Part shown: positions 1 through 64,000 of the stretch, one piece after another
Numbering within the stretch: position 1 is the first letter of the stretch
Layout: each line of letters opens with the position of its first letter
Origin: Protonemura montana
Lineage: Eukaryota; Arthropoda; Insecta; Plecoptera; Nemouridae
Assembly (NCBI GenBank): GCA_947568835.1
Contig: OX387609.1
Coordinates: 11,547,660 to 11,611,659 of the forward strand
Reading direction: 5' to 3'
Length of the DNA: 64,000 bases
Notes under the pieces: generated by a model
The model's database searches: none
What the model was told of the DNA's origin: nothing
What the model saw: the letters and a program-made list of their open reading frames with translations, nothing else
Position numbers and translations under genes: made by a program

Positions 1-1076
1 TTATTAACTTGTAAATCTGTTATTATTGGAGTTTGATACTTTTAATAATTTTTTGTTTGTTTTTAAGATCAATCCAAGATAACAAAACAAAAATAATACT
101 TGTGACCTACATTTTTTAAATTTTCTTAATACAAACGATTCAAGTAAAGCATGGACAATTTTATCTAACAGCATCATGATAACTAATCCCAGAACTTGAG
201 ATAATGTGAATGTGCTTGGGTCTATTGACCCTTTGTAAATTTACTTTTGCAATATTTCCAATGAGTATAAATATATTTGTTTAAGATATTATTATCTGGA
301 TATATACAAAAGCAGCAGGAAGTTAAAAACTCTTCTATTATTTTTATTATGCAAGATAGATTATGCAAGAACCAGTTGATGACTCACTGTCACAAGATTT
401 TATAATCGTATTCGAATTATATTTTAAATGCATAACTATCATTGCTGATTGCCCAGCCACTAATTAAATCAATCACATGCTTCAATGATTCGGTATTGAA
501 TTCAAGGTTAAACCTTGAGAAAAAAAAAAGAGACCGCTTTTCGTGACCATTGATCCAAGTTATTATCTTCAATGTTTCAACAGATTTTTTTTTTTACAAC
601 TCGAGCGCGTGTCGCTTTTTTTCTTCCCTTGTTGACAAGTTGGTTGGTACTTTGTGTCTATTCTTTATCTTTATTGCTTTGTACACCTCAGAATTTTCAG
701 TTTTGCCACTCAAAGGTGCCCAAAAAGGCAACAAAGCAAACAAAAGAAAATTGTTTAAGACCACTGTCCATTCCAAGATGGTTTGGATATTTGCAGTAAC
801 GCAATAATGTGAAATTTTACTAAAATCAAAAGGAACTTTACTGGTTTTCATAGTTTGTTCAACAGAAAAAATAAAACAAGGTATGAAGTACAATCTTTAA
901 GACAATATAGATGCCATGTGCCATAATATGGCAATATGGTAAGAGACAAAAATAAACAATAGGATGCAATTTGTTGCTGAAACATGTCAGCTGTCAGAAT
1001 TGATTTATTTGGCTGCATTGTCAAATGTATCTTCTACCGAGGATATTCTATTCAATTCTATTTCTGGTGTTTACTT
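1..1076. other. AT-rich non-coding sequence
   Basis: AT-rich DNA with homopolymer runs. I see no convincing exon here. The short open frames have no domain or splice context. If the transferase gene begins outside the window, this is part of its upstream intron. Confidence 0.4.
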
Positions 1077-1440
1077 GATGGGAAGGGGTGGGGGTAGGTA
1101 CGTGGGTTGGCAACACAGCTTAGATGGTCAAGTCGAGACGGGTTGAAATGTTGACACCTGACAAGATGGACATGAATCGAACAAATACCCTCTTGATGGG
1201 AAGGGGTGGGGGTAGGTACGTGAGTTGGCAACACAGCTTAGATGGTCGAGTCGAGACGGGTTGAAATGTTGACACCTGACAAGATGGACATTAATCGAAC
1301 AAAGACCCTCCTGATGGGAAGGGGTGGGGGTAGATACGTGAGTTGGCAACACAGCTTAGATGGTCGATTCGAAACGGGTTGAAATGTTGACACCTGACAA
1401 GTTGGACATGAATCGAACAAAGACCCTCCTGATGGGAAGG
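1077..1440. repeat. 118-bp tandem repeat, about 3 copies
   Basis: The motif GATGGGAAGGGGTGGGGGTA begins at 1077, 1195 and 1313, and the first bases recur at 1431, an exact 118-bp period. Units differ by a few substitutions. The array ends about 40 bp before the splice acceptor of the first visible exon of the transferase gene. Confidence 0.9.
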
Positions 1441-1483
1441 ACCTGATTCTCTAATACCTAGCCTTGTGACGTTTTGTTTTCAG

Positions 1484-4400
1484 GGCAGCGCAGACTCGAT
1501 CCTCTTCAACGACCTCGAGGCACACAGTCCGAGCCACTACACTCCGCCCCTCTCGGAAGACGGCCGGGCCTCGAGACTCCGCCCCGAGATATGGAAGACC
1601 ATGATCAGCCTTGGTACGTCACAACAATCGCTCGGCCGCCTGTAACTTTTGTTTCCCAAACTCTCAATAATCAAATTAACCTTATATAAAAGCTTTAAAA
1701 TTGCGATGTTCAACTTTTTAGTTTGTATCTGACCAGCTGACCAGCTGACCAGCTGGGGTAACATTTTTCTGTACATGTTGATTTAAATTGCGAAATTTGG
1801 TTAAAAACTTGTGCAATTGGGTTATAATTGTTCAAAATTAAAATCTCTATCCTATTGTGACACTTTGAGGGTGATTTGAAAGCGTTTTTTTGGTGAAATA
1901 TTGATAATTGTGTTTGAAATTTCCTGCCTAGGAAAATTGGAGCCATGTCTCACAGTTCGATTTTTATTTCATTCAAAACTTGCCTATTACTCACCCGCAG
2001 CAGCTCGGTAATACTCTTCATGCATGCCTATGAAAGTTATTGAAGAAATTGAGCACAAACGCTGTTAATTAAGTTCGTTTTACGTGAAATAGAAATGATT
2101 TTGCAAAAAGAGTGACAGATGCATTCATTTGTTTGGTTTTTTGACCACTGCAGGGTGAACGAATTCTTAAACTTATCTTTGTGGCAGTGCATTCAGGATA
2201 TTAAAACGTCAATGTCAATGTCAACGTCAATGTCAAATTCTTTTCAATATCTCTAAAACTGAAGGGAAATAAATGACAAAACTGATATATTGTTGGTGTC
2301 TTGGCTAGCAAGATTGGTAAGCCCAGATTCTAAAAGGTATTTCACAAGTTTCACTCTCTAAAAAATATTTCAAGAAATCATACACGGAAATCTTTTGACA
2401 GCCAACTTCGTTTGTTTTCGAAATTGTCATCGTGGTCACTTTGGAATTCACAGAGTTTCCACAATGCAGTGACCCCAAGTGAAATAAGCGGCAAATTTCA
2501 AATAAAATAAATGGGGGTACTTTTGGTTGTGGTCCCATTAGAGGCTTTACATTAAAACCAAAATGCACAATCCCTCAAAATCTTAAGGTGCCGTTAGGCA
2601 TCGGGTTCATTTGGTTCATTTCATCGGGTTAGGCATTTGGTTTTTTGACCACTGCAGGGTGAACGAATTCTTGAACTTATCTTTGCGGCAGTGAATTCAG
2701 GATATTTAAACGTCAAAAAGGATTAGAACATCAAATACTTTTTAGAAACCAGTCAAACATTGCTGGGAATAATTTTAAATCTTACATGACTTCAGAGCAC
2801 GACCCAACGCGACATTTATACGGTGATTTGATGGGATTTTCGTTTTGAATTTTATTTAAAACTGGCTGGCAAGGGAAGGTTTTGACAGTTCTCAAACAAT
2901 GTCAAACAACTTAATTACCAAAGAAACTTACATTTTGTCAATTTAAGGTGCTTATCCATTCATTTAACAGGTTTTTAGTCAGATCTGGTGGAGATGTAAA
3001 AGGTATTTCACAAGTTTCACTCTCTAAAATATATTTCACGGAAATCTTTTGACAGCCAACGTCGTTTGTTTTCGAAATTGTCATCGTGGTCACTTTGGAA
3101 TTCACAGAGTTTCCTCAATGCAGTGACCCCGAGTGAAATAAGCGGCAAATTTCAAATAAAATAAATGGGGGTACTTTTGGTTGTGGTCCCCAAAATGCAC
3201 ACTCCCTCAAAATCTTAAGGTGCCGTTAGGCATCGGGTTCTGCTAGTTAACCTTATATAAAAGCTTTAAAATTGCGATGTTCAACTTTTTAGTTTGTATC
3301 TGACCAGCTGACCAGCTGACCAGCTGGGGTAACATTTTTCTGTACATGTTGATTTAAATTGCGAAATTTGGTTAAAAACGTGTGCAATTGGGTTATAATT
3401 GTTCAAAATTAAAATCTCTATCCTATTGTGACACTTTGAGGGTGATTTGAAAGCGTTTTTTTGGTGAAATATTGATAATTGTGTTTGAAATTTCCTGCCT
3501 AGGAAAATTGGAGCCATGTCTCACAGTTCGATTTTTATTTCATTCAAAACTTGCCTTTAAATGACCTGCAGCAGTTTGGTAATACTCTTCATGCATGCCT
3601 ATGAAAGTTATTGAAGAAATTGAGCACAAACGCTGTTATTTACGTTCGTTTTAAGTGAAATAGAAATAATTTTGCAAAAAGTTTGACAGATGCATTCATT
3701 TGTTTGGTTTTTTGACCACTGCAGGGTGAACGAATTCTTAAACTTATCTTTGAGGCAGTGCATTCAGGATATTCAAACGTCAAACGGGATTAGAACGTCA
3801 AATACTTTAAGAAATCGGTTAAACATTGCTGGAAATAATTTTAAATGTTACATGGCTTCAGAGCATGACCCAACGCGACATTTCTACGCTGATTTGATGG
3901 GATTTTCATAATAAATTTTATTTCAAACTGGGTGGCAAGGAAAGATTTTGACAGTTCTCAAACAATGTCAAACAACTTAATTACCAAAGAAACCTACATT
4001 TTGTCAATTTTAAGTGCTTATCCGTTCATTAAACATGTTTTTAGGAAGATCTGGTGGAGATGTAAAAGGTATTTCACAAGTTTCACTCCCTAAGAAATAT
4101 TTCACGAAAATCTTTTGACAGCCAACGTCGTTTGTTTTCGAAATTGTCATCGTAGTCACTTTGGAATTCACAGAGTTTCCACAATGCAGTGACCCCGAGT
4201 GACAGAAGCGGCAAATTTGAAATAAAATAAATGGGGGTACTTTTGGTTGTGGTCCCCAAAATGCACACTCCCTCAAAATCTTAAGGTGCCGTTAGGCATC
4301 GGGTTTAGTTATCATATTTAGTTATTTATTATATCATATTTATATTTATTTATATCATATCATATTCATATCATATTTAGTTATCATCTTTAGTTTAGTT

Positions 4401-7400
4401 TTTTGACCACTGCAGGGTGAACGAATTCTTAAACTTATCTTTGAGGCAGTGCATTCAGGATATTTAAACGTCAAACGGGATTAGAACGTCAAATACTTTT
4501 AAGAAACCGGTCAAACATTGCTGGAGATAATTTTGAATTTTACATGACTTCAGAGCACGACCCAACGCGACATTTCTACGCTGATTTGATGGGATTTTCA
4601 TAATGAATTTTATTTAAAACTGGCTGGCAAGGAAAGGTTTTGACAGTTCTCAAACAATGTCAAACAACTTAATAACCGAAGAAACTTACATTTTGTCAAT
4701 TTTAGGTGCTTATCCGTTCATTAAACATGTTTTTAGTAAGATCTGGTGGAGATGTAAAGGGTATTTCACAAGTTTCACTCCCTAAGAAATATTTCACGAA
4801 AATCTTTTGACAGCCAACGTCGTTTGTTTTCGAAATTGTCATCGTAGTCACTTTGGAATTCACAGAGTTTCCACAATGCAGTGACCCCGAGTGACAGAAG
4901 CGGCAAATTTGAAATCAAATAAATGGGGGTACTTTTGGTATTGCATGGTACTTTTGGTTGTGGTCCCGTTTAAACCAAAATGCCCACTTTCTCAAAATCT
5001 TACGCGGCCGTAGGTAGCGGGTTCTGCTGTTAATTAAGTTCGTTTTACGTGAAATAGAAATGATTTTGCAAAAAGAGTGACAGATGCATTCATTTGTTTG
5101 GTTTTTTGACCACTGCAGGGTGAACGAATTCTTCAACTTATCTTTGCGGCAGTGCATTCAGGATATTAAAACGTCAATGTCAATGTCAACGTCAATGTCA
5201 AATTCTTTTCAATATCTCTAAAACTGAAGGGAAATAAATGACAAAACTGATATATTGTTGGTGTCTTGGCTAGCAAGATTGGTAAGCCCAGATTCTAAAA
5301 GGTATTTCACAAGTTTCACTCTCTAAAAAATATTTCAAGAAATCATACACGGAAATCTTTTGACAGCCAACTTCGTTTGTTTTCGAAATTGTCATCGTGG
5401 TCACTTTGGAATTCACAGAGTTTCCACAATGCAGTGACCCCAAGTGAAATAAGCGGCAAATTTCAAATAAAATAAATGGGGTACTTTTGGTTGTGGTCCC
5501 ATTAGAGGCTTTACATTAAAACCAAAATGCACAATCCCTCAAAATCTTAAGGTGCCGTTAGGCATCGGGTTCTGCTAGTAATAATAATACAACCTTCGGA
5601 GTACAATACAACCTTGGGTGAGCTTAGCTTTTTATTGGCAGTGAATTTAAATTGAAGGCAAAGGCAAAGTCTGGAGCAAAAAAACTTAGAAGCAAAGTTT
5701 AACCTTCAAACGGTAATAATTGATTGGATTTAATCTATCCAGCATGAAATGTAAAATTAAGAATTTTACTGAAAGTTTCAGTGAAAATTGTCGTAAAAAT
5801 GGAAGTAAAAAGGTAATGAGAAAAGAGTTAAAAAATCCTTGCTCTGCATTATTTTAGTGAGATATAAATACAAGGTACGATTTGGTGAGAAAAATGTGTA
5901 GAACATTGGCCTTAGCCTTAACATTGAGCAATTATGAAAAGTTTGGTAAATTTTGATTTTAATTAGAAAGTCATTCATTGGATTTTGCTGAAAAGTGCAT
6001 AGGATTCAGATTAGGAACTTGAAAATGTATCTTGAAAATGTCGTCAGAATCAGAGCAGCCAATTAGTCAGTATTAACACACAAAACTGACCTGCGACTGT
6101 GGTTTGTACCTCTGTCCACTAACTTCACTTTCCCGTAGGCTATCTGTTCGTGGTGACGTGGATCACCGCCTTCGTGATGGTCATCGTGCACGATCGCGTG
6201 CCGGACATGAAGAAGTACCCGCCGCTGCCGGACATCTTCCTGGACAACGTGCCGCACATCCCCTGGGCCTTCAGCATGTGCGAGTGGACCGGCACCTTGC
6301 TGCTGGTTATATGGCTGGCTGTCCTGCTCTTCCACAAGCATCGGTGAGTCATGTAGCTAGCCTTGTCCCTTTGATACACTGTGTTGGCTGCTCCTGTCCA
6401 ACAGCACCAAGGACCGGCCACCGCTTAGCCTTGTCCCTTTGATACACTGTGTTGGCTGCTCCTATCCAACAGCACCAAGGACCGACCACCGCTTAGCCTT
6501 GTCCCTTTGACACACTGTGTTGGCTGCTCCTGTCCGACAGCACCAAGGACCGGCCACCGCTTAGCCTTGTCCCTTTGACATACTGTGTTGGCTGCTCCTG
6601 TCCAACAGCACCAAGGACCAACCACCGCTTAGCCTTGTACCTTTGACATACTGTGTTGGCTGCTCCTGTCCAACAGCACCAAGGACCGGCCACCGCTTAG
6701 CCTTGTCACTTTGACACACTGTGTTGGCTGCTCCTGTCCAACAGCACCAAGGACCGGCCACTGCTTAGCCTTGTACCTTTGACACACTGTGTTGGCTGCT
6801 CCTGTCCAACAGCACCAAGGACCGGCCACCGCTTAGCCTTGTCTCTTTGACACACTGTGTTGGCTGCTCCTGTCCAACAGCACCAAGGACTGACCACCGC
6901 TTAGCCTTGTACCTTTGACACACTGTGTTGGCTGCTCCTGTCCCGCAGCACCAAGGACCGGCCACTGCTTAGCCTTGTCCCTTTGACACACTGTGTTGGC
7001 TGCTCCTGTCCAACAGCACCAAGGACCGGCCACCGCTGAGCTTTGTCACTTTGACACACTGTGTTGGCTGCTCCTGTCCAACAGCACCAAGGACCGGCCA
7101 CCGCTTAGCCTTGTCACTTTGACACACTGTGTTGGCTGCTCCTGTCCAACAGCACCAAGGACCAGCCACCGCTTAGCCTTGTCACTTTGACACACTGTGT
7201 TGGCTGCTCCTGTCCAACAACACCAAGGACCAGCCACCGCTTAGCCTTGTCTCTTTGACACACTGTGTTGGCTGCTCCTGTCCAACAGCACCAAGGATCG
7301 GTCACCGCTTAGCCTTGTCACTTTGACACACTGTGTTGGCTGCTCCTGTCCAACAGCACCAAGGACCGGCCACCACTTAGCCTTGTCCCTTTGACACACT

Positions 7401-10400
7401 GTGTTGGCTGCTCCTGTTCAACAGCACCAAGGACCGGCCACCACTTAGCCTTGTCACTTTGACACACTGTGTTGGCTGCTCCTGTCCAACAGCACCAAGG
7501 ACCGGCCACCACTTAGCCTTGTCCCTTTGACACACTGTGTTGGCTGCTCCTGTTCAACAGCACCAAGGACCGGCCACCACTTAGCCTTGTCACTTTGACA
7601 CACTGTGTTGGCTGCTCCTGTCCAACAGCACCAAGGACCGGCCACCGCTTAGCCTTGTCCCTTTGACACACTGTGTTGGCTGCTCCTGTCCAACAGCACC
7701 AAGGACCGGCCACCGCTTAGCCTTGTCTCTTTGACACACTGTGTTGGCTGCTCCTGTCCAACAGCACCAAGGATCGGTCACCGCTTAGCCTTGTCACTTT
7801 GACACACTGTGTTGGCTGCTCCTGTCCAACAGCACCAAGGACCGGCCACCGCTTAGCCTTGTCCCTTTGACACACTGTGTTGGCTGCTCCTGTCCAACAG
7901 CACCAAGGACCGGCCACCGCTTAGCCTTGTCACTTTGACACACTGTATTGGCGCTGACCCAGTGGCACTAATATCTGGTCATTGTCCCTAGATTTATCCT
8001 GCTCAGGCGGTTCTTTGCCTTGTCGGGAACGGTGTTCCTGCTCCGCTGTGTGACGATGTTGATCACGTCGCTGTCAGTTCCCGGAACGCACCTCGAGTGC
8101 CAGCCGCGCGGAGGAGACACTCAGCTCCTAGACGAGGAGTGGATGAAGGCAGGAGGTAACGTCACGCTTGAACTGCCTTATATCTTTTTTTGTATTTTTG
8201 TATTTATTTCTCTTACAAGTGTGCATTTGCTGCACTGTGGTAAGGTAAATACATAAACATCTAATATATAATTACAAGTATAAAATGTAAAATACAATTG
8301 CTAGGAACATTATTATTATTATTATTTGTGGTGTTTAACGACGCACTGTTTTGACAACTGGCCCTGCGGCACTGGTCTAATGGCGTCGGTGAATGAGTGG
8401 ATGATGATGATGAGGATGATGATGAACCTAACCTAGCCTAGAAGGGAGGAGGGGAAACCCGGTGCCGGCACGTAGCCTACTCCTGTCGAAGAGCACCAAG
8501 GGGACCACCGGCTTCACGTCCCTTCCGAAGGACGGTACAACTCGAACAGCAGGATTCCTCCACAAATCCATGCTGTCGAGAGGTTGATAAGCAAGGCGAA
8601 TGAAGTTGCTGTACTAACTTTCATCCCTCCAACCTCTCTCCCGAACAGAACTGGTCATGTGTATAATGGTCACCCATTCAATACCTGACTCAGCATTAAT
8701 TTAATGTTGTTCCTATATTTGTCGTAAATAATAATAATAATAGCAACAAATGATTTATTTCCTGCAATATGTGGTACCAAGAGGAATTTAAACTGTACAC
8801 AAATGAGAATCTACTGTGAAAAAAATGCATTTAAAACTGGGTTTTGAACGCTGAGTAAAAAACCAACTTATTTTCCCGTTGTTTTGTAGCTTATGCCTTG
8901 GTTAGATAAAGTAGACGTGAGCCTAGAAATCGTAAGGTGTGCTTTTTTCCTTCATTTGTTACAGTTAGTGCTTTCAAAACAGGGCTCTGAGCAGATCAAT
9001 GTTTGAGGCTTGACATTATTGATTAGGTTACTGGCAGACTGTTTTTTGTTATGTATTTTTTCTGACCTAGCATAATTCATTTAGATATATTTTCTTGAAG
9101 ACTCTCGCGAGCTAGACTGTACATAACGTATAAAACGTGGCCAAGCTTTGGATACCCGTTGTGTTCAGCTTTGTTTATCCGCTTGGCTCCAGGCTTTGAC
9201 TACTTCTCCGGAGAGCTCTGGCGTAAGATGGTCCGAGCGTACGTCATCTGGAGCGGCGCAGGGATGTCCATACAAGGCGTACGCACGTGTGGAGACTACA
9301 TGTTTTCAGGTAACACTGGCAGGGGGAAATCGTGAGTAGATCGTCATCACATCGCACATCTGTCCCCAGCGCTATGTAACTATATTTGGGACTTTAAAAG
9401 TTTTACTTTGTGTAATAACTGTCAAATGGCAGCCGAGTGTTTGGTTATTGTGTGAACAATCGGTTTACATTCCGAGATAATCAATCAGTATACAGATGAA
9501 TAATTTTATTTATTTATCTATTAGTTAGTGTATTACAATTAGTAGAATAACCTTGTCAAACATTCAGCAAATAGCAATGAAAAATCATTGAGTATAGTAT
9601 AGACTTTAAAATACAATTTTTGAAGTAAAAATGTATTTTATTGAATTTGAAGCTTTCAAGTGTGAATGGTCGATAAAGACTCTTGAACTCTAAGCAGCAC
9701 GATCCTAGCATTTTAAATTCCGTTGCACTCTATGACTGGTCTTTAAACTGTGTATTTAGCTCATATTTTACTTCATTTAAAGTTGATTATTCTTTATTTC
9801 AGTTTCTTCCAAAGCTTACTTTCGAGGTTGCTGTATTTCTTTTGCTTACACCAACACATGCACTTGTCATTGTACAGAGAAACAAAGAGAATGTCTCGCT
9901 GATTTAGTTTACGACGCCTGAGAAAGCCTTCATTGTGAGAGATTTCATTATGATATATGCAACTCGACATCTTTGACAATGTACAATGCATGACACTCTT
10001 TATCTGTGTGTAGATTTTGGCCACAATATTCACAATATTCATTTGCACACACTGTATAGTTGCTAAGAAGGTTTTGCCGTTCAATAGACGTCATTCGAAT
10101 GTCAGAACTTGATCAGGCAAAGAGATTCTTTCCAATGTTTTAACTAATTTCCTGAAATTTTCTTTACTTGCAAGTCATCTTCTTGGTCAACCATGCTTTC
10201 AGCTGCCATAATCCCAATTGGAAAAGTAGGGTGAAAAGGATTCACCTACATCCTGTTAAAACTAAACCGCAACATTTTTTTTATAATTACCATTGGTTTA
10301 GTGCCCATATTTCTATTGACGAGCTTTCTATTGGCTTTATTGACCGATGGTTTATCAAAATACACTTGGTGACAGTTATACTTATATTTAATCGCAAGGA

Positions 10401-11687
10401 TGTACATAGCCTTCTTTGCAACATATGGTCTGTTTGAATCCTGGAACACCATTTGATTCTACAGTTTGTTTAGTGTCATCTCATGCAAAGCAAACAGAAC
10501 AGTGGACTCTAACCTCAATCTTGGCTCTGATTACACTTTGTACATGTACTTGGCATTATTTTGCTTGCTTGTAAATAAAGTGTATTGCATGTTTTAGGCT
10601 CGCTGGGCTCGAATGGTATGGGTTTACTATTAGGCGTTACTATGCACCGAAGTAAGATGGATTCCTGTGTGTCGAGTTTTTCCGTTCGGTTGCGTGGTGT
10701 CGTTGTCTGACGTTTGCATCGTTTGCGCTGTTTCAGGTCACACGGTCGCGCTCACCATGCTCAACTTCTTCATCACCGAATGTGAGTTGCGCTTAATTAT
10801 TTGCGTTTAGCATGAAGCGTACCTTTGTACTATGGCAGGGAGGTACGATTTTAAAACAACATACCAATAGGGTAGCTAAATTATGGCCAAGCAAATTAAA
10901 CGATTGGTGATCTCAAAATGAGATTTGGGTAGTTGGTACTTAGATACTGATCCTATTATGTTCGGTCCTCATTTGGTCAAACATATCAATCAAAACTATG
11001 GAGATGCTTTGATAATTCACAATAGAAAAATACCTCTGAACATTGACAGCCAAAGGTATGTTACAGTGGTAAGCATTTTTACCTTTGAGTTGAACTTGAT
11101 CGAACAAAGATGCTTCATCTATCAGTTGTAACTTCTTGCATAACGCAGCAAATTTGAATCGTTTTGAATCCCAAAACCAGGATTCCATTCAGAGAAGTTG
11201 CTGAAACCTTGTGCACGACATTATAAGATTGTTTTCATCGTGTGTCTGTTTTGCAGACACGCCTCATGACCTCTACTTCCTCCACACGTTCACGTGGCTG
11301 CTGAACATGTTCGGAGTGTTCTTCATCTTGTCTGGACACGAGCACTACTCGATCGACGTGTTCGTCGCTTTCTACATAACCTCTCGACTCTTCCTCTATT
11401 ACCACACGCTGGCCAATAACCAGGCCCTAATGCAACGTGACTCGGGCAGGACTAGAATCTGGTTCCCGTTGTTCAGTTTCTTCGAGTCGGAGATCGACGG
11501 CATCGTGCCCAACGAGTATGAGTCGCCCCTGGTGCCGCTGGGAAAGATCTTTGTGTTCGTGAAGGATCAGTGCATGACTTTGATGATGTTCGCGATGGCG
11601 GAAACGAACCCGCGCATCATTGAAAACGCTAACGCCAGTTTAAAGAACAAGACAAAAGCCAAGGGTTTGGATGTCAAAAGTAATTAG
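1484..11687 (+). CDS. Sphingomyelin synthase-type phosphatidylcholine:ceramide phosphotransferase (5' end outside window)
   Basis: Six coding exons: 1484-1613, 6139-6343, 7992-8155, 9193-9309, 10737-10781 and 11257-11687. They join in frame with GT-AG borders to give the last 363 residues. No initiator Met is seen, so the N-terminus lies upstream. The family moves a phosphocholine or phosphoethanolamine head group onto ceramide in Golgi or plasma membranes. Family blocks are visible: [18 protein letters not shown] (D1), [15 protein letters not shown] (D2), the [10 protein letters not shown] motif (D3) and [11 protein letters not shown] (D4). D3 and D4 carry the His/His/Asp catalytic set of the PAP2-like fold. 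About six hydrophobic segments fit a six-pass protein. I cannot tell a sphingomyelin synthase from a ceramide-phosphoethanolamine (SMSr-like) enzyme; a SAM domain would have to lie in the missing part. The introns are full of repeats. Confidence 0.93.
1676..5577. repeat. Complex repeat block, Helitron-like units
   Basis: Intron DNA built from partial copies of a unit of about 550-700 bp. The landmark GACCACTGCAGGGTGAACGA occurs near 2145, 2645, 3715, 4405 and 5107. A longer left segment starting TTAACCTTATATAAAAGC occurs at 1676 and 3247. The segments 2063-2602 and 5029-5573 are nearly identical. Units end with GGTGCC-GTTA-GGCATC, which can form a short hairpin, then GGGTTCTGCTAG followed by T (near 3246 and 5576). 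A hairpin shortly before CTRR-T is the hallmark of Helitron 3' ends. No Rep/helicase coding is present. Family assignment is inference. Confidence 0.6.
6358..7951. repeat. 68-bp minisatellite, about 23-24 copies
   Basis: An unbroken array of a 68-bp unit containing TGTTGGCTGCTCCTGTCCAA and CAGCACCAAGGACCGGCC. It begins 15 bp after the exon that ends at 6343 and stops about 40 bp before the exon that starts at 7992, so it fills almost the whole intron. A run at 7318-7645 repeats as a near-identical 136-bp dimer. The serial antisense open frames it creates are by-products of the period. Confidence 0.95.
8311..8695 (-). mobile_element. 5S rRNA-derived SINE, head truncated
   Basis: Reverse-oriented member of the window's 5S-SINE family, within a transferase intron. 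Reading + strand, it begins with an A/T-rich tail (ATTATT repeats), then TTTGTGGTGTTTAACGACGC, a body with a CTTCCGAAGGACGG block, and the 5S-like head. The head stops after GACTCAGC, so the 5S 5' half is missing. Confidence 0.8.
8700..9192. other. Intron sequence
   Basis: AT-rich intron DNA with ATA microsatellite. A fragment near 8833 (ACTGGGTTTTGAACGCTGAG) resembles the terminal repeat of the MITE at 13707-13840. Nothing else is recognisable. Confidence 0.4.
9310..10736. other. Intron sequence without recognisable features
   Basis: Unique-looking AT-rich intron of the transferase gene. The open frames here show no splice-consistent coding signal. Confidence 0.4.
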
Positions 11688-11719
11688 GGTTCTACGTCGT
11701 AATCTGTTTCTCTTGTTTA

Positions 11720-11725
11720 AATAAA
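11720..11725 (+). terminator. polyA signal AATAAA of transferase gene
   Basis: AATAAA lies 33 bp after the stop codon, followed by a T-rich stretch. It is a plausible 3'-end processing signal; a later signal is not excluded. Confidence 0.5.
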
Positions 11726-11730
11726 TTGAG

Positions 11731-13706
11731 GATGTTGTGTTTTTTTTTCTCTGTGATTTAGGTCGCGAATGGACACGTATCGGTTTGTTTATCGAGTTTT
11801 TGGACAGCGGTTTGTTTTTTGTGCGAGATAGTCGACGGAAGATTTGTGAGTTTCGTTGCGTTTGTATTGATCTTTTTTTCTCAATGGGTGGAACGTTGTG
11901 TTATTTATTGAAGAAAGTTTAACTGTGTTAAAATAGGTTAGTATTTTGTCAGAGGTGATTTTTGTACCAAATGTCATTAAACCAGTTTTGAAGCCAAAAA
12001 GGTTTCCTATTCGAAGGTGACCTAGTATTTGGGCAATCAATGCTTCCCGATTTATCAGTTATCGAGCCATCCATCGACGATTTTGAAAGGTTTGTCAAAT
12101 ATACTGGAAATGTACGATACCAAAGAAAAGTATGAAGGCTTCCGTTGCTAACATTGCCAATGGTTCTGTGAACATCGTTATAGATGCTCATCTCTTCAAA
12201 TCTTGGGTTTGCTGTGTCACAAAATGTATAAACAGCAATGCTAACAGTACACATGCGCATAAGTTGCTATCGTCCAGATGTTTGGCGAGATATTCACTTA
12301 CCATGTTCTAACTTTAAATCGTGATTTCAACTTATCGGTCCCATCTTCTTGTTTTCCAATTATCTGTTAAGGTAGCAAAGGTCCAAAGCAGTGAGGTAAA
12401 TTTTTAATAAGTGCTGTATACCATGACCATTTAAACAGTTATCTTGCCATTGTCTCCATCTTTAGCTAATTCAAATAGGTGAGCGTGCCAAAACAGTGGG
12501 TAATGAACTCGGGGAAGGAAACCAACTGCAATCGACAGTTACATCTTCGGTTTCTCGTGGGTTTCCTCTCCCACAGTTCATGTAGTTAATTTTTTATGTT
12601 CTAGTGAGTTTATTGCTCTCTCAGAACTGTGTTTCTACTGAATGGTAATACGATAAGTTAATTTATTCTACGTTTTAATCTCCACAGTTCCTAGCAGGCT
12701 TTGAGAGTAGAAAGTATCGGATTTTTGCAGACTTTGTATGCTGTTTGTAACGTGGATGGAAAAAAAACACCAAAAATACAAATTAAATTAATTAAGAGTA
12801 CATTTATTATGGCCATTCTGGGCATCTCTGTGTTTGGTAAATAAAGTAGCAAACTTTTTAATGGGAACTTGTAGTGAATTAGTTTGCTGGCTTATAAAGG
12901 GTTGTTTTGTGAATGATTAGGGCATACTCATTGAAAATGTCATGTGATAAATGGAGCTATATCGTTGTTTTACATTCAAAATTTGAAATTGTTACTAGTA
13001 TTAGTCAAGAGCATGACCGTAGAAAGTTGGGCAATTCTGAGATTTTACTTGATGGTTGTTAATTCGCATTTGTGCCGTTGAAACCGTTGGCAACAATAGC
13101 AGATATCAATCGCGAAGAAGTTGACGACACCAATACAAAATCTTGGAATTGCACTTTGAACAATATCAAGTTTACCAAGCATGAATCTCTAGGTTTGTGC
13201 TTGATTGGAGGTGTACTGCACCTTGATGTGCATGTAATATATTCTTGAGTATTATGGTTTTAGACTCATATCTACTTTATTCAAACTTAGCACTAGTTTT
13301 GAAAAAAAAATATTTAAAAGCTGTTTTTTTTTATAAATGCTAAGCAAAACAGTCTTTAAATATTTTTCTTTATATACTTGTTTGGCTTGTAAGGCCAAAG
13401 TGGACCATTGTTGATTTCGATAGCCAATACTTATATTGGCAAATCCAATAGCATCCAATTTTCTACTGACATTTGACTTATAGAAGATAACTGTATGTCT
13501 AATATTTGAAAAGCGGATGGAACCGAGTTTCAAAAATCTAAGTGTTAACTTTGAGAAAAGGAATTTGTGTTCAAGGCTCAATGAGATTTGCCAAAAAATG
13601 TGCCGAATGTTCCAAAATAATGTTAAGAATTTGCTAACAGTTATTTAGATTGACTTTTTATGTTCGGTTTGTCGGAGGGCGATTGCTTCGATCAATGATT
13701 GCTTAA
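11731..13706. other. Intergenic region between transferase and OBP array
   Basis: About 2 kb of AT-rich sequence with no gene, RNA or repeat family I can recognise. Short open frames on both strands lack coding character. Confidence 0.4.
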
Positions 13707-13840
13707 TTTAACAAAAACCAATTGAAGTGGGTTTTGAATGCTTAGTAAAGGACCATTAAATTTTTCTGACTACTAAATTTCCCACGTGTGATTGTCCTTT
13801 ACCTAGCATTCAAAACCCATTTCAAATAGTTTTTGTTAAA
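13707..13840. mobile_element. MITE with about 45-bp terminal inverted repeats
   Basis: The left arm starts TTTAACAAAAACCAATTGAA and the right arm ends CAAATAGTTTTTGTTAAA. The arms are imperfect reverse complements, including the inner part TGGGTTTTGAATGCTTAG against CTAGCATTCAAAACCCA. Total length is 134 bp with no coding capacity, as expected of a non-autonomous DNA transposon. Confidence 0.75.
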
Positions 13841-14564
13841 ACTAGTGACATAAGTCTAAAAACCAACATGATTGCTTGATTGGTTTTACGTTCTCAGATC
13901 AAGGCTTGCAGGAAACTTAGCTAACGTGTAGGGACAATGGAATATAATATATCCCACACTTTCATGGTCTGACTATGGAATATAATAGAACATGTGGACG
14001 TGTCACATGCTCTTTCAACAATCGCACAGGTCAATGGTGTTCAATTCAAGCGCGATGTGCACAACGTTATACTGGAACGTAACCACCGATTCATTTCAAT
14101 TTCAAGGACAATATTATCATACACCTTTCATAACGACATGTCGTGGAAAATGATGGGCGGATAAATATATTTTATAAAAAGTTTGTTTGTTATTTGTAAT
14201 GATCCTTCTTTATATAGTCTCATTTATTTTACCTATTATGGTGTTTAGACTTTTTCATAAAAACTCTGCGTAATTCCTTTTTTACCTCCTGACATTCAAT
14301 TAGATTTAAAAGTTAGCCACCTTTAATCCTTAAGAAGGTGATTTCCCTCTCGTGCCTTGTGTCAAAAAGGATAGACTTTGAAATTAAAAAATAGTCGAAT
14401 TTATTCTTTTGGACGGGTTTTCTAGAAACATTCTAGATTTCATTCTTAACATTTCGGCTTTCACGGAAAAGCGAAAATACTCTGTATCATCTGTGGTTAT
14501 CTCAAATATAGAAAATACCTACATTGAAAAACATCAATCATAAATAATCATATATACATATAAT

Positions 14565-14933
14565 TATGCATTAGTGCAACTTGATGATTTTTTCAGGAAA
14601 CTGAAACGCGACAGGCTTCATGCAATGTCCACTGCATCAGTCATATAAAGTCTATTCATGGCAACCTCAAAGCAGCTTCCCACTAATCAAATAGATCAGT
14701 TCCCAAACTTATCGAGCCGGGAAATCTCACATCTAATCAATTACTCACAATCAATTCAAATGCATTTAACACATTTCCTCTTCCTCTCTTACACAGATCA
14801 ATCGTTAGGAATACGTCCCTGTTTTCATCGCCTGTTCCCGGTATAAAAGCTCTGTTCCCGGTTGCTGTCAATCATACTCCTGTAAGGAACGAACCTGCTG
14901 ACAGAAACCATCGACCGAAATCCACCGACCAAC
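14565..14933 (+). promoter_or_regulatory. Conserved promoter block of OBP-like copy 1
   Basis: Upstream DNA shared with copies 2-5: CAATGTCCACTGCATCAGTC near 14620, TCTTACACAGATCAATCGTT near 14800, and the core CCGGTATAAAAGCTCTG with TATAAAA at 14842-14848, 92 bp before the ATG. The transcribed leader (TGACAGAAACCATCGAC and following) is also conserved. Retention of upstream DNA as well as exons argues for a functional promoter. Confidence 0.75.
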
Positions 14934-17900
14934 ATGAAGTTCTGTGCTGTGTTTGTCATCACCGTCGTCCTCCTGGCTGGAAAAGTAAGCATTCACTTTT
15001 ATTTGCTTCTTCAGAGGATTGAAAGCAAGTGGTTATAATGAACAGCAGTGTCAAGGGTTCAATGGGGGATCCACGGATCAGCAGCTCACATTGGATAGGA
15101 AGGTGACCTGTGAAGGTGACCGCACCTTCAGAAGGGTGTTTCAAAATAACCCAGCAAAGACCACCAATTTTCCTCCATCTGACGTGGACGATTCTGTTCT
15201 CATGTTCATTTCGTTAATGCCACATTTAGTGCAATGGGCGAGAAAAAACAAAACTTGTTTCCATTATTGTAATTGTTCGATCATGTCACGGATAAGGTAA
15301 CCAAATATCAATTTAATCGCCTCCAATGTTTGGAGGAGTACGTTTATATGCTGATTCCCTGTCTCTATTCCAGTGCCGAGCTGCCAGCGATAAGGGAGAG
15401 TCTCTTTTCAGCGAAGCCATGCGGCACATGAGCGATTGTTCCGAGAAGATAGATATCGACATGGGTAGGTAGCAGTACTGTAATATTTATTTATTTATTT
15501 ATTTATTTTTTTTTTTTTTTTCCGTAACATACATGTTATTACAGTCATACTTCGTCAAACAATATAAAATTATTAATCATCATTAAAGAATTCTTCTATG
15601 TTATAAAACTAATTGCCCATTAGGTAAACTTTCACTCTTTTTTTTTAGTTTTTGGGGCTGTCTATGTCTCTTAGACTGGTGGGCAGCGATTTAAATAGTT
15701 TTGCTCCCTTAAAATAGAGGCCCGATTGGTAGAGTGCCGTTCTATGTGACTGGCAAGTTGGCAGTTGCCTGGACCCAGTGCTGTGTACATGAGAGTCTTG
15801 ATTTATGAACAGAGAAATATTGGTTTTAACAAATGTGACAGCTTCTAAGATATACAGGCTGGCTAGTGTGAGTATATTAAGGTCTCTAAATGCCCCTCTA
15901 CAACTGATGGTTCTTGCTTTGCTGGTGATAACTCTTATTGCGTGCTTCTGTAGTTTGAAAACCTTCGTCAGCTCCGATTTTGCTGATCCGCCCCAGAAAA
16001 CAATGCCGTAGCGTAGGACTGATTCAAAGCTGGCGTGATAAAAAGCTAGAAGATTATTTTGACGCAATGTCTTCTTTAGTGATCTGAGTTGGAATACAAT
16101 GTGTCTGAGCTTTGTGAACAAACTATGGGAACCACAGTCTAATATTGAAGTCCCTGATATGAACTGTTTGCCCAATCGTTATTCCAGGCGTTTGCAGTAC
16201 CATGCTGGAGGACGACGTAGACCGCAGTGACCCCAAGTATGACAACTGCAAGGTTCGCAATCAATATTGTCTGAAATAAGTTGCTAACGTATGGTTAGAA
16301 GCTAGCAGTTCGTTTACTTAAAATCATGGAACTAATTACTTGCAGGATTATCCATATCAATGTAGGGTACAATTTTTTTTTAACAAAGCTAATCAACAAA
16401 TTCCAGTCTGTCACGTGTGATTGAAATGTATTACGTTCTCAAATTAAATACTCACCTTTGTACCTGCAGGAATCGGATTGCAACTACTTTAATTTTAATA
16501 AGAGACGTCTCGTACTTTTTCTAAAAGAGTGATATTTTGTTCTAGGCGATGGGGGTCTGCATGAGTGAACGCTTCGGTATAGTAAGTGATTAATAAATTA
16601 CCGAGTGGCATACCAAACAAGTTGATTTGTACCTAAATCAAGAGACTTAATGATAGACATATTAACGTTAATTTTGGTTCAGTATACTTTTTAACATCTT
16701 TGGATCCATATCAACTCACACAACTATTTGCACTAGAAGTACTTCTATGTTCATATACCAGTTATGATGGCCGAGTACACATTCTTTCTGTTGGTTAGTC
16801 GGCTATTTTAACTAACACAACGTTTTCCAGATGGTCGGAAACGATTACGACTACGCCAAGATGGAGGTGCACAAGCAGCGAATCGATAGCGACGAGTACA
16901 AAGCAGAGGCTGACAAAGTCCTCACCGCATGCAAGGGTAAGAAAGAAGGATATTCTTAGAGCTCTCACGAAACAGAGGAATGATAATCAATCCCGGGAGA
17001 GAAAATGCCAACTTGTCTAAACCTTCTAGAGCTATTTTGCTATAGAGCAATAGTGAAAGCAAATTCATGCAGAGAGTTTCTTCTTTCACAGGCTATACTT
17101 TAGCGTTTTATCAAAATTAGTATATCTTAAGATATCTATCGTAGAATTTCTGGAAAGTCTCATGATATGATTTCAAGAATCTTCAGCTTAGAGCGCATCT
17201 ATTTAATGATTTCTAGAAAGTGACTTTGACCCTCTCACACGTCAACGTGTTTGAGAACTGGCAATTATCCTGGTGATATCCTGATTGCCGATCTTGGGTC
17301 CTTATTTTCCAGGCACTACCGTCGGTCCGAGTCAGAACGAGTCTGTGGTCAACATAGCGACCTGCGCACTCAAGGCATCTCCCAAGGTAACTGCCATCCA
17401 GATCTGGTTCCCTCTTGTGTATTTATTTTCGCTTCGAACAATTGCAAACCTATATTTTAAATTTCATTGTATTCCACTGGGTTGTTGGAGTTCAGCCTAC
17501 CTACTCCTCTCACGTATCAGAAGGGTTGTAGAGCAGACAGACGTGGCTGGGATAAAAAAGGGAGTGACAGTGTGTGGTTATTTCGAACATAGTGCATGAA
17601 TTTGGTTACAGGATCCCTAATGGTAAAATTTGTTTTAGATGGCTTGAAATCGTTGGTTCTAATAAAAATATATACACATTCGGGTGGGTTCGGACAAAGA
17701 TGCTACCGTATTGGATGAGGGTGGACGAGTGGGCTACAATTTTGACAGTTTGGAGTTTAGATATTTGATAATTAGGAATATTGAAAACTTCTCAAAAATA
17801 GGTGCCCAGCCGGGAACTCGAACCCAGATCTAAACCTGACGTAGGTGTGGATAGCACATACACTACAGTACTCTCAGAAAGACCAAGCGCAATTAGCTCA

Positions 17901-18295
17901 ACTGGTTAGAATAACATTTTCAGTCAAAAGATTTGTAGAGAATATAGTTTTCCGCAAACATGTTTTCCCGATTTCCACTCTCCTGGTCTCCGATTTGAAG
18001 GCCGCACCGACCTTTAAGAACCTTCAATCACGTCTCTGTGTTCCTTTAAGCTTTAGATTAGCAATCAAGATCGAGGTCAAATAAAATCAGGCAGGATCTC
18101 AAGGTCACTTAACTGGCTTTCATATGAAATAAACAATATTTTCACTGTGACTGGAATTCCTGAAATAATTACCCCGAGTAGAACAAGTGACCAACGATGA
18201 ACGCGTGGGACACAATAATACTTGTTGTGTTTTTGTTTCTTAAGTTCAAGGAAATCGTCACGAACATCGCGAAATCCTTCAGCAGTTCGGATTAA
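14934..18295 (+). CDS. OBP-like secreted protein, array copy 1
   Basis: Seven coding exons: 14934-14984, 15374-15464, 16188-16252, 16546-16581, 16831-16936, 17313-17386 and 18245-18295, giving 157 residues. Exon 1 encodes a 17-residue signal peptide (MKFCAVFVITVVLLAGK). The mature chain resembles insect PBP/GOBP proteins, soluble carriers of small hydrophobic ligands: a first helix ending MSDC, the AMGVCMSERFGIM segment, and TACKG as the C4 region. It has seven mature cysteines. C5 of the C5-x8-C6 pair is replaced by Asn (NESVVNIATC), and C2-C3 spacing is five residues. Intron 2 carries an antisense retroelement fragment and intron 6 a tRNA-like fragment. Closest to copy 5 in exons and introns. 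The ligand is unknown. Confidence 0.88.
15490..16175 (-). mobile_element. 5'-truncated non-LTR (jockey/CR1-type) retrotransposon
   Basis: An antisense open frame at 15645-16175 encodes 176 residues typical of the C-terminal part of a non-LTR reverse-transcriptase ORF: YGIVFWGG, LQKHAIRVI, and a tail with LFKSLPTSLRDI. On the element strand it is followed by about 100 bp and an A-rich tail, seen on + as T-runs and TTTA repeats at 15490-15525. The catalytic RT core is absent, so the copy is dead-on-arrival. It sits in intron 2 of OBP-like copy 1 and presumably does not disturb splicing. Confidence 0.8.
17800..17925. repeat. tRNA-derived SINE fragments in intron 6 of copy 1
   Basis: GGGAACTCGAACCCAG near 17812 is a reverse-complement B-box, and AATTAGCTCAACTGGTTAGA near 17890 is a forward A-box. 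The same arrangement occurs in intron 6 of copy 5 (41350-41520), so it predates the separation of those two genes. Confidence 0.55.
18050..18244 (+). other. Conserved end of intron 6
   Basis: About 190 bp up to the last splice acceptor is conserved in copies 1-4 (also near 24630-24822, 31075-31268 and 36310-36505), with ATCAAGATCGAGGTCAAAT, TGGCTTTCATATGAA and CAAGTGACCAACGATGAAC. Copy 5 lacks it. It may be recent duplication, a splicing element or a small intronic RNA. Confidence 0.5.
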
Positions 18296-18379
18296 CTCCT
18301 GAACTTCTTAAGTTGCTGAAGATTTTCCTGAACGTTCCTTGAAACACGGAATGTCGTGTTTTGAGATGAAATATCTGTG

Positions 18380-18385
18380 ATTAAA
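18380..18385 (+). terminator. polyA signal ATTAAA of copy 1
   Basis: ATTAAA 85 bp after the stop codon, in a 3' region conserved among copies 1-4 (TGAAACACGGAATGTCGTGT and following). Confidence 0.55.
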
Positions 18386-18659
18386 AAGTGTGCATTAGAT
18401 TGACGTTGTTTGTTTTGTTGAGTTCCTGATCGAGTTCACGAATCATGTGCAAGGAAAGTAATTTTTTGTCGAAGTCCACAAGAAAGAGCATTTTGTTCAT
18501 TTTGTTCAAGATCTGCACAGACTTTACAGAAAGGAATTGGAAAGAAAGGAACCATTCTTTTCCCTGGGCCTCAACTTGATCATCAATTGATAGAATTTAC
18601 ACATAGAAAGAATAGATTAACTGATCTTAATAAACCAGTACCTATAGCGGTTGCCATGG

Positions 18660-19110
18660 ATTGATTGATTGATTTGTGGTGTTTAACGACGCACTGTTTT
18701 AACATCTGGCCCTGGCTGAACTGGACTGGTATAATGGCGTCGGTGACTGATAAGTTGATGATGAGAATGATGATAAACCTTATCTTAGCTAGAAGGGAGG
18801 AAGATAAATCCGGTGCCGGCAAGTAGCCTATTCCTGTCGAAGAACACCAAGGGGACCACCGGCTTAACGTCTCTTCCGAAGGACGGTACAAATCGAACAG
18901 CAGGATTCCTCCAAAAATCCATGCTGTCGAGAGATTGATAAGCAAGGCGAATGAAGTTGCTGTACTAACCTTCATCCCTCCAACCTCTCTCCCGAACAGA
19001 ACTGGTCATGTGTATGATGGTAACCCATCCAATACCTGACTCAGCGCAGTGTTGCTTAACTTCGATGATCTCATAAGAACCGGTGTTTCTAACACGCCAA
19101 ACCGTTTGGT
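18660..19110 (-). mobile_element. Full-length 5S rRNA-derived SINE
   Basis: A 451-bp reverse-oriented element flanked by an 11-bp target duplication, GGTTGCCATGG (18649-18659) and GGTTGTCATGG (19111-19121). On the element strand the head reads like 5S rRNA: TTTCTAACACGCC reversed gives the AACACCGGTTCT region, then AAGTTAAGCAACACTGCGCT and a GTATTGGATGGGT match to the 5S C-box. The body carries a conserved TACCGTCCTTCGGAAG block. The 3' tail is AATCAATCAATCAA. This is SINE3-type architecture, transcribed by RNA polymerase III and mobilised by LINE enzymes. Confidence 0.88.
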
Positions 19111-19121
19111 GGTTGTCATGG

Positions 19122-19740
19122 AGAGACTTTGAAGCCAAGTACAGGAAACACTTGTGACAATATTTGAACAGAATGGTAATAAAACCAAAGATATAAGAAA
19201 AATTTTGAAAAAATGGCCAGGTTAAAACATAAAGAATATAGGGAAATAAGTACTGAACTAATTGAGAAGAATAGGCATGTAAGATGAAATCAAATACAAA
19301 GCAATTTGACCAAGGTACAGAAGGTAAAAGAGGTATTGTCAAAAAATCAGATTTTTACAGAGTTTAAAGTAGATTAAAAAATAGGAATAATGGTCAGACC
19401 AGTGAAGGATCAGCTTCCATCAGAATATTAAGATTTATATGAAATAATTTGTGAGTGTGTGAAAGTGTACGCAGGAGAAACAGGTAGAAAATTTAGCACA
19501 AGGGTCAAGGAACACAAAAGACACATAAGATAAGCAAAACAATCTAGCAGTGTTGGGGAAAAACAAAAGCGCTTTAATCAATCAGCTTGTGCAGAACATG
19601 GGAATGAGTTTCAACACCACATTCAAATAGACACGGTCAAAATTTTATGTCGAGATAATAGGAAATTTACTAGAAAAGTCAGAGAACCAATAGAAATGTA
19701 TAAAAACATCCAAAAACTGCAATAGATTATAGTTTTTAGA
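19122..19740 (+). mobile_element. Penelope-like element remnant (GIY-YIG end)
   Basis: Degenerate coding that still reads VYAGETGRKFSTRVKEH, then a spacer and SACAEHGNEF. This is the pattern of the C-terminal GIY-YIG endonuclease of Penelope-like retroelements. KDQLPSEY and DLYEIICEC precede it, as in the family. Stop codons interrupt the frame. A second copy is at 26370-26930, so this block was duplicated together with the OBP genes. Confidence 0.75.
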
Positions 19741-20699
19741 CTTGTCTATTTTATCTAGCCTTCAATAGAAAGGTGAAAATTACATTAGAGATGATAGTTT
19801 TCAACTAGATAGAGCACGAGGAACAGAGAAATGAAGTAGAAAGTATCAGAGAGGAGGTAGAAGAAGAAGTCAGCAAACAAGATCCAGAAGAAAATATTTA
19901 TGCGGGTAGAATGTGAGCTAAAAAGTAATGTGAAGGAATCTTGAAAAGTATACAAAGCGTAAGGAAAACCACGGAAAATTGGCGATTTTTCCACTCAGTG
20001 GAGATTAGTAACTCAAATATGCCAGCATTTCCGGGTCTTTTCATATCAAAAATGCAAAATATGATATTTTATTGAATGATTGATCCTGATTTTTTTTAGT
20101 TAGATTCATGTAGAATACTGATAGATATAAATCAACGATGGGGTAAACATACTGAATATAGATGACAAAAAACTTGGATGAGCGTGTGGCGCCATTGTTA
20201 AACACCAACTAATTGATCTCATTATTCATTATTGCTGTTATCATGTTTATCATGCAATATTTTTGTTATTATAGTCGTGATATGCATATTAATGTGCAGT
20301 ATTATTATGTAACATTTTACAAAGACTGGCGATCTAATTATCCAGTGACCAGTTTGCCATGTACACGAGCAATAAATCAAGTGAATTGAATTAAATTAAG
20401 AATGCCTGGACAAGGCAATTGTTGACATTTGCTGGTTCTTTTGTGATACAAAACTTTGGTAAAGAAAAGTGGTTTGTTACTTAGCATTTAGAACCTGGCT
20501 GTATTAATTTGGGAGAGTTTTCTAGAAACCCTACTGTGCTACATTCAATGGCAAGTGCGCTTTTGGCCCTTAATCTAATTTTCAGCTATATAGCTTGCAA
20601 CTCTGCATCATCTCTGATTATCCCATATGTGGTAGCACCTACGCCAGTAATTCTTGTAATATTAAAAATTCACAAACATAATTAGATGTTTAATGATAT
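19741..20699. other. Intergenic DNA duplicated at 26930-28019
   Basis: Closely similar to 26930-28019 upstream of copy 3 (for example ATTATTCATTATTGCTGTTA and GAGCAATAAATCAAGTGAAT). It is part of the segmental duplication that produced copies 2 and 3. No coding signal. Confidence 0.6.
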
Positions 20700-21074
20700 G
20701 TAATTATGCATTGTTGCGACTTGCAGTTTTTTCACGAGACTGAAAAGCGACACGCTCCATACAATGTCCACTGCATCAGTCATATAAAGTCTATTCTAGG
20801 TAACCTCGAAGCAGCTTCCCACCAATCAAACAGATCTGTTTCCAAACTTATTAAACCGGGGGATCTCCCATCCAATCAATCACTCGCAATCAATTCAAAG
20901 GCAATCACAACATTTCCACTTCCTCTCTTACACAGATCAATCGTTGGCAACATTTCCCTGTTTTCAGCGCCTGCTCCCGGTATAAAAGCTCTGGGTTCCC
21001 CCTTGCTGTCAATCATACTCCTGTAAGGAACGAACCTGCTGACAGAAACCATCGACAGAAATCCACCGACCAAC
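20700..21074 (+). promoter_or_regulatory. Conserved promoter block of OBP-like copy 2
   Basis: Near-identical to the block before copy 3 over about 370 bp. TATAAAA at 20981-20987, 94 bp before the ATG. The 106-codon open frame in it is accidental. Confidence 0.75.
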
Positions 21075-24000
21075 ATGAAGTTCTGTGCTGTGTTAGTCTT
21101 CACCATCGTCCTCCTGGCTGGCAAAGTAAGCATTCACTTTTATTTGCTTCTTTGGATGATTGAACCAAGTGGTAATAATTAGCAGCAGTGTCAAGGGTTC
21201 AATGGGGGTTCCATGAATCAGCAACTCACATTGGACAGGAAGATTCTAAATAAAGGCAAACACACCTTCAGAGAGTGTTTTGAAATAATCAAGAAAATCC
21301 CACCAAATTTTCTCAATCTTTCTTAGATGATTCTGTCCTAATTTCATTTTCGGTAACCAAACGTATCAATATCATCGCCTCCCACGCATGGAGGAGTACG
21401 TTTCTGTGCTGATTAACTGTTCTTTTCTAGTGCCAAGCTGGAAACGATTCCGACGAGTCTCTTTTCAAAGAAGCCAGGCGGTACATGGGCGAGTGTGCCG
21501 AGAAGATAAAGATCGTTGAGGGTAGGTAATGGCAGGGGTGGTTCGTCGATAAGGGCAGCCAGGGTAGGCCACTGGTGGGTGAGAGAGAGAGATAGGAGAG
21601 AATTTTTAATTTTTTCTTGAAATATATTCTTTATGAGATCAAATTACATCACTTTATCGCGCCACTTTCCATCGTTGAGTGGGCACTGAAATGTTTTCTA
21701 CTTTTCTTCGACCGCCCGTTATCTTTGCTCCAGGACCAAAATATCTTACCAGCCTCGACTGATCGGTATCTTCGGTCTAGCGTGGGCAATGGGCAATGGA
21801 GTCAAAGTCAAAATAGATCCCCAAAAAAAATTCTATTCATTAGGACCCCAACAACGCTTTGTCCCTTGAATAAGTCACTGAAATATTCGCTTCTTTCTTG
21901 GACTGATTCGCGCATCTTATGCATCTTATGGAGATCACATTGCAACATGCATTTGTCATTAGCATAGCTTTAGCATTTCATTAGCAGAGCCGTTATTATT
22001 TGCAGGCATTGATTTACAAGATGTAAATCTTTCTTTTTACAACACCAAACGTTTGCAAAGATACATACCCATATTTTGACAACGTATTGGGTGGTCAATA
22101 GAAAGTCTCTTTTGTCTTTTGCAATAGAAGTTCCCACTTTATACCGTCCAAGAAATTATCATGGGGTACAGCCTTTTTTCCAGACGTTTTTCGAACTGTT
22201 TTTCCAAACATTTTCCAGGCGTTTGCAATGACATGATGGACGAAAATGCAGACCGTGGTGACCCCAAGTACGACAACTGTAAGGTAAGTAACCACTCTTG
22301 TCTAAAACAATTTGATAAAGTCTCGTTAGAAGCTAAGGGTCAATTTAACTTGATTCATGTTACTATATTCCTTGCTCCATCATCTATTTCCATGCAGGAA
22401 AAACTTTTTATGCAGAGCTTATCATCAAATTAATGTCTATAAAGTATGATTTTTTTAATTTTGTAAGCTCTCTGTTTGAATAATCACCTTCTTACCCAGG
22501 TAGGAAATGGGTTGCAAGACAACTTAACCATTTCAGTTGTAATAACAGTGTTCGTCTTTACTTGTTCCAGGCTATGGGGGTCTGCGTATGCGAACGCTTC
22601 GGCATCGTAAGTCATTTATTAATTACCGAGTGTCATTCGGCAAATATACATTTGTCATACCAATCAAGACATACTGAATTTAATTTTAAAACTTTTCTGT
22701 CCTCTAACCCACACAACTATTCGCCAGATAGGTTCGTTCATATACCAGTTAGGTAGGTAGGTTAGGTAGGCAGTTAGGTTAGGTAGGTTCGTTCATATAC
22801 CAGTTATAATGACCGTTGAGTATAGGTTATAGGTAGAGTTTTAACGTCAATGTTACAGTCTCTACGTGAAAAATGACTACCTTACCGACAAAAATGCAGA
22901 GTACCGGAACATCACTTTAATTGGAGCCACTGTCGTATGAATTTTAATTTCGATATTCCTCGCAGGTTAACTCGCTTTTGAGACTTTTCATGCTCAAAAA
23001 ATCTCCATCAATGTTTACCTCAACGATTTATATACACGTAACGATATTAAAAAGCGAGTAACCTAGTATAAATATCGAAATTAAATTCATACGACAGTAG
23101 CTCCACTTAACGTGACGTTCCGGTACTCCGCATTTTTGTCGGTAAGGTAGTCATTTTTCACGCAGAGACTGTAACATTGACGTTGTTTCTCTACCTATAC
23201 CGTACACTCAACGAAATGACCGATCACACATTCATTCTGTGGTTAGTCAGCTTTTTTAACTAACACAACATTTTCCAGATGGTCGGCAACGACTATGACT
23301 TTGCAAAGCTGGAGGTGCTCAAGAAGCGATTCAACAAGCAAGAGTACAAGGCGGCGGCTGAAAAGGCCCTCAAACCATGTGGAGGTAAGCTAGCATTTGC
23401 CCTTCAAAGATGAGGGCACATATGGAAACGGCCAGTTGTTCTGGTGATCTATTGATTGCCGACCTTGAGTTCTGACCTTGGATCCTTATTTTCCAGGCGT
23501 TTCCGTCGGTCCGACTCAGAACGAGTCCGTGGTCAATATTGCATCCTGCACATTCAAGGCATCTCCCAAGGTAATTTAAGTTAAGTTTAGATACACCCTA
23601 GTGCAGGATTAGAACAATTCTATGTCTATATTTTAAATTGCATTGCATTGCTCTCACGAAAATGATATCGAGAATAAGTTAGCTTTGATCTGAGCAACCG
23701 AGTGGTTTGGCGTGTTGAAGACAACGGTTCTCGTGAGATCCACTAAATTAAGCAACTCTACTCTGAGTCAGGTATTAGATGGGTGACCATCATACACATG
23801 ACCAGTTCTGTTCGGGAGAGAGGTTGGAGGGATAAAAGTTAAGCAACACTGCGCTGAGTAAGATATTGGATGGGTGACCATCATACACATGACCAGTTCT
23901 GTTCGGGAGAGAGGTTGGAGGGATGAAAGTTAGTACAACAACTTGACTCGCCTTGCTTATCAACCTCTTGACAGCATGGATTTGTGGAGGAATCCTGTGG

Positions 24001-24873
24001 TTTATGTTGTACCGTCCTTCGGAAGGGACGTTAAGCCTGTGATCCCCCGATGCTCTTCGACAGGAGTAGGCTATGTGCCGGCACCGGGCTTCTTCTCCTC
24101 CCTTCTATGCTAGTTTAGGTTCATCATCATCCTCTTCATCATCCACTCATTCACCGACGCCGTTAGACCAGTGCAGCAGAGCCAGTTGTCAAAACAGTGC
24201 GTCGTTAAACATCAAAAATAAATCCTGAGCTGAGCTAAATTTGAACCGTACAAAACAGATCAAGTCCAGGGTAGGTATCATATAACTTTTATCTCGGAAG
24301 CTTCCAGGGTTAATGAATGTAATTTTACGAGATAACGTCGTGATTTCAAACGAAAAATTGACATCAAACCCTTGCCTGGTTCTTGATGGCGTTTTTTTAA
24401 GAGTTCAGGTACCTACTCTTTTAATGTATCAGAAGGTCGTAACTGGGTTCGAAGTGGGAGTGGTAATGTGTGGTTTTTTTGGATTTCTATTCCATTTCTT
24501 GTAACCTTGTCAATGTTTTATTAGATCCACTAATTATGAAATCTTGTCTATGAATTTGGCTAAAGTAGCCCTTATGTTAAAAACGGTGTAAAATGGATTG
24601 AAAACCAGATAGTTATAGTTCCTATCAACCTTAGATTAGCAATCAAGATCGAGGTTAAATAAAATCAGGCAGGATCTCAAGATCACTTAACTGGCTTTCA
24701 TATGAAATAAAAAATATTTTTACGGTGACTGGAATTCCTGAAATAATTACCCCGAGTAAAACAAGTGACCAACGATGAACAAGTGGGGCACACTAATACT
24801 TGTTGTGTTTTTGTTTTTTAAGTTCAAGGAAATCGTCACGAACATGGCGAAATCCTTCAGCAGCTCTAACTAA
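21075..24873 (+). CDS. OBP-like secreted protein, array copy 2
   Basis: Seven coding exons: 21075-21125, 21431-21521, 22219-22283, 22571-22606, 23279-23384, 23497-23570 and 24823-24873, giving 157 residues. Signal peptide MKFCAVLVFTIVLLAGK. Mature chain CQAGNDSDESLFKEARRY... with eight cysteines: the extra one comes from exon 4 (GVCVCERFGI). As in the other array members C5 is missing (NESVVNIASC) and C2-C3 are five residues apart. It is almost identical to copy 3 apart from the copy 3 acidic insert. Intron 4 hosts a 400-bp fold-back element and intron 6 a 5S-SINE, both absent from copy 3. A polyA signal ATTAAA is at 24957-24962. Confidence 0.88.
22815..23214. mobile_element. 400-bp fold-back MITE in intron 4 of copy 2
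   Basis: Two arms of about 190 bp are reverse complements (left ACGTCAATGTTACAGTCTCT, right AGACTGTAACATTGACGT), leaving a short centre. The 7-bp direct repeat AATGACC flanks it (22808-22814 and 23215-23221), and intron 4 of copies 3 and 4 shows the uninterrupted site. The arm sequence CTACCTTACCGACAAAAAT is shared with the MITE family near 50.9 and 52.2 kb. A 54-bp direct duplication containing TTCGTTCATATACCAGTT lies just upstream. Confidence 0.85.
23695..24223 (+). mobile_element. 5S-SINE with duplicated head in intron 6 of copy 2
   Basis: Forward-oriented element: 5S-like head (GGTTCTCGTGAGATC, TTAAGCAAC, GTATTAGATGGGTGACC), a second head part 91 bp later (TTAAG at 23748 and 23839), body, and end TGCGTCGTTAAACATCAAAAA. 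CTGAGC repeats flank it. Copies 1, 3 and 4 lack it, so it inserted after the duplications or was lost elsewhere. Confidence 0.85.
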
Positions 24874-25239
24874 CTCCTGAAGTCGCGATTTGCTGAAGAT
24901 TTTCCTGAACGTTCCTTGAAACACGGAATGTCGTGTTTTGAGATGAAATATCTGTGATTAAAAAGTGTGCATTAAATTGACGTTGTTTGTTTTGTTAAGT
25001 TCCTAGTCGAGTTCACGAATCATGTGCAAGGAAAGTGATTATATTATGAAGTCTACAAGAAAGAGCTGGCCAATCATTTGTTTCATATATTGAAGATCTG
25101 CACAGACCTTTGAGAAAGGAATTGGAAAGAAAGGAACCATGCTTTTCCCAAGGCCTCAATAGATCATCAATCGATAGGATTGATGAATATATCAAATAGA
25201 TTAACTGATCTTAAATAACCTGTGTAGCGGTTGCCATGG

Positions 25240-26324
25240 CTTGATTGATAGATTTGTGGTGTTTAACGACGCACTGTTTTAACATCTGGCCCTGCGGAAC
25301 TGGTATAATGGCGTTGGTGAATGAGAGGTTGATGATGAGGATGATGATGAACCTTATCTCACATAGAAGGGAGGAGGATCAATCAGGTGCCGGCACGTTG
25401 CCTATTCCTGTGGAAGAGCACCAAGGGACCACCGGCTTAACGTCCCTTCCAAAGGACGGTACAACTCGAACAGCAGGATTCCTCCACAAATCCATGCTGT
25501 CGAGAGGTTGATAAGCAAGGCGAGTGAAGTTGCTGTACTAACTTTCATCACTCCAACCTCTCTCCCGAACAGAACTGGTCATGTGTATGATGGTCACCCA
25601 TCCACTATCCGATCCAGTGCAGTGTTGCTTAACTTTCATCCCTCCAACCTCTCTCCCAAACAGAACTGGTCATGTGTATGATGGTCACCCAACCAATACC
25701 TGACCCAGCGCAGTGTTGCTTAACTTTCATCCCTCCTACCTCTCTCCCGAACAGAACTGGTCATGTGTATGATGGTCACCTATCCAATACCTGACCCAGC
25801 GCAGTGTTGCTTAACTTTCATCATTCCAATCTCTCTCCCGAACATAACTGGTCATGTGTATGATGGTCACCCATCCAATACCTGACTCAGCGCAGTGTTG
25901 CTTAACTTTCATCCTTTCAATCTCTCTCCCGAACATAACTGGTCATGTGTATGATGGTCACCCATCCAATACCTGACTCAGCGCAGTGTTGCTTAACTTA
26001 CATCCTTTCAATCTCTCTCCCGAACAGAACTGGTCATGTGTATGATGGTCACCCATCCAATACCTGACTCAGCGCAGTGTTGCTTAACTTTCATCCTTTC
26101 AATCTCTCTCCCGAACAGAACTGGTCATGTGTATGATGGTCACCCATCCAATACGTCTTTATGCATATTTTTATGGATTGTTGACGATGTATCACTCTGT
26201 ATGATGTATACTACTGATTCCAAAAAAAAAAAAATAATAATAATAATACCTGATCCAGCGCAGTGTTGCTTAACTTCGATAATCTCATGAGAACCGGTGT
26301 TTCCGACATGCCAAAACGTGTGGT
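25240..26324 (-). mobile_element. 5S-SINE with seven-fold 91-bp head expansion
   Basis: Reverse-oriented element bounded by the perfect 11-bp duplication GGTTGCCATGG (25229-25239 and 26325-26335). It is the counterpart of 18660-19110 but much longer, because a 91-bp head/body-junction segment is repeated: TCATGTGTATG starts at 25579, 25670, 25761, 25852, 25943, 26034 and 26125, always 91 bp apart. The last unit is split by about 95 bp of unrelated DNA ending in an A-run and AAT repeats (about 26155-26248). Confidence 0.9.
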
Positions 26325-26369
26325 GGTTGCCATGGAGAGACTTTGAAGCCAAGACTTAAGACAATTTTT

Positions 26370-26930
26370 CAACAGAATGGTTATAAAACCAAAGATATAA
26401 GAAGAATTTTGAAAAAATGACCAGGTTAAAACATAGAGAATATAGGGAAATAAGTACTGAAATAAAAGAAAAGAAAAGGCATGCAAGATGAAATCAAATA
26501 CAAAGCAATTTTACCAAGGTACAGAAGGTAAGAGTGGTTTTGTCAAAAAACCAGATTTTTATAGTGTTTAAGGCATATTGAAAATAAGTACCTACTATAG
26601 TGACGTCAGTGAAGGATCAGGTTCCATTCGAATGTTTATGTTCATATGAAGTAAGTTGTGAGTGTGTGAAAGTGTAAGCAGGAGAAACAGGTAGCAAAAT
26701 TAGCACAAGGGTCAAGGAACACGAAAGACACATAAGACAAGCAAAACAATCTAGCAGTGTTGGGGAAAAACAAAAGCGCTTTAATCAATCAGCTTGTGCA
26801 GAACACGGGAATGAGTTTCAACACCACATTCAAATAGACACGGTCGAAATGTTATGTCACGATAAAAGAAAATTTACTAGAAAAGCCAGAAAAGCAATAG
26901 AAATTAAAAAATAGCCCAAACACTGCAATA
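26370..26930 (+). mobile_element. Penelope-like element remnant, second copy
   Basis: Duplicate of the remnant at 19122-19740, with the same degenerate GIY-YIG coding (AGETGS/RK, TRVKEHERHIR, AEHGNEF) and stop codons. Its position after an orthologous 5S-SINE shows co-duplication. Confidence 0.7.
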
Positions 26931-28019
26931 GATTATAGTTTTTAGACTCTTATTCATTTATCTATTGATTTATCTATTATTTATTTGATCTATAATTGTT
27001 TATCTCTTTTTTTTCTAGCCTTTTAAAGGGAGGTGAAAACTTAAAAGAGATTATAGTTTTCAACTAGATTGAGCATGAGGAACGGTATTACAACAGAGAA
27101 ATGAAGTAGAAAGTATCAGTGAGAAGGTATAAGAAGTCAGCAAACAAGATCCAGAAGAAAATACTTAGGTGGGTCGATTGTGAGGTAAAATATGTGAAGG
27201 AATCTTGAAAAGTAAACATAGCGTCAGGAAAACCTCCGAAAATTGTCGATTTTTCCTCACAGTGTGAACAGTTAATGCAGAAACGCCAGTTTTTCCGGGT
27301 CTTTCACATCGAAAATACAAAATATGAAATTTCATTGAATGATTAATCCTGATTTTTTTTAGTAAGATGCATTGAGAATAATAAGTGATAAATATAAATC
27401 AACGATGGGGGGGACTTCTGAATATAGATGACAAAAAACTTGGGTGAGAGTGTAGTGCCATCTTTAAACACCAACTAATTGATCTTATTATTCATTATTG
27501 CTGTTATCATGTTTATCATGCAATATTTTTGTTATTATTGTCGTGATATGCATATTAATGTGCTGTATTATTATGTAACATTTTACAAAGACTGGCGATC
27601 TAATTATCCAGTGACCAGTTTGCCATGTACACGAGCAATAAATCAAGTGAATTGAATTGAATTAAGAATTCCTGGGCAAGGCAGTTGTTGAAATTTTCTG
27701 GTTCTTTTGTTACCGGAGAAATGTTCCAACTGCTATCATCTATGATAAAGAAACAGGCATAAATAACACAACTTTGGTAAAGATAAGTTGTTTGTTACTT
27801 AGCATTTAGAACCTGGCTGTATTAATTTGGGAGAGTTTTCCAGAAACCCTACTGTGCTACATTCAATGGCAAGTGCCCTTTTGGCCCTCAATCTAATTTT
27901 CAGCTATATAGCTTGCAACTCTGCATCATCTCTGATTATCCCATATGTGGTAGCACCCACGCCGGTAATTCTTGTAATATTAAAAATTCACAAACGTAAT
28001 TAGATGTTTAATGATATGT
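26931..28019. other. Intergenic DNA duplicated at 19741-20699
   Basis: Same content as 19741-20699, plus small insertions (TTTATC/TATT-rich near 26945 and about 55 bp near 27715). No gene seen. Confidence 0.55.
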
Positions 28020-28390
28020 AATTATGCATTGTTGCGACTTGCAGTTTTTTCACGAGACTGAAAAGCGACACGCTCCATACAATGTCCACTGCATCAGTCA
28101 TATAAAGTCTATTCTAGGTAACCTCGAAGCAGCTTCCCACCAATCAAACAGATCTGTTTCCAAACTTATCAAACCGGGGGATCTCCCATCCAATCAATCA
28201 CTCGCAATCAATTCAAAGGCAATCACAACATTTCCACTTCCTCTCTTACACAGATCAATCGTTGGCAACATTTCCCTGTTTTCAGCGCCTGCTCCCGGTA
28301 TAAAAGCTCTGCTCCCGCTTGCTGTCAATCATACTCCTGTAAGGAACGAACCTGCTGACAGAAACCATCGACAGAAATCCATCGACCAAC
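28020..28390 (+). promoter_or_regulatory. Conserved promoter block of OBP-like copy 3
   Basis: Nearly identical to the copy 2 block. TATAAAA at 28299-28305, 92 bp before the ATG. Confidence 0.75.
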
Positions 28391-31319
28391 ATGAAGTTCT
28401 GTGCTGTGTTTGTATTCACCATCGTCCTCTTGGCTGGCAAAGTAAGCATTCACTTTTATTTGATTCTTTGGATGATTCAAACCAAGTGGTAATAATTTGC
28501 AGCAGTGTCAAGGGTTCAATGGGGGTTCCATAAATCAGCAACTCGCATTGGACAGGAAGATTCTAAACATAAGCAAACACACCTTCAGAGAGCGTTTCGA
28601 AATTATCAAGAAAATCGCACCAAATTTTCTCAATCTTTTTTGGACGATTCTGTCATAATGTCAATATCGGTAATGTAATGTACAATCTGAGAAAAAGATC
28701 GAAAATTGTGTTAATTTTGCTGTAAATCTGATCAAATTTATGGTAATCTATGGATATGGTCACCAAACATATCAATGTCCTCGCCTCCGCATGTCAACGC
28801 ATGGAGGAGTACGTTTCTGTGCTGATTCACTGTCTTCATTCCAGTGCCGAGCTGGGGACGATTCCGATGAGTCCGGGTCCGATCAGGACGAGTCTATTTT
28901 CAAAGAAGCCAGGCGGTACATGGGCGAGTGTGCCGAGAAGATAAAGATTGTCGAGGGTAGGTAATGGCAGGGGTGGTTCGTCGATAAGAGTAGCTAAGGT
29001 TGGCCACTGGTGGATGGGAAAAGGAGAAAATAATTTTTTAAATTTTGTCTTGAAATGTATTCTTTTCGTGATCAAATTACATCAATCCATCACGCCACTT
29101 TCCATCGTTGAGAGCGAGCTTATTTGAGTAGCGTGGGGCCTGAAATATTTTCTGCTTTTCTTCGACCGCCCATTATCTTTGCTCCAGGACCAAAATATCT
29201 CACCAGCCTCGACTGATCGGTATCTTCGGTCTAGCATGGGCAACAGGCAATGGACTCAAAGTCAAAAATGGATTCCCAAAAACCTAACCTAACCCAACAA
29301 CGCTTTGTCCCTTAAATAAGCCACTAAATTATTGGCTTCTTTCTTGTACTGATTCGCGCATCTTATAGTGGAGATCACATTGCAACATGACTTTGTCATT
29401 AGCTTAGCATTAGCATATCATTAGCAGAGACGTTATCACTTGCAGGCATTGATTAACAAGGTGTAAATCTTTCTTTTTGTAGCCATCCTATTTTTCTTAA
29501 CACCAAACGTTTGCAAAGATACTTACCTATATTTTGACAACGTATTGGGTAGTCAGTAAAAAGCATCTTTTGTCTTTTGCAATAGAAGTTCCCACTATAT
29601 TCCATCCGAGAAACGATCATGGGGTACAGACGATTTTCCAACAGTTTTTCCAGACGTTTTTCCAACCGTTTTTCCAAACATTTTCCAGGCGTTTGCAATG
29701 ACATGATGGACGAAAATGCAGACCGTGGTGACCCCAAGTACGACAACTGTAAGGTACGTAACCACTCTTATCAAAAACAATTTGATAAATTTTCGTTAGT
29801 AGCTAACGACCAGTTGAACTTTATTCATGTAACTATATTCCTTGCTCCATCATCCATTTCAATACAGAGAACACTTTTTCCACAGAAGCTATCAACAAAT
29901 TACAGTCTATCAAGCATGATTTTTTTAATTTTCCGAGCTCTCAATTTAAATACTTTCCATCTTACCTGCAGGAATGGGTTGCATGACAGCTTAACCATTT
30001 TAACTGTAATTACAGTGTTCGTCTTTACTTGTTCCAGGCTATGGGGGTCTGCGTATGCGAACGCTTCGGCATCGTAAGTAATTTATTAATTACCGAGTGT
30101 CATTCAGAAAATATTCATTTGTCCTCCAATCATGACCGTTTGTACCTAATTTAATTTTTACACTTTTCTGTCCTCTAACCCACACAACTATTAGCCAGAT
30201 AGGTTCGTTCATATACCAGTTATAATAGCCGATCACCCACTCTTTCAGCAGGATAGTCGGCCATTTAAACTAACACAACATTTTCCAGATGGTCGGCAAC
30301 GACTATGACTTTGCCAAGCTGGAGGTGCTCAAGAAGCGATTCAACAAGCAAGAGTACAAGACGGCGGCTGAAAAGGCCCTCAAACCATGTGGAGGTATGA
30401 TAGCATTTGCCCGTCAAAGATGATGGCGCATATATGGAAAGGGCCAGTTGTTCTGGTAATCCCTTGATTGCCGACCTTGAGTTCTGACCTTGGATCCTTA
30501 TTTTCCAGGCGTTTCCGTCGGTCCGAGTCAGAACGAGTCTGTGGTCAATATTGCGTCCTGCGCATTCAAGGCATCTCCCAAGGTAATTTTACTTAAGTTT
30601 GCATGCTTAGAACAATTCCATGTCTATAGTTTAAATTTAATTGCATTGCCCGTGCGACAATGATATTAGGAATTGGTTAGACTTGATCTAAACTGGATCT
30701 GAACCGTATAAAAGAGTTCAAGTGCAGGGTGAGATCATGGAACTTTTTTGTTAGAGATAACAACATTTGGTTAATCAATGATCTCGTGATCTCAATTGAA
30801 AAAGTGACATGATACCCTTGCCTGGTTCTTGATGGCGTTTTTTTAAGAGTTCAGGTACCTACTCTTTTAATGTATCAGAAGGTCGTATCTGGGTTCAAAG
30901 TGGGAGTGGTATTGTGTGGTTTTTTTGGATTTCTATTTTGTTTCTTGTAATCTTGTCAATGTTTTATTAGATCCACTAATTTTGAAATCTTGTCGATGAA
31001 TTTGGCTAAAGTAGCCCCTATGCTAAAAATAGTTTAAGATGGATTGAAAACCAGATAGTTATAGTTCCTGTCAACCTTAGATTAGCAATCAAGATCGAGG
31101 TTAAATAATATCAGGCAGGATCTCAAGGTCACTTAACTGGCTTTCATATGAAATAAAAAATATTTTTACTGTGACTGGAATTCCTGAAATAATTACCCCG
31201 AGTAAAACAAGTGACCAACGATGAACACGTGGTGCACACTAATACTTGATGTGTTTTTGTTTTTTAAGTTCAAGGAAATCGTCACGAACATGGCGAAATC
31301 CTTCAGCAGCTCTGATTAA
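28391..31319 (+). CDS. OBP-like secreted protein, array copy 3
   Basis: Seven coding exons: 28391-28441, 28845-28956, 29689-29753, 30038-30073, 30289-30394, 30509-30582 and 31269-31319, giving 164 residues. Signal peptide MKFCAVFVFTIVLLAGK. Exon 2 is 21 bp longer than in every other copy and adds seven acidic/Ser/Gly residues (SDESGSDQDES) near the mature N-terminus, in frame. Eight mature cysteines, C5 absent, C2-x5-C3. Most similar to copy 2, 7,316 bp upstream. The polyA signal ATTAAA is at 31403-31408. All splice sites and the frame are intact, so it should be functional. Confidence 0.88.
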
Positions 31320-31559
31320 CTCCTGGAGTCGCAATTTGCTGAAGATTTTCCTGAACGTTCCTTGAAACACGGAATGTCGTGTTGTGAGATGAAATATCTG
31401 TGATTAAAAAGTGTGCATTAAATTGACGTTGTTTGTTTTGTTGAGTTCCTGGTCGAGTTCACGAATCATGTTCATATAAAGCTATTTTCATAAGTCCACA
31501 AGAAAGAGCTGGCCAATCATTTGTTTCATATATTGAAGATCTGCACAGACCTTTACCAC

Positions 31560-31870
31560 TGATCTTAAGTAACCTGGATAGCGGTTGTCATAGCGAAACA
31601 TTGAAGCCGAGGCCACCATTTTGAGAGTCCCTTATTTTGAGTACTACTCACAAAGTTATTGTTACTTTTTTCAAGATGGATTTAAGTTAGCGAATTGTGA
31701 AAGTCACGCGTCAGAACTGATTCTAAAGAAAATAGATCAAGGTCGAAGTGATCGCCACGGTATTGTTAAGAAAAGTGAAGAAGAATAAGATCTGGTGGAA
31801 AGACTAAAGACGGCTGTCAGGAACAAGTTTGGAGATTTGACGTTTGGCGGGAATTTTACGGAATGGCTTT
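31560..31870. repeat. Dispersed repeat copy (AACCTGGATAGCGGTTGTC family)
   Basis: Begins TAACCTGGATAGCGGTTGTC and continues with a CCATTTTGAGAGTCCC motif. Related sequence lies at 37706-37850 and, reversed, at 44690-44850. It flanks the 5S-SINEs at 18.6 and 25.2 kb and matches the 41-bp satellite at 44.0 kb. No coding seen. Confidence 0.6.
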
Positions 31871-32154
31871 ACTTGAAATAAAAAAAACCTAAATAAAAAA
31901 AAATAATTGGGCAATTTGAATGAAAATTTAAACAATTAAACAAATTTAAACACTTACAATATATGTAGACACTGTTAAAAAACGCCATCAACCAACGGCA
32001 ACTTCAAAGAATCGAAACGATAAACAGCAATAAAAACTGCATAATAAAAAATAAAAAACAATAATAATAAATAGCAAATGATAGCAAGCGTAATAAATCT
32101 ACATCAGATGCACTCAGCGACCCAAACTCAAATGTAAATAACGTTCGTTGAAAA

Positions 32155-32412
32155 CAACGGTCCACTCGAGATCGCCGTAGTTAAGCGACACTGCGCTGGG
32201 TCAGGTATTGGATGGGTGACCACTGAACGGTTTGGTGTGTTGGAAACACCGGTCCTCGTGAGATCAACAAAGTTAAGCTACACTGAGTTGGGTCAGGTAT
32301 TGGATAGGTGACCACCGAACTGTTTGGTGTGTTGGAAACACCGGTCCTCGTGAGATCACTGAAGTTAAGCAACACTGCGCTGGGTCAGGTATTGGATGGG
32401 TGACTACCAAAC
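32155..32412 (+). repeat. Three tandem 5S rRNA-like units, 92-bp period
   Basis: GTTAAGC starts at 32180, 32272 and 32364. Each unit carries GTTGGAAACACCGGTCCTCG, the 5S A-box region and GGTCAGGTATTGGATGGGTG (5S C-box-like). Here the whole unit is 5S-derived and no SINE body follows. It is too divergent and too short for a real 5S gene (about 120 nt). Confidence 0.8.
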
Positions 32413-33645
32413 GACTTTCTAGGTGACGTAACCTTGTCACCCTCGGCTGCCTGCTAGGCCTAGCTATGTGTTAGGACCCTGTCACACTATTCTGCCGAGA
32501 TCAGCCGTCTGCAGCCGAGTGTAGCTTAGTGCTGCCGAGTGCAGCCGAGGGCTTCCGTTCCTGGTTACCGATAGGGCTTCGTTGTAGGATGAGCGTAGCG
32601 ATATATTGAGATGATGAAGTGTGAAGCCGATCCATTGTTTATATCAAAGCAAAACAGACAAAATTCACATAATCGCCGAAAATATTTTGGAAAAAAAAGA
32701 AAGAAAAAACACCTGGGCTCAATAACTGCCTTTCTCATTTCTGCAAGTTTGGTGACAAAATAACACACTTTTTTGGCTGTAAAAAACCAAAAAGTTGCTA
32801 CAAAATCTGATATGTTTCGATGATTTTGAAAAGTTAAAAAAGAGAGGGACATTTATTTGAGAACATAAAAATGTGCTATGCAAATTTCAAAAAGATGAGA
32901 CTTCTTTATCCAAAACATCAGTGATTTTAAAGAAAATTGGTTCAAAACATTTTACTGAGAGTAACTAAAATACAAGATCCGATAAAGGCCTAAAATACTA
33001 AACAAATGCTTCCGATGAGTTGTAGACAAAAACACACACTTCTTCTTATCCCCTACGTCAAGGATATCTGAAGATGTCTGAAGAAACTCTGCATTTAATT
33101 GATCAACGCCCGTTATTCTTATTGTAAACATTTCAGTAGAAATTCTGGAGATTATTCAGAATCCCTGTGATGTATTAATTATTACATTTCTTTACTAGAA
33201 TGGAGATAAACCATCATTGAAGATCCAGAGACTATTGCCAAATCAATAGGTTTTCTGACAGATACTTAAAAACTATTTTTTGTTCAAATAAATTAGGTCG
33301 TATAGACAAATTCAATTAACAAGATTACTAGCAATATTGTTACAGGAAAAACCGTTTAACAACGACATCAATTCTAAATGTTTAAACTCTTTATGGTGTA
33401 ATCAAAATTCAAAGTCTCGGTATTTCTCACTTTTAACTAAAGCTTTCCACATGGCAACTCACGAAATAATATCACAATAACCAGACATACTCAGAATCAG
33501 GGGAATACCAAAACGATATCTCATTTAAAGCGTTTTGACTTTCACGGAAAATCGAAAGTGCATCGGTGGTTATTCCATCCGTAGTCCGTTCCATCCCACC
33601 TCCACTGGTAATTCTTGTAATATTAAAAATACATCAAAAATACAT
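32413..33645. other. Intergenic region between copies 3 and 4
   Basis: AT-rich DNA with a short run of imperfect GCCGAG repeats near 32490-32550. The rest has no recognisable element. Confidence 0.4.
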
Positions 33646-34022
33646 TACATGTAATTATGCATTAAAGCGACACAAGTATTTTTTAGGGAACAAAAACCCG
33701 CCAATGTTGTTGCAATTTCCACTGCATCAGCAATATAAATTCTATTCATGGCAACTTCCCAGCATCCCACCAATGAAATAGATCAGTTTCCAAACTTATC
33801 AAACCGGGAAATTTCCCATGCAATCAATTACTCGCAATCAATTCAAAGGCAATCGCAACATTTCCACTTCCTCTCTTACACAGATCAATCGTTGGCAACA
33901 TTTCCCTGTTTTCAGCGCCTGCTCCCGGTATAAAAGCTCTGAGTTCCCGGTTGCTGTCAATCATACTCCTGTAAGGAACGAACCTGCTGACAGAAACCAT
34001 CGACAGAAATCCACCGACCAAC
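33646..34022 (+). promoter_or_regulatory. Conserved promoter block of OBP-like copy 4
   Basis: Shares the block with the other copies, with small indels at its 5' end. TATAAAA at 33929-33935, 94 bp before the ATG. Confidence 0.75.
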
Positions 34023-36541
34023 ATGAAGTTCTGTGCTGTGTTAGTCTTCACCGTCGTCCTCCTGGCTGGAAAAGTAAGCATTCACTTTTATTTGCTTCTT
34101 CAGAGGATTGAAAGCAAGTGGTTATAATGAACAGCAGTGTCAAGGGTTCAATGGGGGATCCACGGATCAGCAGCTCACATTGGATAGGAAGGTTACCTTT
34201 AAAGATTAGCACCTTCCTAATCCTATAGGATAAGCACCTTCGGAAGAGTGTTTCAAAATAACTCAGCGAAAACTACCAATATTTCTCTATCTGACGTGGA
34301 CGATTCTGTTCTCATGTTTATTTCGGTAATGCCGCATTCAGTGCAATGTGGGAAAGCGAACGATACTTTTTTGACTATGGTATACATTTTTATAAAATCG
34401 AGTGTAAGGTAATTAAACACATCAGTGTCATCGCCTCCAACGCACGAAGGAGAACGTTTCTGTTCTGATTTCCTCTCTGTCTTCCAGTGCCGTGCTGGGG
34501 ACGATTCCGACGAGTCTCTTTTCAAAGAAGCCAAGCAGCACATAAGCGAATGTGGCAAAAAGATAACGATCGACGTGGGTAGGTAACGGCAAGGCCGGCT
34601 AGTTTATAAAGGCAACCAGGGCATGGACCAAATAAGTGGATAAAGCTAGAAGAGTAGGGTAGAAAGTTACAGTTATTTTTGTGCTGTCTTATAATTTTCA
34701 ATTTTGGATTGACATATATTATTCTTGTGATAAAGTGACATTCTCAATCAGAACATCTGATAAACGCGCTCAGTCGCGCCACTTTCGTTCGCGGAGGTCG
34801 AGCTTATTTGAGTCGCCAGGGCCCCTCTAATCGGCCCCACCCTTGACATACGATTAGAAAAAATTACTAAGCAATATTATCAGTTTTTCGGTGGTCAATA
34901 AAAGGTTCATTTTAAAATTAAAAAATGTCCGGTATAAATCGTCCGAACAAAGACCATTGGTAAGACTTTTTTCCAGCCGTTTTTTCAACTATTTTCCAGG
35001 CGTTTGCAATGAGATGATGGACAAGAATGCAGACCGCAGTGACGCCAAGTATGACAACTGTAAGGTACGTTACCATTTTTGTATAAATCAAGTTGCTAAC
35101 GACTGGCTAGAAACTAACAGCACGTTAAATTTCAACCATATAATGATAGTTTTTGCTATAGCGTCCACTTATATAGACACTATCCCTCTGTGCGATTTTA
35201 ATTTATTACGGTATCAATTAAAATACTCACCTTCTTACCTGCAGGAAATGGGTTGCAAGACAGTAACCATTTCAATGGTAATTACAGTGTTCGTCTTTAC
35301 TTGTTCCAGGCTATGGGGGTCTGTGTATGCGAACGCTTCGGCATCGTAAGTCATTTATTAATAACCGACTGTCATTCAGCAATTATACCATTTTTCATAC
35401 CAATCAAGCCCAATTATACATATTGAAATTTTAACGCTTTTCTTTCCTCTAGCCCATACAACTATTCGCCGGAAAGTTTAATTCATATACCAGTTCTAAT
35501 GGCCGATCACACATTCTTTCCGCAGTTTAGTCGGCCATTTAAACTAATATAATGTTTCCAGATGGTCGGCAACGACTACGACTTTGCCAAACTAAACGTG
35601 CTTAAGCAGCAATTCAAGAAACAGGAGTACAAGGACGCGGCTGAAGAAGCTCTCAAACCATGTGGAGGTATAAAAGATGCGCTTTTTTAAATTCCCCAAG
35701 AATAGCAATCATATCCCGTTGCAGAAGTCACCATATTGTCCAAACCCACAAGAGGGTTTCTCCTCTTGGAGGCTGAACTGTAATGGTTAACATAAACTCC
35801 AGAAATATCTAGATCTTAAGATATGTATCGTAGAAATCTGGTAAGTTCCAAGACTTGACTAGAAGATCTTCAGGATCCTGAAGGATCTTAAAGCGATTTC
35901 AATTTCATCATTTCCAGAGAGCAAACTGTCAGTTTTCCTATAGATATTCTTATTGCTGACCTTAGGTTTTGACTTTAAGACCTAATTTTCCAGGCGTTTC
36001 CGTCGGTCCGAGTCAGAACGAGTCCGTGGTCAATATTGCGTCCTGCGCATTCAAGGCATCTCCCAAGGTAATTGTAGCTAAGTATAGATATACGCTTGTG
36101 CATTTATTTATGTTTCGAACAATTGTAACGCATTTGTTTTGAATTGAATTTCATTGTGTTCGGTTTTTGGAGTTCAGGTACCCACTCTTCTAACGTGTCA
36201 GAAGGGTTGTTGATATTGGAGCGGAGGGTCGTGGCTGGGTTCACAGAGAGAGTGTCAGGGTTTTAAAGTGAGATTGGCTGGGTTTAAAGTGGGAGAGGCA
36301 AGGCGTGGTCAGCACATTGGATTAGCAGACAGGATCGAGGTCAAATGCAATCAGCTAGGATGCTAAGGGCACTTATCTGGCTTTCATATGAAGTAACCAA
36401 TATTTTCATGGTGCCTGGTATTGCTGAAATTTACCCGAGTAAAACAAGTGACCAACGATGAACACGTGGGGCATAATAAAACTTGTTGTGTTTTTGTTTC
36501 TTCAGTTCAAGGAAATTGTCAAGAACATGGCGAAATCCTAG
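34023..36541 (+). CDS. OBP-like secreted protein, array copy 4 (shortened C-terminus)
   Basis: Seven coding exons: 34023-34073, 34488-34578, 35000-35064, 35310-35345, 35562-35667, 35994-36067 and 36506-36541, giving 152 residues. Signal peptide MKFCAVLVFTVVLLAGK. Eight mature cysteines as in copies 2 and 3. In the last exon the Phe codon after AKS is TAG, so five residues (FSSSD in the sisters) are lost. The downstream bases still spell those codons, so the truncation is recent and probably tolerated, because the conserved core ends before it. The polyA signal AATAAA is at 36640-36645. A large fold-back element sits just downstream. Confidence 0.86.
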
Positions 36542-36680
36542 AGCAGCTCTGATTAACTTCTGAAGTCGCGATTTGCTGAAGATTTTCCTGAACGTTCCCT
36601 GAAACACGGAATGTCGTGTTTTGAGATGAAATATCTGTGAATAAAAAGTGTGCATTACATTGACGTTGTTTGTTTTGTTG

Positions 36681-37577
36681 GTCCATTCTCGTAACACCTA
36701 TTCTTGCAACACCTACAGCTACCTGCTTACCCTTTCTGACCGTCGGTCGACCGTCGGTCGACGGGCCCCCAACCTTCCGCGACGTCTACCGACTGGATTT
36801 CCTAGCATAAATTAAATCTCAAAATATTTTTCCTTGGATCACCTACAACCCCCGAGGCGGCTGAGCGAACGCAATGTGTGAACCTGCCCCCTGTGCAAGG
36901 ATGTTTGAATATCTCGGTGCGTTAAGCGGACATGGCTCCTCCAAATCGAGAGCGTCTTTTCCACAGGTGCCTCATGCACAAACCGTCACTATTAGGATGA
37001 TAAAATCGTTATTTAACTCAAATCCCGATGGTCACTCCGCAAACTGACCTTATCCTTGTTCGAAACGGTGCCAACATTTTGTGGGTTTGGGCGCACTCTC
37101 TCAGGAGCAAGCGTCCCTGATCGTGCGGGGGAGTGTCACATTTTTCCTTTCCTTGTCCTGGTTCTGAAGTAGAAATTTTGGCTTCATAACTCTTTACTTG
37201 ATATTATAATCGTTAAATCCCCCCCCCCCCCCCCACCCCCACCTCACAGTCCTTCTTAAGCACAATTAAAAAACGTAAATCGACGTCCGGCTTCGTGCAA
37301 AATTGCGGCTCACCTTGTTGAGGCTGTAGAGGAGCCATGTCCGCTCAACGCGCCGAGAAATTCAAACATCCTGGCACAGGGGGCAGGTTCACACCTTGCG
37401 TTCCCTCAGCCGCCTCGGGTGTTGTAAGAGATACAAGAAAAATATTTTGAGATTTAAAAAAATCCAGTCGGTAGACGTCGCGAAAGGTTGGGGGCCCGTC
37501 GACCGACGGTCGACCGACGGTCAGAAAGGGTAAGCAGGTAGCTGTAGGTGTTACAAGAATAGGTGTTGAGTTGTGAG
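36681..37577. mobile_element. Long-TIR fold-back transposon, about 900 bp
   Basis: Arms of about 250 bp are reverse complements: left AACACCTATTCTTGCAACACC from 36693 and right ending GAATAGGTGTT at 37567. Inside are GACCGTCGGTCGACCGTCGG in inverted copies and AATATTTTTCTTG/CCTTGG pieces. A C-run lies near 37219-37242. TTTGTTG lies on both sides (about 36674-36680 and 37578-37584), and the 3' DNA of copies 1-3 shows the uninterrupted site (TTTTGTTGAGTTCCTGG), which proves a clean insertion. No coding capacity. Confidence 0.88.
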
Positions 37578-37705
37578 TTTGTTGAGTTCCTGGTCGAGTT
37601 CACGAATCATGTGCAAGGAAAGTGATTATATTATGAAGTCTACAAGAAAGAGCTGGCCAATCATTTGTTCCTTACATTAAAAATTTGCACAGACCTTTAC
37701 CGAAG

Positions 37706-37850
37706 ATTTCAAGTAACCTGGATAGCGGTTGTCGGAGAGTTACTTCGAAGACAAGGCCGCCATCTTGAAAGTCCCTAGTTCTGAGTTTTCAAAGGGTCCT
37801 TGCTAGTTTGTGTGTTTTTATCTGTGGTTTTCGTAGTTTTTATCATTTTT
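37706..37850. repeat. Dispersed repeat copy
   Basis: Contains AACCTGGATAGCGGTTGTCG and CCATCTTGAAAGTCCCTAG. Related to 31560-31870 and, reversed, 44690-44850. Confidence 0.6.
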
Positions 37851-37924
37851 ACTATGAATACTGACATCATAGGGACACCCATTATTTTTCTAAAATTTAC
37901 AATTTTTGGATAAGAGGTTTATTT

Positions 37925-38030
37925 TAGGTTAGGCATGGTTAGGTTAGGTTAGGTATGGTTAGGTTAGGTTAGGTTATGTTAGGTTTGGTTAGGTTAGGTT
38001 AGGTTAGGTTAGGCTAGGATAGGTGTTTTG
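37925..38030. repeat. Degenerate AGGTT (TTAGG-type) array
   Basis: About 20 units of the AGGTT pentamer, interrupted by variants such as AGGTATGGTT. The pentamer matches the ancestral insect telomere repeat TTAGG, but ordinary sequence lies on both sides. Confidence 0.8.
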
Positions 38031-38262
38031 TATATCTGTATAGTACATTTGTTTGGTGTTATTAATTTTTCATCAATTGATGTGAACTTTTTAAAATAAA
38101 AAATAAAAAAAGATGTTTATAAAATATATAAAAAATAAATATATATAATAATTATTATAAATAATAAAATAAAAAAAAAAAATTGAATCTTTTTATTAAT
38201 ATAATCTTTAATTTTTAGAAGTTTCAACATAGAAGTTTTTTTTGTTAGTGATTAGCAGGGGT

Positions 38263-38329
38263 GAGGTAAGGTTAGGTTAGGTTAGGTTAGGTTAGGTTAG
38301 GTTAGGTTAGGTTAGGTTAGGTTAGGTTG
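38263..38329. repeat. Perfect AGGTT (TTAGG-type) array
   Basis: About 12 uninterrupted AGGTT units, 235 bp after the degenerate array. Between the arrays is very AT-rich DNA. Confidence 0.85.
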
Positions 38330-38870
38330 TGAGTATGCCAGTTGAGATTATCCGTGTGGAAGGTTCAATTGGTCAATAATCAATTATCAATTAAAGATTT
38401 TTAAAACTTAGCTTATAAAACAAAACAAAAATTGTAAAATGTTTGAAAAAATGTTGAATTAAAAACAAAATTGCAAATTTTAATATCTGTTATTGTTAAT
38501 TTTTTTAATACGCTTGGATATCAATAAAATATTACATTTTATTTGTATTTATTTTGTATTATTAGCCTATTTTATGCTATTTTTAATAACCGATCTAAAT
38601 ACCGTACCAAGTCTTAGTGCTAATGTGAAGTTGTCTTCGCTTAAAATAACCGCCAAATTACATCGTTACCTTCAACGGAGGATGTAGTTAGGCATGAAAA
38701 ATCTAAAAATTAAGAACATTTTTGGAGATTAGGAGATCTCAAAAAATAATTCAGTTGATCAAAGTTTTTCGAAGTTTTTCGAAGTTTTAGAGGCGTGACT
38801 AGACTAAACTAGATATAGAACAATCAATTTCCCACACAACGTTCTCAACACCTTCCTCTACGCGACTTAA

Positions 38871-39195
38871 GTGCTGTTTTCCACGGGACTGAAACTCAAC
38901 AAGCTGCATGCAATGTCTACTGCGACCTCGGCGCAGCCTAACACCAAACAACAGATCGGTTTCCAAACTTATCAAACCGGGGAATCTCCCATTCAATCAA
39001 TCACTCGCAATAAAATCAAAGACAATCGCAACATTTCCACTTCCTCTCTTACACAGATCAATCGTTAGCAACATTTCCCTGTTTTCAGCGCCTGCTCCTG
39101 GTATAAAAGCTCTGGGTTCCCACTTGCTGTCAATCATACTCCTGTAAGGAACGAACCTGCTGACAGAAACCATCGACAGAAATCCACCGACCAAC
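38871..39195 (+). promoter_or_regulatory. Conserved promoter block of OBP-like copy 5
   Basis: Shares the last ~250 bp of the array promoter; the distal part differs. TATAAAA at 39102-39108, 94 bp before the ATG. Confidence 0.72.
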
Positions 39196-41758
39196 ATGAA
39201 GTTCTGTGCTGTATTTGTCTTCACCGTCGTCCTCCTGGCTGGCAAAGTAAGCTTTCACTTTTATTTGCTTCTTCAGAGGGTTAAAATTAAGTGGTAATAA
39301 TTATCAGCAGTGTCGAAGGTTCAATGGGGATTCCACGGATCAGCAGCTCACATTGGATAGGAAGGTTCAAAAGTTATCCAGTCATTGAATTCTTAAGAGT
39401 GTTTTAAATTTTACTTTAAGAAGTTCTTGATATCATTTTGGATTGATCTTATTAGGTTGGTGTATAAATTGAATTTCTCGAAATTTTCGGCGATTTTTTT
39501 CGGTAACGTCATTTTCAGTGCAATGTGTGAGTGATAGCAAGAATTATTGAAAATTTTGTACACATGCTATCTTATCAAGGATGAAGTAGCCACATATCAA
39601 TGTTATTGCCTCCAATGTTTGGAGGAGTACGTTTATATGCTGATTCCCTCTTTCTATTCCAGTGCCGAGCTGCGAGCGATAAGAGAGAGTCTCTTTTCAG
39701 CGAAGCCATGCGGCACATGAGCGATTGTTCCGAGAAGGTAGAGATCAACATGGGTAGGTAGCAGTCTTGGAATAGGGAACCACAGTCCATAATACACTCG
39801 GTACCTTCCTAAAAGCGACGGCAATGGAGTCAAAGGACTCAAAAACCCAAAAGATTCTTTAACATAAATTTGTCTATACATTTTTTCTTTGGAGCATTTG
39901 TAAACCAAAATTCTGCTCACTATAGTTATATTTTCACACTATTAAACTTTTTTCAGGCAAAGTTTGGTAGTCAATTAAAGATTCCTTTGCAGACAGAATC
40001 TTCCTAGTATATCGTCTGAGCAAAGACCACGGGGTCCAGATATTTTTCAAACGGTTTTTTCAATCGTTATTCCAGGCGTTTGCAGTACCATGCTGGAGGA
40101 CGACGTAGACCGCAATGACGCCAAATACGACAACTGCAAGGTTCGTAACCACTCTTGTCTGAAACAAGTCGTTAACGCATGGTTAGAGGCTAACAGCACG
40201 TTTAATTAAAATAATTTCACTTATTACTTGCACCGTCCTAAATTCCACTTCAGGACACTTTTTTTACAAGTAAATTAAAAAAATTCAGTATTTAGCTTGG
40301 AATTTAAATGTTGTACGAATTGTCCAATCAAATACTTGCCTTCAATTAACTACAGGAAATGGTAACTTTTTATATTTGAACTTGAGTTTCTCACTCTTCT
40401 GTCTCGCACTGTTACAAGAGAGAAATCTTGTTCCAGGCAATGGGGGTCTGCGTAAGCGAAGGCTTCGGCACGGTAAGTTATTGTTAAATTACTGTTTTTG
40501 TAATTCATTAATCATACATTTGCAATACCAATCCCCACTTAAACCTAATTAGAGATACTTGAAAATTTAGAGTGTTTAGTCAAAATCAATTTCAATCAAT
40601 CAAAATCAAAATCAATATCAAATCAACGTTTATATACCAATAAAAATGGCCGATCACGCATTCTTTTGCAGCATAGTCGCCCATTTTTACTGACCATTTT
40701 TAATAAACAACGTTTTCCAGATGGTCGGCAACGCGTACGACTTTGCCAAGATGGAGGAGCACAAGAAGCGAATCACCAGCGACGAGTACAAAGCAGAGGC
40801 TGACAAAGTCCTCACCGAATGCAAGGGTAAGAAAGACGGATGTTCTTAGGGTCTCCACGAAACAAGGGAAAGATAATCAATCCCATCTAAGAAGATACTC
40901 TTTGTCTAAAGCCTCTTGAGCTATTTTTGCCACAGAGTTAGTGAAAGCAAAGTATGCTTGGAGATGGAAGCGAATTTTACCATCAGTATAAAAACTGACA
41001 GTTGTCCTGGTGATGTCCCGTTTACCGACTTTGTCCCTTTTTTCCAGACACTCCCGTGGGCAAAGATCAGAACGAGTCTTTGATCAACATGGCGACCTGC
41101 GCACTGACGGCATCTCCCAAGGTAAACGAAGTCAAGATGCCAGTCACATGCAATTGTGTAATTGGTTGTGATTTTAAAATTGCAAGCTTATATATTGGAT
41201 TGCATTCTCCGCTAACGTATAAGAGGGGTCGTGATTTAGACAAATAAAGGTGGGTTCGAACGGAGATGCAATCGAGTTTTATGAGGGTGGACGTAAGGGT
41301 TAGAAAATTGAGAGTTGGCAGTTGAGATATTTTATTACTAGGAATACCAAAAACTCCTCACAAATTGGTGCCCAGCCTGGAACTCGAACCCAGACCTCCA
41401 CCTGACGTGGGTGTAGCTTTCCCACGCACTAAAATCGTCCCAGAATTAGCTTAATTGGTTAGAGCTGGTGGAGATCGCAGTTCGAGTCCCTATTTGGACA
41501 CCAATTTTTGAGAGGTTATCAGTGCTGCTAATATTAAATACTCTGTCCATTACAATTATTAGCAATTTAATTAAATTTCCCACGCACTTATGTGACTACA
41601 GTCTCAAGATTTGTTAAGATCAAAGTTGCGAGTTTTCTCGATTTAAACATTGCTGGTCTCCGATTTGAAGGCGGTACCGGCCTTTAATTGTGTTTTTGTT
41701 TCTTAAGTTCAAGGAAATCGTCAAGACAATGGCGCAATCCTTCAGCAGCTCTGACTAA
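39196..41758 (+). CDS. OBP-like secreted protein, array copy 5
   Basis: Seven coding exons: 39196-39246, 39663-39753, 40076-40140, 40437-40472, 40721-40826, 41048-41121 and 41708-41758, giving 157 residues. Signal peptide MKFCAVFVFTVVLLAGK. Exon 2 (CRAASDKRESLFSEAMRH) and exon 5 (KRITSDEYKAEADKVL) closely match copy 1, and intron 6 shares with copy 1 a block with tRNA-like pieces, so copies 1 and 5 are sisters flanking the 2-4 group. Seven mature cysteines; C5 is replaced (NESLINMATC). Exon 4 is the most divergent (AMGVCVSEGFGT): the usual Arg is Gly and the Ile is Thr. No clean AATAAA near the end. Confidence 0.87.
41350..41560. repeat. tRNA-derived SINE pair, head to head
   Basis: GGAACTCGAACCCAG near 41370 is a reversed B-box. 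AATTAGCTTAATTGGTTAGA (41445) and CAGTTCGAGTCCC (41477) are forward A- and B-boxes at tRNA-like spacing. A relative lies at 48363-48480. Too divergent to fold into a real tRNA. Confidence 0.6.
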
Positions 41759-41879
41759 CTCATGAAATCGCGATTTGTTGAAGATATTTCTGAAAGTTTC
41801 TTGAAACATAGAATCTCGTGTTGTGGGATGGAATTCCTGTGGTTAAAATGTGTATATTCCTTTTATTTTGTTTGTTTTG

Positions 41880-43292
41880 TTGAGTTCCTGGTCGAGTTCA
41901 CGAACCATGTGCAAGGAAAGTGATTTTCTTTGAAAACCACAAGAGAACTGGCCAATCATTTGTTCCTTTTTTCAAAAATGCACCGTCCTTAATTTACAAA
42001 CACCCTCAAAATAAATAAATACAAAATTTGCCTATTTCATCTAATCAAAAATGTAATAAGAAGCCAATAAAGAAGTTAATACGCTTATCTGAAAGTTTTT
42101 TTTTAACCTTTTTCTTCAATAACGCAAGTTTTTACATATATTCCAGCATAGCGCATATTGCTACAACTTGATCAGTCCAACTTTCATGGGTTGTCCGTGG
42201 CTAAAATTCAACATCTTCATTTTAGAATTGTGTCTTTTAGTTTATTAAATCTCCGGAAAGTTTCACTGCGGGCTTCACATCGGTTTTTCAGTTACAAATG
42301 ATTTCTTCTCCGTTGATCTAAGCGGCCATTGCGTGCGCTGGCAAGACCGCACTGTAACGCAGACAAATTTGTATCTCAGAGAGTTTTGTGAACGTACTCT
42401 TCAAGCTTTCTGGAGAACTTTATCTAATTTACTAGACACAATTATAAGCAATAAAACTACAGAAGAATACATAGAAATTATAAACATGGGCTACTCCTGC
42501 AAATAAGACCGGTCACGGGATAGCAGTATGGGATTCGCTTGCATATTACGCAATCGAGATAAAAAAATTTGTGCAAAAACCGATGTGAATCTTTACCATT
42601 TTACGACTACACCGGCCTTCACCGGATTCCTCTTCTTCCTTGTAGGTCAGACTAGATTCACCATAACCCACTTCATTTTTTTCAAGACACGTTGCCAAAA
42701 CATTGCGTCGTTAAACAGCACGAATCAGACAAGCGAGATGAGGATCAAAAATCCAACATAGCCACAAAACAAAAGGTAAAAGCACGGAATGAAAATGAAA
42801 TATTTTTTATGAGAGTCTGCAACCGTCGCATTGCGTGTGAGTTTGTTGTTCCTGTTTGTTCGAGTTTCATCTTCGACCTCGTGAGGCTTTCAGCAAAATC
42901 TTTTGTGAAGTTTCCTATCTATAATTCATATTTCCTATAAAACTAATCTAAACCAACCTTTCTAATCTAAACCTAGCTAATCAAGATTTAGCAATTCCAA
43001 CCGATTTTGCCTTCAAGCAAACGAACAAAGCCACCGTTTCCAGCTTATCTCCACATCTGCAAAAACCTTGGCGAGTAAAACACCGGGGAAATTCTTTCAA
43101 AACAATTTCCATGGAAAATCGATCGCTTTTCATGAAAGTACACTTCCTGTTTTTTTGTTTTCCAGAGGACAAATGAAAGTGCCAATGAAAGCGTCGCCTT
43201 GACAACTGCATCACCGCAAGAGCATCTGAATGCAGTTTTGCACTCGTAAAACTGCAGTTGCATTCTGCGCCAAGCTAAAACCGCGCTTGACG
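41880..43292. other. Intergenic DNA between copy 5 and OBP6
   Basis: No gene recognised. Just upstream of the OBP6 ATG is a 9-bp-stem hairpin, TGCAGTTTT (43231-43239) pairing with AAAACTGCA (43248-43256). Confidence 0.4.
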
Positions 43293-46200
43293 ATGTGGGA
43301 TCGTGAAAGCCGTTGTTTCGTCTTCGCTGTGTTTGTCTTCGCTTCGTGCTTGTTTCCAGCCAAGGTAAAGTTAAATGCATCTACCAACATTTTGATTATT
43401 ATTTTGATTATTTATTAATAAAAAACAGATGCAAGTCTACGAGTGTGGACTTGCTACAGGGACATTACTTACATAAAACGACATAAAAAATAAAAAACAT
43501 TGAACATTTAACATGGAAACATTAACGATTAAAAACATGGCTATTTACAAACAGAAGCTTAACGTCTAGTTGCACCTTCAACTAAATAAAGCATAGCAAC
43601 TTATCTACTCTATGACTGTTAGTTTGAATCTACTGGTCATTTTTCAAAAAAATGCCGCAAAATGATCCCAATTAAACAAAACATTTTGGGCTTTTTTTTT
43701 AGAAAAATCTCTAAAAATATCAACTTAAATCGTTAATAAATAAATATTTGAAATTAAAAAAAAAAATAAAAATCGTGCCTTGAAAGGTATTTTACTTGAT
43801 TTGGTTTTATTTTTAGGAAACCAAAATCTTAAATCCAAATGTTTTTTTTCCAGTGCAACCCCAATGAAGGTGTCAAGTCTTTCAAAGAACTGCTGTCGAG
43901 ATTCTCCGAGGAATGCAAAGCCAAAACCAAGAGCGACTACGGTACAAATCTTACACGCTTATCCCGTTATTGATTTTTCCGAAAAACCTTTGCATTTTCT
44001 CAAGTGTGAAGCCAGCTGATCTCAAATAACCTGGATAGAGCATAGGATCCAGTCAGCTGATCTCAAATAACCTGGATAGAGCATAGGATTCAGCCAGCTG
44101 ATCTCAAATATCCTGGATAGAGCATAGGATCCAGTCAGCTGATCTCAAATAACCTGGATAGAGCATGGGATCCAGTCAGCTGATCTCAAATAACCTGGAT
44201 AGAGCATAGGATCCAGTCAGCTGATCTCAAATGACCTGAGCAGAGCATAGGATCCAGCCAGCTGATCTCAAATAACCTGGATAAAGCATAGGATCCAGCC
44301 AGCTGATCTCAAATGACCTGGATAGAGCATAGGATCCAGCCAGCTGATCTCAAATGACCTGAACAGAGCATAGGATCCAGCCAGCTGATCTCAAATAGCC
44401 TGGATAGAGGATAGGATCCAGCTAGCTGATCTCAAATAGCCTGGATAGAGGATAGAATCCAGCCAGCTTATCTCAAATAACCTGGATAGAGCATAGGATC
44501 CAGCCAGCTGATCAAAATCGAAGTCAGGAAATCCATTGTTGAGAACCGGTGTTTCCAACACGTCAAACCGTTCGGTGGTGTCCATATGATTTCAACGCCA
44601 ATTTTAGAGTTTTTTTAAACATATTTTAAACCAATTTTGACCATGAAATGGTGAACCATGACCACCATGACCATTTCACCATAACCATGGTGAAATTGCA
44701 AAAACCACGAAAACTACTGGTTATAAACTTAAAATATCACGGGCTCTTCGAGAGAACCGAAAATCAGGGACTCTCAAGATGGCGGCTTTGGCTTCAAACT
44801 CTCTCCATGGCAACCGCTATCCAGGTTATTTGAGATCAGTGGTAGGTAGTACTATGACAACTTTTACTGAGTATCTGCGTGCATTGCAGCGGCTACCATG
44901 GACATGTTTTACAACGGCAAGGAGTACAATCCGGGGAAATGCTTCGTTGGATGCGTCATGGAGAAGTTTGGCTTGGTAAGATAAATGTCCACGGTCTAAG
45001 GGCGGGGTTACTTGAAAACTCACTGACTTACACCAAGCAAATACAAACTACCCGAATAAATCTTGGGTTTATATCAGCAAATTATTAGTTATTATTTGAT
45101 ATAGATATAAAATGTACCCATATATATATATATATATATTTATATGTATGGATATTTAAATCGATTTAAATCGATTTTATTTTTCATCCATTTATTACTA
45201 CAGGTAGAAAATATTTAATTTAAGGCAGTCACTTGATTATGCCAAACCATTTTTCGTCTTCTTCATGCTCTTCTTCATTCACCAACTTCTCCCATATCTC
45301 CTTATCTAGCCGGCTTCCTTTCTCTTCTACCTCATTTCATTTCCCAGGTATCTTTCCTCCACATCTGCTTGTACTTTTTGTATCCATCTTTCTCTTGGGC
45401 TTCCTCTTTCCCTTCTCTCATAATCCAAGCTTAAATCTTGCTAAATATTCTTTATATATAAATCATTATTAAATTTATTAAATTAAGGGTTGAACCAGGG
45501 TGTTCATTTTTTTAAACGGCATTTCGGTCTCGACAGCTAAATTTCATTTCATATTGTTAAATATTTAATTTTTGTTATCTATTTGCCGTGTCCCGCTATA
45601 GTGAAATTATTCTCTTGGTGCTGTCTTAGGGAAAGATTCTGACTTTGGAACTTCATAAGACTTAAAAAATAAATAAAAGAACAAATTTATTACCTTGTAT
45701 AATGATTTGCATGATGGATTCTCTTATGTTGCTAGTTAATTCGTTAAGTCACTTCTTTTTGCTCGAAACATCATGAAAGTCCTGCGCTTGTTTCTGGTAT
45801 CTGCAGATGAACAAGAAAGGTGAAATACTCGAAAAGAAAATCAGGGAATCCATCAAAGAGATCCCTAACGAGCACGCCAAGGCCATCGCAGGAGAGTACC
45901 TGGAAGAATGTCTTCAGAAAGGTGGGCCGGGTTGAAAAGAAATCGACCAAGTTTACCCGATTCACGTGAAAAGACCTTTCAACTATAGATATTTACAACG
46001 TGACATTGTAAAGTAGCTTTAAACGCTGCAACTATTACCAAGTCCTATGTAAAATGAGAAAATAACCGTCACATTTTGTAAACTTTCGGTTTTAAACATT
46101 AAATCTTACAGCAGCTAAATTCCTCCCACAATTTAAAAATCAAGTCATTTTTGCTTAATGCTTAAGCTGTATGACCGCACCCAAAATGTACAAGAATAGC

Positions 46201-46480
46201 TAAACAAAAAACCATCTTACATTGCATAGTAAGTAATTTTTAAAGTCCTGTTCCTCTGTTACCATCTCTGTTCCAGCTCGAGACAGGAACCAGTGCAAGA
46301 AGGCCTTCCAGTTTGCAGATTGCTTCGTCCAGCACTCGCGAAAAGTAATTGCATTTGTACAGTTGCATGATGCACTCGCCACGTCACGTAATTGCATGTA
46401 CAGAGACGTCTTGGAAAACAGATGCTGATTGTCACACCATGTTTTTGTTGCAGAAGAAAGGCGACTCAGTGAGGCAGTGA
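43293..46480 (+). CDS. Odorant-binding protein (OBP6), canonical with one extra Cys
   Basis: Six coding exons: 43293-43364, 43854-43941, 44890-44975, 45807-45921, 46277-46344 and 46454-46480, giving 151 residues. Exon 1 is a signal peptide (CFVFAVFVFASCLFPA core). The mature chain fits insect PBP/GOBP: C1 in FSEEC, C2-x3-C3 (KCFVGC) followed by VMEKFGLM, C4 in YLEEC, and C5-x8-C6 (CKKAFQFADC). A seventh Cys directly follows the signal peptide (KCNPNEG), at the same place as in the five array genes. Intron phases 0-1-0-1-0 match OBP7. The likely role is an extracellular carrier of hydrophobic ligands. Intron 2 holds a 41-bp satellite. AATAAA is at 46640-46645. It is convergent with the Gly-rich gene. 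Confidence 0.93.
44013..44515. repeat. 41-bp satellite, about 12 copies
   Basis: The unit CAGCTGATCTCAAATAACCT plus GGATAGAGCATAGGATCCAG repeats every 41 bp (starts 44013, 44054 and so on) within intron 2 of OBP6. The first half equals the edge of the dispersed repeat seen reversed at 44812-44845, so the satellite probably grew from it. Confidence 0.92.
44534..44850 (-). repeat. 5S-SINE head fragment and dispersed repeat
   Basis: GAGAACCGGTGTTTCCAACA at 44534 is a reversed 5S-SINE head. From about 44690 to 44850 is a reversed dispersed repeat (CTCAAGATGGCGGCTTTGG, CCATGGCAACCGCTATCCAG). It fills the rest of intron 2 of OBP6 up to the next exon. Confidence 0.65.
45119..45180. repeat. TA microsatellite and ATCGATTTAA repeats
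   Basis: TATATA run followed by TTTAAATCGATTTAAATCG in intron 3 of OBP6. Confidence 0.8.
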
Positions 46481-46866
46481 ATCGCGGCCGGGTTCAGTTC
46501 ACAGGGCGAGGGAATATAGGTTTTGTTGGAAGCAGAAACTTGGTCAAAATTGATTTATTTGTCAATTTCTTACAAAAATAGCACGTGGTACCAGAAAAAA
46601 AAAAAAAAAAAAACACAAGCAACGAAATTATGTGGCGAAAATAAATTCCCAGCATTCCAGTGATAAAAGTGGCAATGTTTACAACAATTTCATTACAGGC
46701 AGTAAAATTTTGATTTTGCTCTTTGATAATTTGGAACAAATCAAACAGTTTCTCGCGGAATATACCATCACAACGTGTAAAATGCACATTTTCACAGCAA
46801 GGGAAAATGTCTCAATTTAAAACATTTACTCAAATTTAAACAACGTTTTGAAAACAAGTCAAATTT

Positions 46867-46876
46867 TTTATTTATT
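46867..46876 (-). terminator. polyA signals of Gly-rich gene 1
   Basis: Overlapping AATAAA hexamers on the - strand begin 8 bp beyond the stop codon. Confidence 0.55.
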
Positions 46877-46883
46877 TCATATA

Positions 46884-47807
46884 CTACCCTCTGTATCCAC
46901 CCCTTCCACCTCCTCCCCTGCCACCCCCATAACCACCCCTTCCACCACCCCCATACCCTCCTCCGCCCCCATACCCACCTCTCCTGTACCCCCCTCCATA
47001 CCCCCCTCCATATCCCCCTCCACCTCCATACCCCCCTCTTCTGTACCCACCTCCGTACCCACCCCCGTATCCACCCCCATATCCGCCACCATAACTACCA
47101 TACCTCCTACCATACCCACCCCTATAGCCACCGCCATAGCCCCCGCCATAGCCTCCGCCATAGCCTCCGCCATAGCCCCCGCCATAGCCTCCACCATAGC
47201 CTCCGCCATAGCCCCCATAATATCCACCCCCATTGCCATAACCACCCCCGTAGTAGCCGGGGTATGATGAGAAGTAGATTGTCTCATCTGTGGCGAGGTC
47301 GTCCTTGGTTTCGTCCTGGGAGACTGATGACTCGAGGGTCTCTGAAGGCTGAGCCTGTAGGGAGGCTTCGTTGCTGTCCGTCAAGACTTCGGGAGTCACC
47401 GAGACCAGGGTGAACAGGGTGACGGTCCAGAAAATCGCCTGGGAAATTAAGAACCGTTGAACATCTTTGTGCATTTCGGGTAAAAGTCTTCGGGTCAAAT
47501 ACTTGAGTGCAGAAGATTTACGAGTGAATTGCCTGAGGAACCAATCGGTTTTTTCACAAAAAGAAAAATAGCTTTCAGGGATATGAAAGTCTTAAAAAGG
47601 GAGTTTTCTCTGCTTTGTTCAGATTTTAGTTAATTTTTGGGGGTAGATTTAAGTCGTGCTATTGACCTAGGAAGGGTACACAAATATTTTGCTTCAAAAT
47701 ATGGGCGTGAAACTCTCAAAATTTACATTTTATATACATTTTATACTGGTCCATACATAGGGGATGGAAATGATATCCAGTAAATTACTCACCCATTTTG
47801 GCGACAT
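46884..47807 (-). CDS. Secreted glycine/tyrosine-rich protein 1
   Basis: Two coding exons on the - strand, 47793-47807 and 46884-47438, giving 189 residues. Exon 1 encodes only MSPKW and ends at a GTGAGT donor. Exon 2 continues the signal peptide (AIFWTVTLFTLVSVTP). A Ser/Glu/Asp-rich spacer of about 40 residues follows, then about 110 residues of GYGGGYGG-type repeats with some Arg (GGYRRGGYGG) and an end rich in GRGG. Proteins of this composition include insect cuticular, silk-like and some antimicrobial peptides. Sequence alone does not decide between them. The repetitive part is prone to length change. Convergent with OBP6. The - strand model is preferred over the antisense Pro/Thr/Ser frame because it has a signal peptide and splice sites. 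Confidence 0.85.
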
Positions 47808-48362
47808 ATCGCTCTGAAGAAAGTAACTTAAAAGAGAGAAAATCGGGTTTCTTGTAAACACCTACAAAACTCTTGACCAAACGTCCACCGATTCGACCTC
47901 CACCTTGCACAGCTTGCCAAGATGCCGGTCAAAGAATGCGAAGATGATACACAACAACATCTAGGATAATAAGTAATATCCCCACTCTCGGCCATTTCAG
48001 AACATGTTCTCGCCTTACGCACATTCGCGGGTTTTTTCGGACAAGTTTGCCCGAAGCACAGGTCCGCAAAGCCAAGGCTATTCAACTCTTCTGTCTGGAT
48101 GATAGTTATTATCTTTCACATGGAAGGCGCAAGTATGACGAGAAATTATCCTCCTACGAATCACAACTCTTTGTCGGCTTCTGGCTTACTCGTTTCTTAC
48201 TTTTGTAAGAAGCGAGAAGATTATTCTCATCTGAAATCTGATTTAAATTACAAACGCTTGCAATGCGCGTTTTTTTGTTTATTTTATACATAATTTTTAA
48301 GAGGGTAGTAGTGTTCCTAATAATTAAAATACTTTAAAATCCCCTGAAGAATTATGTGTCTA
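47808..48362. other. Upstream region of Gly-rich gene 1
   Basis: Presumed promoter side. A small antisense frame (MLLCIIFAFF start, 32 codons) lies near 47870-47970 but lacks supporting signals. Confidence 0.35.
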
Positions 48363-48480
48363 AGAAGCGCAATGGGTTAATGCAACACCCACGACAGGTG
48401 GAGATCAAAGTTCGAGTCCCCGTTTGGGAATCAATTTTTTGAAAGGGTAGTTGTGTTCCTATTAAGAAAACATGTCTAAC
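48363..48480 (+). repeat. tRNA-derived SINE-like element
   Basis: GCGCAATGGGTTAATGCAAC (A-box-like), then AGTTCGAGTCCCCG (B-box) and a body AATCAATTTTTTGAAAGGGT like that at 41500-41530. Confidence 0.6.
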
Positions 48481-48485
48481 TTTAA

Positions 48486-49494
48486 TAAAGTCGGTGCACT
48501 TTAGAGGTCTGAGCACAGCAGTAGATTTATGATTGGTTTAGTCCTGCATATACACGGGTAAAGTACGCTGATAAACTCGAATTTTTACTTTTTCAAAAAT
48601 AATTACTATCACCCATAATGTGTGGCTCTTTGCTGGTAAGTTTTTTGTACAGAATATCAACTTGATCGTGCATGTAATTCCCCATAATTCGAAGTTCGCT
48701 AATTTTATGTTGTATTAAAATACACTCTGACTCTTGGGATGAATAATGCAGCAATGATTAAATTGTGGGAAGGTAATTATGGGTTTCCCAAGATATCAGA
48801 GCCAAGATATCAAGGTATAGGATGTGCTGGACGAAATGAAATACAACAGAGTTTGAAATATTCGACTTGTAAGGACAAAAATATTTGCCTGCATTTCGCT
48901 TCATTAAACTAAACAAGTTTTTTTTTATTTCAATTCAATATTTATTTGATGACAGCTGCGAAGCCAATTGGGATCGTTATTGAATGTGGCAAGCAGTAAG
49001 TTACCAATTTATTTTTCAAATAATTCAATTTTCATAGAAATACCACGAAAAATAAACCAACTACACAAGCGAATAATTCATTCATTCTGATTGAGTTCCT
49101 CACAAGATAAAAAAACTTTTCAACGACCAACGACAGCTTTTCAACAAACGATCAACTTTCCAACGACAGATAATCTAAATAATGATACATACGCATATGT
49201 ATTTCCTCTTCCTTCATGACTTGTTTAGTATGTCTCTTGTTATGGTTGTGCGTTCACCTAGGTAATTAGCAGTGGTTCCCCTCTAACGAGCAATGACACA
49301 CACGGCTCATAAAAACAACATCGCAAAACGCTCTGCCTTGGTCCAAGGTTAGGCTACACGCGTATGGCGCAACGGCCAGCACATTTATTACCGAGCTCCC
49401 ATGACCCTCCTCGGCCGAAGAATAGAATGTCAACGGCGAAGGTATGCGCGGGTCAACGCAGAGCTTAGGACATCACTTGGACCTCGAGGTTCAC
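48486..49494. other. Intergenic DNA without recognisable features
   Basis: AT-rich. GC-richer sequence from about 49330 (ACGCGTATGGCGCAACGG) precedes the 5S-SINE; its nature is unknown. Confidence 0.35.
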
Positions 49495-49837
49495 CGGTCC
49501 ACGGGGGATCATTGAAGTTAAGCAAAACTGCGCTGGGTTAGGTATTGTATGGGTGATCATCATACACATGACAAGTTCTGTTCGGGAAAGAGGTTGGAGG
49601 GATGAAAGTTAAGCAACACTGCGCTGGGTCAGGTATTGGATGGGTGATCATCATACATATGACCAGTTCTGTTCGGGAGAGAGGTTGTAGGAATTATAGT
49701 TAAGCAACACTGCGCTGAGTCAGGTATTGGATGGGTGATCATCATACATATGACCAGTTCTGTTCGGGAGAGAGTTTGAAGGGATGCAAGTTAGTACAAC
49801 AACTTCACTCGCCTTGCTTATCAACCTCTCGAGAGTA
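49495..49837 (+). mobile_element. 5S-SINE with triplicated head, 3' truncated
   Basis: GTTAAG at 49517, 49608 and 49699, again exactly 91 bp apart, each followed by CTGCGCTG and GTATTG motifs. The body stops after CTTATCAACCTCTCGA. Confidence 0.85.
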
Positions 49838-50191
49838 CTGCAGTTCATGTTTGATCTACCACGGCACTGGGTAACCCCTAATAGGCTCGGTCCATTTTAT
49901 CATTTGCGGAAACTATTAGAGAAGTGGGGTATTATTATTAAAATTGACACAAATAAATAATAAATTAGTTATTTTTATTTTTTAACAGTTCAGGTTCAAC
50001 AGTGAAAAAAACAAAAAAAAATACTTGAGGCACTTTTGATAAAAATGAGATACACCTTGTTTTAAACAGTAAACAGGTAAAAACTAGCATATTGTTTCTA
50101 CTCCTACTCACACCAGGGCAGTGACAACGAAGCAACTCTCTCATTTTTCCTTATCGTCGTCATTGTTAAGGTCTCTGCAACGACATGAACA

Positions 50192-51535
50192 TCAATAATT
50201 CCTCCTGCTGTACCCACGGTAACTCCCGGACGAGCGTCCGTACCCTCCGTACCCTCTGTACCCGCCATCTCCATATCCCCCGCCCCCACCGCCTCCGCCA
50301 CCGCCGGCCGCCGACGCCAGCCCCAAGGCATACTCCCCGAAGAAGTCAAGGAACGCGCTCTCTGCCGTCTCCAGGTCGGCGCTGTCCTCCAGCGGTGCTG
50401 CTGAAGTCAAGACTACCAGAACCAGGAGGCTGGAAACAGCTGTCAGAATCTGCGAGGATGAGACAAGCATGTCATACATGAGTTAGTATAAATGTTGAAG
50501 AAACTTGACAAAAATTACGAGGACTCTGACATGTCTTGTCGGTGAAGCGTTATCAATTAGAGGGTGATGATTAGAGGGTGATGATTAGAGGGTGATGCTA
50601 AAAGGGTGATGATTTACAAGGTTCGAAAAATGATGACTGAAATCATACAAAGAAGTTATTTCCATGAGATTATGTTCTTGCCACTGATTTACTAACAGTT
50701 ATAATGACTTTGCCATGACAGAGTGATTTCAGTGCGCTTATAAATATTGCATTGGATTGTTTTCACTTAGAGGGGTGGCAATTGTTCGAAATTTTAACTC
50801 CGAATCCAAGACAAAGATTAGTGTGAGTTATTTCTTCACAGATTTTTCAAGAATTAAGTTATCTTACTTTTTAAAGTTGTTATATGTCTAAGATTAGACC
50901 ATGCTACTATAGCGCTAATGTTAAACTGTCTTCATGAAAAATGGCCGCCAAAAGACTGCTTTACCGATACAAATGGAGAATGCTCGTTTTACTGTCGTTT
51001 CGAGTAATCGATTTATCGCAGATATCGCAGATTACTCGCATGTGATACTGGTTTATGCTCAATCAATCTGTATTAATGCTAACCTCAACGTTGATATACT
51101 CGAGTCATAATTATTTAATTGAAGAGGTTTGTCGAAAAGGGCAGTGGCAAGCGCCATCAGATGGCACCTACCGTTACCACGTGTTGCCGGCTCGTTTGCC
51201 CAGCAGAAAGTTTAACATTAGCACTGTGACTCTGACCATACCTGTAAACTCGGTGGTTAAAACACATTAGTTGTTACTAGAAACTGAGCCCTGCGTGTGG
51301 CTATCTTCTCACAGATCTCAATAAACCAGGATTAAAAAAAAAAAAAAAAAAACAGCTTTTCGCGGGTCACGAGAGTTTGTTAAATGTCAAGGCCAACTGG
51401 AGGTGGATTTTACTCGTTTACAACAACGACCTCCCAAGAAATATCGGATCCAGAAATTTAATCTACGCCCACCTTGATTAGGCAATCAATTTCGCATGCG
51501 CAAATAATCGATCAACTTACCAGAATCTTTGCCAT
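50192..51535 (-). CDS. Secreted glycine-rich protein 2
   Basis: Two coding exons on the - strand, 51521-51535 (MAKIL) and 50192-50449, giving 90 residues. Borders are GTAAGT and TCGCAG, phase 0. The chain starts with a clear signal peptide (MAKILILTAVSSLLVLVVLTSA), then an acidic stretch (PLEDSADLETAESAFLDFF), a Gly tract of about ten, and a GYGDGGYRGYGGYG-type tail ending SRRNY. The five-codon, phase-0 first exon matches Gly-rich protein 1, suggesting common origin. Small acidic-plus-GGY secreted proteins occur in insect cuticle and haemolymph; no function can be assigned. The intron holds a MITE and a short TAGAGGGTGATGAT repeat (50557-50612). Confidence 0.85.
50911..51225. mobile_element. 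MITE, AGCGCTAATGTTAAACT family
   Basis: Left end AGCGCTAATGTTAAACTGTC and right end GAAAGTTTAACATTAGCACT are inverted repeats. The interior has CTGCTTTACCGATACAAAT and TGTTGCCGGCTCGTTTG, shared with 52171-52511 and 59380-59664. In the intron of Gly-rich gene 2. Confidence 0.82.
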
Positions 51536-52170
51536 GGTAACTGAGTCGAGATTTACCACCAACTGACTTAGACTTCCAGGGGCCACGTCTTTAAGTAGCC
51601 TTCTCAAAATTCTCATTTAACTCCCAACAAAAAGTATGCCTCAAAGCAAGCTTTTATCTTTGACATTGGCTAGGTTCATACACAAGTGGCGAAGGTCATT
51701 ATCGTATGACCTACGCATGGATGTATTATCCTGTCACCTTGCGGACTTTATAGAATTAAACTAAATAACTATGTCGTCACTTTACTAATGACATTTCATA
51801 TCGAAATGTTATTAATTTGTAAAGATTAAACTTTTGTTCCAACGGTTTTTTTTTTAATTCGCGTGGTGCTGATTTTCGCTGGCACTTTTTGAACGGCGGC
51901 CGGTGTTGATATCAAATTGGGACGAGGTTGCGTCTCTGGTCAGCTTTGACCAATTTTTGTCGACAAACAATTGGTTTGTAGCATTCGAGTTGCAATATAT
52001 GAAAGTCGGTCGTGATTTCTGAAACACTGTATTATAATGTAACATACCCGTTGATGGTTGGTAGAAAGCACTTGTGCATTTCAATTAGCTTCCTCGCAAG
52101 CGGCCATCCTACTGGATTGCCAAGTTTTAAGCATTTCACTCGTTGAGTTTATTGGTATGTGTAGAGGACC
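51536..52170. other. Upstream of Gly-rich gene 2
   Basis: AT-rich. A TACTTAAAG motif about 55 bp above the ATG (- strand, near 51590) could serve as TATA. Nothing else seen. Confidence 0.35.
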
Positions 52171-52511
52171 AGCGCTAATGTTAAACTATTTATGGGAAAA
52201 AAAGCTACCAAAAGACTACTTTACCGACAAAAATTAATAAGCTACTCGATGGAGCCACTATCGTTTTTAGGGTGATACAATTTAAAGTATTTGTTTCTCG
52301 CAGATTACACTCATTTGAGACTGGTTTACACTCAATTAATTTTTATTAATGCTAACCTCAACGATTGACAAACAAGTATCGATATTTTGAATCGCAATTA
52401 TTTAATTATATGGCTTTGTTAAAAAAGACGCTGCTGGCGCTTTTGGGTGGTCACCACCGTTAACACGTGTTGCCGGCTCGTTTGTTCAGCAGACAGTTTA
52501 TCATTAGCGCT
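52171..52511. mobile_element. MITE, second family member
   Basis: Ends AGCGCTAATGTTAAACTATT and AGTTTATCATTAGCGCT; interior ACTACTTTACCGACAAAAAT and TGTTGCCGGCTCGTTTG. Confidence 0.82.
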
Positions 52512-53923
52512 GTGACTCTGACTGTACCTATAACCTCAATGTGTTGGCACACAGCTTGGTTCTATTGTTGTAAATAGAGAGGATCTGGAAGGTCGTTGCT
52601 AGCAGTGACAATGACCCGACAGGACCTACCAGCTCATTGTTGTATCTGTGACAGCAAGCCATGATGGTACCTTGGAGTGGCGGGAATTAAGTTCACTTGC
52701 ATCGGTGCAATTAGCATTTGGAACCGTAAATATGTTTTAAAAAATATATATGTCTGTCAATATTTTTTATGCTGAGTAAAATTAACAAATGTAATTAATT
52801 ACCTGGTTAATGGTATACAAGAGCCAGTTTTTCTGGGTCGTTTTTTTGCAGGGAGAGACTCGGACATGTTATTTTTTGTGTTGAAGATGTCTACACAAAG
52901 TTTAAGAGCAAAGATCCCTGACATCTTGAAACTCAGTCTCAGACTCCCAAGGATCAGTCACAGCACAATTCTTTCATTGGAAGGTGTTGATGGACAAGCA
53001 ATGAATGATTGATATATTTTTGTTATTTTTTTCCTGTTTAAATAATCTGCTTTTTATGGAAAAAGAAACAAGAATAAGACGAAATATTGCAAAACGAAAA
53101 CTGGTCGTGATGTAAAAGTTGAAAAGCTAGACAATGAATTGAAATAATTGTTCGATTAAGTTTTTTTTTCTAAAATATGTGTACATTTTATCCAGCTTGT
53201 TCTAAACTTTGTTTAAAATGAGAATATTTTGGTGTTCATTTTGCCAGGTGGAGAATACAAATAAAATATTAAAAATATCACGTTTAGGCAAAGAATAATT
53301 TATTATTGATACCGAATTTCTTACTTTTTAAACCCCGCTGGAGAGACTTCTTCTGCTTAAAACTGTCTAGCATCACTGTGTGCTCCTTCCCCTTAATTCA
53401 ATTTAATTGGATATTTTGATATCACATTCAATCTCCTTTTTTCAAGCTAGTACCAAGGTTAGGTAAATAAATAAGAAGTGGGCCTAATCAGCGTTTGGGC
53501 AATTTTTCCATGGTCTCAATAATCTTGTCAAATTAACTGGCCTTGAAATACTAATGACCGAAAGACCACGATCAAGATGCACTGCGTACAGCAATTGGTA
53601 GGTGTCAACGATTAATGCAAACTTTTACAACCCATTACCCAATCACACACTTTTAACCTTCATACCGAGCAATTCTTATCTCTTTTTACATCAATTTTTA
53701 CATTCATTAAGAAGAACTGGTAGAAAATACTCCTTTAGTGGTCCTTGATTATGCCAAATCATTTTCTTCGTCTTTAAACTCCCTTTCACACATCAGTTTT
53801 TTCCCTGCTTATTTTTAAAACTCCATATCATCTCCTACTTTTCGTTTCTATCTTTCTCTTGGATACATATACATTATATAGCAATTCATATAAACAAAAA
53901 ATAGCCATTTTTAAACCAAAACC
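52512..53923. other. Intergenic, nothing recognised
   Basis: AT-rich DNA with no coding, RNA or repeat signal that I can support. Confidence 0.4.
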
Positions 53924-56430
53924 CTTGTGGTCGTGGGGGTAAGCTAGGCTTACCACTTGTCGAACCACTTGTTCGACCCAAGATCCATTCTCATGCACCT
54001 CAATGTGGTGGTAGCTTTTTGACATTCGTTCGAGAGTTCTAAGTTTATTAATGAACGACAAAAAATCAGGTCACTGCATGGAAATCTCCGTGGTCGAGAG
54101 GTAAGAGTATCGGAACCACATGCTGGAGGACCGCGTTCGAATCCCGCTCAGTGAAATGAAGATTTATTTTTATTGCAATCACCAATCTTTAATAATCGAG
54201 AATTGAGGCAAGATTCCTACATCTGTCCTGGTAATGCGCCATCGACGTGGAATGTTTCCACGCATGGGACAAAGTACGCCATAGTTAAAGCTACACCCAG
54301 ACCCCGTGTAGGTGCTGCCAGAACCTCCACTCACGTGGCCGCAGGAAGAAGCACGATGTTGTCGAGGATAGAGACCTCTAGTAGCAAACCTGGAACTAAA
54401 CTGTGAGCCCTTTGATAACGCCGCAGGTGCACACTTTTTCACTTGTATATATCCAACAGATTGCGCTGGGGGTCTCGGTACGTCTTAACACGACTGCGTG
54501 TTCGGTGAAACTTTACAAATAATAGTAAATGGAAGCCCTTTGATTGGGCAACGGGCTTCGACTGGCGTTTCTCCAGTCGGGCTGTAATACTTGCATATTC
54601 GAGATCGATCGTGGCAAATAGTGAAAGCCAATAGTTTTATAGTTGCCGAGTGCATATGTATGATTTGGTGTGGTGGTCAGATCTAGCTCTTGCTTGCGGT
54701 AATGGATAATATTCGTCCATGATAATATAAAAATTTTAAAAGATAAAATACTGGCCTTGGTACGGCAATGAGGTTTCAAACCGAGCTATGCAGGAGGTTC
54801 TATTTGATGTCATGTTATCACTCAGTAGGCCGGGTTATCAAACTCGAAATTCAAATAGGTTCATCTTACTATTCCATGCATGGCGATCTGCGTAGCACAT
54901 TGGTATGGTCGCTGCATCAGCAAAGCAAAGGTAGTCGTCTACCTGATTCGAGCCCACTCGACAGAGGTTCTTTTTTACTGTTTTCAACATATAACGTCCA
55001 CCAGTGGTAGCTGGAGTTAGTAGACTTATACATCACAAAAATAGAGTGGAATATGTATGTTCGCGTGGTCGTGCTGTTTAAGACATCGAAATCGTCGATC
55101 ACCCGGTCACGACTTATCTGCACAACCGGGTTCGAATCGCGATCGTTTCTCGACGCAGGCTTACACTTTTGCAATTTTTTTGGGCGTATAGTTTAGACAG
55201 TAGCAAAACTGCCGGGCGCTCCTGGCGCTTCGCGCCAGTCGCGCCCGCCAATTTTGCGGGCCGTTCCCACGACCCCAAACCCCACCTATACCCCGTAAGC
55301 AGCTCCTACGTCTAGCAACAAGTATATAGGAACGGGAACTAGAGTTAAGCACAAAACTAGCAATAGAGCCACCTGTTGGCAGAAATTGGTACTACACTCT
55401 GGACTTCGAATAATTTTTCACATTGGTCAAGTGTTATCTAGTTTGATGGTAAGAAACAAAAATGCACCAGCGCCGGGGATCGAACGCATTACCTCCGCCA
55501 CACGAAGCGCAGCTTTTACCACAGAGCTACGCTTCACGGTTAATATCCATGGGAAATAAACTAACTGCTAATAATATCATTCTCGCCCGAAGTGACCGAT
55601 ATATCTCAAAATTACCTACATGCTTCCATACATTTCATGCATTACCTTCTTTGTGGTTTAGCAATTTATATTTACAAAACAACATGCCAAGCGTCCATCT
55701 GCTCTCGTGGCCGAGCGGTTAAAGTATGATTGCAGTGCGGCGAGGCCCACGTTCGATTCCATCAGTCTAAAGACATTTTTTTTCGGTCTAGGATCTGAAC
55801 GCCATCTTTCGAATGGAAAATTCCAGTAACCGCGCCGAGAAAGAAGAACTTGCCCTTGTATAGCTGCGTATCCAAGTTCTCTTATTTGTAAAGTTTCACC
55901 GAATATGCAGTCGTGTTAAGTCGCACCGTGACCCCCAGCGCAATCTGTTGGATGTTATGCCGGACACATTGAATATTGTGATATTATTGGATATTATATT
56001 GGATATTTACTATAAATAAACGAAAATATAAAACTCGGGAAATATCGAGGAACATTTGATACGCTGACACGACTGCGTGTTCGGTGAGGGCCTTGCCATC
56101 GAGCAACGGGCTTCGACTGGCGTTCCTCCAGTCGGCCTCTGATTCTTGCAACCTCACTTTAGCTTTTTGCAAATGGTAAAAGCCCATCTTTTGGAATGAA
56201 AGAAAAAAGTTTCAATTTGGAATAAACAATATCTGTCCGTGCGGTCGTGCGGCTGAAGGCTAAGAATCCATCGATCATCTGGTCATAAATTTAATAAAAA
56301 ACCGGGTTCGAATCCCGTCCGTGTCACGTCACAGAGTCACATTTGGCAATTTATTTTTGGGCGTTTGTTAAGACGGTAGCAATTTTGTGTGCAGATCTTA
56401 CGTGTAGCATCAATTATATAAGAACAGGAA
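53924..56430. repeat. Composite repeat block with about seven tRNA-like modules
   Basis: Modules with an A-box-like TGGTCGxGxGGTxA and a B-box-like GTTCGAATCC about 35-60 bp later lie near 53924, 54085, 54881, 55061, 55701 and 56236 (+), and one at 55464-55540 (-; TAGCTCTGTGGTAAAAGC, GTTCGATCCCCGG). Two related longer units start ACACGACTGCGTGTTCGGTG (54488, 56068), contain the hairpin CGACTGG-CGTTxCT-CCAGTCG (54559-54579, 56114-56134), and end with GTATATAGGAACGGGAACT-type sequence. Part of the unit is also inverted (54449-54518 against 55877-55948). None folds as an intact tRNA by eye. Confidence 0.65.
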
Positions 56431-57318
56431 CTTTACATCAGTGACAGATCGATGCATCAGTGATCGGTCGGTAATTACAGCGTGTACCTACTCGCTTAAT
56501 GACCAAGATATCATAATTTAAAGTATTAAGATTCGCCAATCGTGCCAAGAATTGATGATGTAAAGTGTGTGTACGATTATAAGCTAACCGAATTTGTAGA
56601 TTTGCATTCGTACGTAAAGAGAGTTGTATTAAAATCCCATTGCAACTGTAATTAAAAAGTTATGTGGGAGGAGTTCATACTTGCTGGATCAAAATGTGGT
56701 GTATCTTCCAGGTGATATTTTACTGTAGGTACAAAAAAAAGTCAAGCAAGCACATTTTATAATTTGTTTATTTCAAATAAAAAAATACACTCAATTGTTC
56801 CCGAAAGTGAAATGCCAATTTGCTTAAATGTCAATGACTAAACATCTCGATTGCAAGTCTTCAGCAATCTTCAGCCACCCTACCAATGTCGCCCGTCGTA
56901 TTTGTGAGCGAAACCAGATTCAATTTTCAAGCGCAATTTCATTATTTTGAAAAAGCAAAAATACAGGCGCACTTCTGCCTATAAGTACAACACGTCGTTG
57001 TCAAATATTATAATGAGTTAATTTCTTCTAATTATTTCATGCTAATGATTTCCCCCCGGCTTTACTGCTTTGCCATCTGATAAACATCATACAATTATTC
57101 TTTACCGAGATATAATCTTCACGGGCAATAATTTGTGTAAACCACGCTTCCAAAAACTGTGATCATATTTAAAAATATATCTTTTTGTTGTGTTTCTGTG
57201 AATGGAGTTTTGACATTGGAGCAAAACATTGGTTGCTATTTATATGAGGATAGACTACCGAAACTTTGACTGTCAGCTCTGAAAACGTGAAGCAAGAGGA
57301 TTCAAAATAATCGCAACA
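56431..57318. other. Upstream region of Pro/Leu-rich gene
   Basis: AT-rich. TATTTATA near 57236-57243, about 80 bp before the ATG, is a plausible TATA box. No other features. Confidence 0.4.
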
Positions 57319-58638
57319 ATGTCAGCAATTAAAGTCACTGGCTTTTGGGTGGTTATTGCTGTGGCTTTCTGCACTTTGGACGTAAGTTTTAATAACAACA
57401 GACAATATAATTAACGTTGTAAAACAATCCATTTTTTATGTTTTCATTAATCCAGCTCAAACAGTTGTTAACATTTTGAAAACAAATACGAAAAAGTTTG
57501 GGAACAGAGTTCCAGAATTGGGTTTACTCATTTCATCTGTTAACTTGTGGTTTAAATTTACCTGCTTGGGTATATTCACGTATGTGCACCAGTGCATCGC
57601 ACTCCTGGTCTCTCCACACTCTCTGTCTCTCGTCTCTCTGACGGGTTTTCGTCTTTTAACTCTCGTTTTTACAAGAAAGTCGACCACCTTGAAATGGCTG
57701 CACGTGAACTCTACGGGGCCAAGTTCATGCGAAGGAATTCGTCGACCAGTTCACCAGCAACTTGATCGAAGATCATAATTAGTAAACCACGAGATTTTTA
57801 TACACTTCAAAAAGCGAAAAGAAACCGTTTCTGGCCGTGTCAGTTTTTAGCAAAACAAATATTACATTTTCTTTGCTTTCTTTAAAATGTTGTATCACTT
57901 AATTTGAAACCTTTAAATTAACACAAGCCATGCACAATTTAACAATTTACACTTTATTGCAAAGTAATTGTAAAGTAATGTAAAAGGAATGAAAACAATA
58001 ACAAAAGCAACTACTTTTCTTCAGAAATGTTAGTACTAGGGGGGTTGGTTCTTTCTAAGACATACTGGTTACGTCAGGGAGCGACATTGGAGGACTTTTC
58101 CGAGTCTTTCAATCAGAGGCCGAACGTAGATGCATTTGAATGGGGTAAAGATACACACAATCACCCCTTGACCAACGACCTGAGACGTTCAAACAACCGA
58201 AGATCATCTAGGAAAATTAGACACCCACTGTAAAATTAGTCCGTAGTGTGATAAGTAAGACTGAACAGATGAACAATTCATTGAATTTATATTTTCCAGC
58301 TGTCGCCTCCAGCCACAGGGTTGCCAATGTTGCAGCAAAACTCTTCGGCGTCGTTCTTCATGAAGAAATTAAAGACGTTGGCTAACATGACTCTGCCGGG
58401 CATTCCTGCGTTGCCCGCCATACCAGCTCTCCCAGCTCTCCCAGCTTTCCCAGCTTTTCCAGCTCTCCCAGCTCTCCCAGCTTTCCCAAGCTTCCCAACC
58501 ATCCCAGCTCTCCCAGCCCTGCCCGCCTTGCCCGCTTTGCCGGCTCTGAACATCCCATCGCTCCCGAACCTGCTGGGCATGCTGCCCACGCTGCCCACAC
58601 TGCCCACGCTGCCCACTGTCCCGGCCGTCGGAGGATAA
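57319..58638 (+). CDS. Secreted proline/leucine-rich repeat protein
   Basis: Two coding exons, 57319-57381 and 58300-58638, joined in phase 0, giving 133 residues. Exon 1 is a signal peptide (MSAIKVTGFWVVIAVAFCTLD). Exon 2 begins LSPPATGLPMLQQNSSASFF and a short basic segment, then about 80 residues in which every third residue is mostly Pro (PALPAFPALPALPAF pattern), closing with LPTLPTLPTLPTVPAVGG. The tripeptide x-L/A-P period suggests an extended, polyproline-like chain. AATAAA at 58748-58753. Similar low-complexity secreted proteins occur in insect cuticle, eggshell and saliva; function unknown. An alternative last exon may exist at 57676-57765. Confidence 0.78.
57676..57778 (+). pseudogene. 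Possible alternative or decayed exon in the Pro/Leu gene intron
   Basis: After a good pyrimidine tract and AAG acceptor at 57675, a phase-0 frame reads KVDHLEMAARELYGAKF and then stops at 57765. A second frame, one base out, continues with coding-like AKEFVDQFTSNLIEDHN to a stop at 57776-57778. This looks like an ancestral last exon with a one-base deletion, or a short alternative exon. Confidence 0.35.
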
Positions 58639-58753
58639 ATCGGCTGCAATCGGAGAAACTCGCTAACTAGACGCGTCGTCTTTTTGTAGCATCAAGAAAG
58701 TATCATCAGCGATTGCCCCGCGATCTACGCGATCTACTTCAAGCATTAATAAA

Positions 58754-59942
58754 GATTGTTTTATTTCGATCTTTGATTGCACGAATATTTACTGACACAT
58801 GTTTCCTGTCCAAGCTGAAACACTTTCCCTCATCAAACTTATTGATTGTGTCAAATTGAAATGTGAATGTGATCTTATAGTCAAATGAAGACTTGTACTA
58901 TGTAGCGGATTGCTGTCGCCATGTCAACACTAGCTAATTAGTATAGATCAGTTTGCTGGCATAGACAGTGAACGGTGCACGATGGCTCCAAACGCATCGA
59001 TGTAGAGAGAGGACAACATAATTGTTTTACTACTTAATGCTTTTAGCCGGAAAGAGGCGGCAGGTCTTGTTTTTAAACCCGGTGCCTTGGACCGAGAGAC
59101 AATCTAGACCGCTATAGTGAATCGCTGCCAAATTGAATCGACTTTCCTTGACTTGCTAATGAAAGATTTGACCCAGATTGGACCAAACTCTTTTTTTTTA
59201 GATAATCGAGCAACTATTCAGGATCAGCGCAAAGACAATTGCTTCACGTCAATCCACTTTTGTCCAAAGTTTTGTTAGGTGTTCGGTTTAATAATAGAGG
59301 TAATATGAAGGATGATGAGGCAGTTTGGTTTCTCACTAGAAGGTCGAAGCGGAAGTCGAAGCGCAAAGAAATATTTGCTCCGGCAAATTACTACTTTGCC
59401 GACAAAACTGGAAGGAGCTTCTAGATGAAGTCACCGGCGTTTCTAATATTAATTTCGTTATTTATCGCAGATCGCTCGCATTTGAGACTAGTTTACGCAT
59501 ATCTTTAAGGATTTTAAATTCAACGATGTATCGATATTTTGACTGATAATTAAGTTATAGCAGAGAGTTGTTAAAAAGGACAACGTCGAGTGCTATCGGG
59601 TGGCATCTACCATTACCACATGTTGCCGGCTCGTTTGCTCAGCAGAAAGTTTAAAATTAGCGCTGGACTTCTGATTAAACCTATAAACTCATTATATTTG
59701 CGCTATCGAGATACGGCCATTTAATAAAATTATTGTATGTTCGCCAAAGTCCAGTCCTGTCTAGTAAGCATACTTCTTTCTAGTCATTTAAAAAAAATAT
59801 TTTTTTTTATATTATTATTCTTTTTTGCAAACTTGATAATTTCTCTCTCTGCTCTACTTAAAGGATAGGTGGTACAGCTCCCCGCCATTCATCGTGGAGC
59901 CTCCGAAGACACACATTTTATATCAATTACCTGTGCAGTGAG
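58754..59942. other. Intergenic region before OBP7
   Basis: Mostly unremarkable. Includes the MITE relative at 59380-59664. No TATA box could be placed with confidence. Confidence 0.4.
59380..59664. mobile_element. MITE relative, left end lost
   Basis: Shares TACTTTGCCGACAAAAC, TGTTGCCGGCTCGTTTG and the right end AAGTTTAAAATTAGCGCT with the copies at 50911 and 52171. The left terminal repeat is not found. Confidence 0.65.
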
Positions 59943-62241
59943 ATGACAAAAAAAGTGTTGTTTTTGTGTGTAATTATTTTGCCAGCTTTGAAAAGCAATA
60001 GCGAAGCAGTGAGGGTAAGTACGCGACCTTATAAATAAAATGGCTAAAGTGTCTGGTGTCCCAGCCTTGCCTGGAGGTCGTGGGGTATGAACCACACCAT
60101 GGCTGTGCTTGCAGCGTGCCAAGAACCCACCCTGTCCCATCGCACCCTGCCTAACGTGGACCCTGCTCCCATGTCCCATGTCTCGTGTCCCAGCCTTGCC
60201 TGGAGGTCGTGGGGTATGAACCACACCATGGCTGTGCTTGCAGCGTGCCAAGAACCCACCCTGTCCCATCGCACCCTGCCTAACGTGGACCCTGCTCCCA
60301 TGTCCCATGTCTCGTGTCCCAGCCTTGCCTGGAGGTCGTGGGGTATGAACCACACCAAGGCTGTGCTTGCAGCGAGCAAAGCTCCCTCTATGTAAATGTT
60401 CCTGAACATTTTTTAGGACTTCACTGTCAAGAGTGGCGGCTTCCACCATCAACGGGCGATTTTGACCGCTGACGATGACCCGGACCAGTACATTGAGGCT
60501 AGGGAGAAGTGCTACCAGGACCATCCGGTAACACCCTGTGAGTGACCAATGAGTGAGCCTCAAACGAGGAAACAAACCCTAATAACAAATTATTTTCCAT
60601 ATTAATCTTGTCTCGCACGCTCATTAGTGGTAAGTCCAAGATTTTCATATTCTTATACTGAAAAAATCTACGAAAAATAAATACATTACATTAGAGAAAA
60701 CAATTACCTTAGAGCGATGTATTCCTTTCAATTACATCTTCTTAAAGTTGATAAGAATTAAAGTACTCGATGACAGAAAGATGCGTTTGAATCCATATCA
60801 GCCCTGAAATCATACTGGCGTCAACTAAACCATATGAGGATGTATGCAAAAACTAATTTATGTAAAGAAAGGAAAAATGTAATATAAAATTAATTTGTAT
60901 TTGTTTAATAATTTATTTTATTTTTGGCCATGCGTTCTGATTTATTTTACTGGTTAATTAATTTGGTTGTATGTGCCTGTTTAGCGTAGGGATATGTAGA
61001 TGCATCGTTGAACCTGTATCACTGATTGCTATTTTTCAGTTCACCTGGCAGCGAAATTTGCTTGGGGTTTTGAAAATCCGACAGCTGAATGCTTTTTAAA
61101 TTGCATTGTGAGAAGTGTCTCCTACGTAAGTTGACTTTGGCAAAAATGGGAAGCTGCCCGAAAGAAGCGTTTGCCAATCTCGAGTAACGGATATTTATTT
61201 CAGATGGACGAGAGCGGCGAGATCAAACGGGATTTGATAAAGGCAAAAGTTGAGAAAAACACCGACGGAAGAGTTCGAGAACTACTAATTGAACACATTG
61301 ACTTGTGCTCTGAATATGCAGGTGAATAATAGAGACCTATATATTGAAATTAGCATTTAAAAATGTATACCACTTGGCTTGTCATTTGTTCTTAGATATT
61401 GAATGATTGTTGACCAGATTATCATTTTGCAGCCAAGTCAGCCAATGCCTGCAAGAAATCCTTCGACTTCCTGCACTGCTTCTACAGAAGCTCGATGCTG
61501 GTAAGCTTGCCGACAAAATTCATATCTTCGTTTACCGAGCATCTTATAACTTATATATTATGTTAGCTAGAAATTGATATTTTATAAGTCACAAGATTTT
61601 GCGATTACTGTAAAAGTTGGAGTTTTAAGCCTATGTATCCGTTTAAAACCACCGTAGCATTTCTCTTTCAATATTTTTACTTTTCTTTACTCGTAGCCAA
61701 TTAAAGAACATGTTCTATTATTTTGTCTCCCACTATTCGTCAACGTACTTGCTGTTTAGCTCCATACCGAGCTTTCAAGTAATGTATTCTTGTTTGCCAT
61801 GCGGACCATAGGCCAGCAAGTTACTTTGCAGAAACCATATTTTGCTAGGAGATCGCACAAAACATAAATAACTAGCAATTAAAAAATAATTTCCTAATTT
61901 GGTACTAGACTCAAATTCACTTTGAATTTTACTTTTGACTCAATTTTGGCTAGAAACCCAACCTCTTTCTCATTTCTGCTGTTGAGGCTTTTCCTGTTAT
62001 TGTAAAATGATTTTGCAATTTTTTTGCTACCTTTTCATCTTAAAAACAGGATCACTATTGCTTTACATTAAAGTTTTCAAGCACATTGAAATCAATGTCC
62101 TTCTTGCTTATTTTTAATACAAATTGTTTTGTAACAGGAAATTGTTCTTTGCTTTGAACGAATTTGTAACGAGCCACTGATTTGTATATTTTACAGACTA
62201 CGCTGACTCAAACGCTCGATCTATTTAAGTTCGTTATCTGA
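59943..62241 (+). CDS. Odorant-binding protein (OBP7), canonical six-cysteine
   Basis: Six coding exons: 59943-60014, 60417-60537, 61040-61125, 61204-61321, 61433-61500 and 62197-62241, giving 169 residues. Exon 1 is a signal peptide (KKVLFLCVIILPAL). An N-terminal extension of about 35 residues (DFTVKSGGFHHQRAILTADD...) precedes C1 (AREKC). Then C2-x3-C3 (ECFLNC), C4 (IDLC) and C5-x8-C6 (CKKSFDFLHC): exactly six mature cysteines, the classic insect OBP pattern. Intron phases 0-1-0-1-0 equal those of OBP6. Intron 1 carries a 129-bp tandem repeat. The expected role is extracellular ligand carriage; tissue cannot be deduced. Confidence 0.92.
60052..60375. repeat. 129-bp tandem repeat, about 2.5 copies
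   Basis: CCAGCCTTGCCTGGAGGTCG starts near 60061, 60190 and 60319, a 129-bp period. Because 129 is divisible by three it yields long open frames on both strands, including a 228-codon antisense one, which I regard as artefacts. Within intron 1 of OBP7. Confidence 0.9.
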
Positions 62242-62432
62242 GCTACAGAAGAGGAAAGAGGAAACGCAACTTATCGAAGTTAAAATGGCCAAAGATGTAG
62301 AGACGTAAGAAACTGTGGAACGCTAATTGATTTTGCGCGTCATTCTTTCTCAGGCTGCAACAGGGTTCCCAATTACATTTCGCATTACTGCTCTTTGATT
62401 TTGAATGTGTCAATGGGCTGGGATAACGACTA

Positions 62433-62588
62433 TGTTGATTGGGAAAGTAAAGGGAGAGTACAAAACTTACCGAGGGGGAAGGCTGTAAAGTGGAAACAGC
62501 CGTAAAGTTGACAAAGAATTTCCACCATCGCTGCCTGCCACTCCCGCTCAGAAAGTTCCGTACTCTCCCTTTACTTTCCCAATCAACA
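62433..62588. mobile_element. Mariner-like MITE with TA target duplication
   Basis: Left end TGTTGATTGGGAAAGTAAAG and right end CTTTACTTTCCCAATCAACA form near-perfect TIRs of about 29 bp, flanked by TA on each side (62431-62432 and 62589-62590). 156 bp, no coding. The TA duplication fits the Tc1/mariner superfamily. Confidence 0.85.
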
Positions 62589-62590
62589 TA

Positions 62591-63533
62591 GTAGTTTGAA
62601 CTATTCTTTGCAACTATTGATGGTATTTTCTGGTACCTTTTAAAAATGCATGAGTGATTTATACGTAGTAGAATTTAGTAGGTACTGTGTAGTTGTCCAA
62701 ATTCCCTCTAGACGAGCAGTCGACAGTAAATTTGGTTAAATTTATTTGTTTGTCAATGTTTTCACCAAGAAAATGCCCCAGCAACAATGCCCCTCAACTA
62801 ATATCGTTTGTGAATCCAGCTGGCTATGCAAAGGGGAAGAGGAAAGTGGAGTAGGTAGTTATGGAACATGTCGAGATAAGTGAAGCTATGGTGGTAGGCT
62901 GCAAAAGTTAATTTTTTGTAGGTAAACGTTTCAGCTAGTGCCTTGTAACTTGAAAAATAACTAAAAAAACGAAAACAGGGAAGTGATATCATCAGATTTT
63001 TTTAAATGTTTGTGTTTTTATAATTAAAATATAGTAAAGTTTGTGCATCTTTAATAAAAGTAAATGTTTGCATCCAACATTTGCAATTTATGTGATATCT
63101 TTTGTACAATTCTTGCAGATTTGGTTCGTAGCATCTACGGTACGTAAGTCAGGTAATGCACACAAGGACAACGTAATGAATTAAATAAATAATTAATTAA
63201 AAAAACCTTTTTTGAATATATAAATATGTTGAAAACTAGGAACTGAATGTTAGTTGACAGGAAAGTCTATGTTTGACTGTTGGGAATAATATCTTTAACC
63301 AAATTAAAATTTTATATTTAGAAGTAGAAAGGCCTTAAACCACTTTAAACATTTCAACCTATGACAGATAATCTGTCAATTTATCAACTGTCATAAGTAA
63401 TTGTTATATTTGGGACAAAGACCATTTGGGACAAATTTCACTATAAGATGTTCTCAATTGCGACTGATAAGAAATGTGTCCGAAGTTACATTGACCCTGG
63501 AAAAATCATAAAGGAAGCTGTGTCTGGCTTTAA
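62591..63533. other. Intergenic, nothing recognised
   Basis: AT-rich sequence. Short frames near 63440-63560 are not supported by splice or start signals. Confidence 0.35.
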
Positions 63534-64000
63534 AAAACATGGGTTTCAGGAAAATGTGGCAATCGGCAATCAGAAAAATGTTTGATTAATAAACACCATA
63601 AATTCGCAGAAAGTGGAGATGGATATGAGACATGGGGTCGGTATGGAGGTTCAATCAAAATTCCCGTTTACTTAACGTTTAACATCACAGATATGGCGCT
63701 TTCCATATCCAAATGTCCATCGCTGCTCTCACAAATTTCCTACCACCTCGGAAAGCACCAAACGAAGCGCATTTCAATTTTGACTCAAGAAAACATACCA
63801 TCACCATGTACAAATTTCTACAAATTGACAGAGCAAGAAAGGGAACAACTACCAGTAACAATAAAAGACAAGTATATCATACCGTACATTGCAACCAGCA
63901 ATCGAATCACCAAGTTTTACTTCAGAAATGTGCAACGACATGATCTCCCTTTACTGACAACACACAAGATCCAAAAAACCAACAACATTCTTCGAAGACT
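63534..64000 (+). CDS. Open reading frame of unknown function, runs off the window
   Basis: A frame without stops from 63534 to the window end (155 codons). The first Met in frame is at 63693 (MALSISKCPSLLSQ). Downstream text is rich in polar and charged residues (FYKLTEQEREQLPVTIKDKY, RNVQRHDLPLL). I do not recognise a family. The length is notable in AT-rich DNA, where stops are frequent. It may be a transposon or virus-derived ORF, an exon of a host gene, or chance. Confidence 0.35.

Follow-up and report, generated by a model that had tools for sequence, protein, structure and literature searches.

The stretch of DNA analysed here (the window) comprises 64,000 nucleotides of Protonemura montana contig OX387609.1 and carries a tandem array of five genes on the plus strand at positions 14934-41758, the outer limits being exactly the ATG of copy 1 and the stop codon of copy 5 (Table 1). 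Each gene has an intact reading frame and seven exons, and the introns are GT-AG with phases 0,1,0,0,1,0 in all five copies. Exon 2 of copy 3 is longer by seven residues, and copy 4 ends five codons short of the stop position shared by the others. The 300 bp upstream of each ATG were 83-99% identical (seven of ten copy pairs, ungapped columns). Two further OBP genes, OBP6 and OBP7, are present downstream of the array. Over the 40 kb upstream of the window and the 80 kb beyond its end, a profile built from its seven OBPs, and biased to its own seeds, yielded no match better than E 4, and on this basis further OBP genes just beyond the window were rejected.

Table 1. Positions of the array genes, selected codons, promoter regions and neighbouring OBP genes within the window.
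Feature	Position	Strand	Details
Copy 1	14934..18295	+	7 exons: 14934-14984, 15374-15464, 16188-16252, 16546-16581, 16831-16936, 17313-17386, 18245-18295; 157 aa; predicted mature Cys 39, 50, 68, 74, 115, 134
Copy 1 Cys68 and Lys69 codons	16247..16252	+	Final two codons of exon 3, abutting phase-0 intron
Copy 1 Ala70 codon	16546..16548	+	First codon of exon 4; C2 column
Copy 1 Asn125 codon	starts 17336	+	
Copy 2	21075..24873	+	Exons 21075-21125, 21431-21521, 22219-22283, 22571-22606, 23279-23384, 23497-23570, 24823-24873; 157 aa; extra Cys76
Copy 3	28391..31319	+	Exons 28391-28441, 28845-28956, 29689-29753, 30038-30073, 30289-30394, 30509-30582, 31269-31319; 164 aa; extra Cys76 (Cys83 in own numbering)
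Copy 4	34023..36541	+	Exons 34023-34073, 34488-34578, 35000-35064, 35310-35345, 35562-35667, 35994-36067, 36506-36541; 152 aa; extra Cys76
Copy 5	39196..41758	+	Exons 39196-39246, 39663-39753, 40076-40140, 40437-40472, 40721-40826, 41048-41121, 41708-41758; 157 aa
Copy 1 proximal promoter and 5' leader	14634..14933	+	TATAAAA, located by eye, near 14842-14848
Promoter counterparts, copies 2-5	20775-21074, 28091-28390, 33723-34022, 38896-39195	+	
OBP6	43293..46480	+	6 exons: 43293-43364, 43854-43941, 44890-44975, 45807-45921, 46277-46344, 46454-46480; phases 0,1,0,1,0
OBP7	59943..62241	+	Classic OBP; 6 exons: 59943-60014, 60417-60537, 61040-61125, 61204-61321, 61433-61500, 62197-62241; phases 0,1,0,1,0

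The five array genes belong to the OBP family (PBP/GOBP). Profile searches against PF01395 (cut-off 22 bits) gave 23.7, 25.9, 26.7 and 25.5 bits for copies 1 to 4 and 20.8 bits (E 0.00043) for copy 5, so that the family placement made in the preliminary description stands for four of the five copies above the cut-off and for the fifth just under it. All five encode small proteins with a predicted signal peptide and a phase-0 first intron, and a phase-0 intron after the signal exon has been described for OBP genes (PMC6175461). The weak PF01395 scores with copy 5 below the cut-off, sub-threshold matches to Fer4_15 and Salp15, and a phmmer search with copy 4 which returned no solved structure at E 1 would suit a different family of helical secreted proteins. 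We find that reading hardly tenable, since four of five copies pass PF01395, the intron framework is common to the array and the adjoining Classic OBPs, and fold searches rank solved OBPs first when queried with a structural model, of low confidence, for the mature chain.

Cleavage of the signal peptide was scored with a weight matrix, and the best predicted site, C[RQ]A^[AG], falls after residue 20 in every copy. Cys18, encoded by the first codon of exon 2, occupies position -3 of this site and is probably lost with the signal peptide; the second-best site, after residue 15, would retain it and comes close only in copy 2 (5.65 vs 6.89). The earlier proposal that the mature protein keeps an N-terminal cysteine was rejected as unlikely, since the best site removes it. 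Because Cys18 would leave with the signal peptide, the predicted mature cysteines number six in copies 1 and 5 and seven in copies 2-4, replacing the seven and eight counted earlier.

In all five copies Asn stands in the C5 column, which precedes C6 by eight residues; it belongs to the string NESVVNIA in copies 1-4 and NESLINMA in copy 5, and no other cysteine fills the column. A degenerate NESVVNIA pattern gave six matches vs 0.26 expected, namely the five copies and one unrelated match on the minus strand. For C2, sequence alignments alone gave conflicting answers, and the position of the intron was used as a guide. Elsewhere in the genome 11 PF01395 matches were found, a number which is a lower bound (the search missed all seven OBP genes of the window), and nine of these read across C2 and were used (L001, L050-L057). 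L058 spans only the C5-C6 part and was omitted from the C2 count, while L059 was dropped at E 2.7, which is chance level, its C-x3-C having no acceptor before the first cysteine. L031 is a listed match with E 1.85. All nine exons have an apparent splice acceptor directly 5' of the C2 codon, and in all five array copies the acceptor lies directly 5' of an Ala codon. Because this position and the distance from acceptor to C3 match those of the Classic exons, we assign Ala70 to the C2 column. A candidate for the exon preceding C2 was found in five of the nine loci, but since the exon search itself demanded a final Lys, this residue being shared does not count as independent support.

The preliminary description had given C2 and C3 a spacing of five residues. 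Five residues do separate Cys68 from Cys74 in every copy, and a profile built from the array only paired Cys68 with C2 of AgamOBP4 by way of a two-residue gap. Cys68 would then be the true C2, displaced by a two-residue insertion (C2-x5-C3), with only C5 lost and the bonds re-wired around C2. This is very unlikely: in the nine Classic exons the C2 codon directly follows the acceptor, acceptor and C3 are four codons apart in nine of nine of these exons and five of five copies, and an insertion would require a transfer of exon material from one side of the intron to the other, followed by a return to the original acceptor-C3 distance. The five-residue spacing is real, but from the intron position Cys68 is not C2. 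The six introns of all five copies were also scanned for exons restoring C-x3-C or C-x8-C, using a pattern of acceptor, cysteine spacing and GTRAG or GTRA donor (other forms would be missed); there were no matches, and hidden alternative exons of this kind were rejected.

All five copies therefore lack two of the six Classic cysteines (C2 = Ala70, C5 = Asn125) and keep C1 (Cys39), C3 (Cys74), C4 (Cys115) and C6 (Cys134). The classical C2-C5 bond cannot form, as had been stated from the start, and the known Minus-C pattern follows from the two substitutions. Loss of C2 and C5 is given as the usual mark of that class (PMC12495806, PMC3610139), and we conclude that the array copies are very probably Minus-C OBPs. 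The same two cysteines are lost and the other canonical ones kept in AmelOBP14 of Apis (PDB 3rzs), BhorOBPm2 of Batocera, the bark-beetle Minus-C clade, which resembles the array also in its expansions, and BtabBOBP6 of Bemisia (PMC5034290, PMC3610139, PMC7380034). It does not follow that the fold must be re-wired, as claimed earlier, since Minus-C OBPs such as AmelOBP14 retain it with two disulphides (PMC5034290). Minus-C OBPs are described as having four or five cysteines in all (PMC12561532), and AmelOBP14 and BhorOBPm2 have four; the array differs in its six or seven predicted mature cysteines, among them the fixed Cys50 and Cys68. Copies 2-4 share with Plus-C OBPs a count exceeding six, and TpreOBP7, with seven cysteines, was called Plus-C from count alone (PMC8620382). 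In Plus-C proteins, however, the extra cysteines follow C4 and C6 and come with a conserved proline (PMC12495806), whereas those of the array are found in the C1-C3 interval or just past C3, with none after C6 or between C4 and C6.

The Classic OBPs of this genome are of the same family as the array and have many of its intron positions in common, but OBP6 and OBP7 retain both C2 and C5 and the other nine loci retain C2 in the exon read. OBP6 had been viewed as an intermediate; it scores 60.2 bits against PF01395 (OBP7, 51.8 bits), has C-x3-C and C-x8-C intact, is without the array's intron before C2 and, judged by its sequence, is an ordinary Classic OBP. Its extra Cys25 lies at -1 of the best predicted cleavage site (4.87; other sites 3.83 and 3.79), and its removal is less sure than that of Cys18 in the array.

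The cysteine after the exon 2/3 junction noted in the preliminary description is Cys50; like Cys68, it is present in every one of the five copies. The low-confidence model places Cys50 in helix 2 and Cys68 at the start of helix 3. Our preferred reading is a tandem array of secreted Minus-C OBPs in which a Cys50-Cys68 bond would form a third disulphide (probability about 0.5); taken by itself, a disulphide between these two residues, replacing the lost C2-C5, likewise has about an even chance. The model has pLDDT < 50 around both residues, which lowered our confidence in an explanation containing this bond.

These two cysteines, and Cys76 as well, could instead be incidental, free or loosely bonded, in plain Minus-C proteins with two disulphides, the number found in AmelOBP14 and BhorOBPm2 (PMC5034290). 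Copies 2-4 tolerate Cys76 and hence an odd predicted mature number, and about half of the mature columns are invariant in any case (65/132). Taken without the other cysteines, Cys50 and Cys68 are not significantly invariant (P 0.24). Against this, secreted proteins seldom contain free cysteines, all six core mature cysteines are invariant (hypergeometric P 0.013), and the predicted positions in adjoining helices, though of low confidence, would suit a bond; we consider the two-disulphide reading somewhat unlikely. The odd count of seven in copies 2-4 might also reflect intermolecular bonds through Cys76 or Cys68, joining copies as covalent homo- or heterodimers for which five co-located genes could supply partners. 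Copies 1 and 5, however, are even-numbered and have no Cys76, and dimers of this type appear distinctly improbable.

The proteins would fold as a normal OBP helix bundle held by C1-C3 and C4-C6. If the Cys50-Cys68 bond forms, the pairing of helix 2 with the start of helix 3 would restore a third disulphide as a local bridge, while the link from helix 3 to helix 6 would still be missing. The C-terminal half should then have more freedom to adjust to a ligand, as likewise proposed for other Minus-C OBPs. A shared TATA-type promoter would drive all copies, and the proteins are likely to be soluble and to carry small hydrophobic molecules. The addition of two cysteines to a Minus-C OBP has a precedent in the AmelOBP14 double mutant Gln44Cys/His97Cys (PDB 3s0g, row 32 among the fold matches of our low-confidence mature model), which was made in the laboratory and has its pair elsewhere than the helix 2/helix 3 pair of the array. 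We take this mutant to be the third-disulphide variant of AmelOBP14 reported to have lower odorant affinity (PMC5034290). AgamOBP7 (PDB 3r1v), also among the fold matches, has four disulphide bridges by its title, vs at most three in the array from the predicted mature count.

The array is a small variation on the already known Minus-C class, of which the fixed extra pair Cys50/Cys68 is the unusual part, and otherwise an ordinary local expansion within a large, fast-evolving family. The splice acceptor directly before C2 offers a positional ruler for assigning cysteines in divergent OBPs. Tentatively, the array might define a sub-class of OBPs with three disulphides where a local helix 2-helix 3 bond has taken the place of the long-range one between C2 and C5 (helix 3-helix 6); no instance of that topology was met in the portions of the literature searched. 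The usual account of Minus-C OBPs is that they are just one bond short. If the array has replaced that bond, it would separate the question of how many disulphides an OBP needs from that of which helices they join, and would provide a natural test of whether C2-C5 itself or the number of disulphides sets the flexibility of the pocket.

The array is made up of five tandem genes on the forward strand, with unbroken reading frames of 152-164 residues, and each gene has seven exons with GT-AG introns throughout and intron phases of 0,1,0,0,1,0 in 5/5 copies. The array limits in the preliminary description were exact, running from the ATG of copy 1 to the stop codon of copy 5. When copy 4 was used as query against the whole genome (258,480,905 bases, in which the window lies at G000:C12:11547660-11611659), at least 26 matches were obtained, 25 of those listed lying within the array; the other one listed, on contig C3, had an E value of 1.85, which is chance level.

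Asn had been proposed at the C5 position, and Asn125 was indeed found there in 5/5 copies. Cys68 had been taken as C2, five residues before C3, but gene structure places C2 at Ala70. The alignments conflict on this point: mixed profiles (two alignments, one with OBP6 two residues short) set C2 of solved OBPs against Ala70, whereas the array-only profile opened a two-residue gap and matched C2 to Cys68. Gene structure settles the assignment. A PF01395 profile search elsewhere in the genome gave at least 11 exon matches, and nine of these 11 read across C2 (L001 and L050-L057, on contigs C1, C4, C5 and C14), their C-x3-C motif starting with the codon that directly follows an apparent splice acceptor. 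This acceptor, CAG, stands immediately 5' of the C2 TGY codon in 9/9 exons, and similarity among the nine loci, judged by eye, starts at that codon. An acceptor ends immediately before a GCN codon in 5/5 array genes, and C3 follows four codons further on in both sets. Since the acceptor-to-C3 distance is the same, the C2 codon became Ala70, and on the DNA sequence Cys68 is assigned to the preceding exon and is not C2.

This phase-0 intron before the C2 position, common to the array and the nine exons on other contigs, is absent from OBP6 and OBP7. The array also carries a phase-0 intron before Met82 which is common to OBP6 and OBP7; the frame of the nine genomic exons is continuous, by eye, through that place. 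Alternative exons were sought in the array introns and no canonical one was found there.

Copy 1 contains cysteines at residues 4, 18, 39, 50, 68, 74, 115 and 134, and copies 2-4 carry a further cysteine in the column of residue 76. Cys4 lies within the signal peptide. Scoring with a von Heijne matrix put the best cleavage site after residue 20 in 5/5 copies; Cys18, which had been described as an extra N-terminal cysteine, is then at position -3 and so probably absent from the mature protein. The second-best site, after residue 15, would retain Cys18 and came near the best score in copy 2 only. The best site in OBP6 likewise removes its extra cysteine, by a narrow margin. The predicted mature count is six cysteines in copies 1 and 5 and seven in copies 2-4.

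Minus-C OBPs are usually defined (PMC12495806, PMC3610139) by loss of C2 and C5 with the other canonical cysteines retained. The array, which has lost C2 and C5 and retains C1, C3, C4 and C6, fits this definition, although its six or seven predicted mature cysteines differ from the four or five reported for Minus-C OBPs in PMC12561532. Cys50 and Cys68 are fixed in 5/5 copies; invariance of these two alone was not significant (P 0.24), while that of all six cysteines was (P 0.013). Taken together, the five genes are an expansion of Minus-C OBPs that carries an extra cysteine pair. The preliminary description was confirmed in part, and its interpretation found partial support: it held for Asn at C5 and the array limits, failed for C2, and probably failed for the mature N-terminal cysteine.

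The features of the window are collected below. By eye, the 91-92 bp arrays resemble the 5S rRNA-like sequences in letters, and it looks as though 5S-derived repeats have spread through the cluster. TTAGG is the arthropod telomere unit.

Features in and around the array
Feature	Position (strand)	Remarks
68 bp unit x 23.5	6358-7952	upstream of PAP2_C exon
PAP2_C (PF14360) exon	11256-11684	gene presumably a sphingomyelin synthase
5S rRNA-like	18991-19109 (-); 32321-32429 (+)	Rfam gathering score
Inverted repeat	22814-23213	within copy 2, in its intron 4; arms 136 nt long and 89% complementary
91-92 bp tandem arrays	23748-23932; 25539-26154; 32147-32413; 49515-49793	
Copy 3 exon	28845-28956	seven additional residues close to mature N-terminus
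Copy 4 exon	36506-36541	stop five codons earlier than in other four copies
Inverted repeat	36693-37567	downstream of copy 4; 108 nt arms, 98% complementary, plus inner pair
Internal TTAGG arrays	37924-38024; 38260-38328	between copies 4 and 5
OBP6	43293-46480	Classic OBP; six exons
Glycine-rich open frame	46884-47498 (-)	204 aa; Pfam search, no match at E 0.01
Possible secreted protein	57319-58638 (+)	putative; two exons, Ala-Leu-Pro repeat-rich; frame and splice sites by eye
OBP7	59943-62241	Classic OBP; six exons

Among the seven array pairs listed, identity is 83-99% over the 300 bases 5' of the ATG, TATA box included, and 90-96% over the signal exon. In the same pairs it ranges from 67% to 100% in exons 2-7, lowest in exon 5, and from 46% to 92% in introns. 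Mature-part dN/dS was 0.21 to 0.93 across ten pairs; of the five pairs with bootstrap limits two were clearly below 1 and none clearly above, leaving positive selection without proof. From these figures, the promoter has been kept while the mature proteins diverge.

The mature-protein model places Cys50 within helix 2 and Cys68 close to where helix 3 begins, both in stretches with pLDDT below 50. A local Cys50-Cys68 bond would give three disulphides and leave helix 3 untied from helix 6. According to PMC5034290, adding a third disulphide to AmelOBP14 gave variants that bound odorants with lower affinity, an effect ascribed there to constricted flexibility. On a straightforward reading, an array protein would be a soluble carrier whose C-terminal half may be more adaptable.
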